DNA from: Haematococcus lacustris
Taxonomy: Eukaryota; Chlorophyta; Chlorophyceae; Chlamydomonadales; Haematococcaceae
Reading direction: 5' to 3'
NCBI GenBank assembly: GCA_030144725.1
Contig: JASKMD010000022.1
Span: 1 to 64,000 of the forward strand
Length of the DNA stretch: 64,000 nt
Below the pieces are notes generated by a model that was given only the letters and a program-made list of their open reading frames with translations, ran no database searches and was not told where the DNA came from. Every line of letters begins with the position of its first letter. Position 1 is the first letter of the stretch. The translations under genes were made by a program, and so were the position numbers. Shown here piece by piece: positions 1-64,000 of the stretch.

Positions 1-120
1 TGGGATGATGCATTGGTGCCTCGCCCGCTTGACCGCGTCGCCCGTTTGGCCGCTTGACCGTTCGTTTGCGTCGTGCCCCTTGTTTGCTCGAAGGGTGGCC
101 ACGCGATCGTAACGTACATG
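1..120. repeat. start of subtelomeric unit 1
   Basis: This segment matches 6705-6820, which directly follows the first telomere tract, and more weakly 13315-13380, which follows the second. It is therefore the conserved block lying just inside a CCCTAA tract. Its presence at base 1 suggests another telomere tract lies just outside the window. No gene is seen. Confidence 0.6.
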
Positions 121-780
121 TAGCGGGTGGTACCCTATGTGGGGTACTTCGTGCGGGGAAGCCGGTTTGGGGAAACCGGTGATGGGAAACCAGTGCGGGT
201 TACTTCGTGCGGGGTACCCCGTGCGGGGTACTTCGTTCGGGGTACCCGGTGCTGGGTACCTTGTGCGGATTTCTCGTGCGGGTTCCTCATGCGGGTTCCT
301 CGTGCAGGTTCCTCGTGCTGGACCCTCGTGCGGGTTCCTTGCGCGTGTTCCTCGTGCGGGTCTTCGTGTGGATTTGTCGTGCAGTTTCCTCGTGCTGGTT
401 CCTCGCGCTGGTTCCTCGCGCTGGTTCCTAGCGTTGGTTCCTAGCGCTAGTTCCTAGCGCTGGTTCCTAGCGCTGGTTCCTAGCGTTGGTTCCTAGCGTT
501 GGTTCCTGGCGTTGGTTCCTAGCGTTGGTTCCTAGCGCTGGTTCCTAGCGCCGGTTCCTAGCGTTGGTTCCTAGCGTTGGTTCCTAGCGTTGGTTCCTAG
601 CGTTGGTTCATAGCGTTGGTTCCTAGCGCTGGTTCCTAGCGGATTATTCGTGCGGGGTACCCGTGCGGATTCCTTGTGCGGGGTACCTTGTGCGGATTCC
701 TTGTGCGAGGTACCTTGTGCGGATTCCTTGTGCGAGGTACCTAGTGCGGATTCTTTGTGCGAAAGTTTGTATATTACTTA
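121..780. repeat. 13-15 bp minisatellites (GTGCGGGGTACTTC and GGTTCCTAGCGTT)
   Basis: From 121 to about 400 the sequence repeats variants of GTGCGGGGTACTTC. From about 400 to 640 a strict 13-bp unit GGTTCCTAGCG(T/C)T takes over, then the GTGCGGATTCCTT form returns to 770. The related array in unit 2 is 6830-7080. Open frames here are repeat by-products. Confidence 0.85.
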
Positions 781-1130
781 GGCACTTTCTGTCACTGTGG
801 AATGACAACGCTGGCTAGGCTCCTTGGCATATTCTGTCACTGGGAAGTGTCAAGGCTGGCTGGGCACCTAGACATATTTTGTCACAAAAGAGAACCAAGC
901 CATGTGCACAATCAATAGGCGCATCTTGCCACCAGGAGCTTGTGACGAACCGATGCATCGTCACCTGCACGGATTTGACCTGCAACCACACATCACAATC
1001 GCCATGTGCAATACTTGAAAGCATAAGATCTGCAGTGAAGCAGCTAAGGTGTACACTCACTCACCATGCTGTGGCAACTTCTGACTGCAGTGGCATTGGG
1101 GTGGCAGCCAAAGGCTAGCATGGTAGTTCC
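781..1130. repeat. two degenerate hairpin-satellite units plus unique spacer, shared with 7390-7690
   Basis: Two degraded units with TGTCAC...GTGACA-like cores lie at 781-880. They are followed by about 240 bp of non-repetitive sequence that recurs at about 7440-7690. No convincing gene is seen. Confidence 0.7.
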
Positions 1131-2565
1131 AATTGGCACTTGCCATACAAGGTGTTGCAATTGGCTTCCAAAGTGTTACATTTGGCATTTGGCAGTTTGG
1201 GGGGTAAGGTACAAGATGGGGAGGGTAAGGTACAAGGTGTAGCAATTGGCTTCCAAGGTGTTGCAATTGGCATTTGGCAGTTTGGGGGGTAAGGTACAAG
1301 ATGGGGAGGGTAAGGTACAAGGTGTTGCAATTGGCTTCCAAGGTGTTGCAGTTGGCAGTTTGGGGGGTAAGGTACACGATGGGGAGGGTAAGGTACAAGG
1401 TGTAGCAATTGGCTTCCAAGGTGTTGCAATTGGCATTTGGCAGTTTGGGTGGTAAGGTACAAGATGGGGAGGGTAAGGTACAAGGTGTTGCAATTGGCAT
1501 ACAAGGTGTTGCATTTGGCGTACAAGGTGTTGCGATTGGCATTTGGCAGTTTGGGGGGTAAGGTGCACGATGGGGAGGGTAAGGTACAAGGTGTTGCAAT
1601 TGGTTTCCAAGGTGTTGCAATTGGCATTTGGCAGTTTGGAGGGTAAGGTACAAGATGGGGAGGGTAAGGTACAAGGTGTTGCAATTGGCTTCCAAGGTGT
1701 TGCAATTGGCATTTGGCAGTTTGGGGGGTAAGGTACAAGATGGGGAGGGTAAGGTACAAGGTGTAGCAATTGGCTTCCAAGGTGTTGCAATTGGCAGTTG
1801 GCAGTTTGGGGGGTAAGGTACACGATGGGGAGGGTAAGGTACAAGGTGTAGCAATTGGCTTCCAAGGTGTTGCAATTGGCATTTGGCAGTTTGGGGGGTA
1901 AGGTACAAGATGGGGAGGGTAAGGTACAAGGTGTTGCAATTGGCATACAAGGTGTTGCATTTGGCGTACAAGGTGTTGCGATTGGCATTTGGCAGTTTGG
2001 GGGGTAAGGTGCACGATGGGGAGGGTAAGGTACAAGGTGTTGCAATTGGTTTCCAAGGTGTTGCAATTGGCATTTGGCAGTTTGGAGGGTAAGGTACAAG
2101 ATGGGGAGGGTAAGGTACAAGGTGTTGCAATTGGCTTCCAAGGTGTTGCAATTGGCATTTGGCAGTTTGGGGGGTAAGGTACAAGATGGGGAGGGTAAGG
2201 TACAAGGTGTTGCAATTGGCTTCCAAGGTGTTGCAATTGGCATTTGGCAGTTTGGGGGGTAAGGTACAAGATGGGGAGGGTAAGGTACAAGATTGGGGGG
2301 TAAGGTACAAGATGGGGAGGGTAAGGTACAAGATTGGGGGGTAAGGTACAAGATGGGGGGTAGGGTACAAGATGGGGGGTAGGGTACAAGATGGGGAGGG
2401 TAAGGTACAAGATGGGGGGTAGGGTACAAGATGGGGGGTAAGGTACAAGATGGGGGGTAGGGTACAAGATGGGGAGGGTAAGGTACAAGATTGGGGGGTA
2501 AGGTACAAGATGGGGGGGTAGGGTACAAGTTTGGGGGGTAAGGTACAAGACGGGAGGTAAGGTAG
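1131..2565. repeat. 85-bp minisatellite with 106-bp variant and 446-bp higher-order period
   Basis: The unit contains GGCATTTGGCAGTTTGGGG and GGTACAAGATGGGGAGGG. Unit starts at 1543, 1628, 1989, 2074 and 2159 give 85 bp, and 1437 to 1543 and 1883 to 1989 give 106 bp. The block starting at 1437 recurs at 1883, a 446-bp higher-order repeat. From about 2268 the unit collapses to about 20 bp (GGGTAAGGTACAAGATGGGG). The long minus-strand frames (up to 605 codons) are repeat artefacts. Confidence 0.9.
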
Positions 2566-3445
2566 GGTTGTGGTGTGTGGTGGGCTGTTGTGCTCCGCCT
2601 GCCTCACCGGCCTGCGTGGTGGGGCAAGCGCATGGGGTTGCGTCATGGCAGGCCAGTCATGCGTGGTTGGAGCATGCGCTGCTGGAGTGTGGTGGGCTGG
2701 TTGTGCTCCGCCTGCCTCACCGGCCTGCGTGGTGGGGCAAAGCGCATGGGGTTGCGTCATGGCAGGCCAGTCATGCGTGGTTGGAGCATGCGCTGATGGA
2801 GTGTGGTGGGCTGGTTGTGCTCCGCCTGCCTCACCGGTCTGCGTGGTGGGGCGAAGCGCATGGGGTTGCGTCATGGCAGGCCAGTCATGCGTGGCTTAAG
2901 CATGCGCTGTTGGCGTGTGGTGGGCTGGTTAAACTCCGCCTGCCTCACCGGTCTGCGTGGTGGGGCAAAGCGCATGGGGTTGCGTCATGGCAGGCCTGTC
3001 ATGCGTGGCTGGAGCATGCGCTGCTGGAGTGTGGTGGGCTGGTTGTGCTCCGCCTGCCTCACCGGTCTGCAAGGTGGGGCGAAGCGCATGGGGTTGCGTA
3101 ATGGCAGGCTAGTCATGCGTGGCTAGAGCATGTGCTGTTGGCATGTGGTGGGCTGGTTGAACTCCGCCTGCCTCACCGGCCTGCGTGGTGGGGCAACGCG
3201 CATGGGGTTGCGTCATGGCAGGCCAGTCATGCGTGGCTAGAGCATGCGCTGATGAAGTGTGGTGGGCAAACTGTGCTCCGCCTGCCTCACCAGTCTGTGT
3301 GGTGGGGCGAAACGCATGGGGTTGCGTCATGGCAGGCTAGTCATGCGTGGCTAGAACATGCGCTGTTGGCGTGTGGTGGGCTGGTTGAACTCCGCCTGCC
3401 TCACCGGCCTGCGTGGTAAGGCGAAGCGCATGGGGTGCGTCATGG
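2566..3445. repeat. 114-bp minisatellite array, unit-1 copy
   Basis: About eight copies of a 114-bp unit containing CTCCGCCTGCCTCACCGG and GCATGGGGTTGCGTCATGG. The CGTCAT motif recurs at 2641, 2755 and 2869. Because 114 is divisible by three, any stop-free frame stays open across the array, which explains the overlapping ORFs on both strands. The larger sister array is 8615-10520. Confidence 0.9.
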
Positions 3446-3600
3446 TAGGCCAGTTTAAGGTGTACAAGGTGTTGCAATTGGTGTACAAGATGTTGCGATT
3501 GGTACACAAGGTGTTGCAATTGGCATACGAGTTGTTGCAACTGGTGTACAAGGTGTTGCAATTGGTGTACAAGGTGTTGCGATTGGCGTGCAAGGCCGGC
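3446..3600. repeat. 21-bp minisatellite (GGTGTACAAGGTGTTGCAATT)
   Basis: About seven units of a 21-bp repeat built on GTACAAGGTGTTGCAATTGG, the same core found inside the 85-bp unit at 1131-2565. An equivalent array is at 10525-10680. Confidence 0.8.
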
Positions 3601-4311
3601 CTAACCTAAAGGCTGGCCAAGAGGCTGTCTCACCTGTTGTGTCTTTTGTGAGTGTTGTGGTTAGAGGCCTGCAAGCACAAGTACACAACAAATAGTTACC
3701 GCCCGTCGTCACCACATAAACATGCGTGGCAACCTAATCGACTCACCATGCTGCCCTACCCCGCGCCTAGCTCAGCTCCACGCCGTCCTTTTTGCTGTCC
3801 TTGAGCTTCGTCGTTACCTACTTGCCTCGCGTGGTCAGAAATCCTGCGTGTAGGGGCAACAAATTACGACTATGTCTTAGGCGTGGAATAGAGCCGTTTG
3901 CTTAGGCGAGCCCTATGTAAACCTTCCTATGCGTGCTACTCGAGGCACGCATTGTGCCTTCCAAGGACAGATATTAGGCATTCCGAGCAACTAAATTGCA
4001 ACGCGAGGCTCGCACCACTCATTAGCATAGCGTGAAGGTAGCTCTCAGTTGCGCGAGTTCACAAGGCATCGATGTTTCGTCGCGAGTAGTGTCGAGCGTC
4101 CCGCTTGTAGTTGTTGTGTGCGCAAACTAGAGTTGGACTCGTTGTTTAACCGGTTGTCAACAACAATTGTCCAACCCAATTATTCCCATGTCACTTCATG
4201 CTTGCAAGAAATCCAATTTTAGTTCGAACTTCTCAAGCTTGCATTAGGTAGTCCTTCCGCATAGCCCTTGCACTCATGTGAGGTTCAGCTTAGTCAAACA
4301 GTTCAAGTAAT
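3601..4311. repeat. subtelomeric unique block, copy 1
   Basis: About 710 bp of non-tandem sequence repeated almost unchanged at 10680-11390 (offset 7079). A weaker match to its right-hand end occurs at about 24655-24700. No open reading frame or RNA gene could be supported. Confidence 0.8.
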
Positions 4312-5490
4312 ATTCTGTCACCGTGCGCGGACAAAACTGGCTCGGCTTACACGCATATTCTGTCCCCGTGCGGGGACAAAACTGGCTCGGCTTACACGCA
4401 TATATTCTGTCCCCGTGCGGGGACAAAACTGGCTCGGCTGACACGCATATTCTGTCCCCGTGCGGGGACAAAACTGGCTCGGCTTACACGCATATTCTGT
4501 CCCCGTGCGGGGACAAAACTGGCTCGGCTTACACGCATATATTCTGTCCCAGTGCGGGGACAAAACTGGCTCGGCTTACACGCATATTCTGTCCCCGTGC
4601 GGGGACAAAACTGGCTCGGCTTACACGCATATATTCTGTCCCCGTGCGGGGACAAAACTGGCTCGGCTTACACGCATATATTCTGTCCCCGTGCGGGGAC
4701 AAAACTGGCTCGGCTTACACGCATATTCTGTCCCCGTGCGGGGACAAAACTGGCTCGGCTTACACGCATATATTCTGTCCCCGTGGAGTGACAAAACTGG
4801 CTCGGCTGACACGCATATTCTGTCCCCGTGCGGGGACAAAACTGGCTCGGCTTACACGCATATTCTGTCCCCGTGCGGGGACAAAACTGGCTCGGCTTAC
4901 ACGCATATATTCTGTCCCCGTGCGGGGACAAAACTGGCTCGGCTTACACGCATATATTCTGTCCCCGTGCGGGGACAAAACTGGCTCGGCTTACACGCAT
5001 ATAATCTGTCCCCGTGCGGGGACAAAACTGGCTCGGCTTACACGCATATATTCTGTCCCCGTGCGGGGACAAAAATGGCTCGGCTTACACGCATATTCTG
5101 TCCCCGTGCGGGGACAAAACTGGCTCGGCTTACACGCATATTCTGTCACCGTGCGGGGACAAAACTGGCTCGGCTTACACGCATATATTCTGTCCCCGTG
5201 CGGGGACAAAACTGGCTCGGCTTACACGCATATTCTGTCCCCGTGCGGGGACAAAACTGGCTCGGCTTACACGCATATATTCTGTCCCCGTGCGGGGACA
5301 AAACTGGCTCGGCTTACACGCATATTTTTTGTCCCCGTGCGGGGACAAAACTGGCTCGGCTTACACGCATATTCTGTCCCCGTGCGGGGACAAAACTGGC
5401 TCGGCTTACACGCATATTCTGTCACCGTGCGGGGACAAAACTGGCTCGGCTTACACGCATATTCTGTCCCCGTGCGGTGACAAAACTGGC
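4312..5490. repeat. 45/47-bp hairpin satellite array, copy 1
   Basis: About 26 units alternate between 45 and 47 bp, the difference being an extra AT. Each carries TGTCCCCGTGCGGGGACA, a perfect inverted repeat with 8-bp arms and a 2-base loop, followed by AAAACTGGCTCGGCTTACAC. A few units have one arm changed, e.g. TGTCCCCGTGGAGTGACA near 4779. The 385-codon and 345-codon frames across it are artefacts. Confidence 0.95.
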
Positions 5491-6236
5491 TCGTTAGACC
5501 CGGACATGTCGACCCCTTCATTTCAGATTTTCATTTTCGATACGCTCCCTCATGTTGTCGCGCTTGTTCTAACGAGCGTATTGGCACGGTGTAACTCTAC
5601 GAATGCTTAGTGAAAAATATCGCGATTTTCTCGGAAGACTCGCATGACCCTAACATGTCGACCACTTGGTTTCTGACTTTCGTTTTCAGTACGCCCCCTC
5701 TTGTTGTCGCGCTTGTTCTAGCGCGCGTGTTCGCACGGTGAAACTACAAGGTTCCTTAGAGAAACTTGTTTTTCGCGATTTGCTCGAAAAAGTCGAATGA
5801 GACCCGACGTGTCAACCACGCTCTCTCCAAGTCCTTCGCAAGCCCCATCCAACGCACCTACTCTTGCTCGAAATGACCAAGGGGTCACGGAGATTAACCC
5901 CGGTTAGGGTTAGGTTAGGGTTAGGGTCGAGGTTAGGGTCGAGGGTTAACTTTTGATAACCGATAAATCGCCCCTCTATTTTGGAGCGTTCGGTCCAGCG
6001 CTCCTATTCGCGAGGCCTAACTCTCAAAAAACACATTCCTTAGGCGACCCCTTTTTCGACGTTTTCTCGCAAAAGTCCAATGACAACCGGGTGTCAAACC
6101 TCGAAAAAGGCCGTCTCCTTTGCACGGTCTATCGAACGCACTATCGCTCGTTCGAAATGACCGACCGCACGTTACGTTTTATGTTCCGGAAGGTTCCTTA
6201 GGCGACCCCCTTACCCCACCCGTAACACAATGGTAG
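5491..6236. repeat. telomere-associated block, copy 1
   Basis: Non-tandem sequence always found immediately left of a CCCTAA tract. Copies are at 12115-12850 and, more diverged, 24720-25468. It contains a short degenerate TTAGGG run (5899-5950) in the orientation opposite to the adjacent tract. A conserved 82-codon frame (5953-6201; equivalents at 12568 and 25187) persists in copies 1 and 2 but ends early in copy 3, so I do not call a gene. Confidence 0.8.
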
Positions 6237-6650
6237 TAACCCTAACCCTAACCCTAACCCTAACCCTAACCCTAACCCTAACCCTAACCCTAACCCTAAC
6301 CCTAACCCTAACCCTAACCCTAACCCTAACCCTAACCCTAACCCTAACCCTAACCCTAACCCTAACCCTAACCCTAACCCTAACCCTAACCCTAACCCTA
6401 ACCCTAACCCTAACCCTAACCCTAACCCTAACCCTAACCCTAACCCTAACCCTAACCCTAACCCTAACCCTAACCCTAACCCTAACCCTAACCCCTAAAC
6501 CCTAACCCTAACCCTAACCCTAACCCTAACCCCTAACCCCTAACCCTAACCCTACCCCTACCCCTAACCCCTAAACCCTAACCCTAACCCTAACCCTAAC
6601 CCTAACCCTAACCCTAACCCTAACCCTAACCCTAACCCTAGCCCTAACCC
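6237..6650. repeat. interstitial telomere tract 1, (CCCTAA)n
   Basis: About 413 bp of CCCTAA on the plus strand, near-perfect to 6490 and then with CCCCTAA and CCCTA variants. The orientation is that expected at the left end of a chromosome, but the tract is internal and flanked on both sides by conserved subtelomeric sequence. Confidence 0.97.
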
Positions 6651-7080
6651 GTGTGTGACTACACCCACCTTAGTGCTACATCCTTTTTCAAAGGGATTTG
6701 GGATGATGCCTCTGCACGTCCGCCCGCCTGACCGCGTCGCCCGTTTGGCCGCTTGACCGTTCGTTTGTGCTGTGCCCCTTGTTTGCTCCTAGGGTAGCCA
6801 CGCGATCGTAACGTACATGGAGTGGGTGGTACCCCGTGCGGGTACTTCGTGCGGGGTACTACGTGCGGGGTACTTGGTGCGGGGTACTTCGTGTGGGGTA
6901 CTTTGTGCGGGGTACTTCGTGCGGCGTTCTTCGTGCGGGTACTTCGTGCTGGGTACCTTGTGCGGATTCCTTGTGCGGGGTACCTTGTGCTGATTCCTTG
7001 TGCGGGGTACCTTGTGCGGATTCGTTGTGCGGGGTACCATGTGCGGATCCTTTGTGCTGGGTACCTCGTGCCGATTCCTC
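6651..7080. repeat. start of subtelomeric unit 2 and GTGCGGGGTACTT minisatellite
   Basis: 6651-6820 is the block that follows telomere tracts, homologous to 1-120 and 13270-13390. 6830-7080 is a degenerate 14-16 bp GTGCGGGGTACTT array like 121-400. Confidence 0.8.
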
Positions 7081-7440
7081 TGTTACTGTGAAGTGACAAA
7101 ACTGGCTCAGCTTACACGCATATTTTGTTCCCGTGAAGTGACAAAACTAACTCGGCTTACACGCAAATTCTGTCCCCGTGAAGTGACAAAACTGGCTCGG
7201 CTTACACGCATATTCTGTCCCCGTGAAGTGACAAAACTGGCTCGGCTTACAGCCATATTCTGTCGCCGTGAAGTGACAAAACTGGCTCGGCTTACACGCA
7301 TATTCTGTCCCCGTGCAGTGACAAAACTGGCTCGGCTTACACGCATATTCTGTCCCCGTGCAGTGACAAAACTGGCTCGGCTTACACGCATATTATGTCA
7401 TTGTGGAGTGACAAGGCTGGCTCGGCTCCTTGGCATATTT
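7081..7440. repeat. 45-bp hairpin satellite, TGTCCCCGTGAAGTGACA subfamily
   Basis: About eight 45-bp units with the same backbone as 4312-5490 but cores TGTCCCCGTGAAGTGACA or TGTCCCCGTGCAGTGACA. Only the outer TGTC/GACA pairing is retained. It passes into a diverged unit with TGTCATTGTGGAGTGACA near 7397. Confidence 0.9.
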
Positions 7441-8614
7441 TGTCAATGTGGAGAACCAAGCCATGTGCACAATCAATAGGCTCATCTTGCCACGAGGACC
7501 TTGTGACGAACGGATGCATTGTCACTTGCAAGGATTTGATCTGCAACCACACATCACAATTGCCATGCGCAATACTTGAAAGCATAAGATTTGGAGTGAA
7601 GCAGCTAAAGTGTACACTCACTCACCATGTTGTGGCAACTTCTGACTGCAGTGGCATTGGGGTGGCAGCCAAAGGCTAGCATGGTGGTTCCAATTGGCAC
7701 TTGCCATACAAGGTGTTGCAATTGGCTTCCAAGGTGTTGCAATTGGCATTTGGCAGTTTGGGGGGTAAGGTACACGATGGGGAGGGTAAGGTACAAGGTG
7801 TTGCAATTGGCTTTCAAGGTGTTGCAATTGGCATTTGGCAGTTTGGGGGGTAAGGTACACGATGGGGAGGGTAAGTTACAAGGTGTTGCAAATGGCTTCC
7901 AAGGTGTTGCAATTGGCATTTGGCAGTTTGGGGGGCAAGGTACACGATGGGGAGGGTAAGGTACAAGGTGTAGCAATTGGCTTCCAAGGTGTTGCAATTG
8001 GCATTTGGCAGTTTGGGGGGTAAGGTACACGATGGGGAGGGTAAGGTACAAGGTGTAGCAATTGGCTTCCAAGGTGTTGCAATTGGCATTTGGCAGTTTG
8101 GGGGGTAAGGTACAAGATGGGGAGGGTAAGGTACAAGGTGTTGCAATTGGCTTCCAAGGTGTTGCAATTGGCATTTGGCAGTTTGGGTGGTAAGGTACAA
8201 GATGGGGAGGGTAAGGTACAAGGTGTTGCAATTGGCATACAAAGGGTTGCATTTGGCGTACAAGGTTTTGCGATTGGCATTTGGCAGTTTGGGAGGTAAG
8301 GTGCACGATGGGGAGGGTAAGGTACAAGGTGTTGCAATTGGTTTCCAAGGTGTTGCAATTGGCATTTGGCAGTTTGGAGGGTAAGGTACAAGATGGGGAG
8401 GGTAAGGTACAAGGTGTAGCAATTGGCTTTCAAGGTGTTGCAATTGGCATTTGGCAGTTTGGGGGGTAAGGTACAAGATGGGGAGGGTAAGGTACAAGAT
8501 TGGGGGGTAAGGTACAAGATGGGGAGGGTAAGGTACAAGATTGGGGGGTAAGGTACAAGATGGGGGGTAGGGTACAAGTTTGGGGGGTAAGGTACAAGAC
8601 GGGAGGTAAGGTAG
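7441..8614. repeat. spacer and 85-bp minisatellite, unit-2 copy
   Basis: 7441-7690 repeats the spacer at 890-1140. 7690-8470 holds about nine 85-bp units, including one 106-bp variant (8175-8281). 8470-8614 is the short GGTACAAGATGGGG form. No gene is seen. Confidence 0.88.
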
Positions 8615-10520
8615 GGTTGTGGTGTGTGGTGGGCTGGTTGTGCTCTGCCTGCCTCACCGGCCTGCGTGGTGGGGCAAAGCGCATGGGGTTGCGTCATGGC
8701 AGGCCAGTCATGCGTGGTTGGAGCATGCGCTGATGGAGTGTGGTGGGCGTGGTTGTGCTCCGCCTGCCTCACCGGTCTGCGTGGTGGGGCGAAGCGCATG
8801 GGGTTGCGTCATGGCAGGCCAGTCATGCGTGGCTAAAGCATGCGCTGTTGGCGTGTGGTGGGCTGGTTGAACTCCGCCTGCCTCACCGGCCTGCGTGGTG
8901 GGGCAAAGCGCATGGGGTTGCGTCATGGCAGGCCAGTCATGCGTGGCTGGAGCATGCGCTGCTGGAGTGTGGTAGGCTGGTTGTGCTCCGCCTGCCTCAC
9001 CGGTCTGCGTGGTGGGGCGAAGCGCATGGGGTTGCGTCATGGCAGGCCAGTCATGCGTGGCTAGAGCATGCGCTGTTGGCATGTGGTGGGCTGGTAGAAC
9101 TCCGCCTGCCTCACCGGTCTGCGTGGTGGGGCAAAGCGCATGGGGTTGCGTCATGGCAGGCCAGTCATGCGTGGTTGGAGCATGCGCTGATGGAGTGTGG
9201 TGGGCGTGGTTGTGCTCCGCCTGCCTCACCGGTCTGCGTGGTGGGGCGAAGCGCATGGGGTTGCGTCATGGCAGGCCAGTCATGCGTGGCTAAAGCATGC
9301 GCTGTTGGCGTGTGGTGGGCTGGTTGAACTCCGCCTGCCTCACCGGCCTGCGTGGTGGGGCAAAGCGCATGGGGTTGCGTCATGGCAGGCCAGTCATGCG
9401 TGGCTGGAGCATGCGCTGCTGGAGTGTGGTAGGCTGGTTGTGCTCCGCCTGCCTCACCGGTCTGCGTGGTGGGGCGAAGCGCATGGGGTTGCGTCATGGC
9501 AGGCCAGTCATGCGTGGCTAGAGCATGCGCTGTTGGCATGTGGTGGGCTGGTTGAACTCCGCCTGCCTCACCGGTCTGCGTGGTGGGGCAAAGCGCATGG
9601 GGTTGCGTCATGGCAGGCCAGTCATGCGTGGCTAGAGCATGCGCTGATGGAGTGTGGTAGGCTGGTTGTGCTCCGCCTGCCTCACCGGTCTGCGTGGTGG
9701 GGCGAAGCGCATGGGGTTGCGTCATGGCAGGCCAGTCATGCGTGGCTAGAGCATGCGCTGTTGGCATGTGGTGGGCTGGTTGAACTCCGCCTGCCTCACC
9801 GGCCTGCGTGGTGGGGCAAAGCGCATGGGGTTGCGTCATGGCAGGCCAGTCATGCGTGGCTAGAGCATGCGCTGATGGAGTGTGGTGGGCAAACTGTGCT
9901 CCGCCTGCCTCACCGGTCTGCGTGGTGGGGCGAAGCGCATGGGGTTGCGTCATGGCAGGCCAGTCATGCGTGGCTTAAGCATGCGCTGTTGGCGTGTGGT
10001 GGGCTGGTTAAACTCCGCCTGCCTCACCGGTCTGCGTGGTGGGGCAAAGCGCATGGGGTTGCGTCATGGCAGGCCAGTCATGCGTGGCTGGAGCATGCGC
10101 TGCTGGAGTGTGGTGGGCTGGTTGTGCTCCGCCTGCCTCACCGGTCTGCAATGTGGGGCGAAGCGCATGGGGTTGCGTAATGGCAGGCTAGTCATGCGTG
10201 GCTAGAGCATGCGCTGTTGGCATGTGGTGGGCTGGTTGAACTCCGCCTGCCTCACCGGCCTGCGTGGTGGGGCAAAGCGCATGGGGTTGCGTCATGGCAG
10301 GCCAGTCATGCGTGGCTAGAGCATGCGCTGATGAAGTGTGGTGGGCAAACTGTGCTCCGCCTGCCTCACCAGTCTGTGTGGTGGGGCGAAGCGCATGGGG
10401 TTGCGTCATGGCAGGCTAGTCATGCGTGGCTAGAGCATGCGCTGTTGGCGTGTGGTGGGCTGGTTGTTCTCCGCCTGCCTCACCGGCCTGCGTGGTAAGG
10501 CGAAGCGCATGGGGTGCGTC
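8615..10520. repeat. 114-bp minisatellite array, unit-2 copy, with 457-bp higher-order repeat
   Basis: About 17 copies of the 114-bp unit. A block starting at 8740 recurs at 9197, a distance of 457 bp (four units plus one base), showing recent segmental amplification inside the array. Frames of up to 327 codons are repeat by-products. Confidence 0.9.
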
Positions 10521-11390
10521 ATGGTAGGCCAGTCCAAGTTGTACAAGGTGTTGCAATTGGTGTACAAGATGTTGCGATTGGTACACAAGGTGTTGCAATT
10601 GGCATACGAGTTGTTGCAACTGGTGTACAAGGTGTTGCAATTGGTGTACAAGGTGTTGCGATTGGCGTGCAAGGCCGGCCTAACCTAAAGGCTGGCCAAG
10701 AGGCTGTCTCACCTGTTGTGTCTTTTGTGAGTGTTGTGGTTAGAGGCCTGCAAGCACAAGTACACAACAAATAGTTACGGCCCGTCGTCACCACATAAAC
10801 ATGCGTGGCAACCTAATCGACTCACCATGCTGCCCTACCCCGCGCCTAGCTCAACTCCACGCCGTCCTTTTTGCTGTCCTTGAGCTTCGTCGTTACCTAC
10901 TTGCCTCGCGTGGTCAGAAATCCTGCGTGTAGGGGCAACAAATTACGACTATGTCTTAGGCGTGGAATAGAGCCGTTTGCTTAGGCGAGCCCTATGTAAA
11001 CCTTCCTATGCGTGCTACTCGAGGCACGCATTGTGCCTTCCAAGGACAGATATTAGGCATTCCGAGCAACTAAATTGCAACGCGAGGCTCGCACCACTCA
11101 TTAGCATAGCGTGAAGGTAGCTCTCAGTTGCGCGAGTTCACAAGGCATCGACGTTTAGTCGCGAGTAGTGTCGAGCGTCCCGCTCGTAGTTGTTGTGTGC
11201 GCAAACTAGAGTTGGACTCGTTGTTTAACCGGTTGTCAACAACAATTGTCCAACCCAATTATTCCCATGTCACTTCATGCTTGCAAGAAATCCAATTTTA
11301 GTTCGAACTTCTCAAGCTTGCATTAGGTAGTCCTTCCGCATAGCCCTTGCACTCATGTGAGGTTCAGCTTAGTCAAACAGTTCAAGTAAT
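10521..11390. repeat. 21-bp array and subtelomeric unique block, copy 2
   Basis: 10525-10680 is the 21-bp GTACAAGGTGTTGCAATTGG array. 10681-11390 is the second copy of 3602-4311 with only scattered substitutions. No gene is seen. Confidence 0.85.
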
Positions 11391-12114
11391 ATTCTGTCAC
11401 CGTGCGGGGACAAAACTGGCTCGGCTTACACGCATATTCTGTCCCCGTGCGGGGACAAAACTGGCTCGGCTTACACGCATATATGCTGTCCCCGTGGAGT
11501 GACAAAACTGGCTCGGCTGACACGCATATTCTGTCCCCGTGCGGGGACAAAACTGGCTCGGCTTACACGCATATTCTGTCCCCGTGCGGGGACAAAACTG
11601 GCTCGGCTTACACGCATATTCTGTCCCCGTGCGGGGACAAAACTGGCTCGGCTTACACGCATATTCTGTCACCGTGCGGGGACAAAACTGGCTCGGCTTA
11701 CACGCATATATTCTGTCCCCGTGCGGGGACAAAACTGGCTCGGCTTACACGCATATTCTGTCCCCGTGCGGGGACAAAACTGGCTCGGCTTACACGCATA
11801 TATTCTGTCCCCGTGCGGGGACAAAACTGGCTCGGCTTACACGCGTATTCTGTCCCCGTGCGGGGACAAAACTGGCTCGGCTTACACGCATATATTCTGT
11901 CCCTGTGCGGGGACAAAACTGGCTCGGCTTACACGCATATTCTGTCCCCGTGCGGGGACAAAACTGGCTCGGCTTACACGCATATTCTGTCCCCGTGCGG
12001 GGACAAAACTGGCTCGGCTTACACGCATATATTCTGTCCCAGTGCGGGGACAAAACTGGCTCGGCTTACACGCATATTCTGTCCCAGTGCGGGGACAAAA
12101 CTGGCTCGTTAGAC
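11391..12114. repeat. 45/47-bp hairpin satellite array, copy 2
   Basis: About 16 units of the satellite described at 4312-5490. It is about 455 bp (ten units) shorter than copy 1, as the coordinate offset between units falls from 7079 before the array to 6624 after it. Confidence 0.95.
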
Positions 12115-12850
12115 CCGGACATGTCGACCCCTTCATTTCAGATTTTTACTTTCGATACGCTCCCTCATGTTGTCGCGCTTGTTCTAACGAGCGTATTGGC
12201 ACGGTGTAACTCTACGAATGCTTAGTGAAAAATATCGCGATTTTCTCGGAAGACTCGCATGACCCTAACATGTCGACCACTTGGTTTCTGACTTTCGTTT
12301 TCAGTACGCCCCCTCTTGTTGTCGCGCTTGTTCTAGCGCGCGTGTTCGCACGGTGAAACTACAAGGTTCCTTTGAGAAACTTGTTTTTCGCGATTTGCTC
12401 GAAAAAGTCGAATGAGACCCGACGTGTCAACCACGCTCTCTCCAAGTCCTTCGCAAGCCCCATCCAACGCACCTACTCTTGCTCGAAATGACCAAGGGGT
12501 CACGGAGATTAACCCCGGTTAGGGTTAGGTTAGGGTTAGGGTCGAGGTTAGGGTCGAGGGTTAACTTTTGATAACCGATAAATCGCCCCTCTATTTTGGA
12601 GCGTTCGGTCCAGCGCTCCTATTCGCGAGGCCTAACTCTCAAAAAACACATTCCTTAGGCGACCCCTTTTTCGACGTTTTCTCGCAAAAGTCCAATGACA
12701 ACCGGGTGTCAAACCTCGAAAAAGGCCGTCTCCTTCGCACGGTCTATCGAACGCACTATCGCTCGTTCGAAATGACCGACCGCACGTTACGTTTTATGTT
12801 CCGGAAGGTTCCTTAGGCGACCCCCCTACCCCACCCGTAACACAATGGTA
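12115..12850. repeat. telomere-associated block, copy 2
   Basis: Near copy of 5491-6236, including the short opposite-orientation TTAGGG run (12519-12565). It directly abuts the second CCCTAA tract. No supported gene. Confidence 0.8.
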
Positions 12851-13269
12851 GTAACCCTAACCCTAACCCTAACCCTAACCCTAACCCTAACCCTAACCCA
12901 ACCCTAACCCTAACCCTAACCCTAACCCTAACCCTAACCCTAACCCTAACCCTAACCCTAACCCTAACCCTAACCCTAACCCTAACCCTAACCCTAACCC
13001 TAACCCTAACCCTAACCCTAACCCTAACCCTAACCCAACCCTAACCCTAACCCTAACCCTAACCCTAACCCTAACCCTAACCCTAACCCTAACCCTAACC
13101 CTAACCCTAACCCTAACCCTAACCCTAACCCTAACCCTAACCCTAACCCTAACCCTAACCCTAACCCTAACCCTAACCCTAACCCTAACCCTAACCCTAA
13201 CCCTAACCCTAACCCTAACCCTAACCCTAACCCTAACCCTAACCCTAACCCTAACCCTAACCCTAACCC
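12851..13269. repeat. interstitial telomere tract 2, (CCCTAA)n
   Basis: About 419 bp of almost pure CCCTAA with two 5-bp slips (CCCAA). It is followed by the same GTGTGTGACTA junction as tract 1, so the whole junction, not only the telomere repeat, is duplicated. Confidence 0.97.
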
Positions 13270-14160
13270 GTGTGTGACTAAACCCACCTTAGTGTTATAT
13301 CTTTTGCAAAGTGGTTTGGGATGATGCCTCCGCGCCTCTCGTCCATTTGACCGCGCCGCCCGCTTGGCCGCTTGGTCGCTTGGCCGTATGGCCCTTCGTT
13401 ACGCTCGTGACTGCACTCGTGACTGCACTCGTGACTGCACTCGTGACTGCACCCGTGACTGCACTCGTGACTGCACTCGTGACTGCACTCGTGACTGCAC
13501 TCGTGACTGCACTCGTGACTGCACTCGTGACTGCACCCGTGACTGCACTCGTGACTGCACCCGTGACTACACTCGTGACTGCACTCGTGACTGCACTCGT
13601 GACTGCACCCGTGACTGCACTCGTGACTGCACTCGTGACTGCACTCGTGACTGCACTCGTGACTGCACTCGTGACTGCACTCGTGACTGCACTCGTGACT
13701 GAATTCGTGATTGCACTCGTGACTGCAATCGTGACTGCACCCGTGACTGTCCTTGTGACTGCACTCGTGACTGAACTCGTGATTGCACTCGTGACTGCAC
13801 TCTCGTGTGCTCTCGTGACTGCACTCTCGAGTGCCCTCGAGACTGCACCCGTGACTGCACTCGTGACTGCACTCGTGATTGCACTCGTGACTGCACTCGT
13901 GACTGCACTCGTGACTGAACTCGTGACTGCACCCGTGACTGCACTCGTGACTGCACCCGTGACTGCACTCGTGACTGCACTCGTGACTGCACTCGTGACT
14001 GCACTCGTGACTGCACTCGTGACTACACTCGTGACTGCACTCGTGACTGCACTCGTGACTGCACCCGTGACTGCACTCGTGACTGCACCCGTGACTGCAC
14101 TCGTGACTGCACTCGTGACTGCACTCGTGACTGCACTCTCGTGTGCTCTCTTGACTGGTC
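13270..14160. repeat. 12-bp minisatellite (GTGACTGCACTC)n
   Basis: After a 130-bp block shared with 6651-6780, about 60 units of GTGACTGCAC(T/C)C(G) run from 13401 to 14160. The 12-bp period keeps all non-stop frames open. The same unit recurs at 30783-31310, 37590-37754, 37957-38140 and 54735-55205. Confidence 0.93.
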
Positions 14161-14705
14161 ACGCATGCATTCGTGGCTGCATCCGTGACTGCATTCGTGC
14201 CTGCATCCTTGCCTACATTCGTGACTGCATCCGTGCCTGCATTTGTTGCCTTCGTTGCCGCGGGGTACTTCGTGCGGGGTACTTCGTGTGGGGTACTTCG
14301 TGCGGGGTAACCCTACCCTACCCGTGCGGGGAAACTGAACCCGTGCCCGCACCCGTGCCCGCACCCGTGCCCGCACCCGTGCCTGCACCCGTGCCTGCGT
14401 ATACTCGACGGGCCGCCGAGCCTCTGTCTTTGACTGTTTGGACCTGATTTCTTTTGCGCTGTGTTCGTTACATCACAAGCTACTAGCGTTTTAGCCCGAT
14501 CGGACTAGGTCGGTCCAAGTACCCGTGCCCGTGCCCGTGCCCGTGCCCGTGCCCGTGCCCGTGCCCGTGCCCATGCCCGTGCTCGTGCCCTTGCCCGTGC
14601 CCGTGCCCGCACCCGTGCCCGCACCCGTGCCCGCACACGTACCCGCACCCGTGCCCGCACTCGTGCCCGCACCCGTGCCCGCACCCGTGCCCGCACTCGT
14701 GCTGG
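14161..14705. repeat. mixed GC-rich short repeats (CCCGTG, CCCGTGCCCGCA) with MITE remnant
   Basis: 14161-14320 carries degenerate relatives of the 12-bp and GTGCGGGGTACTTC repeats. 14330-14400 is a CCCGTGCCCGCA run and 14520-14700 a CCCGTG hexamer array. Between them, 14488-14513 contains TAGCCCGATCGGACTAGG, closely matching the inner arm of the MITEs at 55207 and 58575. Confidence 0.8.
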
Positions 14706-15215
14706 CTTATTTTGTCATTGTGCCTGTTTGTGTCACTGTGTAATGACAACTGTGGCTGAGCCGCTCAGCCACATGGTGTCACTGTGCAGTGACAACTGTG
14801 GCCCACGTCTAAGGCCATCTTGTTTCACTGTGCAATGACAACTTTGAGTCAGCTCGGAGGCCATCTTGTGTCATTGTGCAATGACAACTTTGGCTGAGCT
14901 CCGAGGCCATCTTGTGTCACTGTGCAATGACAACTTTGGGTCAGCTCGGAGGCCATCTTGTGTCACTGTGCAATGACAACTTTGGGTCAGCTGGGAGGCC
15001 ATCTTGTGTGACTGTGCAATGACAACTTTGGGTCAGCTCGGAGGCCATCTTGTGTCACTTTGCAATGACACCTTTGGCTGAGCTCCGAGGCCATTTGTGT
15101 CATTGTGCAACGGCAACTGTGGCTCAGTTGTGAGGCCTGTTTGTGTCACTGTGCAATGACAACTGTGACTGAGCCACTTGGCCATTTTGTGTCACTGTGC
15201 AGTGACAACAGTGAA
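14706..15215. repeat. 46-bp hairpin satellite, TGTCACTGTGCAATGACA subfamily
   Basis: About ten 46-bp units with core TGTCACTGTGCAATGACA (TGTCA/TGACA arms) followed by an AACTTTGGGTCAGCTCGGAGG-like backbone. The period and the GACAA-(C)TGG-TC-GCT backbone align with the 45/47-bp arrays, indicating one diverged family. Confidence 0.88.
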
Positions 15216-16000
15216 CCACGCATTGCATTTACTCCCATGTTTTGAAGCTAGCCATGAACTAATTTGTACGAGTGATTTTTCAGCATTTCTAAACTGCAAG
15301 ATGGGGATGCTAGCCTTGTTCGCTTGTTGAGTCGCAACATCACAACGGCTGACAATCTTGAGCACTGAGGCCCCAAGGGAGTCTCGTCCTCTTCTAGGTC
15401 ACAACACCCTACATATCAAACGTTAGGCGTTAAATACCAGGTTTTGCAAGGCAGCTATATACTACTTTGTACGAGTGGCTCTGCAGTTGACCCATCAATG
15501 GTGACGTCCACTGGTCCATTCGCTTTAGTGGCAACCTACGCAGCACCATGATCACACAACATTCATACTCATGTCATGACATATGGCAGCAAGACAACTT
15601 CTGATAGTGGGCTGTTACGGCATGTGCAACAGTGCGCTTTAGCCTATCCAACTCCCAGCCCGGAGGGTGCCCAACAGCCTTGGGTGCCTGGCTTGTGCTA
15701 CGTATGGGCAGCTGAGGCAACAGGCACCCACCAGGGCGTAGCTCCTTCCATACGGCAACACACTGTGCCTGAAGTTGATGGTGTCAGGAGTGGTGATGGA
15801 CTTGCGATTCAGGACTGGTGATGGGGTGTTGGTGCACCAGCAGCACTGCCTGCAGCTTTGTAGCCCCTATCAGGGGGGTGTTAAGGCCTGCATGCACACA
15901 TGCACATGCATAGGTCATGATGGTTACGACACATCACAGCACAGTGAAACCAAGTGGACCATAGGCAGGTTACCAGAATGGTGCAGTAGTGGGCATGTGG
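15216..16000. other. non-repetitive segment, no supported gene
   Basis: About 785 bp without tandem repeats. Two weakly similar stretches share TTTGTACGAGTG (near 15260 and 15460). Open frames are short, overlap on both strands and show no recognisable domain. I see no gene I can support. Confidence 0.6.
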
Positions 16001-18235
16001 TTGTGTAGCAGCGGGCATGCGGTGGGGCAGCAACGGGCGTGCGGAGGGCCCGCAGTGGGCATGCGTTGGTGCCGCAGCGGGCATGGGGTGGGGCCGCAGC
16101 GGGCATGTGGTGGGGCCATAGCGGGCATATGGGGTGGGGCCGCAGCGGGCAGGGAGTGGGGCAGCAGCTGGCAGGGGGTAGGGCCACAGCCGGCATGAGG
16201 TGGGGCCGCAGCGGGCATGGGGTGGGGCCGCAGCGGGCATGAGGTGGGGCAGCAGCGGGCAGGGGGTGGGGCCGCAGCGGGCATGAGGTGGGGCGGCAGC
16301 GGGCAGGGGGTGAGGCCGCAGCGGGCAGGGGGTGGGGCAGCAGCGGGCAGGGGGTGGGGCCGCAGCGGGAAGGGGGTGGGGCCGCAGCCGGCATGAGGTG
16401 GGGCCGCAGCGGGCAGGGGGTGGGGCAGCAGCAAGCAGGGGTGGGGGCCACAGCGGGCAGGTGGTGGGGCCGCAGCCGGCATGAGGTGGGGCCGCAGCGG
16501 GCATGAGGTGGGGCCGCAGTCGGCATGGGGTGGGGCCGCAGCGGGCAGGGGGTGGGGCCGCAACCGGCAGGGGGTAGGGCCACAGCCGGCATGAGGTGGG
16601 GCCGCAGCGGGCAGGGGGTGGGGCAGCAGCAGGCAGGGGGTGGGGCAGGAGCGGGCAAGGGGTGGGGCAGCAGCGGGCAGGGGGTGCGGCCGCAGCGGGC
16701 ATGAGGTGGGGCCGCAGCGGACAAGGGGTAGGGCAGCAGCGGGCAAGGGGTAGGGCAGCAGCTGGCATGTGGTGGGGTTGCATCGACAAGGGGTGGGGCC
16801 GCAGCCGGCATGAGGTGGAGTTGCATCGACAAGGGGTGGGGCCGCAGCCGGCATGAGGTGGGGCCGCAGCGGGCATGAGGTGGGGCCGCAGCGGGCATGA
16901 GGTGGGGCCGCAGCGGGCAGGGGGTGGGGCCGCAGCGGGCAGGGGGTGGGGCCGCAGCGGGCAGGGGGTGGGGCCGCAGCGGGCATGGGGTGGGGCCGCA
17001 GCAGGCATGGGGTGGGGCCGCAGCGGGCAGGGGGTGGGGCCGCAGCGGGCAGGGGGTGGGGCAGCAGCGGGCAGGGGGTGGGGCCGCAGCGGGCAGAGGG
17101 TGGGGCCGCAGCGGGCAGGGGGTGTGGCCGCAGCGGGCATGAGGTGGGGCCGCAGCGGGCAAGGGGTGGGGCAGCAGCGGGCAAGGGGTAGGGCAGCAGC
17201 TGGCATGAGGTGGGGTTGCATCGACAAGGGGTGGGGCCGCAACCGGCATGAGGTGGGGCCGCAGCGGGCATGAGGTGGGGCCGCAGCGGGCATGAGGTGG
17301 GGCCGCAGCGGGCAGGGGGTGGGGCCGCAGCGGGCAGGGGGTGGGGCCGCAGCGGGCAGGGAGTGGGGCAGCAGCGGGCATGAGGTGGGGCCGCAGCGGG
17401 CAGGGGGTGGGGCCGCAGCGGGCAGGGGGTGGGGCAGCAGCGGGCAGGGGGTGGGGCAGCAGCGGGCATGAGGTGGGGCCGCAGCGGGCATGAGGTGGAG
17501 CCGCAGCGGGCAAGGGGTGGGGCAGCAGCGGGCAGGGGGTGGGGCAGCAGCGGGCAGGGGGTGGGGCAGCAGCGGGCATGAGGTGGGGCCGCAGCGGGCA
17601 AGGGGTTGGGCAGCAGCCGGCAAGGGGTAGGGCAGCAGCTGGCATGAGGTGGGGTTGCATCAACAAGGGGTGGGGCCGCAACCGGCATGAGGTGGGGCCG
17701 CAGCGGGCATGAGGTGGGGCCGCAGCAGGCAGGGGGTGGGCCATCAGCGGGCAGGGGGTGGGGCCGCAACGGTCATGAGGTGGGGCCGCAGCCGGCATGA
17801 GGTGGGGCCGCAGCGGGCAGGGGGTGGGGCCGCAGCGGGCAGTGGGTGGGGTCGCAGCGGGCATGGGGTGGGGCCGCAGCGGGCATGAGGAAGGGCCGCA
17901 GCCGGCATGAGGTGGGGCCGCAGCGGGCAGGGATTTGGGCCGCAGCGGGCATGAGGTGGGGCCGCAGCGGGCATAAGGTGGGGTGGCAGGGGGCAGGGGG
18001 TGGGGCCGCAGCGGGCAGGGGGTGGGGTCGCAGCGGGCATAAGGTGGGGTGGCACCGGGCAGGGGGTGGGCCATCAGCGGGCAGGGGGTGGGGCCGCAGC
18101 GGGCAGGGGGTGGGGCCGCAGCGGGCAGGGGGTGGGGCCGCAGCCGGCAGGGGGTGGGGTCGCAGCGGGCAGTGGGTGGGGCCGCAGCGGGCATGAGGTG
18201 GGGCCGCAGCTGGCATGAGGTCTTTCTGGCAGCTG
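16001..18235. repeat. 22-bp GC-rich minisatellite (GGTGGGGCCGCAGCGGGCAT)n
   Basis: About 100 copies of a 22-bp unit GGTGGGGC(C/A)GCAGCGGGCA(T/G)G with occasional insert units (GGTTGCATCGACAAGG near 16780, 16830, 17215 and 17655). Three units make 66 bp, so very long open frames arise; the 941-codon minus-strand frame reads Pro/Ala/Cys/His repeats. A short continuation is at 20130-20310. Confidence 0.93.
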
Positions 18236-18460
18236 GCAGGGTGTTAGGCAGCAGCGTGCATGCAGGGGTGCAGGAGCAGGCATGCGGTGGTGCCGCAGCG
18301 TGCATGCGATGAACAACGGGAATGCATGGTGGAGTAGCAGCTTGGTCAGGTGTGCGCAGGGGTTGGCCACACCTGTGATGCCTATGAAGATTCGTACGTA
18401 GACTGCGCTTATGCCGCTGCTGGCCAGCTCTCAGGAGGTTGAGGGGGCTGCGGCGCTCTG
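18236..18460. repeat. non-tandem segment duplicated at 20333-20557
   Basis: The sequence from the end of the 22-bp array through the start of the CAGG region recurs with offset 2097. The duplication therefore spans an array boundary, which points to segmental rather than slippage duplication. Confidence 0.8.
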
Positions 18461-18827
18461 CAACAGGCAGGCAGGCGGGCAGGCAGGGGAGCAGGCAGGC
18501 AGGCAGGCGACAGGCAGGCGGGCAGGCAGGCAGGCGAGCAGGCAGGCAGGCAGGCAGGCGAGCAGGCAGGCAGGCAGGCGAGCAGGCAGGCAGGCAGGCG
18601 AGCAGGCAGGCAGGCAGGCAAGTGCGCTGCAGCTCCTGCCTTGCTGCTGCTACTGCTGCCCTGCTGCGCTGCTGCTGCTGCTGATGCGCTGCTGCTGCTG
18701 CTGATGCGCTGCTGATGCTGCTGCTGATGCGCTGCTGCTGCTGCTGCACTGCTGCTGCTGCACTGCTGCTGCTGCCATGTTGGCATACAGACAGGCAGGC
18801 AGGCGAGCAGGCAGGCAGGCAGGCGAG

Positions 18828-18875
<48 letters not shown>

Positions 18876-19265
18876 TGCGCTGCTGCTGCTGCCCTGCTGC
18901 TGCTACTGCTGCTGCTGATGTGCTGCTGCTGCTGCTGATGCGCTGCTGCTGCTGCTGCTGATGCGCTGCTGCTGCTGCTGCACTGCTGCCATGTTGGCAT
19001 ACAGACAGGCAGGCAGGCAGGCGAGCAGGCAGGCAGGCAGGCAGGCGAGCAGGCAGGCAGGCAGGCAGGTGCGCTGCTGCCCTGCTGCTGCTACTGCTGC
19101 TGCTGATGCGCTGCTGCTGCTGCTGATGCGCTGCTGCTGCTGCTGCTGATGCGCTGCTGCTGCTGCTGCACTGCTGCTGCTGCACTGCTGCTGCTGCCAT
19201 GTTGGCATACAGACAGGCAGGCAGGCAGGCGAGCAGGCGAGCAGGCAGGCAGGCAGGCAGGCGAG

Positions 19266-19305
<40 letters not shown>

Positions 19306-19535
19306 CAAGCAGGCAGGCAGGCAGGCAGACAGGCAGGCAGGCAGGCAGGCAGGTGCGCTGCTGCTGCTGCCCTGCTGCTGCTACTGCTGCTGCTGATGCG
19401 CTGCTGCTGCTGCTGCTGATGCGCTGCTGCTGCTGCTGCACTGCTGCTGCTGCACTGTTGCTGCTGCCATGTTGGCATACAGACAGGCAGGCAGGCAGGC
19501 GAGCAGGCGAGCAGGCAGGCAGGCAGGCAGGCGAG

Positions 19536-19591
<56 letters not shown>

Positions 19592-19855
19592 TGCGCTGCT
19601 GCTGCTGCCCTGCTGCTGCTACTGCTGCTGCTGATGCGCTGCTGCTGATGATGATGCGCTGCTGCTGCTGCTGATGCGCTGCTGCTGCTGCTGATGCGCT
19701 GCTGCTGCTGCTGCACTGCTGCTGCTGCACTGCTGCTGCTGCCATGTTGGCATACAGACAGGCAGGCAGGTAGGCGAGCAGGCGAGCAGGCAGGCAGGCA
19801 GGCAGGCGAGCAGGCAGGCAGGCAGGCGAGCAGGCAGGCAGGCAGGCAGGCAGGC

Positions 19856-19929
<74 letters not shown>

Positions 19930-21179
19930 TAGGCAGGCCAGCAGGTGCGCTGCAGCTGGTGCGCTGCTGCTGCTGCTGATGCTCTGCTGCTGCTGCTGTA
20001 CGCTGCTGCTGCTGCTGCACTGCTGCTGCTGCCATGTTGGCACGCAGACAGGCAGGCAGGCAGGCGAGCAGGCGCGCAAGCAGGCAGGCAGGCAGGCAGG
20101 CGAGCAGGCGAGCAGGCAGGCAGGCAGGCAGGGCAGTGGGTGGGGCCGCAACGGTCATGAGGTGGGGCCGCAGCCGGCATGAGGTGGGGCCGCAGCGAGC
20201 AGGGGTTTGCGCCGCAGCGGGCATGAGGTGGGGCCGCAGCGGGCATGGGGGTGGGGCCGCAGCGGGCAGGGGGTGGGGTCGCAGCGGGCAGTGGGTGGGG
20301 CCGCAGCTGGCATGAGGTCTTTCTGGCAGCTGGCAGGGTGTTAGGCAGCAGCGTGCATGCAGGGGTGCAGGAGCAGGCATGCGGTGGTGCCGCAGCGTGC
20401 ATGCGATGAACAACGGGAATGCATGGTGGAGTAGCAGCTTGGTCAGGTGTGCGCAGGGGTTGGCCACACCTGTGATGCCTATGAAGATTCGTACGTAGAC
20501 TGCGCTGATGCCGCTGCTGGCCAGCTCTCAGGAGGTTGAGGGGGCTGCGGCGCTCTGCAACAGGCAGGCAGGCGGGCAGGCAGGGGAGCAGGCAGGCAGG
20601 CAGGCGACAGGCAGGCGGGCAGGCAGGCAGGCGAGCAGGCAGGCAGGCAGGCGAGCAGGCAGGCAGGCAGGCGAGCAGGCAGGCAGGCAGGCGAGCAGGC
20701 AGGCAGGCAGGCAAGTGCGCTGCAGCTGCTGCCTTGCTGCTGCTACTGCTGCCCTGCTGCGCTGCTGCTGCTGCTGATGCGCTGCTGCTGCTGCTGATGC
20801 GCTGCTGCTGCTGCTGATGCGCTGCTGCTGCTGCTGCACTGCTGCTGCTGCACTGCTGCTGCTGCCATGTTGGCATACAGACAGGCAGGCAGGCAGGCGA
20901 GCAGGCGAGCAGGCAGGCAGGCGAGCAGGCAGGCAGGCAGGCGAGCAGGCAGGCAGGCAGGCAGGCAGGCAGGTGCGCTGCTGCCCTGCTGCTGCTACTG
21001 CTGCTGCTGATGCGCTGCTGCTGCTGCTGCTGCTGATGCGCTGCTGCTGCTGCTGATGCGCTGCTGATGCTGCTGCTGATGCGCTGCTGCTGCTGCTGCA
21101 CTGCTGCTGCTGCACTGCTGCTGCTGCCATGTTGGCATACAGACAGGCAGGCAGGCGAGCAGGCAGGCAGGCAGGCGAG

Positions 21180-21211
<32 letters not shown>

Positions 21212-21607
21212 TGCGCTGCTGCTTCTGCCCTGCTGCTGCTACTGCTGCTGCTGATGTGCTGCTGCTGCTGCTGATGCGCTGCTGCTGCTGCTGCTGATGC
21301 GCTGCTGCTGCTGCTGCACTGCTGCTGCTGCACTGCTGCCATGTTGGCATACAGACAGGCAGGCGGGCAGGCGAGCAGGCAGGCAGGCAGGCAGGCGAGC
21401 AGGCAGGCAGGCAGGCAGGTGCGCTGCTGCCCTGCTGCTGCTACTGCTGCTGCTGATGCGCTGCTGCTGCTGCTGATGCGCTGCTGCTGCTGCTGCTGAT
21501 GCGCTGCTGCTGCTGCTGCACTGCTGCTGCTGCACTGTTGCTGCTGCCATGTTGGCATACAGACAGGCAGGCAGGCAGGCGAGCAGGCAGGCAGGCAGGC
21601 AGGCGAG

Positions 21608-21651
<44 letters not shown>

Positions 21652-21905
21652 CAAGCAGGCAGGCAGGCAGGCAGGCAGGCAGACAGGCAGGCAGGCAGGC
21701 AGGTGCGCTGCTGCTGCTGCCCTGCTGCTGCTACTGCTGCTGCTGATGCGCTGCTGCTGCTGCTGATGCGCTGCTGCTGCTGCTGCTGATGCACTGCTGC
21801 TGCTGCTGCACTGCTGCTGCTGCACTGCTGCTGCTGCCATGTTGGCATACAGACAGGCAGGCAGGCAGGCGAGCAGGCGAGCAGGCAGGCAGGCAGGCAG
21901 GCGAG

Positions 21906-21953
<48 letters not shown>

Positions 21954-22218
21954 TGCGCTGCTGCTGCTGCCCTGCTGCTGCTACTGCTGCTGCTGATGCG
22001 CTGCTGCTGCTGCTGATGCGCTGCTGCTGCTGCTGATGCGCTGCTGCTGCTGCTGATGCGCTGCTGCTGCTGCTGCTGCTGATGCGCTGCTGCTGCTGCT
22101 GCACTGCTGCTGCTGCACTGCTGCTGCTGCCATGTTGGCATACAGACAGGCAGGCAGGTAGGCGAGCAGGCGAGCAGGCAGGCAGGCAGGCAGGCGAGCA
22201 GGCAGGCAGGCAGGCGAG

Positions 22219-22250
<32 letters not shown>

Positions 22251-22251
22251 C

Positions 22252-22341
<90 letters not shown>

Positions 22342-22588
22342 CTGGCAGGCATGCAGGCAGGCAGGCAGGCAGGCAGGCAGGTAGGCAGGCCAGCAGGTGC
22401 GCTGCAGCTGGTGCGCTGCTGCTGCTGCTGATGCTCTGCTGCTGCTGCTGTACGCTGCTGCTGCTGCTGCACTGCTGCTGCTGCCATGTTGGCACGCAGA
22501 CAGGCAGGCAGGCAGGCGAGCAGGCGCGCAAGCAGGCAGGCAGGCAGGCAGGCGAGCAGGCGAGCAGGCAGGCAGGCAGGCAGGCGAG

Positions 22589-22644
<56 letters not shown>

Positions 22645-22648
22645 CAAG

Positions 22649-22708
<60 letters not shown>

Positions 22709-22712
22709 CGGG

Positions 22713-22744
<32 letters not shown>

Positions 22745-23957
22745 TAGGCAGGCCAGCAGGTGCGCTGCAGCTGGTGCGCTGCTGCTGCTGCCATGTTGGC
22801 ATACAGACAGGCAGCCAGGCAGGCGAGCAGGCAGGCAGGCAGGCAGGCAGGTGCGCTGCTGCTGCTGCACTGTTGCTGCTGCACTGCTGCTGCTGCCATG
22901 TTGGCATACAGACAGGCAGCCAGGCAGGCGAGCAGGCGAGCAGGCAGGCAGGCAGGTGCGCTGCTGCTGCTGCACTGCTGCTGCTGCCATGTTGGCATAC
23001 AGACAGGCAGCCAGGCAGGCGAGCAGGCAAGCAGGCAGGCAGGCAGGTGCGCTGCTGCTGCTGCACTGCTGCTGCTGCACTGCTGCTGCTGCCATGTTGG
23101 CATACAGACAGGCAGCCAGGCAGGCGAGCAGGCAGGCAGGCAGGCGAGCAGGCAGGCAAGCAGGCAGGCAGGCAGGTGCGCTGCTGCTGCTGCACTGCTG
23201 CTGCTGCACTGCTGCTGCTGCCATGTTGGCATACAGACAGGCAGCCAGGCAGGCGAGCAGGCAGGCAGGCAGGCAGGCAGGTGCGCTGCTGCTGCTGCAC
23301 TGCTGCTGCTGCACTGCTGCTGCTGCCATGTTGGCATACAGACAGGCAGCCAGGCAGGCGAGCAGGCAGGCAGGCGAGCAGGCAGGCAGGCAGGCAGGTG
23401 CGCTGTTGCTGCTGCACTGCTGCTGCTGCACTGCTGCTGCTGCCATGTTGGCATACAGACAGGCAGCCAGGCGGGCGAGCAGGCAGGCAGGCAGGCAGGC
23501 AGGTGCGCTGCTGCTGCTGCACTGCTGCTGCTGCACTGCTGCTGCTGCCATGTTGGCATACAGACAGGCAGCCAGGCAGGCGAGCAGGCAGGCAGGCAGG
23601 CGAGCAGGCGGGCAAGCAGGCAGGCAGGCAGGTGCGCTGCTGCTGCTGCACTGCTGCTGCTGCACTGCTGCTGCTGCCATGTTGGCATACAGACAGGCAG
23701 CCAGGCAGGCGAGCAGGCGAGCAGGCAGGCAGGCAGGCAGGCGAGCAGGCAGGCATGCAGGCAAGCAAGTGCGCTGCAGCTGGTGCGCTGCTGCTGCTGC
23801 TGATGCGCTGCTGCTGCTGCTGCACTGCTGCTGCTGCACTGCTGCTGCTGCCATGTTGGCACACAGACAGGCAGGCAGGCGGGCGAGCAGGCGAGCAGGC
23901 AGGCAGGCAGGCAGGCGAGCATGCAGGCAGGCAGGCAGGCAGGCAGGCAGGCACGCA

Positions 23958-24008
<51 letters not shown>

Positions 24009-24190
24009 AGGCCGGCAGGCAGGCAGGCAGGCAGGCAAGCAGGCAGGCAGGCAGGCAGGCAGGCAAGCAGGCAGGCAGGCAGGGAGGCAGGCAGGCAGGC
24101 TGGCAGGCAGGTGCGCTGCTGCTGCTGCCCTGCTGCTGCTACTGCTGCTGCTGATGCGCTGCTGCTGCTGCTGATGCGCTGCTGCTGCTG
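18461..24190. repeat. (CAGG)n/(CTG)n composite satellite
   Basis: A 5.7-kb composite in which (CAGG)n runs with GCGAG interruptions alternate with (CTG)n/GCTGATGC runs and a fixed link, GCCATGTTGGCATACAGACA. Units are about 250-400 bp in most of the array and about 110-150 bp from 22780 to 23700. A block of the 22-bp array and unique sequence is embedded at 20130-20560. Long frames rich in Leu/Pro/Ala/Cys or Gln/Ser (up to 1,023 codons) follow from the repeats. Confidence 0.92.
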
Positions 24191-24655
24191 CTGCTGACCT
24201 GCTGCTGCAGTTGCTGCCCTGCTGGCTGCCATCTTCTCGAAAATGTAATGCTCCATTCTGCGCGGCAAGTTGCGGGCAAGTGTCAGCAGCACCACCAGCG
24301 CCAATGCACCTGAAACAAATTCGACGTACTATATCGCAGTGCACGAGGCGTGGACACTGAGTCGAACTTACAGTCGAGCTTCAGACTCGTATTTGTCGTA
24401 GCTACACCCCCGCAGTGTAGCAGCTGTGTAGCATATGCTCGCTGTGAAATTAATCAACTCCCCTGAAAACGCGTGCTTCAGACCTTTTGCGCGAGCTGCT
24501 CCATTAAGGCTATGAGCGCTGCTGTTCTTGGGTCGTACGTTCTGTGTTGGGTTTCAGCATTGCATGGGACCGATCGAGGTGCATGGGCGACGACAATAAT
24601 GAAGCTTGCTCGCTGCTCTCTTCTCCCTAGTAGTAGTAGTCAAAGTACATGATAG
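24191..24655. other. non-repetitive segment, no supported gene
   Basis: About 460 bp of ordinary composition between the CTG composite and the telomere-associated block. No open frame with credible coding content and no RNA gene were seen. Confidence 0.5.
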
Positions 24656-25468
24656 GCCTCCTGCACAGCCCTTACATTCATATGAGGTTCAGCTTAGTTT
24701 CAAGGCACGGGTGAAGGTGCAAGTTAGACCCGGACATGTCGACCACGTGGAACCTGATTTTCATTTTCGGCTCGCTCCCTCAGGTAGTCGCGCTTGTTCC
24801 AACGCGCGTATTGGCACGGTGCAACTATACGATTCCGTAATGTAAAATGTTTGTCGCGATTTTCTCGGAAAACTCGCACGACCCTAACATGTCCACCACT
24901 TGATGTCTGACTTTCATTTTCAGTACGCTCCCTTCTGTTGTCGCGCTTGTTCTAACGCGCGTGTTCGCACGGTGAAACTACAAGGTTCCTTAGAGAAAAC
25001 AGTTTTTCGCGGTTTCCTCAAAAAAGTCGAATGAGACCCGACGTGTCAACCACGCTCTCTCCAAGTCATTCGCAAGCCCCATCCAACGCACCTACTCTTG
25101 TTCGAAATGACCAAGCGGTTGCGGAGATTAACCCCGGTTAGGGTAAGGTTAGGGTTAGGGTCGAGGTTAGGGTCGAGGGTTAACTTTTGATAACCGATAA
25201 ATCGCCCCTCTATTTTGGAGCGTTCGGTCCAGCGCTCCTATTCGCAAAGTCTAACTCTCAAAAAACACGTTCCTTAGGCAACCCCTTTTTCGACCTTTTC
25301 TCGCAAAAGTCCAATGACAACCGGGTGTCAAACCTATCAGACACCGGCCTTGGGCGCGCGGCCTATCGAACGCACTATCGCTCGATCGAAATGACCGACC
25401 GTACGTGACGTTCTATGTCCCGCCAGTTCCTTAGGCGACCCCCCCGGAGGACCCGTAACACAATGTTA
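24656..25468. repeat. telomere-associated block, copy 3 (diverged)
   Basis: Homologous to 4255-4310 joined directly to 5491-6236, so it lacks the 45/47-bp satellite present between these parts in units 1 and 2. Substitutions are much more frequent than between copies 1 and 2. Confidence 0.8.
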
Positions 25469-25602
25469 GTAACCCTAACCCTAACCCTAACCCTAACCCT
25501 AACCCTAACCCTAACCCTAACCCTAACCCTAACCCTAACCCTAACCCTAACCCTAACCCTAACCCTAACCCTAACCCTAACCCTAACCCTAACCCTAACC
25601 CC
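25469..25602. repeat. interstitial telomere tract 3, (CCCTAA)n
   Basis: About 130 bp of perfect CCCTAA. Its right flank is not the junction seen after tracts 1 and 2. It lies 81 bp from the outer end of the left palindrome arm. Confidence 0.97.
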
Positions 25603-25683
25603 ATAGGTGGTCATGGCAGCATGGGTTGGCATCAGGGGAGGAACATCAGGTCAGGGTGGTGCACGATGTGCATGACAAGGGCA

Positions 25684-26139
25684 ATGGGTTGCGTTGCTTT
25701 GTTGAAAGCACTTGGACCTGCCATGTCATATGTGGGCTGAATCTGATCCTATAGCACTGAAAACAATGGATTGGTGAATCTCACAATGAATGGTTCACGT
25801 GTGCAGTGGCTGGGGTTAGGGGTAGGGGTAGGGCTGGCATGCATGGGCATCCACTCCCTGGGGGTATTGCACTTGATATCTTGTCACTTGTCTGTTATGC
25901 ACTTGTGCAAGTTAGTGACAGTGCGGTAGGGAAATGTGAGGTTCAACCTGAACATTTGGTATGTAGGATATTGTGACATGGGGGGCTAGTGTGTAGTTTT
26001 CTGGCAAGTGTGTGCTAGGCCTGGTGCTGGGGTACATGAGGTGCATGTTGGTAGGCTTGTTGCTTAGCCTCATTAGCCTTTATGAACACAACCCAACATT
26101 GCCTCATGCCTGATATTTTTAATGCAATGGTAGTGCCTG
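25684..26139. other. non-coding outer part of left arm
   Basis: Palindrome-arm sequence pairing with 56864-57319. It contains a short degenerate GGGGTAGG stretch at 25815-25835. No gene seen. Confidence 0.6.
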
Positions 26140-26355
26140 GCATGGAATAGGTTGAGGTGGTTGTAGGTGAGGTGGTCTGGCGGCATAGGTTTGCAACAAG
26201 AGAGGGGGGTCGGGCGTGGGTGACACGAGATGTCAGGACATGGGGGCAAGGCTGGGATTGGGTGGTGATTGCGTTGGAACCTACCTATGCACAGATGTTG
26301 TTGCTGCAGCGCCTCATGCCAGGTACGTTCACTCCAATGATGGTGCCTGGCATAG
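26140..26355. repeat. 212-bp repeat unit interrupted by LTR element
   Basis: One unit of the 212-bp family (main array 29050-30110), pairing with 56648-56863 in the right arm. The LTR element begins at 26356, immediately after CATAG, the left target duplication. Confidence 0.85.
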
Positions 26356-26768
26356 TGTTACAGTGCTGCTGCGCGGTCAGGATGCATGGCTGGCTGCGAA
26401 CTAAACTCCGGCTGCAGCCGCCAGATACATGTTGCCGCTGTGGCTGACTACGTACTCGTAGACAGCTTCCGACTAGCGTGGCAGTGCTTTGTACTTACAT
26501 CGTCAAGAAGATGGCATCAGTAAAACACTTCTCAACGCATTCCTACGTCACTGAACCAGTCATCCGATCCAGAGTCCCCAGAAGTCAGAAGTCCGAAGTC
26601 CCCAAGTCCCACAATAAGCAGCGCTCAGCCTTAAGTAAGCCAAGAACAACTAACAACCGTCATGACAAAGTAAGACATGACAAACCCAAATCTCGCATGC
26701 AGGGCTGGAAAGATCTGCATGCGCATTTCAAAACAAATGCATTCTAGGTTCAAAGCAGGACTGTAACA
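26356..26768 (-). repeat. LTR (3' LTR of the minus-strand element)
   Basis: 413 bp, beginning TGTTACAG and ending CTGTAACA; it appears identical to 28631-29043. Confidence 0.9.
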
Positions 26769-26781
26769 CTCTCCCCCACTC
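26769..26781 (-). other. polypurine tract
   Basis: Read on the minus strand this is GAGTGGGGGAGAG directly abutting the LTR, the position and composition expected for the plus-strand primer of reverse transcription. It sets the element's orientation. Confidence 0.7.
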
Positions 26782-28612
26782 CAAAAAGCTACGTCCCGGA
26801 GCTTGCATCGTCTGGGTGAGACAGTCATTCGAACACAAAGCAGGCAGGCAGTTAAAAGCAGGCAGGCAGGTAAAAGCAACCATGCACATGCTACATGCAA
26901 ACAAGCAGTCATGCACCACGCTACATGCACACCAGGTGCAAGAGAGCACAAGCTAAGTGTCTCGATGTTGTCTTGTTCTCCACTCTAGAGCTGGCGTCAG
27001 CTCGCGGTGATGACATATCCAGACGTGAAACCAGCAGCCGAGTGATGCATAAGAAAGCAAGAGAAGGTGGTAGCAAGAGAAGTTGGTAGATGTTGTGATT
27101 GATAGAGGTGGTGGTAAACGTGAACAGTTGGGTGAACCGAACTGTTGTGCACATGGAAGACACCATTGTGCGACGCATGTGGTATTCTCGACGTGAACCG
27201 GCCTTCTTGCCAGCCAGTGCAGCCGCTCGGTGGCGCTGGTACTGTACATCTGCGTGTGGAGAGTTACTCCTTCGTGTTTGTGTGTGTTCGGGTTTTCTTT
27301 CCCCTGCGTTGTGTTGTATTTGTTCGGGATCTCATTGCCCAGGACGTTAGACGCGCCCCTTGCTGTGTGTGTTTGTGTATTCGTTGTTGTTTGTTGTGTT
27401 GTATTTGTTCGGGATCTCATTGCCCAGGACGTTTGACGCGCCCTCTGCGTGTGTTTTCGTTGGCGGTCGTCGCGCCCTCCTCTGTGTGTGTGATTGCTTG
27501 TTCTTGTCTTCTCGTTATCTCGCTGTGCAACTGCGGATTGTGCTATGGTTGTTGCTATGCAGAGGCTGATGCCTGTACACCCAATGTGTGTGGCCGTCCA
27601 TGCAGGTGCGTCTGCCCTGCTATGTGCCGTTGTGTGCTTCCCTAGGTCTTGCCTGGGTTGCCAGAGTGTGCACTAGCTGTGCCGCTAGCGGCTTGAGAGC
27701 TGTGGCTGGCTGCTGAGCTGGTCTAGCTCTGATTGTCATGCCAATGATGTGCTGACCTGCTGCTGCAGGTTGTCCTTGGTGTGGATTGTGGGTAGCTGGA
27801 GTATGTGTTTTGTGTATGCACACAGCTCAGCGGCTGGTGTCAGTTGGCGTCAGTGGGTCAGGTGGTGTCAGCGTCATGTGAGCATAGGGACGTGCTCACA
27901 GCTCAACAACTGGTTGTGGTATGTGCTCTCATGTCACACTAGTCAACAGGTTGTGGTATAGCGTGTCACTATGTTGTGCATGCTGATGGTTGAGGTGGAG
28001 GGTGTCTTATGACATGATGGTAGATTGAGTCAGTAGAATGACTTGTAACTGTGTTGATGGCTTTGTAGCTTGAGGCACCGTGCTTGGTGCTTCGGCCCAA
28101 CTGTGTGCCCTAATGGACTGGTAGAAGCTGAGACACAACCAATAAAACATGGCTGGCTTTACAATGTCAACGTATCGTGAGGGTGGTGGTGGGGTTGATG
28201 GTGGTGTGCGTCGCTGTGAGCTGCATGTCAACTCGGCTGCGAAGTGAAGCTGTCGTGCTGGTCCCGCGAGGTACTAGGGTCCCGCGAGGTACGGAGTCCA
28301 GAGTTCACTGCAAAGAGCAGGTAGCACTGCATGCAGCAGGTAAAGCACTGCTTGCGCAGGTAGTCACCGCTTACGCAGGTAAACACCGCTCTCGCGGGTA
28401 GTCACTGCTTTCGCAGGTGGGCACCGCTTTCGCGGGTAGGCATTTGAAACACTGCAGGTACAAACACTGCAGGTCAGCGTTTCGAGTTGAGCAGCTGGGC
28501 AAGCTTACATTGCGATGGTGCTGATGGGTCAGCGCTTTAAGCCTTCGGAATTGTTGCACCGGAGGTGCTCTCGAAGGCTCTGCGTTGCGAGGCAAGAGCA
28601 CAGGCCGATGAT
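26782..28612. other. interior of non-autonomous LTR element, no coding capacity recognised
   Basis: No retroviral-type motif (DTG, YxDD, HHCC, DDE) was found in any frame. The largest open frames (about 155-166 codons) overlap on opposite strands and look random. 27290-27440 contains the GTTCGGGATCTCATTGCCCA duplication. Confidence 0.6.
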
Positions 28613-28620
28613 CGATGCGA

Positions 28621-28628
28621 GGAAACCA
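28621..28628 (-). other. primer-binding site core TGGTTTCC
   Basis: On the minus strand the interior begins TT followed by TGGTTTCCTCGCATCG, two bases inside the LTR. The Ty3/gypsy element at 44034 has TGGTTTCC at the same spacing, suggesting a common primer tRNA 3' end (GGAAACCA). The tRNA itself is not identified. Confidence 0.55.
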
Positions 28629-28630
28629 AA

Positions 28631-29043
28631 TGTTACAGTGCTGCTGCGCGGTCAGGATGCATGGCTGGCTGCGAACTAAACTCCGGCTGCAGCCGCCAGA
28701 TACATGTTGCCGCTGTGGCTGACTACGTACTCGTAGACAGCTTCCGACTAGCGTGGCAGTGCTTTGTACTTACATCGTCAAGAAGATGGCATCAGTAAAA
28801 CACTTCTCAACGCATTCCTACGTCACTGAACCAGTCATCCGATCCAGAGTCCCCAGAAGTCAGAAGTCCGAAGTCCCCAAGTCCCACAATAAGCAGCGCT
28901 CAGCCTTAAGTAAGCCAAGAACAACTAACAACCGTCATGACAAAGTAAGACATGACAAACCCAAATCTCGCATGCAGGGCTGGAAAGATCTGCATGCGCA
29001 TTTCAAAACAAATGCATTCTAGGTTCAAAGCAGGACTGTAACA
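28631..29043 (-). repeat. LTR (5' LTR of the minus-strand element)
   Basis: 413-bp direct repeat of 26356-26768 with the same TG...CA termini. Confidence 0.9.
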
Positions 29044-29049
29044 CTTAGA

Positions 29050-30110
29050 ATAGGGGGGGCCGGTAGTAGGTACAGGTGGTTGTAACAGCATATATGTGCA
29101 ACAGGTGAGGGGGGTCGGGTGTGGGTGACACAAGATGTGAGGACATGGGCGCAAGGTTGGGACAGTGTGGAGATTGCGTTGGAACCTACATGTGCACATC
29201 CGCTGTTGCTGCAGCGCCTCATGCCAGATATGTTCAGTCTAATGGTGGTGCCTTGCATACAATAGGTTGGGCGGGTAGTAGGTACAGGTGGTCATAGCAG
29301 CATATGGTTGCAACAGCAGAGGGGGGTTGCGTGTGGGTGACAGAAGATGTGAGGACATGGGCGCAAGGTTGGGACAGGGTGGCCATTGCGTTGGAACCTT
29401 GGTGTGCACAACTGCTGTTGTTGCAGTGTCTCATGACAGATATGTTCACTGCAATGGTGGTACCTGGCATGGATTACGTTGGGCAGGAAGTAGGTACAGG
29501 TGGTCGTAGCATCATGAGTGTGCAACAGATCAGGGGGGTTGGTTGTGGGTGACGCAAGATGTGAGGACATAGGCGCAAGGTTGGGACAGGATGGTGATTG
29601 CGTTGGAACCTACCTGTGCACACCTGCTGTTGCTGTAGCGCCTCATGCCAGATACGTTCACTGCAATGGTGGTGCCTGGCATACAATAGTTTGGGCAAGT
29701 AGTAGGTACAGGTGGTCGTAGCAGCACATGTTTGCAATAGGTGAGGGGGGTCGGGTGTGGGTGACACAAGATGTGAGGAGATGGGCGCAAGGTTGGGACA
29801 GGGTGGTGATTGCATTGGAACCTACCTGTGCACACTTGTTGTTGCTGTAGCACCTCACTCCAGATACGTTCACTCCAATGGTGGTGCCTGGCATACAATA
29901 GTGTGGGCAGGTAGTAGGTACAGGTGGTCATAGCAGCATATGTTTGCAACAGGAGAGGGGTTTTGGTGTGGTTGACACAAGACTGGGGGACATGGGCGCA
30001 AGGTTGGGACAATGTGGTGATTGCGTTGGGACCAAGCCGTGTACAGCTGCTGTTGCTGCAGCGCCTTACCCTAGACATGTTCACTGGAATGGTGGTGCTG
30101 GGCATCTAAA
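29050..30110. repeat. 212-bp tandem repeat, five units
   Basis: GTAGGTACAGG recurs at 29066, 29278, 29490, 29702 and 29914, an exact 212-bp period. The right arm has only two equivalent positions (56411 and 56623), so three units (636 bp) differ between arms. No function is recognised. Confidence 0.93.
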
Positions 30111-30782
30111 CATATACCATTGAATCAATGGGTTGGTGGATCTCACAATCAATGGGTGAAGGGCAAGGTACTTGGAGATGTGTTGTATTGTACTGGATCT
30201 GTTGTCATTTGTGAGCTAGGCACTTGTGCAAGTTAGTGACAGTCTGGCTGGAAATGTGAGGTTGACCCTGAAACACTTGGGTTGTAGGTTGCTTTGACAT
30301 GTCAGGCCAGTGCGTAGTCGCTCATGTAAGTAGGCAACTAAGTGCTAGGACTGCTGAGAGGCACCTGAGGCACATGGTGTTAGGCTTGTTGGTGAGCCTT
30401 ACTAGCCTTTATGTACACAATGCTTACCGTTGTACACACGAATTGTAGGAACGTCCAGTGGTCCTTTGGCGGTTGTCATGCTGGTGTTAACCATATCCTG
30501 AGCAAGCCGGCCAATCGAACGGTGCAATCCTACGCTATGACCTATTGAGGTAAATGGGATACGCGGTCTGGTCATTCCATTTCAGCGTACCTGAGAAACA
30601 TAGAATTCCATCACGGGTGACAACGAGTGCACACTCGAGGGATTTGTAAGGTATGTAATGAGCAGCGATTTGAGATGGCGCAATGAAGGACGCAAGCGCA
30701 AACTGCAATCGGGTTAAATGTTTGCATGGCTTCAATAACTTCATTGATTGCACATGCCATATAGCTTGAATAACCTCATTGA
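30111..30782. other. non-coding palindrome-arm segment
   Basis: Pairs with 55552-56220 on the right arm with few differences. An 85-codon-scale frame at the 30535 end reads into the 12-bp array and is not credible as a gene. Confidence 0.6.
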
Positions 30783-31310
30783 TTGGTGCAATCACGGGTG
30801 CAGTCATGGGTGCAGTCACGAATGCAGTCATGGGTGCAGTCACGAGTGCAGTCACGGGTGCAGTCACGAGTGCAATCACGAGTGCAGTCACGGATGCAGT
30901 CACGAGTGCAGTCACGAGTACAGTCACGAGTGCAGTCACGGGTGCAGTCACGAGTGCAGTCACCAGTGCAGTCACGGGTGCAGTCAGGGATGCAGTCACG
31001 GGTGCAGTCACGAGTGCAATCACGGGTGCAATCACGAGTACAGTCACGAGTGCAGTCAAGGGTGCAGTCATGAGTGCAGTCATGAGTGCAATCACGAGTG
31101 CAGTCGCGAGTGAAGTCACGAGTGCATTCACGAGTGCAGTCACGGGTGCAGTCACGGGTGCAGTCAGGGATGCAGTCACGGGTGCATTCACGAGTGCAAT
31201 CACGGGTGCAGTCAAGGGTGCAGTCACGGGTGCAGTCACCAGTGCAGTCACGGCTGCAGTCACGGGTGCAGTCATGAGTGCAGTCACGATTGCAGTCACG
31301 CTGCTGCAAC
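30783..31310. repeat. 12-bp minisatellite, left-arm copy
   Basis: Reverse complement of the GTGACTGCACTC unit at 13401-14160, about 44 units with variants. It is 48 bp (four units) longer than its mirror at about 54735-55205. It lies just beyond the 3' end of the left gene copy. Confidence 0.92.
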
Positions 31311-31482
31311 GGGTGTTGAGAGGCATGATGTGTTGTAGGGTTAGGTCTGAATCGACATGCACGATGGTACGGGAGAAAAAGGTACCATGGCACAGGTAAC
31401 GATGCAGGCACTATTATTGGCACTAATGCAAGCGTGGATGCAGGCACCAATGCAGCAATGCTTGTATCATGCTGCAACCAGA

Positions 31483-31487
31483 TTACA
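31483..31487 (-). terminator. putative TGTAA polyadenylation signal, left gene copy
   Basis: TGTAA on the minus strand, about 145 bases after the stop codon. TGTAA is the usual poly(A) signal of chlorophycean nuclear genes; assignment to this gene is inferred from position only. Confidence 0.35.
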
Positions 31488-31629
31488 TGACATGAAAACC
31501 ACATTACAATCAGCGCATTATCATTCTCATGTTGTGACTGCCAACAGAATTGCTGCATTGATGGTCCCTCAGCTGCCACCCAATGTCGAATTCAATCATG
31601 GTCACTCTGCCACCATCCAATCTCTAGGC

Positions 31630-34600
31630 TCACTTGTGGCCCCCACGCTTGGGATGACGACCAGCAGCCTGCTGCTTGGTGGCTGTTGCTTTTCCTCCCC
31701 CCCTCCTCTGCTTTGCCGCGTCTGCTGTGGGCTCTTGTACTCCAGCTGCTGCATACCACTGCTTTTTCATCAGCTGCAGCGTGTCATCTGAGAACTCATC
31801 CAGCCAATCTGGGACCCACATAACGTCCTCTTCTGTTGTAGGTGGAGGGCTGTAAAGGACTCGTGGCTCATATGTGCCCGCTCCTGGCCCCTGCCACGCT
31901 GACACCTTGGGGTTGCTGCCTTCCCAGAGCTCTGTGGTTGGCTGGCACAAGCTGTCGAACAGAGGGCCAAACTCAGAGACGTAGCAGGTGGTGTCGGACT
32001 GAAACCCTGTAGACGCATAGAAGTGCACGCGCACTGACCCTGTGCCGGGCTGGCCCTCATCCCCCGCATGGATCGTGTACCCACGCATCCCCAGCACCTG
32101 ACCTGCTTCCAAGGTCACACGCCTCACCTCCTGGACAGGCATGGTGCTGAGTGCCCGGTCCAGGGCTGCGTCGCATTGCTCACTAGTTCCCTCACCGGCC
32201 CAGTACTTCTCGACCAGCTTCACCCATTTGTGACTTTTGAGAATGAGGAGGATGCTGACACGCTGCATGGCCATGATTAGCACCATGCCATCACGTTCAA
32301 CCTTGGCTACCTTACGCTTTGGCAATGGGCGCTGCTTCTTGGACGCTCGCTGCTTGGAAGACAGGTGACGCTTGGGGGAGGGTTGGCGCCTGGGGGATGC
32401 ATGTCCACTGGGGCCAGCACCATGTGATGCTTGGCTGCAGGATGGTGCGCAGGGAGTGGCTGGAAGGTGAGCTGTGGCTGTCATTTGGCAGGGGGGTGAG
32501 GGTTGGTCTGCATCAGAGTCAGAGCCAGAGTCAGAGCTAGGTGGCTGGGCTGCTCGAGCTGCTTTCTCTTCATCTGTCAGCTCGGGCCGCACATCGACGT
32601 GCAAGGCCTGAGCGGGCGCCAAACCAGTCGCTGGCTTCTTCTTCGGTTGTGCCCCCACGTGCTGATGATATGGATCGTTGCACAAGATAGTGCCACCACG
32701 GAGAGGTGAGGTGACCAGCTGCAGAGCCCTGAGCTGCAGCCGCTTCAAGCAGGCCTGGGCCCACTTGATGGCAGCCAGATGGCGTAGCTGCATGTCACAG
32801 TCCAGGTTGATGAACTTCTCAAGCTGCCTCTCATTCAGCAAGCCTGCCATGGACACCTCATCAGCTAGCCTGCCATCCTGCTGAGGGCTGGTGAAGAGAA
32901 GCTGCTTGCGCTGCCATGAGCCATAGTCTGTCTTGACCTCCTGCATACAAGCAACACGCATAACCCAACTGTGTACATGCATGTTTGGTGGCATTGTGGT
33001 CATGTGGTATGGTGGGATTGTGATCATGTTGACGTGACTTTGTGAACATAGCTGCTGTTGCAGTATGAAGTAGCGTGTGCATCTCTACTACACACACGCA
33101 CGTTTCCTTTCTTTCTCTTGACGACGTGCATGGACCCATCTTTCAGGGTGGCAAACTGCTTGAAGATGACGTTGGCGTAATGCATGGCCAAGGTCAACAA
33201 CGCCCACAGCTCCTGGTCTGAGGGCATGGTTGCATCTCCGACCACTGTCACTGCACAGCCATCTTCCATGACTGCAGCTTGGAACTCCTTCTCCTCCCCT
33301 AGTTGGAACACCCTCAAGGGCAGCGGCCTGTAGCCAGCTGGTGTCCACTGAGTACCACTGCTTGCCTGCAGAGGTGCTTGCACACCCTGCACATGCACCA
33401 CAACATGAAACATGGTGTTCATGAAACTGACCATCTCACATGAGTGCGTGAAAGGCGTATACTGCATGTTGTTACAAAAGCCATGTGATTCATGTTATCT
33501 CGTTGTCATAAACTTTAACTGCATGGCATGGAGCAATGTTGTTTGGGTTTGACTGCCATACCTGGCGTGCCCGTGCCTCTTCTTCTGATTTGTGCTTCAT
33601 TATCCCATGGATACCTTCGATCATGCCTTCCACTTTTCCAGGCTGGCCTGCATTTCCTCCAGCCTTGGTTGCATGGTCTCCATCTGGGCGATGTGCTCCT
33701 TCATGTCCTGCAATCACAACATTGCCTAATCACCTTGCCTAGTGTGTATCTACTGGCATGAATGCTGACTTTCCTAACTGCTAGTGACTTACAGCCATGT
33801 CTTTCTTGATTTTCTCCACAGTCATCTTCAGCTGGCCTCCTTCTGATTGCTGTGTCAGATGGCCTTCTTCTTGCCTGGGTTCCTACAACATGCAGTGGTG
33901 CACAAGCAGCTGTGCCATGGTGCAGCAGCGAGCATATAGTGATGCAGCATTTGACATGCACTGGTCAAGCAGCTAGCATGTAGTGGTGCAGCATCTAACA
34001 TGTTGTGATGCAGCATCAGGCTTGCAAGGGTGTAGGAGTGTGCAAAGGTAACAGCAACAGTATGCAAAACATTAGGCAGCAATGGTCATGGACTGGGTGA
34101 CAAGCACCATGCAGTGGATCATCTGCAAGTAGGCACGACGGCATGAGCATGGTTGTAATGCAGGAAAAGCAACATTAGTGTGAGGCATAGCATGCAAGGT
34201 GTGAAGCAGCATGTGGCACGTGGTGGTGTACGAGCAAGCATGCTATGGTGCAGTATCATGCACATGGAGGCAATGCAAAATGCATGTGGTGGTATAACAG
34301 CAGGCATGCAGCAGTCTGAAATTAGCAGGCAGTGATGCAATGAGCCTTCATGTCTGCCAATCTGATTGCTTGCTTGCCTGTCCTTCAACGTGATGGCCCT
34401 GCCTGTCTTCATGCCTGCGTGCTCCCTGCATGCCAGCATGGCAGCAACAGTACGGCAGCAGCATCAGTGTTGCAGGAGCAGCAAGACAGGAGCAAAGCAA
34501 GAATAGCGCATCAGTTGCATAGCAACGTATTAGCGCACCAGCTGCAGCACAGCAGCAGCAGCACAGCAGCAGCAGCAGCAGCAGCACAGCATCAGGAGGG

Positions 34601-37369
34601 CAACAACACCAGTATAGCTTGAGCCTGTTGCCTCCCTGCTTGCTCCCTTGCCTGCTTGCCTGCCTGGCTGCTTCCTTGCCTCTTTGCCTACGTGTCTGTC
34701 TGCCTGCCTCCCTGCCTGCCTGTCAGCATGGCTGTAGCAGCAAAGGAGCAGCACTTGTCACATGCCAGCATGCCAGCAGCAATAGGGCAGCAGCAGTTCT
34801 AGGGTAACAGTAGTAGTAGCATGGAGATGGCAGTTGAGGAAGGGGACAAACCTGGGCATCAGCAAGACAGCAGGCCAGCAAGGCAATTGGATGGTGAAAG
34901 CCCAGTTCAACAGCGCAACACATCACTTTGTTGAAATTGGGCACGACAGTTACAGGGTAGCAAGACATCAAGGCATGGTAGCAAATTGCATGACACAGCG
35001 GCAGGTTGTCAGTGTAGGTGGAGTTGCAGGAGGCATGTAGAGATACGGCAACAGAATGCTGTTGTGCAGCGCAAGGTTGTGGTGGTCTTGCTGTAGGCAT
35101 GTGGAATTGCGCAAGCAGACATGCAATGTTGGAACAGTGGTCATGCATTGCAAAAGTGGGCATGATAGGGCAACATCAGAGCAGTACGGCATCTGATCAC
35201 AATACAACATAACTAAAGCAGTTGGACACCATGTGAGCTTCAGGCAACAGGCAGCTGGTGAAGATGAGGCACTATCAAGGCAGTAGGGAAGACAGACAAG
35301 CGTTGTAGGTACGCTCCAAGTGACATGGTGGGGTGATGCTGCAAACATGCAGTGGTGCAGAAACACCCTTGCCAGCAATGATGAGTGATGCAGCAATAGG
35401 CATGCAGGGGTTCAACATTGTGCAGGTGGTACAGCAACAGCTAGTGGGGTTTAGAAAAGCAGTAAACAACTGGGGCACCAACAGTCAGGTAGTGGTGCAA
35501 AAGCTCGCATGCACTGGCTCACGGAGTAAGCATGCAGCAGTGCAGCAACTTGTGAGTGTTGGGGCATGTGCAGGTTGTGTGTAACAATGCTGCATGTACA
35601 GTGCCCCACCCCAAGGTGCAGCAACAGGCACATGGTGGGACATGGTGGGTCCTGCGTCCTGTCACCAGGCTCATGGTGGGTCCTTGTTCTTGGCACCAGC
35701 CTCATGATGGGTCAAGGTACAACAGCAGTTTAGTGCACATGGCCTATTTGTTGGGAAATAGGCAAATAGGCAAAGCAGTTGCTGCACTAGTTGTTGTCTA
35801 ATGCTGTCTGTCAGGGGACAGCTCCCCAAAGTACATCATTGCTGGAATGTTCTTACCTGCGCCTCCTTGTCTGCGCCTCTGTGCGGCGCTGAAGCACGTT
35901 TGGCTGCGATTGCAACCAGGCCAAGGCAACAGCTAGCAAGAGCAACCATACAGCTACACATTCTCTGTGAAATGCATGCAACACTGATGTCTTCCAACAA
36001 TATGTGCCTGCTCCTCATCAGAGCTCTGGGCCAAACGCCGAAATTTAACTTGGAACAAGCAAAGCAGGGGCAGGTGCAGTGAATGAAGCCATGCCAGGGG
36101 GGCGTGAAGGCATTAACGATGTTGTCTATGATGCACAGTATTGCAGCAAACCTGGTGTGATGCATGCAGTGTGGTGTGGTTGTGTGTGTTACTTTGCCTT
36201 GTCACACTGTTAGGCTTGCATAAGCCCACAACACAATATACCTATCAAAGCCTCCGTGGATTGTGCAGGAGAGGCCTCTTTAGCCTGCTGTGCAGCACGC
36301 CCACTTGCACCAGGCTGCAAGGCGGCCTGCATGACACACGAGGTGCAATTACAGGTGTTGTTGTTGTACAGGTTGCTCATCCACTTGGCATGGGATGTCA
36401 ACCCACCCCTGTGCTGGATTGGGTGGTTGTTGGAGATTGAAGCGTACACGTCATCATGCGCTTGTGTGTAGCCTGCATCAACACATGCAACAGCTTGCAT
36501 CACATCTTTAACATAATAAGCAACATAACAGTTTGGAAGACTGCATGTGTAGGGTGTCCCACCGTGGTTGACGCTGCAGGCTTGACCTTGGCAGGTTTTC
36601 CATTCATCGATGTGACATATACCGCGTTTGCTGCATTTATATCTTGCTGCAGCTCTGGTGTGAGTGTGATTGGAAACTCTGCACTCAAAAGCACAACATG
36701 CTTGACAAACACAAACATGTGGAGATGCATTGTCACATAGTTGTAGGCTTTGCTATGTTTACTACTTGTATTCACCTACGTGATTTGACAAACACATTGT
36801 ACAGGTTCCGCAGACACTCCATGCCGCGTGGCACAGCACAAGATCCCTGGACCCCCAAGGAAGCCAGGCCTGGATAGTGCTCTGTGGCCTTGCTGTACAC
36901 TGTGACCCATTCCTCCTGGGCCTGTTCAGTCTTTTTATTGAACATGTCTCGTGCTTTTGTCACCAGGCTGTGCGCAAGTTGCAAGAGTGGGGGTGATGTT
37001 AGCAGGGTGCAGCAGTTGTAGGTGTGGCTGTAAGAGGCAGTGGCACACTCACTCCTCCACTAAGGCGGTCATTGCAGCTTCCAATGGAGGGAAGGTGCTT
37101 TTAGATAGGTCCATGCTCATGATCATTAAGGCAACGATGATCCACAGCCTGGCCTTGTCAGAAGTAGCATCCTGCACTCCATAGCGTCATTTTATGTTCA
37201 GTCAATACTTATGTGCTACATGTGCATTGTGCTGTACCTTCAAGTTCATCACGACCTTCACGACAGGCGACACAAACGAGGACAATCTAAAACGCCTGCC
37301 CTTTGCATCCTCGCCCTCCAAGTCGCCGCTGTTGAATGCCGCTGGGAAGGTACCGATTTCATTTGACAT
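31630..37369 (-). CDS. nine-exon gene of unknown function, left-arm copy
   Basis: Family not recognised. Exons inferred from GT-AG sites: 37369-37238, 37171-37053, 36967-36776, 36678-36242, 36125-35857, 33882-33793, 33707-33562, 33461-33102 and 32940-31630. All eight junctions agree in phase (0,2,2,1,0,0,0,0) and predict about 1,018 residues. Residues 148-200 hold a Cys pattern C-x5-C-x7-C-x4-C-x10-C-x4-C, followed by further clusters (NTCNCTSC; HCTCPCFACSK), perhaps metal-binding. Exons 6-7 (about 384-462) form a coiled coil; exon 9 has a Ser/Asp-rich stretch, a Lys/Arg-rich nuclear-localisation-like stretch (PKRHLSSKQRASKKQ) and a basic tail. Exon 7 is 146 nt where 147 would keep the frame: near 33634 a four-A run seems one base short, giving an early TGA. 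It is therefore either a recent pseudogene or a sequence error. The start ATG (37367-37369) follows an in-frame stop. Confidence 0.6.
33883..35856 (-). other. intron 5 of the nine-exon gene, left copy
   Basis: 1,974-nt intron with GTAAGA donor and GTTGTAG acceptor. It is filled with degenerate TGCAGCA/CATGCA-type repeats and a CAG/CAGG-rich stretch (34430-34760) recalling the composite satellite at 18461-24190. Open frames within it are not credible genes. Confidence 0.55.
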
Positions 37370-37589
37370 TGCTGTCCGTTAGGGCACGCTAACTTCTGTT
37401 GTGTGGCTTTGACTCACTCGCCTTGAAGTGGTGGACTGTACCGAAGGTCATGCAAGCCGTGATATTTGTTGTTTTCAGTGACCCTAGGCCACATTGAAAG
37501 AAACAAATGCCCAGTACGTGGTGTGCTGCTGCAGGCACCAATGCAGGCAGGACTGTAGGCACGTGTGCAGGCACTGACGCATTCACGGT
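37370..37589. other. 5' flank of left gene copy
   Basis: About 220 bp between the proposed ATG and the 12-bp array, mirrored at about 38095-38314. Any promoter for the gene would lie here or inside the array; I recognise no defined element. Confidence 0.4.
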
Positions 37590-37754
37590 TGCAGACATGG
37601 GCACAATCACGAGTGCAATCACAAGTGCAGTCACGGGTGCAGTCACAGGTGCGGTCACGGGTGCATTGACCGCTGCAGTGACGAGTGCAGTAACGATGCA
37701 GTCACGAGTGCAGTCAAGCGTGCAGTCACGAGTTCAATCACGAGTACAGTCATG
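37590..37754. repeat. 12-bp minisatellite, apex left
   Basis: GTGCAGTCACGA-type units leading into the central telomere tract; up to 37727 it is mirrored at 37957 onward. Confidence 0.88.
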
Positions 37755-37956
37755 AGGGTTAGGGTTAGGGTTAGGGTAAGGGTTAGGGTGGGTTAGGGTT
37801 AGGGTTGGGTTAGGGGTTAGGGTTAGGGTTAGGGTTAGGGTTAGGGTTAGGGTTAGGGTTAGGGTTAGGGTTAGGGTTAGGGTTAGGGTTAGGGTTAGGG
37901 TTAGGGTTAGGGTTAGGGTTAGGGTTAGGGTTAGGGTTAGGGTTAGGGTTAGGGTT
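37728..37956. repeat. palindrome apex: interstitial telomere tract 4, (TTAGGG)n
   Basis: 229-bp non-palindromic spacer: 27 bases of the 12-bp repeat, then about 202 bp of TTAGGG (37755-37956). This is the only tract with the G-strand motif on the plus strand, i.e. oriented as a right-hand chromosome end, yet mirror-image sequence follows immediately. Confidence 0.97.
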
Positions 37957-38140
37957 GACTGCACGCTTGACTGCACTCGTGACTGCATCGTTACTGCACT
38001 CGTCACTGCAGCGGTCAATGCACCCGTGACCGCACCTGTAACTGCACCCGTGACTGCACTTGTGATTGCACTCGTGATTGTGCCCATGTCTGCAACCGTG
38101 AATGCGTCAGTGCCTGCACACGTGCCTACAGTCCTGCCTG
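37957..38140. repeat. 12-bp minisatellite, apex right
   Basis: Mirror of the left apex array, GACTGCACTCGT-type units, grading into degenerate units toward 38140. Confidence 0.88.
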
Positions 38141-40024
38141 CATTGGTGCCTGCAGCAGCACACCACGTACTGGGCATTTGTTTCTTTCAATGTGGCCTAA
38201 GGTCACTGAAAACAACAAATATCACGGCTTGCATGACCTTCGGTACAGTCCACCACTTCAAGGCGAGTGAGTCAAAGCCACACAACAGACGTTAGCGTGC
38301 CCTAACGGACAGCAATGTCAAATGAAATCGGTACCTTCCCAGCGGCATTCAACAGCGGCGACTTGGAGGGCGAGGATGCAAAGGGCAGGCGTTTTAGATT
38401 GTCCTCGTTTGTGTCGCCTGTCGTGAAGGTCGTGATGAACTTGAAGGTACAGCACAATGCACATGTAGCACATAAGTATTGACTGAACATAAAATGACGC
38501 TATGGAGTGCAGGATGCTACTTCTGACAAGGCCAGGCTGTGGATCATCGTTGCCTTAATGATCATGAGCATGGACCTATCTAAAAGCACCTTCCCTCCAT
38601 TGGAAGCTGCAATGACCGCCTTAGTGGAGGAGTGAGTGTGCCACTGCCTCTTACAGCCACACCTACAACTGCTGCACCCTGCTAACATCACCCCCACTCT
38701 TGCAACTTGCGCACAGCCTGGTGACAAAAGCACGAGACATGTTCAATAAAAAGACTGAACAGGCCCAGGAGGAATGGGTCACAGTGTACAGCAAGGCCAC
38801 AGAGCACTATCCAGGCCTGGCTTCCTTGGGGGTCCAGGGATCTTGTGCTGTGCCACGCGGCATGGAGTGTCTGCGGAACCTGTACAATGTGTTTGTCAAA
38901 TCACGTAGGTGAATACAAGTAGTAAACATAGCAAAGCCTACAACTATGTGACAATGCATCTCCACATGTTTGTGTTTGTCAAGCATGTTGTGCTTTTGAG
39001 TGCAGAGTTTCCAATCACACTCACACCAGAGCTGCAGCAAGATATAAATGCAGCAAACGCGGTATATGTCACATCGATGAATGGAAAACCTGCCAAGGTC
39101 AAGCCTGCAGCGTCAACCACGGTGGGACACCCTACACATGCAGTCTTCCAAACTGTTATGTTGCTTATTATGTTAAAGATGTGATGCAAGCTGTTGCATG
39201 TGTTGATGCAGGCTACACACAAGCGCATGATGACGTGTACGCTTCAATCTCCAACAACCACCCAATCCAGCACAGGGGTGGGTTGACATCCCATGCCAAG
39301 TGGATGAGCAACCTGTACAACAGCAACACCTGTAATTGCACCTCGTGTGTCATGCAGGCCGCCTTGCAGCCTGGTGCAAGTGGGCGTGCTGCACAGCAGG
39401 CTAAAGAGGCCTCTCCTGCACAATCCACGGAGGCTTTGATAGGTATATTGTGTTGTGGGCTTATGCAAGCCTAACAGTGTGACAAGGCAAAGTAACACAC
39501 ACAACCACACCACACTGCATGCATCACACCAGGTTTGCTGCAATACTGTGCATCATAGACAACATCGTTAATGCCTTAACGCCCCCCTGGCATGGCTTCA
39601 TTCACTGCACCTGCCCCTGCTTTGCTTGTTCCAAGTTAAATTTCAGCGTTTGGCCCAGAGCTCTGATGAGGAGCAGGCACATATTGTTGGAAGACATCAG
39701 TGTTGCATGCCACTCGTGGAGAATAAGGGCTGGTTGGCTCGGCAAACTTGCGAGTTGAGGTCTGAGACTTGGCATGTAGGCTGCTGTGACCTAGTGGAGG
39801 AGAAGACTCCCTTGGGCCAAGGTGAAATTCTTGGTCATTGCGGTGCTGCTGGACCATCAGCTGGGCCCTCACCCCGAATTTGGCTAAGGGAGATGGTGCT
39901 TACTGACTGAAGTGACTTTTTAAAATTTCTGAGTATGAGGAGTTGTCAGGCACCAGAATAGAAGCACAACCTAGTAGGTAGCATGTGCAAAGTCAGTGCC
40001 AGTAAGAAATGGGGGCCAGTTTAC

Positions 40025-40320
40025 TGAAACCCTGCACACGATATATTCTCTCTTTGAGGCACAATTAGCCTTTGAAACCTTGTGCAGGGTTTCAATTGAC
40101 GCTGTGCAGGGTTTGCTGACCTCGTGCAGGGTTTGGCTAACCTAGTGCAGGGTTTCGCTGACCTTGTGCAGGGTTTCGATTAAAGCATTGATATTTTCTA
40201 AGTCAACTCTGACCTCGTGCAGGGTTTCGCTAACCTAGTGCAAGGTTTCGTTCCTTGTGTTGATTCCTTCTAAGTCATTGAAAGACGCTGTGCAGGGTTT
40301 CGCCAACCCCGCTTTGTGCA
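40025..40320. repeat. left subterminal repeats (GTGCAGGGTTTC)
   Basis: About eight copies of (C/T)(T/C)(C/T)GTGCAGGGTTT(C/G) spaced roughly 20-40 bp, in the opposite orientation to the right-end cluster. A lone opposite-oriented copy lies at 40028. Confidence 0.8.
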
Positions 40321-40879
40321 TGTGACTTGCATGCAAGAGCGCGAAAACTGACGGGCTTGGTATTGGGATCTGCGCTAGCTGCCACCAAGCATGCCGTTGG
40401 TGTGCCATGAGGTCGCGAGGAGCCATGAGAGGAACCATGTCGACCTCGCAAAGCCCGCAGTAATGCAGCAACACGCAACACGCGACACGTCCATCCCAAA
40501 CTTAGCAGCAGCGACATCGACAGCGCCCAAATGCGCAGCCTCGCAGCCGGCCATGAAATGCGGTCCAGCTAGCCTTCGCAGCCATCAGTCGTCAGCCAAG
40601 AGGCCAGCATGCAGCTCGGTTTCGCAGCCATTAGCGATCAGCGAAAGGAATAGGGTATTTGTGATCAAGCACAGAATTGAGGGCGAACGGCACAAAGGTA
40701 GATTGCAAAGGTGCGATGCATAGATGCGACTCTGAGGTGCGACCGCGAGGTTGGAGCGTGGCATGTGTCATGTGCCATGTGTTGCTTGAGCAGGTTCGGT
40801 GCCAAGGCGCAGTGGCACCTTCCAACAGCCAGAAGCAGCAACCACAACGGCAACAAGTAGCGGCAGCCAGGGCGGCGGA

Positions 40880-42430
40880 CAAGAGCAAAAGCGTACCCTC
40901 CTCCCTCCTCGCTCTTCCCTCCTCCCTCCTCCCTCTTCGCTCTTCCCTCCTCCCTCTTTCCTCCTCCCTCCTCCCTACCACACTGCCCACCACCACCTGC
41001 CAGGACCCCCACTCCCCCTCTCCCTCCCCCTAAGGAATGATCAAGGGACCGCATGGAGCAAGCAGTGAGTGGCTAGCCCCACGCACACAAGTGAACCCTT
41101 GTACCCAGCCTAACCGCTAGCACGCCCCTTGTTCAGGTCTAATGGTCAGCTCAGCAGCCAGAGCGGCAGCAAGGAGCAATAGGCCCCCTCCCCTCCCCCT
41201 CCACTCCACTCCACTCCACTCTCCTTTCCCATGCCTCTTCTCCCTCCTCCCCCTCACCTCCTCCCCCTCACCTCCTTCCCTCACACCCCCCTCCTCCTCC
41301 TCTCCCTCACCCTTACCCAGGCCAGGAGTGCACATAGTAGGACAGGACCCAGGACCGGACAGTAGGACAGTAGGACAGTAGGACAGTAGGACAGTAGGAC
41401 AGTAGGACAGGACCCAGGACAGGACCCAGGACAGGAGTGCACACCCTCACCCTCACCCTTGGTGGCACCACCTGCCAGACCTACCACTTACCAGGAGGCG
41501 CAACCAAGAGGAGCAGCCAAGAGGAGCAGCCAGGAGCGGCAGCCAGGAGCAGCAGCTAGGAGCGGCAGCCAGGAGTGGCTGCCAGGAGGCATGGGCAAGG
41601 CAAGTGGTTGGCCAAGGCCAAGAGGCCCATGCCCCCCACAGCCAGGAGGCACAGCCAGGAGGGAGGAGCAGCAGCCAACAAGGAGGCAGCAAGGAGTCAG
41701 CAATGGCACATGGAGATAACAGTGAGTGGCCAGCCCCTTGCACATCAGTGGCCCCCATTGCCCAGCCTTACCGTGAGCACGCCCCTTGTTGCTTGCAGGT
41801 GTGACGGTCACACGCCCACCCCTTGCCAATCAGGACTTCCGGTGGGTGCACATGCTTTGGTGGTGTCAGCCTAGCATGCCCAGTTCTGGTCATGCATGTC
41901 CTTGTTCATCAGCTTGCTAGCAAATGTTTGCGTGCAAATGTCGACAGCAGGAGCATGACAGGTGTAGCAAGGACAGGTGTAACAAGGAGCCAGCATGGAG
42001 TCTGCAAGGCATGACATGGAGCAATGGTGTAAGTGGCCAGCCCCTGCACAAGAGTGGTCCCCAATGCCCAGCCTAAATGCAAGGTTGCCTCTTGTTGGTT
42101 GTAGGTTTGATGGTCGAACTCCTGCCCATTGCCCTCTTGCCCCTTCCCCCTTACCTCCCCCGTCTCACCTTGCAGCCTTCCCTCCCCCGTCTCACCTTCC
42201 CTACCCCACGTAGCAGCCCTTGGCGTAGCAGCCAGGAGTTGGGTGCTATGGGGCAGTAACCGCCAGCCCACCCCTTGTTGTTGAAGGTTTGACGGTAACC
42301 CTCCTGCTTTTTGGCCCCTTCCTCCTTCCCTCTCCTGTCCCACCACCAACACCACCACCTCCCAGGCCATCACTACAAGGCAGCAGCCGGGCAACAGCCC
42401 TTACCTTATCCCAAGCAATGACACAGCTAC
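40880..42430. other. interior of DNA transposon: pyrimidine-rich runs and diverged internal repeats
   Basis: CTCCCTCCT-rich stretches (40880-41030 and 41170-41320), an ACAGTAGGAC decamer run (41340-41440), an AGGAGC-AGC-GCC run (41500-41720) and about three diverged copies of a block with GTGAGTGGC and CACGCCCCTTGTT (around 41070, 41725 and 42030). No transposase motif is visible. The open frames on both strands are compositional. Confidence 0.6.
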
Positions 42431-42844
42431 CAGGTGTGGCAAGGCATGTGTAGCCCTGAGTCAGCTGCCATGTGTCATGAGGTGCATGGCTTCCTTAGCC
42501 ATGTGTTTGCTGCTGTTCGTCGTAAGTATATAGTTTGAATAGCCATGAGTCAACTGGTATGAGATGAGCAATGCATGGCGTGTGTAGCAGTGTGTCAGTT
42601 GCATGGCATGAGATGGGAGGTGAATGGCGTGTGCAACCCTGAGTCTAGTGGCTTGTGTCATGTGGTGCATTTCAGAGTGCAAACAGCAGTTATTAGCCAT
42701 GAGTAAGTTTGTGTGCTAGGCATGACTCTACAGGTGATGCCGTGTGATGTTACATTAATGTAGGAGGCCACATGTGGCAGCAGATGTCAGCAGGCATGTA
42801 GGTTGTAAGCCAATGCTGACTATACACTCATGCTTTGATACCTG

Positions 42845-43225
42845 GTGCACGGTCTATGAAACCCTGCACTAGGTCTTTGAAACCCTGTGCAAGGTCAGCG
42901 AAACCGTGCACACGGTCAGAAAAGCCTAGGAACTGAGCCACACCAAACCCTGTGCACGGTCTATGAAACGCTGTGCACGGTCTATGAAACCCTGCACACG
43001 GTCAGCGAAACCTTGAACACGGTCAGAAACGCCTAGGAACTGAGCCACACCAAACTCTGTGCACGGTCAATGAAACCCTGTGCACGGTCTATGAAACCAT
43101 GCACACGGTCAGTGAAACCCTGCACACGGTCTTTGAAACGCTGCACACGGTCAGGAACTGGCTTGACGGCCACCTAGGGGCTGAGCCAGTTGAAACCCTG
43201 TGCACGGTTTGGCGAAACCCTGCAC
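42845..43225. repeat. right subterminal repeats (GAAACCCTG(T)GCACGGTC)
   Basis: More than ten copies of GAAACCCTG-GCACGGTC, the inverted counterpart of the left cluster. Confidence 0.8.
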
Positions 43226-44033
43226 AAGGTTTGAACGCTTCAGCTAAAGGCCGATAACAGCCCAACCACGTCGATTAAAGTCATGAAACATATAGCGATG
43301 GGACGGCCTTTGAAAGGGCTATCTGCAGTCCCCCTTAACTAAAATCGCCGACTCGGCCTTATTCTCCACGAGTGGCATTACACAGAGAATGTGTAGCTGT
43401 ATGGTTGCTCTTGCTAGCTGTTGCCTTGGCCTGGTTGCAATCGCAGCCAAACGTGCTTCAGCGCCGCACAGAGGCGCAGACAAGGAGGCGCAGGTAAGAA
43501 CATTCCAGCAATGATGTACTTTGGGGAGCTGTCCCCTGACAGACAACATTAGACAACAACTAGTGCAGCAACTGCTTTGCCTATTTGCCTATTTCCCAAC
43601 AAATAGGCCATGTGCACTAAACTGCTGTTGTACCTTGACCCATCATGAGGCTGGTGCCAAGAACAAGGACCCACCATGAGCCTAGTGACAGGACGAAGGA
43701 CCCACCATGTCCCACCATGTGCCTGCTGCTGCACCTCATGGTGGGGCACTGTACATGCAGCATTGTTACACACAACCTGCACATGCCCCAACACTCACAA
43801 GTTGCTGCACTGCTGCATGCTTACTCCCTGAGCCAGTGCATGCGAGCTTTTGCACCACTACCTGACTGTTGGTGCCCCAGTTGTTTACTGCTTTTCTAAA
43901 CCCCACTAGCTGTTGCTGTACCACCTGCACAATGCTGAACCTCTGCATGCCTATTGCTGCATCACTCATCATTGCTGGCAAGGGTGTTTCTGCACCACTG
44001 CATGTTTGCAGCATCACCCCACCATGTCACTTG

Positions 44034-44333
44034 TGTAAGGGCGCGCTCCGCGTAGTCCCTTAGTGTCGTCTGGGCTGTCGCGGTTAACCCGAGGCAGCTA
44101 CAGGATATCGGTCACACCGCATTAGTGTGAGTTGGCAGGTTAAGCCTAGCAGCGTAAGCTGTGAGGACAACTGGTTCGATTCCAGGGGGCCCCGTTCTAA
44201 GCCCTAGCCTTCTCACGGTGGTGCCTTGTGGCCGACTGTTTAAGTACCCGCGGCTCGAGTGCCCTCGCGGCCGGCTCAGTGTTACATATGGTTCAAACGG
44301 TCCAACGTCGCCTTTATGAGGCTGCACGTTACA
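44034..44333 (+). repeat. 5' LTR
   Basis: 300 bp, TGTAAGGGCG to GCACGTTACA. It contains ACTGGTTCGATTCCAGG (44170-44186), a tRNA T-arm/B-box-like sequence. Confidence 0.95.
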
Positions 44334-44335
44334 AG

Positions 44336-44353
44336 TGGTTTCCGACCGATAAG
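44336..44353 (+). other. primer-binding site TGGTTTCCGACCGATAAG
   Basis: Starts two bases after the LTR with TGG, complementary to a tRNA CCA end. It shares TGGTTTCC with the non-autonomous element at 26356-29043. Confidence 0.6.
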
Positions 44354-44717
44354 CCAGTTACTGTAAACACTCCGCCTCGACCATGTAAAAGATGGTTCGA
44401 AGTGTTTGCGTGTCTTACACAGTCACTGCAGAGGATTAGGCTCGCGCTGAGCGCTCTTAAACAAAGCCTCGAAACACACAAAACATCGAGCTCGCCGAAA
44501 TGGGGCCGAGAATAAGGCATATCTGGAGACTCTCTATGAGCGGGCCCGTGCATTGTAGGATATGTCGACCTCGCAGGCGAGCGTGACAGTGGCGGAAAAG
44601 CTGTTTAGCGGGACGTGCCTAGTGAGGAGCTCCGGCCGGCCTCCTGGCCCGCGAGGACCTCCTGGGCCGCGAGGACCTCCGCTGCTGAAGCCGTTGCTGC
44701 TGGGGTAAGTCGCGCTG

Positions 44718-46418
44718 ATGCTTTTGCTCTTGCGCCCCAGCCGGTCTCATCAGCCCTCCATGCAGGCAGAAATGCAGCCTTGCAATACTGTGGCTAGCAT
44801 CTTCGACATGCAATGTTTCACTGCTCGTCGGCCTGCTGCTAATGCTGGTGTACCCCAGTCTGCTTGCTTGCAGGAGGCTGGTCCCCAGCCTGCAGGTGGG
44901 TCTACAGGTCCGCATGCTTTTGCTGCAGCCCTTATAGGTAGTGGCACCTTTGCTGCCCAGCCTGCTGCTCAGCCTGCTGCTCAGCCTGCTGCCCAGCCAG
45001 TTATGCACAGTGTTGCTGCTGTTGCACCCAGTCTGCTTGCTTGCAGGAGGCTGGTCCCCAGCCTGCAGGTGGGTCTACAGGTCCGTATGCTTATGCTGCA
45101 GCCCATGAAGGTAATGGTACCTCCGCTGCCCAGCCTGCTGCCCAACCTGTTGTGCACAATGCTCCATGCACTTCTGCTGCTGCTGCATCTGCTGCACGTG
45201 TTGCATTCACTGCTGCACCAGCCACAGTGGCCCAAAGTGCTCCTGCCTCTGGCAGGACTCCCGTAGGACAGAGCCCTAGTAGGCCTGTCCCCAAGCCATC
45301 AGCATCTATTGCTGCAATCCGTCAAAAGTATGCTGGGATAGCTGGTGGCTCTGCCCCACTCCCACCTGCTGCTGTGCCTCTGGCACCAGACACTGTGGTG
45401 CACTCCCACAGGGGCTTGCCCCCTGTTGAGCGTTGGTCTGTTAACAGCCTTGCTCAGGGTAAAGGTGCTGTCACCTTCCTTAAGGATCTGGAGGTGCACT
45501 GTGCTAACAATAACCTTGATCCTGCCCTTGCACTGCCATCCTCATGTTCAAGTCCATCAGGTATTCAGATGCCTTGACACACAGTGGGTATACCCCATGG
45601 GACTCTCTTTGCAAGCACTTCATTGAGATGGTAGGGGAGGACTGTGACTGACCTTAACCATGCTCATGGCCAGCTAATGAACTCTGCTGTGCATGTCTGT
45701 GCAAGTGTGACCCTGCAGGAGTACATTACAAACTTCAGCAATACCATCACTATGTGTGGTACAAGGGTGCATGAACATGGCATTGACTGTGGTCACTGTT
45801 TAGAGGGGCCTCACCCCCCAACTGGCCCAGTGGCAAAGGACCTCATGTCCTTGGCACACCCCACTCTTGACAATGTTGTTGCGTCAGCCATAGACAACCA
45901 CAAGCATTGTACCTGCTGCTGGTTCTGGGGTCACCCCAGGCAAGTGTGGTGGTGTTAGTGTTGTGGCTGCTGTTCGCTCGCAGATCGCCGCCGTCCGGGC
46001 AGCCCTCACTCTCACTCCGCGCCGGTGGCGCTGGTGGCTCCGCCGCTCCCCGTGCCTACCCTGCAGCGCCCACGGCTCCACCGTCTGCTGCCCCGCCTAC
46101 CGCGGTATGATGTGTTTTTGGGTGATGACTGGCTGTATGCTGTAACCCCACACACTCATTCATCGGCACCGACTTTGCTGTCAAGCACGCATTGTCATAG
46201 AGCTTGTACTCCAAAGCTCATCAGTGGCTGCTGGCTGCACACTTCTTGTGTGTCACTAGTACCACACACTCTTTCATCAGCTCTGCATTTGCTGCTATGC
46301 CCCAGGTGGCTCTGCCCCAGGTCCTAACCAGAACCGCAATGGCCCTGGTGGCCGCGGAGGCCGTTCCGGCAAGGGTGGTGCTGGTCGCAATGGCGGCCGT
46401 GGTGCCGGTCAGCGCTAG
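44718..46418 (+). pseudogene. gag region, rearranged and frameshifted
   Basis: A Gag-like sequence is spread over several frames. An Ala/Gln/Pro-rich N-terminal segment contains a tandem duplication (segments starting at 44861 and 45033, 172 bp apart, not a multiple of three) that shifts the frame. A stretch resembling a retrotransposon capsid (TLQEYITNFSNTITMCGT, about 45712-45765) is in another frame. 46100-46310 contains out-of-order pieces similar to the element's own protease (YDVFLGDDWL; THSF-like repeats). A Gly/Arg-rich tail (RNGPGGRGGRSGKGGAGRNG, from about 46335) ends at TAG 46416-46418. No intact Gag can be read. Confidence 0.7.
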
Positions 46419-49400
46419 GGTGTTGCCCTGTCAGGTAGCCAGACCTGTACTGTGGTACCCACATGTTCTGCTGCTGATGAACTTAAGACTGTACTCTGTG
46501 GTACTGCTCAAGAGGAGGGATCACTGCACTTCCTGTTTGCTGGCACTGTCAATGGGCATCAGGCCCGTTTCTTGTGTGATACTGGCGCCACACACTCCTT
46601 TGTCAGCACTGCCTTTGCTCTGAAGCATGCACTGCTGCTGTCTGCTCTACCCAAAGCACAGCAGTGGTCCCTTGCTGACAATCCCACTTTATCATGCCAT
46701 CAATTTGCTGCTGTAGACCTGTGTCTGCCTGGCCACTGTGCCACATGCAAGCTGACGGTCATGCCTAGCTTCGTGCAGGGTTATGATGTGCTTCTGGGTG
46801 GTGACTGGTTGTTTGCCAACAAGGCTATCCTTTCTTATGAGGGTAAAACCCTTTCCCTTTCTGCTGCTGGCAAGACTGCTGTGACTCTGCCATGTCCTGT
46901 TGTGGCAGCCCCTAAGTATGTTGGGCAATGTTCTGCTGTAAGACCAACCTTTGCATTCTTAATCAATGCTCTCAAAGCCAAACCTGAGTTAATCTCAGCT
47001 ACCCAGGCGTCCAGGTGGCTCCTTAAAGGTGGCCGTGCTGTGGTGGCTCTAGTCATGGCTGAAGGCTCAGCCTCTGCCAGTCCTGGTACACCCAGTGACC
47101 AAGACAACCCACACATACCTGCAGCTATCAAAGCTGAGCTGCAAACCCTACTCCATGAGTACAGTGATGTATTCAAACCACTCACTGATACACCCCCTGA
47201 ACGTCCTGTGGGTCATACCATACCCCTTGTCCCTGACGCCCGTCCACCTGTGACCCCCATGTACCGCCTCAGTAAACCTGAGCAAGAGGAGCTCAAGAGA
47301 CAGATCCAGGACTACCTGAGCAAAGGTATGATTGAGCCCAGCTCCTCCCCCTATGCTGCACCCATCCTGTTTGTGCAGAAGAAGTCAGGTGAGCTACGTA
47401 TGTGCATTGACTACCGTCAGCTCAACAAGCTCACACTACGTGACCAATACCCCCTGCCCAGGATTGATGATCTGTTTGACAGGTTGTCAGGGTGTTCTGT
47501 CTTCTCCTCCCTTGATCTACAAGCTGGCTACCACCAGATCAGGATCACCCCTGAGGACGTCCCCAAGACTGCCTTCAGGACTCCTGAAGGTCACTTCCAA
47601 TTCAAGGTGCTGTCCTTTGGCCTGACCAATGCCCCGGCCACCTTCCAGCGTGTCATGAATGATGCTTTTGCACCTGTCCTGGGCAAGTGTGCACTAGTGT
47701 ACCTAGATGACATACTGGTCATGTCTAAGTCTCTACCTGAGCACCTGCAGCACCTACGCCTTGTCTTTGACCTGCTGCGTAAAAACAAACTGTATGCCAA
47801 GATGTCCAAATGTGAGTTCATGCAGCTCACCCTCAGGTTTCTTGGGCATGTGATCTCAGCTGGTGCCATCTCTGTGGACCCTGATAAGGTGAGGGCCATT
47901 GTTGACTGGCCTGTCCCTTCATCCCTGACCCAACTGCAGTCCTTCCTGGGTGCTGCCAACTTTGTGCGCAAGTTTGTGCAAGGCTTCAGTGCCATCTCAG
48001 CACCCCTTACTGATCTGTGTGGCAAGCTCAGTGCCACCTTTCCATGGCACTCCTGGCCTGACCATGAACGTCTTGCCTTCTATGAGCTCAAAGCTGCTGT
48101 GGCTAACGTGCCTATGCTGCGCCTGCCAGATCACACCCAACCCTTCCAGATGTACTGTGATGCCTCACTCCAAGGAGTAGGTGCAGTCCTGATGCAGGAT
48201 GGGTATCCCCTTGCCTATTTGAGCAAGAAGTTGTCCTCTGCTGAGGTCAACTACACCACAGGTGAGCAAGAGATGCTTGCTCTTGTCACCGCATGCAAGG
48301 AATGGCGTTGCTACCTTGAAGGTGTGCCATTCACTCTGTTCACTGACCATAAGCCTTTGATTTCACTGCCTACACAGAAAAATCTGTCTAGGCGTCAGGC
48401 TAGGTGGATGGAACTGCTCTCTAGGTTTGACTTTAAACTAGAGTATATTCCTGGTCCTGTCAACCCAGCAGACCCTTCATCCCGGTTAATTACTGGCCTC
48501 CAGGAAAGTGCCACTGTGTGTGCAATGCTCACCAGAAGGCGGGCCCAACTTTCCCGTGAGGGGGAGGGAGCTAGTGTGGCTAGAGCCCTTGAGGCCAATG
48601 CCCCTGCTGCAGTCACTGCGAAATCCTCCTCAACTCCAGAAATTACTGAAAATACTACTGATACAAGCCATAACAGGGACTTTGTTCCCTTGGTCACCTG
48701 TACATCTGACACCTCAGTGCACTATCCTGCGGCTCCTGCCCATCCTCTGGGTTTGTCTGATCAACTCATCCAAGGATACCGGCTTGACCCTGCGTTTAAT
48801 GCTGAAGCTGATCTGTCCAGCATGTACCAGGACACACATGGCCTATGGCGGCTCACTAGTAAGGATAAGGTAGTGGTTCCCAATGACTCTGAGCTGCGCA
48901 ACCACATCTTGCACGAGATGCATGATGCAGTCTATTTAGGTCATGTGGGTATCAGTAAAACCTTGGAACGTGTGTCACGTGTGTTTTGGTGGAACACAAT
49001 GCGTGCTGACGTCAGGTACTATGTGTCCACATGTGATGCCTGTCAACGTGACAAGGCGTCTACTCTCAAGCCAGGTGGCCTACTCAACCCTCTGTCTATA
49101 CCTGACTACCGCTGGGAGTCTGTGTCCATGGACTTCATTACCAAGCTACCCTCTGGGTCACATGGGTATGATGCTATCTGTGTCTTTGTGGACAGGCTCA
49201 GCAAGATGGTTCACTTTGTGCCCTGCCGTGAGGACCTGAAGGCACGCCGTTTTGCACAACTGTTCATTGACCATGTGTACAAACTGCATGGCATGCCTGC
49301 TGAGCTGATCTCTGACCGGGGCTCACTGTTCACCAGTGTGTTCTGGCGGGAGGTCATGAGGCGCTGTGGCTCTAAGCCTGCCCTCTCATCATCTTATCAT

Positions 49401-50176
49401 CCACAGTCTGATGGCCAGACAGGGAGGTATAACCGTGTGTTAGAGGAGATGCTCAGGCACTACATCTCACCTACTCAATCTGACCGGCCTGACTACTTAG
49501 CCTTGGCTGAGTTTGCTGTCAACAACTCGTGGCAGGAGTCCATCCAATCCACTCCCTTCCTGGTCAACACAGGTCAGTCCCCTGTGACTTTGGCCTACTT
49601 GATCTGCCTTATGGGGGCCGTTGTCCCTCTGCTCATGCCTTTACCCGCTGGTGGCAGGATGCTGTTGCCAATGCCAGGAAGTGCATGGCTGCAGCCCAAT
49701 CCCGTCAGGCTGCCTATGCCAATAAGGCCAGGCGTGACGTTGAGTACAAGGTGGGCCAGAAGGTGTTGCTCAGCACCAAGAACCTCAAGCTTCAGCCTGG
49801 GAAGGCTCGTAAGCTCATACCTAGGTATGTGGGTCCCTTTGAGATCCTGCTTCTGGTTGGTGCAGTAGCTGTCAAGCTAGACCTGCCTGCCAGCATGAGC
49901 CGTCTGCACCCTGTCTTCCATGTGTCACTCATCAAGCCTTACACTGGCACTGATGTTGGCTTCATGCCACCTCCTGTGACATGGATGGATGAGACCCCTG
50001 TGTACTATGTCGAACGTTTGCTTGACCACAAGGGTGTCAAGGACAACAAAGCCAGTTACTACCTGGTGCAGTGGGAGGGCTATGACTCCACTCACAACAC
50101 CTGGGAGCCCAGGTCCAACCTGACTGACTGTGACAAGGTCTTGGCTGAATACAATGCTATCCATCATCTTAAGTAA
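46419..50176 (+). pseudogene. pol polyprotein (PR-RT-RNaseH-INT-chromodomain), frameshifted
   Basis: The frame is open from the gag TAG to 49868; numbering is from 46452. Aspartic protease motif DTGATHSF is at residues 43-50, RT with YLDD at 417-420, RNase H starting at Asp570 (CDASLQGVGAVL), integrase HHCC zinc region in 49000-49070, and DDE positions Asp894, Asp955 and residue 991. The last is Gly (DGQTGRYN) instead of the expected Glu, a single GAG-to-GGG change. Near 49595-49615 reading must shift from frame 0 to frame 2 (one base lost), after which GPF (RYVGPFEIL) and a chromodomain (YYLVQWEGYDSTHNTWEP) follow to TAA at 50174-50176. Family identity is certain; integrase activity is very unlikely. 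Pol is in the same frame as the gag tail, separated by one UAG. Confidence 0.93.
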
Positions 50177-50395
50177 GTCCCCTGCATGCATGCTGCCGCG
50201 CTGCTGCACTGAGGCACTCTCTTCTCTGTGCTTACAAAGCATATGGTTATATATTACAATTCCCCTATTACAGTTGGTCTCTGACCACACCCAGCTTTGA
50301 CCTGGCTCTACCTTCATGGTACCCAGTAGCTGACCAAGTGAGACCTAGGTCTTGCGAGTCTCGGGTTTAACCTGAGGCGGAACGGGCATCCCCTT

Positions 50396-50407
50396 GGGGG
50401 GGAGGAA
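50396..50407 (+). other. polypurine tract GGGGGGGAGGAA
   Basis: Purine run directly before the 3' LTR, the plus-strand priming site of reverse transcription. Confidence 0.85.
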
Positions 50408-50707
50408 TGTAAGGGCGCGCTCCGCGTAGTCCCTTAGTGTCGTCTGGGCTGTCGCGGTTAACCCGAGGCAGCTACAGGATATCGGTCACACCGCATTAGT
50501 GTGAGTTGGCAGGTTAAGCCTAGCAGCGTAAGCTGTGAGGACAACTGGTTCGATTCCAGGGGGCCCCGTTCTAAGCCCTAGCCTTCTCACGGTGGTGCCT
50601 TGTGGCCGACTGTTTAAGTACCCGCGGCTCGAGTGCCCTCGCGGCCGGCTCAGTGTTACATATGGTTCAAACGGTCCAACGTCGCCTTTATGAGGCTGCA
50701 CGTTACA
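50408..50707 (+). repeat. 3' LTR
   Basis: 300 bp, identical to 44034-44333 by base-by-base reading, followed by the ACTTG target duplication. Confidence 0.95.
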
Positions 50708-53700
50708 ACTTGGAGCGTACCTACAGCGCTTGTCTGTCTTCCCTACTGCCTTGATAGTGCCTCATCTTCACCAGCTGCCTGTTGCCTGAAGCTCACATGG
50801 TGACCAACTGCTTTAGTTATGTTGTATTGTGATCAGATGCCGTACTGCTCTGATGTTGCCCTATCATGCCCACTTTTGCAATGCATGACCACTGTTCCAA
50901 CATTGCACGTCTGCTTGCGCAATTCCACATGCCTACAGCAAGACCACCACAACCTTGCGCTGCACAACAGCATTCTGTTGCCGTATCTCTACATGCCTCC
51001 TGCAACTCCACCTACACTGACAACCTGCCACTGTGTCATGCAATCTGCTACCATGCCTTGATGTCTTGCTACCCTGTAACTGTCGTGCCCAATTTCAACA
51101 AAGTGATGTGTTGCGCTGTTGAACTGGGCTTTCACCATCCAATTGCCTTGCTGGCCTGCTGTCTTGCTGATGCCCAGGTTTGTCCCCTTCCTCAACTGCC
51201 ATCTCCATGCTACTACTACTGTTACCCTAGAACTGCTGCTGCCCTATTGCTGCTGGCATGCTGGCATGCTGGCATGTGACAAGTGCTGCTCCTCTGCTGC
51301 TACAGCCATGCTGACAGGCAGGCAGGGAGGCAGGCAGACAGACACGTAGGCAAAGAGGCAAGGAAGCAGCCAGGCAGGCAAGCAGGCAAGGGAGCAAGCT
51401 GGGAGGCAACAGGCTCAAGCTATACTGGTGCTGTTGCCCTCCTGATGCTGTGCTGCTGCTGCTGCTGCTGTGCTGCTGCTGCTGTGCTGCAGCTGGTGCG
51501 CTAATACGTTGCTATGCAACTGATGCGCTATTCTTGCTTTGCTCCTGTCTTGCTGCTCCTGCAACACTGATGCTGCTGCCGTACTGTTGCTGCCATGCTG
51601 GCATGCAGGGAGCACGCAGGCATGAAGACAGGCAGGGCCATCACGTTGAAGGACAGGCAAGCAAGCAATCAGATTGGCAGACATGAAGGCTCATTGCATC
51701 ACTGCCTGCTAATTTCAGACTGCTGCATGCCTGCTGTTATACCACCACATGCATTTTGCATTGCCTCCATGTGCATGATACTGCACCATAGCATGCTTGC
51801 TCGTACACCACCACGTGCCACATGCTGCTTCACACCTTGCATGCTATGCCTCACACTAATGTTGCTTTTCCTGCATTACAACCATGCTCATGCCGTCGTG
51901 CCTACTTGCAGATGATCCACTGCATGGTGCTTGTCACCCAGTCCATGACCATTGCTGCCTAATGTTTTGCATACTGTTGCTGTTACCTTTGCACACTCCT
52001 ACACCCTTGCAAGCCTGATGCTGCATCACAACATGTCAGATGCTGCACCACTACATGCTAGCTGCTTGACCAGTGCATGTCAAATGCTGCATCACTATAT
52101 GCTCGCTGCTGCACCATGGCACAGCTGCTTGTGCACCACTGCATGTTGTAGGAACCCAGGCAAGAAGAAGGCCATCTGACACAGCAATCAGAAGGAGGCC
52201 AGCTGAAGATGACTGTGGAGAAAATCAAGAAAGACATGGCTGTAAGTCACTAGCAGTTAGGAAAGTCAGCATTCATGCCAGTAGATACACACTAGGCAAG
52301 GTGATTAGGCAATGTTGTGATTGCAGGACATGAAGGAGCACATCGCCCAGATGGAGACCATGCAACCAAGGCTGGAGGAAATGCAGGCCAGCCTGGAAAA
52401 GTGGAAGGCATGATCGAAGGTATCCATGGGATAATGAAGCACAAATCAGAAGAAGAGGCACGGGCACGCCAGGTATGGCAGTCAAACCCAAACAGCATTG
52501 CTCCATGCCATGCAGTTAAAGTTTATGACAACGAGATAACATGAATCACATGGCTTTTGTAACAACATGCAGTATACGCCTTTCACGCACTCATGTGAGA
52601 TGGTCAGTTTCATGAACACCATGTTTCATGTTGTGGTGCATGTGCAGGGTGTGCAAGCACCTCTGCAGGCAAGCAGTGGTACTCAGTGGACACCAGCTGG
52701 CTACAGGCCGCTGCCCTTGAGGGTGTTCCAACTAGGGGAGGAGAAGGAGTTCCAAGCTGCAGTCATGGAAGATGGCTGTGCAGTGACAGTGGTCGGAGAT
52801 GCAACCATGCCCTCAGACCAGGAGCTGTGGGCGTTGTTGACCTTGGCCATGCATTACGCCAACGTCATCTTCAAGCAGTTTGCCACCCTGAAAGATGGGT
52901 CCATGCACGTCGTCAAGAGAAAGAAAGGAAACGTGCGTGTGTGTAGTAGAGATGCACACGCTACTTCATACTGCAACAGCAGCTATGTTCACAAAGTCAC
53001 GTCAACATGATCACAATCCCACCATACCACATGACCACAATGCCACCAAACATGCATGTACACAGTTGGGTTATGCGTGTTGCTTGTATGCAGGAGGTCA
53101 AGACAGACTATGGCTCATGGCAGCGCAAGCAGCTTCTCTTCACCAGCCCTCAGCAGGATGGCAGGCTAGCTGATGAGGTGTCCATGGCAGGCTTGCTGAA
53201 TGAGAGGCAGCTTGAGAAGTTCATCAACCTGGACTGTGACATGCAGCTACGCCATCTGGCTGCCATCAAGTGGGCCCAGGCCTGCTTGAAGCGGCTGCAG
53301 CTCAGGGCTCTGCAGCTGGTCACCTCACCTCTCCGTGGTGGCACTATCTTGTGCAACGATCCATATCATCAGCACGTGGGGGCACAACCGAAGAAGAAGC
53401 CAGCGACTGGTTTGGCGCCCGCTCAGGCCTTGCACGTCGATGTGCGGCCCGAGCTGACAGATGAAGAGAAAGCAGCTCGAGCAGCCCAGCCACCTAGCTC
53501 TGACTCTGGCTCTGACTCTGATGCAGACCAACCCTCACCCCCCTGCCAAATGACAGCCACAACTCACCTTCCAGCCACTCCCTGCGCACCATCCAGCAGC
53601 CAAGCATCACATGGTGCTGGCCCCAGTGGACATGCATCCCCCAGGCGCCAACCCTCCCCCAAGCGTCACCTGTCTTCCAAGCAGCGAGCGTCCAAGAAGC

Positions 53701-54546
53701 AGCGCCCATTGCCAAAGCGTAAGGTAGCCAAGGTTGAACGTGATGGCATGGTGCTAATCATGGCCATGCAGCGTGTCAGCATCCTCCTCATTCTCAAAAG
53801 TCACAAATGGGTGAAGCTGGTCGAGAAGTACTGGGCCGGTGAGGGAACTAGTGAGCAATGCGACGCAGCCCTGGACCGGGCACTCAGCACCATGCCTGTC
53901 CAGGAGGTGAGGCGTGTGACCGTGGAAGCAGGTCAGGTGCTGGGGATGCGTGGGTACACGATCCATGCGGGGGATGAGGGCCAGCCCGGCACAGGGTCAG
54001 TGCGCGTGCACTTCTATGCGTCTACAGGGTTTCAGTCCGACACCACCTGCTACGTCTCTGAGTTTGGCCCTCTGTTCGACAGCTTGTGCCAGCCAACCAC
54101 AGAGCTCTGGGAAGGCAGCAACCCCAAGGTGTCAGCGTGGCAGGGGCCAGGAGCGGGCACATATGAGCCACGAGTCCTTTACAGCCCTCCACCTACAACA
54201 GAAGAGGACGCTATGTGGGTCCCAGATTGGCTGGATGAGTTCTCAGATGACACGCTGCAGCTGATGAAAAAGCAGTGTTATGCAGCAGCTGGAGTACAAG
54301 AGCCCACAGCAGACGCGGCAAAGTAGAGGAGGGGGGGAGGAAAAGCAACAGCCACCAAGCAGCAGGCTGCTGGTCGTCAGCCCAAGCGTGGGGGCCACAA
54401 GTGAGCCTAGAGATTGGATGGTGGCAGAGTGACCATGATTGAATTCGACATTGGGTGGCAGCTGAGGGACCATCAATGCAGCAATTCTGTTGGCAGTCAC
54501 AACATGAGAATGATAATGCGCTGATTGTAATGCGGTTTTCATGTCA

Positions 54547-54551
54547 TGTAA
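54547..54551 (+). terminator. putative TGTAA polyadenylation signal, right gene copy
   Basis: Mirror of 31483-31487. TGTAA follows the ancestral stop by about 145 bases; the assignment is inferred. Confidence 0.35.
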
Positions 54552-54734
54552 CCTGGTTGCAGCATGATACAAGCATTGCTGCATTGGTGCCTGCATCCAC
54601 GCTTGCATTAGTGCCAATAATAGTGCCTGCATCGTTACCTGTGCCATGGTACCTTTTTCTCCCGTACCATCGTGCATGTCGATTCAGACCTAACCCTACA
54701 ACACATCATGCCTCTCAACACCCGTTGCAGCAGC

Positions 54735-55206
54735 GTGACTGCAACCGTGACTGCACTCATGACTGCACCCGTGACTGCAGCCGTGACTGCACTGGTGACT
54801 GCACCCGTGACTGCACCCTTGACTGCACCCGTGATTGCACTCGTGAATGCACCCGTGACTGCATCCCTGACTGCACCCGTGACTGCACCCGTGACTGCAC
54901 TCGTGAATGCACTCGTGACTGCACTCGCGACTGCACTCGTGATTGCACTCGTGACTGCACTCATGACTGCACCCTTGACTGCACTCGTGAATGCACTGGT
55001 GACTGCACTCGTGATTGAACTCGTGACTGCACCCGTGACTGCACTCATGACTGCACTCGTGACTGTACTCGTGACTGCACTCGTGACTGCATCCGTGACT
55101 GCACTCGTGATTGCACTCGTGACTGCACCCGTGACTGCACTCGTGACTGCACCCATGACTGCATTCGTGACTGCACCCATGACTGCACCCGTGATTGCAC
55201 CAATCA
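54735..55206. repeat. 12-bp minisatellite, right-arm copy
   Basis: Mirror of 30783-31310, shorter by four units (48 bp). It ends at CA, which is duplicated by the adjacent MITE. Confidence 0.92.
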
Positions 55207-55551
55207 CACTCCTACAAATTAATCCCTGCGTCCTTCCCTGCGTGTTGACCGACCTTGTCCGATCGGGCTGAAAATTTGATAGATGGTAGTTTGCAGAAAA
55301 TAAAACATATTTTTCACGAAAAATATCTTTAGAAAAATCAAAGGCGGCTGCGCTGTGGCCCTGTGGCTAGAGTGCAGGGATAAGTGCATGGATAGGTTGT
55401 AGGCCACAGCGCAACAGCTTTTGGATTTTCAAATATTATTCTTGAAAAATATGTTTTATTTTCTGAAAACTGCCATCTATCAAATTTTCAGCCCGATCGG
55501 ACAAGGTCGGTAAAATGCAGGGACAAACGCAGGGACTAAATTGTAGGAGTG
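55207..55551. mobile_element. hairpin MITE, copy 1
   Basis: 345 bp beginning CACTCCTACAA and ending TTGTAGGAGTG, with the target duplication CA (55205-55206 and 55552-55553), present once at the left-arm mirror site. The terminal inverted repeats are imperfect and extend through most of the element, so it can fold as one long hairpin. No coding capacity. CACTC ends and a 2-bp duplication are shared with the 39711-43374 element. Confidence 0.92.
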
Positions 55552-56222
55552 CAATGAGGTTATTCAAGTTGTATGGCATGTGCAATCAATGAAGTTATTG
55601 AAGCCATGCAAACATCCAACCCGATTGCAGTTTGCGCTTGCGCCCTTCATTGCGCCATCTCAAATCGCTGCTCATTACATACCTTACAAATCCCTCGAGT
55701 GTGCACTCGTTGTCACCCGTGATGGAATTCTATGTTTCTCAGGTACGCTGAAATGGAATGACCAGACCGCGTATCCCATTTACCTCAATAGGTCATAGCG
55801 TAGGATTGCACCGTTCGATTGGCCGGCTTGCTCAGGATATGGTTAACACCAGCATGACAACCGCCAAAGGACCACTGGACGTTCCTACAATTCGTGTGTA
55901 CAACGGTAAGCATTGTGTACATAAAGGCTAGTAAGGCTCACCAACAAGCCTAACACCATGTGCCTCAGGTGCCTCTCAGCAGTCCTAGCACTTAGTTGCC
56001 TGCTTACATGAGCGACTACGCACTGGCCTGACATGTCAAAGCAACCTACAACCCAAGTGTTTAGGGTCAACCTCACATTTCCAGCCAGACTGTCACTAAC
56101 TTGCACAAGTGCCTAGCTCACAAATGACAACAGATCCAGTACAATACAACATATCTCCAAGTACCTTGCCCTTCACCCATTGATTGTGAGATCCACCAAC
56201 CCATTGATTCAATGGTATATGT
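55552..56222. other. non-coding right-arm segment
   Basis: Mirror of 30110-30781; no gene seen. Confidence 0.6.
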
Positions 56223-56863
56223 TTAGATGCCCAGCACCACCATTCCAGTGAACATGTCTAGGGTAAGGCGCTGCAGCAACAGCAGCTGTACACGGCTTGG
56301 TCCCAACGCAATTACCACATTGTCCCAACCTTGCGCCCATGTCCCCCAGTCTTGTGTCAACCACACCAAAACCCCTCTCCTGTTGCAAACATATGCTGCT
56401 ATGACCACCCGTACCTACTACCTGCCCACACTATTGTATGCCAGGCACCACCATTGGACAGAACATATCTGGCATGAGGCGTTGCAGCAACACCAGGTGT
56501 GCACAGGTAGGTTCCAACGCAATCAACAAACTGACCCAACCTTGCGCCCATGTCCTCACATATTGTGTCACCCACACCCAACCCCCCTCACCTATTGCAA
56601 ACATATGCTGCTATGACCACCTGTACCTACTACCTGCCCAACCTATTGTATGCCAGGCACCACCATTGGAGTGAACGTACCTGGCATGAGGCGCTGCAGC
56701 AACAGCATCTGTGCATAGGTAGGTTCCAACGCAATCACCACCCAATCCCAGCCTTGCCCCCATGTCCTGACATCTCGTGTCACCCACGCCCGACCCCCCT
56801 CTCTTGTTGCAAACCTATGCTGCCAGACCACCTCACCTACAACCACCTCAACCTATTCCATGC
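56223..56863. repeat. 212-bp tandem repeat, right-arm copies
   Basis: About three units, inverted relative to 29050-30110. GTACCTAC recurs at 56411 and 56623 (212 bp). The unit at 56648-56863 is the uninterrupted counterpart of the unit carrying the LTR element at 26356. Confidence 0.9.
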
Positions 56864-57576
56864 CAGGCACTACCATTGCATTAAAAATATCAGGCATGAG
56901 GCAATGTTGGGTTGTGTTCATAAAGGCTAATGAGGCTAAGCAACAAGCCTACCAACATGCACCTCATGTACCCCAGCACCAGGCCTAGCACACACTTGCC
57001 AGAAAACTACACACTAGCCCCCCATGTCACAATATCCTACATACCAAATGTTCAGGTTGAACCTCACATTTCCCTACCGCACTGTCACTAACTTGCACAA
57101 GTGCATAACAGACAAGTGACAAGATATCAAGTGCAATACCCCCAGGGAGTGGATGCCCATGCATGCCAGCCCTACCCCTAACCCTAACCCCAGCCACTGC
57201 ACACGTGACCCATTCATTGTGAGATCCACCAATCCATTGTTTTCAGTGTTATAGGATCAGATTCAGCCCACATATGACATGGCAGGTCCAAGTGCTTTCA
57301 ACAAAGCAACGCAACCCATAAAGCATGAGTTGGAATCGAACCAGGCTGCGAGCTCATCATTGTAAAGGCTACTGACTTTTTTCGTGTTTGTCACACACAT
57401 GTACACACATACATTTTTCCAAAAGACTTGTGCCAAGCGAGGGTTACAGACTTGCACACATCGTACCTGCTAGCACATGCACGACAACAGACAAACAATC
57501 AAGTGATGGCTGCGCATTACTGCTCATGCCTTGTTAAATTTCAGCAGATCAGTTGGGCTGCTGCGTGCCGTACAGG
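56864..57576. other. outer right arm and unique junction, no gene
   Basis: 56864-57319 mirrors 25684-26139. Homology stops sharply after 57319. 57320-57576 is unique; a GGTTCGATTCC box on its minus strand (about 57331-57341) lacks the rest of a tRNA. No gene supported. Confidence 0.6.
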
Positions 57577-57691
57577 TTAACCCTAACCCTAACCCTAACC
57601 CTAACCCTAACCCTAACCCTAACCCTAACCCTAACCCTAACCCTAACCCTAACCCTTACCCTAACCCTAACCCTAACCCTAACCCTAACCC
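57577..57691. repeat. interstitial telomere tract 5, (CCCTAA)n
   Basis: About 115 bp of CCCTAA with one CCCTTA variant, flanked by sequence unlike that next to the other tracts. It does not mirror tract 3: both have CCCTAA on the plus strand. Confidence 0.97.
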
Positions 57692-58163
57692 GTTGACCGC
57701 CCCCATCCCACGTTTACCAGCACTACGAACAACGCAATCGCAACGCAGTTGCTGGACCAACGCTATCATTTGCCGTTGGAGCATTATCAAAAAGTGCACT
57801 TTGCCGCTCGACCATTATCAAAAAGTGCACTTGCCGCTCGACCATTATGTTTTGCCGCTCGACCATTATGCTTTGCCGGTCGACACTTATCGACAGCCTG
57901 GTCAGCCTTTTGCAACCTGGGCTCGCACGCTATCGCGGCTTACACAGCTTGAGCGGCTTGCACGGCTTGCGCGGACACTGACGTGTATCCTGCCGCTCGA
58001 AAAAATGCATAAGCGCACTTCGCTGCTGTGAATCAGGCGACAGCCTCAACTAGCCTTTCCGGACACCATTTGGGCTTGATACTATCTGACTGACAATTGC
58101 GCGGCTTGCACGGACACCGACGTGTGACCGCTTCAAAAAGAAGTCAAACTGAGGTCAACGACA
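57692..58163. other. unique segment with 31-bp tandem repeat
   Basis: 57780-57890 contains about four degenerate copies of a unit with GCCGCTCGACCATTAT, two of which include CAAAAAGTGCAC. GGCTTGCACGGACACCGACGTGT-like sequence occurs twice (near 57955 and 58100). No gene supported. Confidence 0.6.
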
Positions 58164-59136
58164 GTGTGTAGTCGACAGGGAACAGCCCACAGGCTACAAC
58201 CAGTCAGCCACACAGCTAGGCAACCGCATCGCAGGATGCAAGCTGCTCGGCTGTCAGGTGGCCGCAAGTCAGGGTCTATCATCACAAGCGGCAGCGACGC
58301 AGCAGCGAGCAGTGGCTCCCCTGCAACAGCTAGCGAGATAGCAGATTTGGGCACCTGGAAACTAATTGACCGTAGCCACACCGTTCTTCGCCCTGCCTCT
58401 GCCATCTCGCTGCCAATGCCGCCTCGCCGTTCTGGACGTGTCTCTGTGGCAAGCCGTGGCGAGCCCACCCTGGCCATTGGCAGCCCAGCCCGCTTTGCTC
58501 CAATGGCGCCAGCCCAGCCCGCTTTGCCCGCATTACCCCTTGTTAAACCCATTGCTAATCTCAACGTGGCGACACACTCCTACAATTTAGTCCCTGCGTT
58601 TGTCCCTGCGTTCTACCGACCTTGTCCGATCGGGCTGAAATTTTGATAGATGGTAGTTTTCAGAGTATAAAACATATTTTTCAGATGAAAAATTTGAAAA
58701 AATCAAAGGCGGCTGCGCTGTGGCCCTGGGGCGTAGGCGCAGGGATAAGTGCAGGGATAGGTTGCGGGCCACAGCGCAACAGCTTTTGGATTTTTCCAAA
58801 TATTTTTCTTGAAAAATATGTTTTATTTTCAGAAAACTGCCATCTATCAAATTTTCAGCCCGATCGGACAAGGTCGGTAGAACGCAGGGACAAACGCAGG
58901 GACTAAATTGTAGGAGTGCAGATGCAAGTGTGCAAGCGGCAGACGCAAACGAGGTGGTCGTTGTTAATGACGACGACGACGACGAGGACGAGTCCCTCCT
59001 GGTCGGTCTCCTTAATCACCCAGAAAATGCAGCCCTTCAGCAGCGCGGTGGTCTTGCCCCAGCGACTCAGGACGCTACTATCTCTGCAATCAAGTCCACC
59101 TACAAGTTCTGGGAGGCGACGCTCAACGACGTATAG
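58164..59136 (+). pseudogene. unknown gene segment interrupted by MITE copy 2
   Basis: An open frame (58164 to 58574, no clear ATG start) enters the MITE. If the MITE and one CA are disregarded, base 58574 is followed by 58921 in the same frame and the frame continues to TAG at 59134-59136, about 209 codons. The part after the insertion is acidic (VVVVNDDDDDEDESLLVGL) and ends ATISAIKSTYKFWEATLNDV; the part before is Ser/Ala/Pro-rich. Frame agreement across the insertion argues for a former coding exon. The MITE plus duplication (346 bp) breaks the frame. The terminal stop may instead lie in an intron beginning GTATAG. I recognise no family. Confidence 0.5.
58575..58918. mobile_element. hairpin MITE, copy 2
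   Basis: 344 bp with CACTCCTACAATTTAGTCCC ends in inverted orientation, flanked by CA (58573-58574 and 58919-58920). Inverted repeats of well over 100 bp include CCGACCTTGTCCGATCGGGC and TTTGATAGATGG. Arms here are better matched than in copy 1. It interrupts the open frame at 58164-59136. Confidence 0.93.
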
Positions 59137-59407
59137 TATAATGTCGGAGGCCAAGCTGTTACGGGAAAATAACGACCGAGACCTCGTCGAAAGGTGCAGT
59201 AAACGACGAGGCGTAGCCGAGTCGTTTACGCAGCTTGAGACGAGGCTTAGGTTGTTATTTGAACGTGAACAGCGCGGGCTGAGACATTATACAGTATCCC
59301 TTACATTACGGGTTGGTTCAGGGCTAGTACATCTACACGATAAGCGAGCAGCATCGAAGCGTCTGCGACGCCCAGCTTTGTCGACGGCCCCTGCGCTTTT
59401 TCAGTAA
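59137..59407 (+). other. possible coding remnant
   Basis: A frame open through this stretch (about 59144-59407) reads MSEAKLLRENNDRDLVERCS and a Leu/Arg-rich continuation, plausible as helical protein but without a recognised domain. It could be a downstream exon of the gene interrupted by the MITE. The evidence is weak. Confidence 0.25.
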
Positions 59408-59560
59408 ACATAGGGGTTACGCAGCGGTTACAGTAAAACTTCAGCACTTTTTCAGTAAAAACAGCGGTTGAGCAGCGGTTACAGTAAATGTTCTGCACTT
59501 TTCCAGTAAAAGCAGCGGTTACGCAGCGGTTACAGTAAAACTCCGCGGAAGCCACGCTGT
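59408..59560. repeat. ~60-bp tandem repeat with AGCGGTTACGCAGCGGTTAC
   Basis: Three diverged units carrying TTTTTCAGTAAA and GCAGCGGTTACAGTAAA. It leads into unrelated unique sequence. Confidence 0.75.
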
Positions 59561-59934
59561 CTCCGGCATCCTACAGCCACGCACACAGCCTGCTCACCGA
59601 TGTGGCGAGCAGCGCAACCTCTTTGGGGCGCGAGGTCGAAGAGGTCTCGGAGCTGTTTTTTACGGGAAAATAAGAATTCTTACTTTCCCCGTAATGTAAA
59701 GGGATAAGAAGTTCCCCATTACGGGGACAAATGCAACACCCGAGCAGGTGAGCATTGCAAGCGGTGTTGCAGCACCTCTGCACCATATGTGGTAGCACTC
59801 GTGTAAAAGATGGCACTATTGGTGCCACCTAAGGGTACCTTTTTTTTGGCTAGCTGGCTTCCTTTGTCCATTTGCAAGCCAACGCACTTGAAGAAAAAAA
59901 TCAACTCCCAATGGCTGATGAGATACCGTGTGCC
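59561..59934. other. unique segment with 11-bp-arm stem-loop
   Basis: TCCCCGTAATG (59687-59697) and CATTACGGGGA (59719-59729) can pair as an 11-bp stem with an approximately 21-base loop. Nothing else is recognised in this 370-bp stretch. Confidence 0.5.
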
Positions 59935-60190
59935 TGCCATTCAGTGCTGAATGCCTATAGGCTTAATGCCTATCAGTACTGACTGCTTGTCAGTGCTGAA
60001 TTGATGTCAGTACTGAATACCTTTTCAGTACTGAATGACCGTGATTTTTTACTTTTCAATACATGATGTTTTTCAGTACTGATTGACGGTAACTTTTGAC
60101 TTGTTAGTACATACAGTCTTTCAGTACTGACAGCTGGTCCGTCATTGATGAACGCCTGTCAGTACTGACAGCCTCCCATTTATTACTATA
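59935..60190. repeat. TCAGTACTGA palindrome cluster
   Basis: About eight copies of the perfect palindrome TCAGTACTGA, with TCAGTGCTGA variants, at irregular spacing. They appear to be relatives of the satellite that follows. Confidence 0.85.
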
Positions 60191-60196
60191 TGTTTG

Positions 60197-60320
60197 TAGG
60201 GCTAGGGCTAGTGATGGGCTGGGGCTAGGGCTAGGCTAGGGTTTGGGGTTGAGGCTAGTGACGGGCTTGGGGTTGAGGCTGGTCAAGGCCTAAGGTCAAG
60301 GCCAGGGCTAGGGCTAGGAC
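60197..60320. repeat. degenerate GGGCTA repeats
   Basis: GGGCTA and GGTTGAGGCTA hexamer-like runs, reminiscent of but distinct from TTAGGG. Confidence 0.65.
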
Positions 60321-60419
60321 TACGGAACGGATTGGTAATGAATATCTATTACATAGATAATACGGATCAGAACTGGATGGCGCAGAATACTTACAAATTG
60401 TTCCTTACAGAACACTTGC

Positions 60420-62215
60420 AACCATTCAGCACTAACAACATTTCATAACTGACCGCTAGTAAGCACTTGCAACCATAACGGCTCTGACAACTAATCAGCA
60501 CCGACAATCATAAGCACCGACAACTAGTTAGCACTGGCAATATTCAGCACTGACAGTTACCAGCACAAGTAATTATCAGCATTGACAATTATCAGCACTG
60601 ACAACTATTCAGCACTGACAAATTATCAGCATTGACAGATTATCAGCACTGACAACTATTCAGCACTGACAAATTATCAGCACTGACAAATTATCAGCAC
60701 TAACAATTATCAGCACTGACAGTTATCAGCACTGACAAATTATCAGCAGTGACAACTATTCAGCACTGACAAATTATCAGCACTGACAACTACTCAGCAC
60801 TGACAAATTATCAGCACTGACAACTATTCAGCACTAACAAATTATCAGCACTGACAATTATCAGCACTGACAACTAGTCAGCACTGACAAATTATCAGCA
60901 CTGACAAATTATCAGCACTGACAAGCTATCAGCACTGACAGATTATCAGCACTGACAATTATCAGCACTGACAATTATCAGCACTGACAAATTATCAGCA
61001 CTGACAGATTATCAGCACTGACAACTATTCAGCACTGACAAATTATCAGCACTGACAAGCTATCAGCACTGACAGATTATCAGCACTGACAAGCTATCAG
61101 CAATGACAGATTATCAGCACTGACAATTATCAGCACTGACAAATTATCAGCACTGACAATTATCAGCACTGACAAATTATCAGCACTGACAACTATTCAA
61201 CACTGACAACTAGTCAGCACTGACAAATGATCAGCACTGACAACTAGTCAGCACTGACAACTATTCAGCACTGACAAATTATCAGCACTGACAATTATCA
61301 GCACTGACAAATTATCAGCACTGACAAATGATCAGCACTGACAGATTATCAGCACTGACAACTTGTCAGCACTGACAACTATTCAGCACTGACAACTATT
61401 CAGCACTGACAAATTATCAGCACTGACAACTATTCAGCACTGGCAAATTATCAGCACTGACAACTATTCAGCACTGACAACTATTCAGCACTGACAATTA
61501 TCAGCACTGACAATTATCAGCACTGACAGATTATCAGCACTGACAAATTATCAGCACTGACAACTATTCAGCACTGACAAATTATCAGCACTGACAACTA
61601 TTCAGCACTGGCAAATTATCAGCACTGACAACTATTCAGCACTGACAAATTATCAGCACTGACAATTATCAGCACTGACAAATTATCAGCACTGACAGAT
61701 TATCAGCACTGACAAATTATCAGCACTGACAAGCTATCAGCACTGACAACTATTCAGCACTGACAACTATTCAGCACTGACAAATTATCAGCACTGACAA
61801 ATTATCAGCACTGACAACTAGTCAGCACTGACAATTATCAGCACTGACAAATTATCAGCACTGACAGATTATCAGCACTGACAAATTATCAGCACTGACA
61901 AGCTATCAGCACTGACAGATTATCAGCACTGACAATTATCAGCACTGACAATTATCAGCACTGACAAATTATCAGCACTGACAGATTATCAGCACTGACA
62001 ACTATTCAGCACTGACAAGCTATCAGCACTGACAGATTATCAGCACTGGACAATTATCAGCACTGACAATTATCAGCACTGACAAATTATCAGCACTGAC
62101 AAATTATCAGCACTGACAAATTATCAGCACTGACAACTAGTCAGCACTGACAAATTATCAGCACTGACAACTAGTCAGCACTGGCAAATTATCAGCACTG
62201 ACAATTATCAGCACT
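60420..62215. repeat. 16-17 bp satellite with TCAGCACTGA core
   Basis: Roughly 100 units of CAGCACTGACAA(A/C)(T/C)(T/A)(A/T)T. Units are 17 bp (AAATTAT or AACTATT linker) or 16 bp (AATTAT). Every unit contains TCAGCACTGA, i.e. TCAG/CTGA arms around CA. It is AT-rich, unlike the GC-rich repeats on the left side of the window. No open frames. Confidence 0.95.
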
Positions 62216-62874
62216 ACAGTAACGACGACATGCCTAACAGGAGGCAACAGATCACATGCAATGGCAGACAGGAAGGCAGGCAGGTAGGGGGCTAACCACT
62301 CACCGGAGCAAAGGAGAGCGATGTAATCGTGTAGAGTACGAATGTGCACTAAGGAGTTTAACCTGTGCTTCTGGCGCTCCTGTCCTAGGACGAGGATGGG
62401 AAATTACACATGTGAGGGGAGGGGAGGGGAAGGCTTGAGGCTGGAAGGCTCAAGGCGGGAAGGCTCAAGGGGAGGTGCGAGGGAGAGGGAAGGGATGTGT
62501 ATAGGGTGAGGGCATGGGCGGGGGTAGGGGCGGGGGAGGGAGCGGGGGAGGATGAGTTGGGGAGGGGGTGGTTGTGTAGGGGAAAGGAAAGGAAAGGGGA
62601 GCGGCGGTGTCCATCAGACCTGCAGCCAAGGTGCGTGCACGTGACGTAGTAGATCGGCTAGGAAACAGGTGTTAGCCACTTACTGGTAACCACTCACTCC
62701 TAACCTGTAGCGACTTGTAGCCTTTCACTAGCAGAGAGGGTGATGAGGGGGACGAGGGGGGTGTGTTTGGGAGAGGTGGTTGGTAGCGCCATGGTAGGTT
62801 GGTAAAGGGTGGGGGGGCTTGCTCTTGGCTGCTGGGAGGGAGGGTACTAGGTGCAACCGTCAGACCTGTAGCAA
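62216..62874. other. G-rich unique segment, no supported gene
   Basis: Becomes increasingly purine-rich (GGGAGGGG runs at 62410-62620). A diverged pair of stretches with GTTAGCCACTTACTGG and TAACCACTCAC lies near 62665-62700. No gene is supported. Confidence 0.5.
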
Positions 62875-64000
62875 TTCGCGGGAGGGAGGGAGGGAGGGAG
62901 GAGGAGGGAGGGAGGGAGGGAGGGAGGGAGGGAGGGAGGGAGGGAGGGAGGGAGGGGAGGGAGGGAGGGAGGGAGGGAGGGAGGCGAGGGAGGGAGGGAG
63001 GGAGGGAGGGAGGGAGGGAGGGAGGGAGGAGGGAGGGAGGGAGGGAGGGAGGGAGGGAGGGAGGGAGGGAGGGAGGGAGGGAGGGAGGGAGGGAGGGAGG
63101 GAGGGAGGGAGAGGGAGGGAGGGAGGGAGGGAGGGAGGGAGGGAGGGAGGGAGGGAGGGAGGGTGGGAGGGGGAGGAGGGAGGGAGGAGGGAGGGAGGGA
63201 GGGAGGGGAGGGAGGGAGGGAGGGAGGGAGGGAGGGAGGGAGGGAGGGAGGGAGGGAGGGAGGGGAGGGAGGGAGGGGAGGAGAGGGAGGGAGGGAGGGA
63301 GGGAGGGAGGGAGGGAGGGAGGGAAGGGAGGGAGGGGAGGGAGGGAGGGGAGGGAGGGAGGGAGGGAGGGAGGGAGGGAGGGAGGGAGGGAGGGAGGGAG
63401 GGAGGGAGGGAGGGAGGGAGGGAGGGAGGGAGGGAGGGGAGGGAGGGAGGGGAGGGAGGGAGGGAGGGAGGGAGGGAGGGAGGGAGGGAGGGAGGGAGGG
63501 AGGGAGGGAGGGAGGGAGGGAGGGAGGGAGGGAGGGAGGGAGGGAGGGAGGGGAGGGGAGGGAGGGAGGGGAGGGAGGGAGGGAGGGAGGGAGGAGGGAG
63601 GGAGGGAGGGAGGGAGGGAGGGAGGAGGAGGGAGGGAGGGAGGGAGGGAGGGAGGGAGGGAGGGAGGGAGGGAGGGAGGGAGGGAGGGAGGGAGGGAGGG
63701 AGGGAGGGAGGGAGGGAGGGAGGGAGGGAGGGAGGGAGGGGAGGGAGGAGGGAGGGAGGGAGGGAGGGAGGGAGGGAGGGAGGGAGGGAGGGAGGGAGGG
63801 AGGGAGGGAGGGAGGGAGGGAGGGAGGGAGGGAGGAGGGAGGGAGGGAGGGAGGGAGGGAGGGAGGGAGGGAGGGTGTAGGGAGGGAGGGAGGGAGGGAG
63901 GGAGGGAGGGGAGGGAGGGAGGGAGGGAGGGAGGGAGGGAGGGAGGGAGGGAGGGAGGGAGGGAGGGAGGGAGGGAGGGAGGGAGGGAGGGAGGGAGGGA
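62875..64000. repeat. (GGGA)n array to the window end
   Basis: About 1.1 kb of GGGA tetranucleotide with occasional GGGGA and GGA slips and rare T or C interruptions (e.g. near 63164 and 63875). The 353-codon Gly/Arg/Glu frame is a by-product. The array continues beyond the window. Confidence 0.95.

Follow-up and report, generated by a model that had tools for sequence, protein, structure and literature searches.

Organization of the locus

The window examined here is a 64,000-bp stretch of DNA from Haematococcus lacustris, a red-pigment alga, and forms the start of scaffold C110. It contains no undetermined bases (N) and belongs to a gap-free contig of 65,123 bp that ends 1.1 kb beyond it. 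Within the window no Rfam family matched at gathering thresholds and no tRNA was detected with ARAGORN.

Self-comparison of the window revealed a large inverted repeat, consisting of a left arm (L, 25684–37727, forward strand) and its inverted copy, the right arm (R, 37957–57319, reverse strand). An earlier note, made from the sequence, had placed these arms as mirror images around a spacer of 229 bp, and the self-comparison reproduced that arrangement to the base. Five collinear inverted blocks make up the repeat: 25684–26354 with 57319–56649 (99.0% identity), 29424–30781 with 56906–55552 (94.3%, including a 212-bp satellite whose copy number differs between the arms), 30827–35321 with 55207–50708 (98.7%), 35317–35975 with 44033–43375 (98.3%) and 35974–37728 with 39710–37956 (99.7%). 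The length and identity of the blocks rule out a chance match. A 12-bp satellite in L (30786–31300, forward strand) is mirrored at 54734–55200, and a second 12-bp array lies at the tip of L (37607–37754, forward strand).

The arms are unequal in length because they differ in satellite copy number and in four transposon insertions, one in L and three in R. The insertion found only in L (26356–29045) is an LTR-type element with identical 415-bp direct repeats and a target duplication, CATAG/CTTAG, with one mismatch; its empty site is uninterrupted in R. Restricted to R are a Ty3-type LTR retrotransposon (44034–50707, forward strand; identical 300-bp LTRs, target duplication ACTTG, polyprotein reading frame at 46452–49868) and a DNA transposon with perfect 18-bp terminal inverted repeats (39711–43374), the sites of both being uninterrupted in L. 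The fourth insertion, also confined to R, is a palindromic MITE-like element (55207–55551), of which a second copy with 90% identity lies at 58573–58920.

Both arms carry the same open reading frame, in line with the earlier proposal that a gene and its flanks were duplicated as a unit. The L copy has 465 codons (31630–33027, reverse strand), while the R copy (53007–54326, forward strand) is cut to 439 codons by a premature stop at codon 440. A protein search found just two relatives, both from H. lacustris, and a broader search with an alignment of the three sequences added none to these two. The 465-residue product matched no Pfam family, and its predicted structure was discarded (mean pLDDT 39). 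All seven differences between the L and R copies alter or stop the protein; no constraint is visible among them, seven being too few for a test of selection.

Divergence between the arms

In unique sequence (31301–37600) L and R differ at 35 of 6,297 sites, or 0.56%, and in the two outer blocks outside the arrays they diverge by 0.9–1.0%. The first blocks hinted at similarity increasing toward the apex of the repeat. However, successive stretches of unique sequence gave 0.47%, 1.68% and 0.31%, and no gradient is claimed. A 653-bp island between the two large insertions of R holds 11 differences in 653 sites, compared with 24 in 5,644 elsewhere (Fisher P 0.0006 for this post hoc comparison). 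Such an excess would allow exchange between L and R to be tested.

The 35 differences in unique sequence, together with the four arm-specific insertions, show that the repeat did not arise from reading a single molecule both ways, which rules out a copied single read or a missed sequencing adapter. The adapter reading fails on a second count as well, in that a read reversing at a telomere would yield TTAGGG meeting CCCTAA.

The apex

The spacer (37728–37956) is composed of 27 bp of L sequence (37728–37754, forward strand) followed by a telomeric tract, T4, of 202 bp (37755–37956, forward strand). T4 consists of TTAGGG only, so that the earlier description of the spacer as mostly TTAGGG in one orientation holds for 202 of the 229 bp; a head-to-head junction of TTAGGG and CCCTAA is absent from the apex. 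Four irregular units occur 22–61 bp from the L side of T4, after which the repeats are pure up to R. This polarity places the base of the tract on the left, with its tip meeting R. Taking all five telomeric tracts of the window together, the 15 variant units lie on average at 0.28 from the base (P about 0.002); this P value assumes uniform and independent variant positions and is optimistic, because the two irregular units of tract T2 are not basal and the eight of T1 may represent few events.

In R the 27 bp next to the base of T4 are missing, which puts the joint at or near a chromosome terminus. The joint itself has 1 bp of inverted homology or overlap (A at 37728 against T at 37956), position 37728 serving both as the first of the 27 bp missing from R and as the overlap with the end of T4. 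What is present is an inverted repeat of terminal DNA, the terminal status of which rests on the polarity of T4.

We searched the H. lacustris genome with the apex-proximal 1.76 kb of the arm. With 40 of 68 candidates scored, the search returned L, R and one paralog of 83–85% identity inside scaffold C89; a single-arm version at another chromosome end, which the earlier note had suggested looking for, was not seen among them. In the C89 paralog the second 12-bp array continues where T4 starts in the window, and TTAGGG is absent. T4 therefore caps a truncated array.

Other telomeric tracts and the outer borders

The window holds four further telomeric tracts that went unmentioned in the earlier note, all of them CCCTAA (reverse strand). 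T1 (6237–6650) separates the subtelomeric blocks U1 and U2, and T2 (12852–13269) separates U2 from U3. T3 (25470–25601) lies on the outer side of L, with, by its orientation, its base at L and its tip leftward. The flank of T3, X (24723–25469, forward strand), shares 88% identity with the flanks on the left of T1 and T2; all three are joined to TAACCC at the identical point. Between T3 and the mirrored part lie 82 bp of diverged, satellite-like sequence (25602–25683, forward strand), where an alignment to the 212-bp satellite unit crosses position 25684 at 62% identity. On its outer side L is capped by T3, with the mirrored part stopping 82 bp before it.

Beyond R the arrangement is different. 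A 258-bp filler, X5 (57318–57575, forward strand), separates R from T5 (57578–57691, reverse strand), the tip of which faces X5 and the base of which lies rightward. X5, which at 57320–57376 includes part of a high-copy repeat, is 96% identical to an uninterrupted interior stretch of scaffold C127, where other DNA flanks it. Since X5 is uninterrupted in C127 and the sequence beyond T5 differs from the continuation found there, both the R/X5 and X5/T5 borders are breakpoints, and T5 is a place where unrelated sequences meet rather than an insertion. The outer flanks of L and R are unrelated to each other in the self-comparison, and the outer borders of the two arms fall at nearly equal arm coordinates.

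Telomeric tracts are common inside the scaffolds of this genome. A tract alone consequently proves little, and the inference to a recent chromosome end is weakened. Among 18 telomeric tracts compared, each flanked by 400 bp or more on either side, mirrored flanks occur only at T4; the flank match obtained for T5 reflects the two MITE-like copies.

Origin of the inverted repeat

With a probability of about one half, we favor an explanation in which two copies of one chromosome end fused and left the inverted repeat as a scar. Either two sister chromatids or, this alga being diploid, two homologues would have been the partners. On the L copy some 200 bp of telomere would have survived, and on the R copy the telomere and about 27 bp more would have been lost. 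The joint would then connect the telomere tip of L with the exposed end of R, overlapping by no more than 1 bp and formed through end joining or fold-back. Joining of a capped end to an uncapped, otherwise identical one was already put forward in the earlier note, and it suits the single orientation of T4, its base at L and the absence of the last 27 bp from R. Afterwards the product was presumably trimmed and recapped, leading outward from L into T3 and outward from R into X5 and the tip of the T5 telomere, and the four transposons would have entered one or the other arm after the duplication. The order of these events, as well as any dicentric intermediate, is conjectural.

Several observations count against end fusion. 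The mirrored part stops 82 bp before T3, and the near-equal outer borders are not explained by one random bridge break. With L capped by T3 and R joined to X5 and the tip of T5, the outer ends do not resemble the product of one simple bridge break, and the breakage-fusion-bridge origin suggested earlier is at most a possibility. A terminal-looking CCCTAA array in the assembly reaches 3,110 bp or more, far longer than T4. The placement of the contig is uncertain, a 500-N gap following at C110:65124-65623. In PMC4864465, telomere fusions in one human cell line had a mean overlap of 3.01 nt when intra-chromosomal and 1.62 nt when inter-chromosomal; the 1-bp overlap at T4 is below the former and nearer the latter.

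The fold-back process can also be taken as the whole explanation, which we consider possible but doubtful. The 3' G-rich end of the telomere of L would have folded back and annealed within the 12-bp array at a point 27 bp inward of the telomere base; R would have been synthesized from this primer, and the 229-bp spacer would be the unduplicated loop. Consistent with this, the spacer is contiguous with L and absent from R, and according to PMC3907307 an unduplicated spacer was present in 21 of 21 sequenced junctions of human fold-back duplications, sister fusion being expected to leave none. Likewise, PMC4981268 reports that palindromes in telomere-losing yeast formed without a significant contribution from ligase 4. 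However, the joint has only 1 bp of inverted homology, while 13 of the 21 human junctions had 2–8 bp and another 3 about 300 bp; the human spacers measured at least 766 bp against 229 bp here (PMC3907307). An end that retains telomeric repeats would also be expected to be less prone to folding back.

It is improbable that telomerase or repair later placed telomeric repeats into a break at the center of an existing palindrome. Palindrome centers are fragile, and short tracts do occur in seemingly unique DNA of this genome (scaffold C1 near 592, 1176, 1806 and 1937 kb). Against such an insertion, the irregular units of T4 all lie on one side, a weak argument because the first units added de novo can be irregular too, and the neighboring T5 joins unrelated sequences.

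We regard as similarly improbable that the assembler joined two separate, similar chromosome ends at a telomeric tract. The contig is short, at least one telomere-like array lies behind an N gap inside a scaffold, and the assembly measures 307.9 Mb, probably holding both haplotypes in part, compared with a purged assembly of 151 Mb from another strain (PMC7617258). Yet the window is free of N, two telomere-bearing ends would meet as TTAGGG-CCCTAA, and there is no reason for a false joint to fall within 27 bp of a telomere base. The unrelated outer flanks of the arms further indicate that these are not simply two alleles.

More doubtful still is a reading in which L, about 9.5 kb long once the young LTR element is subtracted, would be a complete linear unit with a telomere at each end (T3-L-T4) and R a second copy lacking both telomeres as well as 27 bp on the inside and 82 bp on the outside, both copies being then captured at a chromosome end. 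Were it true, the locus would preserve an inverted dimer of an extrachromosomal or mobile block with telomere caps, and the genome would be one that trades such blocks between the ends and the interior of its chromosomes. An arrangement of two alleles of one chromosome end head to head is unlikely, both from the unrelated outer flanks and because the 0.56% divergence of unique sequence is below the 1.5–1.65% heterozygosity given for another strain in PMC7617258.

Comparison with known systems

As described in PMC3463808 and PMC4864465, sister-chromatid fusion and breakage-fusion-bridge cycles produce a terminal inverted repeat with small terminal loss and later capping or translocation of the broken end. 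The repeat and the small loss recur here, and the outer ends may reflect such later capping or translocation. Unlike those products, the present repeat retains about 200 bp of the telomere of one partner at its apex, in a single orientation and with an overlap of 1 bp. Human fold-back inverted duplications share a spacer contiguous with one arm and absent from the other (PMC3907307), but the spacer here is 229 bp and mostly telomere, and the joint shows 1 bp of inverted homology. At the human 2q13-2q14 head-to-head fusion, too, an interstitial telomeric tract marks where an old fusion took place (PMC6410037); there TTAGGG meets CCCTAA, whereas T4 has a single orientation.

MoTeR arrays of Magnaporthe oryzae are also chromosome-end blocks with telomere tracts between them. 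As described in PMC7367193, two relics bear TTAGGG at both boundaries, and internal tracts break and are then repaired by end joining or copying. The sequences are different from those of the window, and no telomeric retrotransposon was recognized among the selected reading frames scanned, the sole reverse transcriptase found being that of an LTR element. Yeast carries tandem subtelomeric Y' elements with telomeric repeats between them, which U1–U3 resemble in having one orientation and a telomere tract between blocks, although the sequences are unrelated. We know of no counterpart for the inverted pair of L and R.

Cultured human cells and mutant yeast are the main sources of known fusions between a short telomere and a bare sister end. 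The products of such fusions tend toward continued rearrangement (PMC3463808). Most likely the locus represents a known type of accident that is here unusually readable: an apparent fusion of this kind preserved in a natural genome, with its history recorded in the polarity of the telomere, the missing bases, the filler and four subsequent insertions. Among the listed matches of a literature search there was no publication on interstitial telomeric tracts in Haematococcus, although one may exist. Internal tracts are numerous in this genome and some have recurrent partners at base and tip, so that it could reveal movement of telomere-capped blocks between chromosome ends and interiors. Scaffold C1 may also contain a classical head-to-head tract, near 592.5 kb.

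Locus and assembly context

The scaffold that begins with the window (C110) is 1,515,144 bases long, in an assembly of 307,914,905 bases and 597 contigs. Bases fetched past the window show that the gap-free contig holding it measures 65,123 bp and is followed by 500 N, and the position of this contig at the C110 end reflects the assemblers' scaffolding. A previous genome report gives AACCCT as the H. lacustris telomere motif, a diploid genome, and a heterozygosity of 1.5-1.65% in the strain of that study (PMC7617258). In scaffold C1 (4.97 Mb) of the present assembly, at least 3,110 bp of nearly pure CCCTAA stand right after a 500-N gap, from 2288591 onward (2892-6001 of the fetched locus). This array resembles a chromosome end set inside the scaffold, which suggests that some joins of the assembly may be wrong.

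Structure and divergence of the inverted arms

Comparison of the window with itself recovered five collinear inverted blocks between a left arm, L (25684-37727, plus strand), and a right arm, R (37957-57319, minus strand), and the giant inverted repeat described in an earlier note was thereby found to be exact to the base in both its arms and its spacer. The 229-bp spacer is made up of 27 bp unique to L (37728-37754) and a 202-bp TTAGGG tract in a single orientation, T4 (37755-37956). The main part of the length difference between L and R is due to four inserted elements, for each of which the opposite arm has the uninterrupted site; satellite copy number supplies the remainder. L carries an LTR-type element (26356-29045), with one mismatch in its target duplication, while R carries a DNA transposon with 18-bp perfect terminal repeats (39711-43374), a Ty3-type LTR retrotransposon with a 5-bp target duplication (44034-50707) and a MITE-like element (55207-55551). 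Both LTR insertions are young, since the paired long terminal repeats match at every aligned base (300/300 in the Ty3-type element and 415/415 in that of L). The Ty3-type polyprotein has 95% identity over 94% of its length to an H. lacustris protein, and this species supplies the majority of the top-ranked matches among the 120 listed of 7,760 matched.

L and R are distinct DNA. Alignment of their unique sequence (31301-37600) shows 35 differences in 6,297 sites and 2 gap openings; in the outer blocks 6/651 and 7/679 sites differ, and the satellites diverge more (24/442 and 11/467). With a paralog of the apex-proximal arm on scaffold C89 as outgroup, eight substitutions within 35786-37752 were polarised, five being derived in L, two in R and one ambiguous. 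In a post hoc comparison, the 653-bp island enclosed by the two large R insertions (43375-44033) holds 11 differences in 653 sites versus 24 in 5,644 elsewhere, a divergence about four times that of the rest, and the island was perhaps sheltered from exchange between the arms. A search for a single-arm copy elsewhere, limited to the 1.76 kb adjoining the apex, found none among the 40 of 68 candidates scored.

The duplicated unit contains a 465-codon ORF (31630-33027 in L, minus strand), with an early stop in the R copy; all seven differences between the copies are non-synonymous or nonsense. With 7,992 candidates scored, only two H. lacustris proteins matched it at E ≤0.001 (60% identity over 41% of the ORF and 51% over 28%), and a Pfam search of the ORF returned no fitting family.

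Polarity and flanks of the apical tract

In true telomeres, irregular repeat units tend to lie near the base, whereas the tip tends to be pure. Counted from the L side, irregular units of T4 start at 22, 34, 50 and 55 bp, and the last 140 bp towards R are pure, so the base of T4 lies at L and its tip touches R. In the C89 paralog (83-85% identity) the 12-bp array that hosts the start of T4 continues without TTAGGG, so the array of L was cut and capped at this point. On C89 itself, the 12-bp array and some of its flank are inverted (2378849-2379520 and 2382153-2382824; 672 bp, 89.7%) around approximately 2.6 kb.

Four further tracts are found in the window, all CCCTAA: T1 (6237-6650), T2 (12852-13269), T3 (25470-25601) and T5 (57578-57691). 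In a post hoc analysis of where variant units lie along each tract, the 8 of T1 (relative positions 0.02-0.36) and the single one of T5 (0.29) are consistent with the orientations of these tracts, T3 has no variant units, and the two variants of T2 (0.55 and 0.88) run contrary to the trend.

Flanks were compared by minus-strand BLASTN (≥60 bp, E ≤1e-5, low-complexity filter on). The window and fetched loci provided a non-random set of 22 different tracts (6 from the top of the C1 list, 11 obtained via the 12-bp satellite, 5 from the window). The comparison covered the 18 whose flanks reach 400 bp or more on each side, the 4 with short flanks being left out. T4 alone among these 18 had mirrored flanks within 3 kb per side; the match in the T5 flanks consists of two MITE-like copies.

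Outer ends of the arms

In arm coordinates, no more than 82 bp separate the outer borders of L and R. L extends 82 satellite-like bp past its mirrored part to T3, and because an alignment to the 212-bp satellite unit crosses the mirrored border of L (at 62%), L looks continuous here and R cut. R adjoins a 258-bp filler, X5 (57318-57575), with 2 bp common at the joint (AT). X5 is uninterrupted within scaffold C127 at 96% identity, and 1.5 kb on each side of that site contained no other window sequence (E ≤1e-5), no two-repeat telomere run and no N. X5 meets the tip of T5, the far side of which differs from the C127 continuation. Since C127 holds X5 intact and the far side of T5 is not C127-like, R/X5 and X5/T5 are rearrangement breakpoints, and T5 is therefore a junction rather than a simple insertion. 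Part of X5 (57320-57376) falls in a high-copy repeat (40 of 1,298 candidates scored), which we take to be SINE-like with a tRNA B-box-like motif.

Formation of the inverted repeat

As a minimum, the apex would require that a short telomere tip on one copy was joined to the bare, 27-bp-shortened end of a second copy, both presumably copies of the same chromosome end. Two known routes lead to such a joint: end joining between a capped and an uncapped end of sisters or homologues, and fold-back synthesis on a single strand. The 1-bp overlap at the apex does not discriminate between these routes and is small for both: two human studies give mean fusion overlaps, in one line, of 3.01 nt (intra-chromosomal) and 1.62 nt (inter-chromosomal) (PMC4864465), and fold-back joints that share either 2-8 bp or some 300 bp (PMC3907307).

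The mechanism proposed in the earlier note agrees with the apex insofar as a capped end would have met an uncapped version of the same end. The breakage-fusion-bridge cycle it suggested is not taken as proven, mainly because a bridge broken at random would not leave near-equal outer borders. Their near-coincidence is also the main reason for retaining an alternative that we consider quite improbable, in which L is a block capped by telomeric repeats at both ends (T3-L-T4). Following the joining of a capped to an uncapped copy, the later steps would have been a second break, capping by T3, and capture via X5 and T5.

Other telomeric tracts in the window and genome

T1, T2 and T3 separate subtelomeric blocks and have in common a left flank, X (24723-25469 at T3), that meets TAACCC at the identical base. 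Window base 1 aligns after 48 bases of a tract-associated block, so another telomeric tract probably lies immediately left of the window. A recurrent arrangement among loci retrieved via the 12-bp satellite is the base sequence AGTCACACAC followed by (TTAGGG)n. Its tip adjoins X on scaffolds C40, C420 and C175, and different partners at another C175 site, on C396 and C251, and on C1 near 306 kb. On C251 and C6, X is paired with bases of other sequence, and T3, with X at its tip and a base other than AGTCACACAC (L), is of this kind. Exchange inside telomeric repeats would produce such mixtures of base and tip.

Telomeric repeats are common inside scaffolds of this genome. Matches to (TTAGGG)4 number 13,418 in forward and 14,472 in reverse orientation, a total of 27,890 that is not a tract count, since matches overlap within tracts. 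Several tracts sit in apparently unique C1 DNA. At about 592.5 kb on C1 (2919-3125 of the fetched locus) TTAGGG repeats pass into degenerate CCCTAA, a layout like that of a classical head-to-head fusion. Within the window, 15979-24111 is an approximately 8-kb region of repeats (22-bp, CAGG and GCT) whose GC content is near 0.7.
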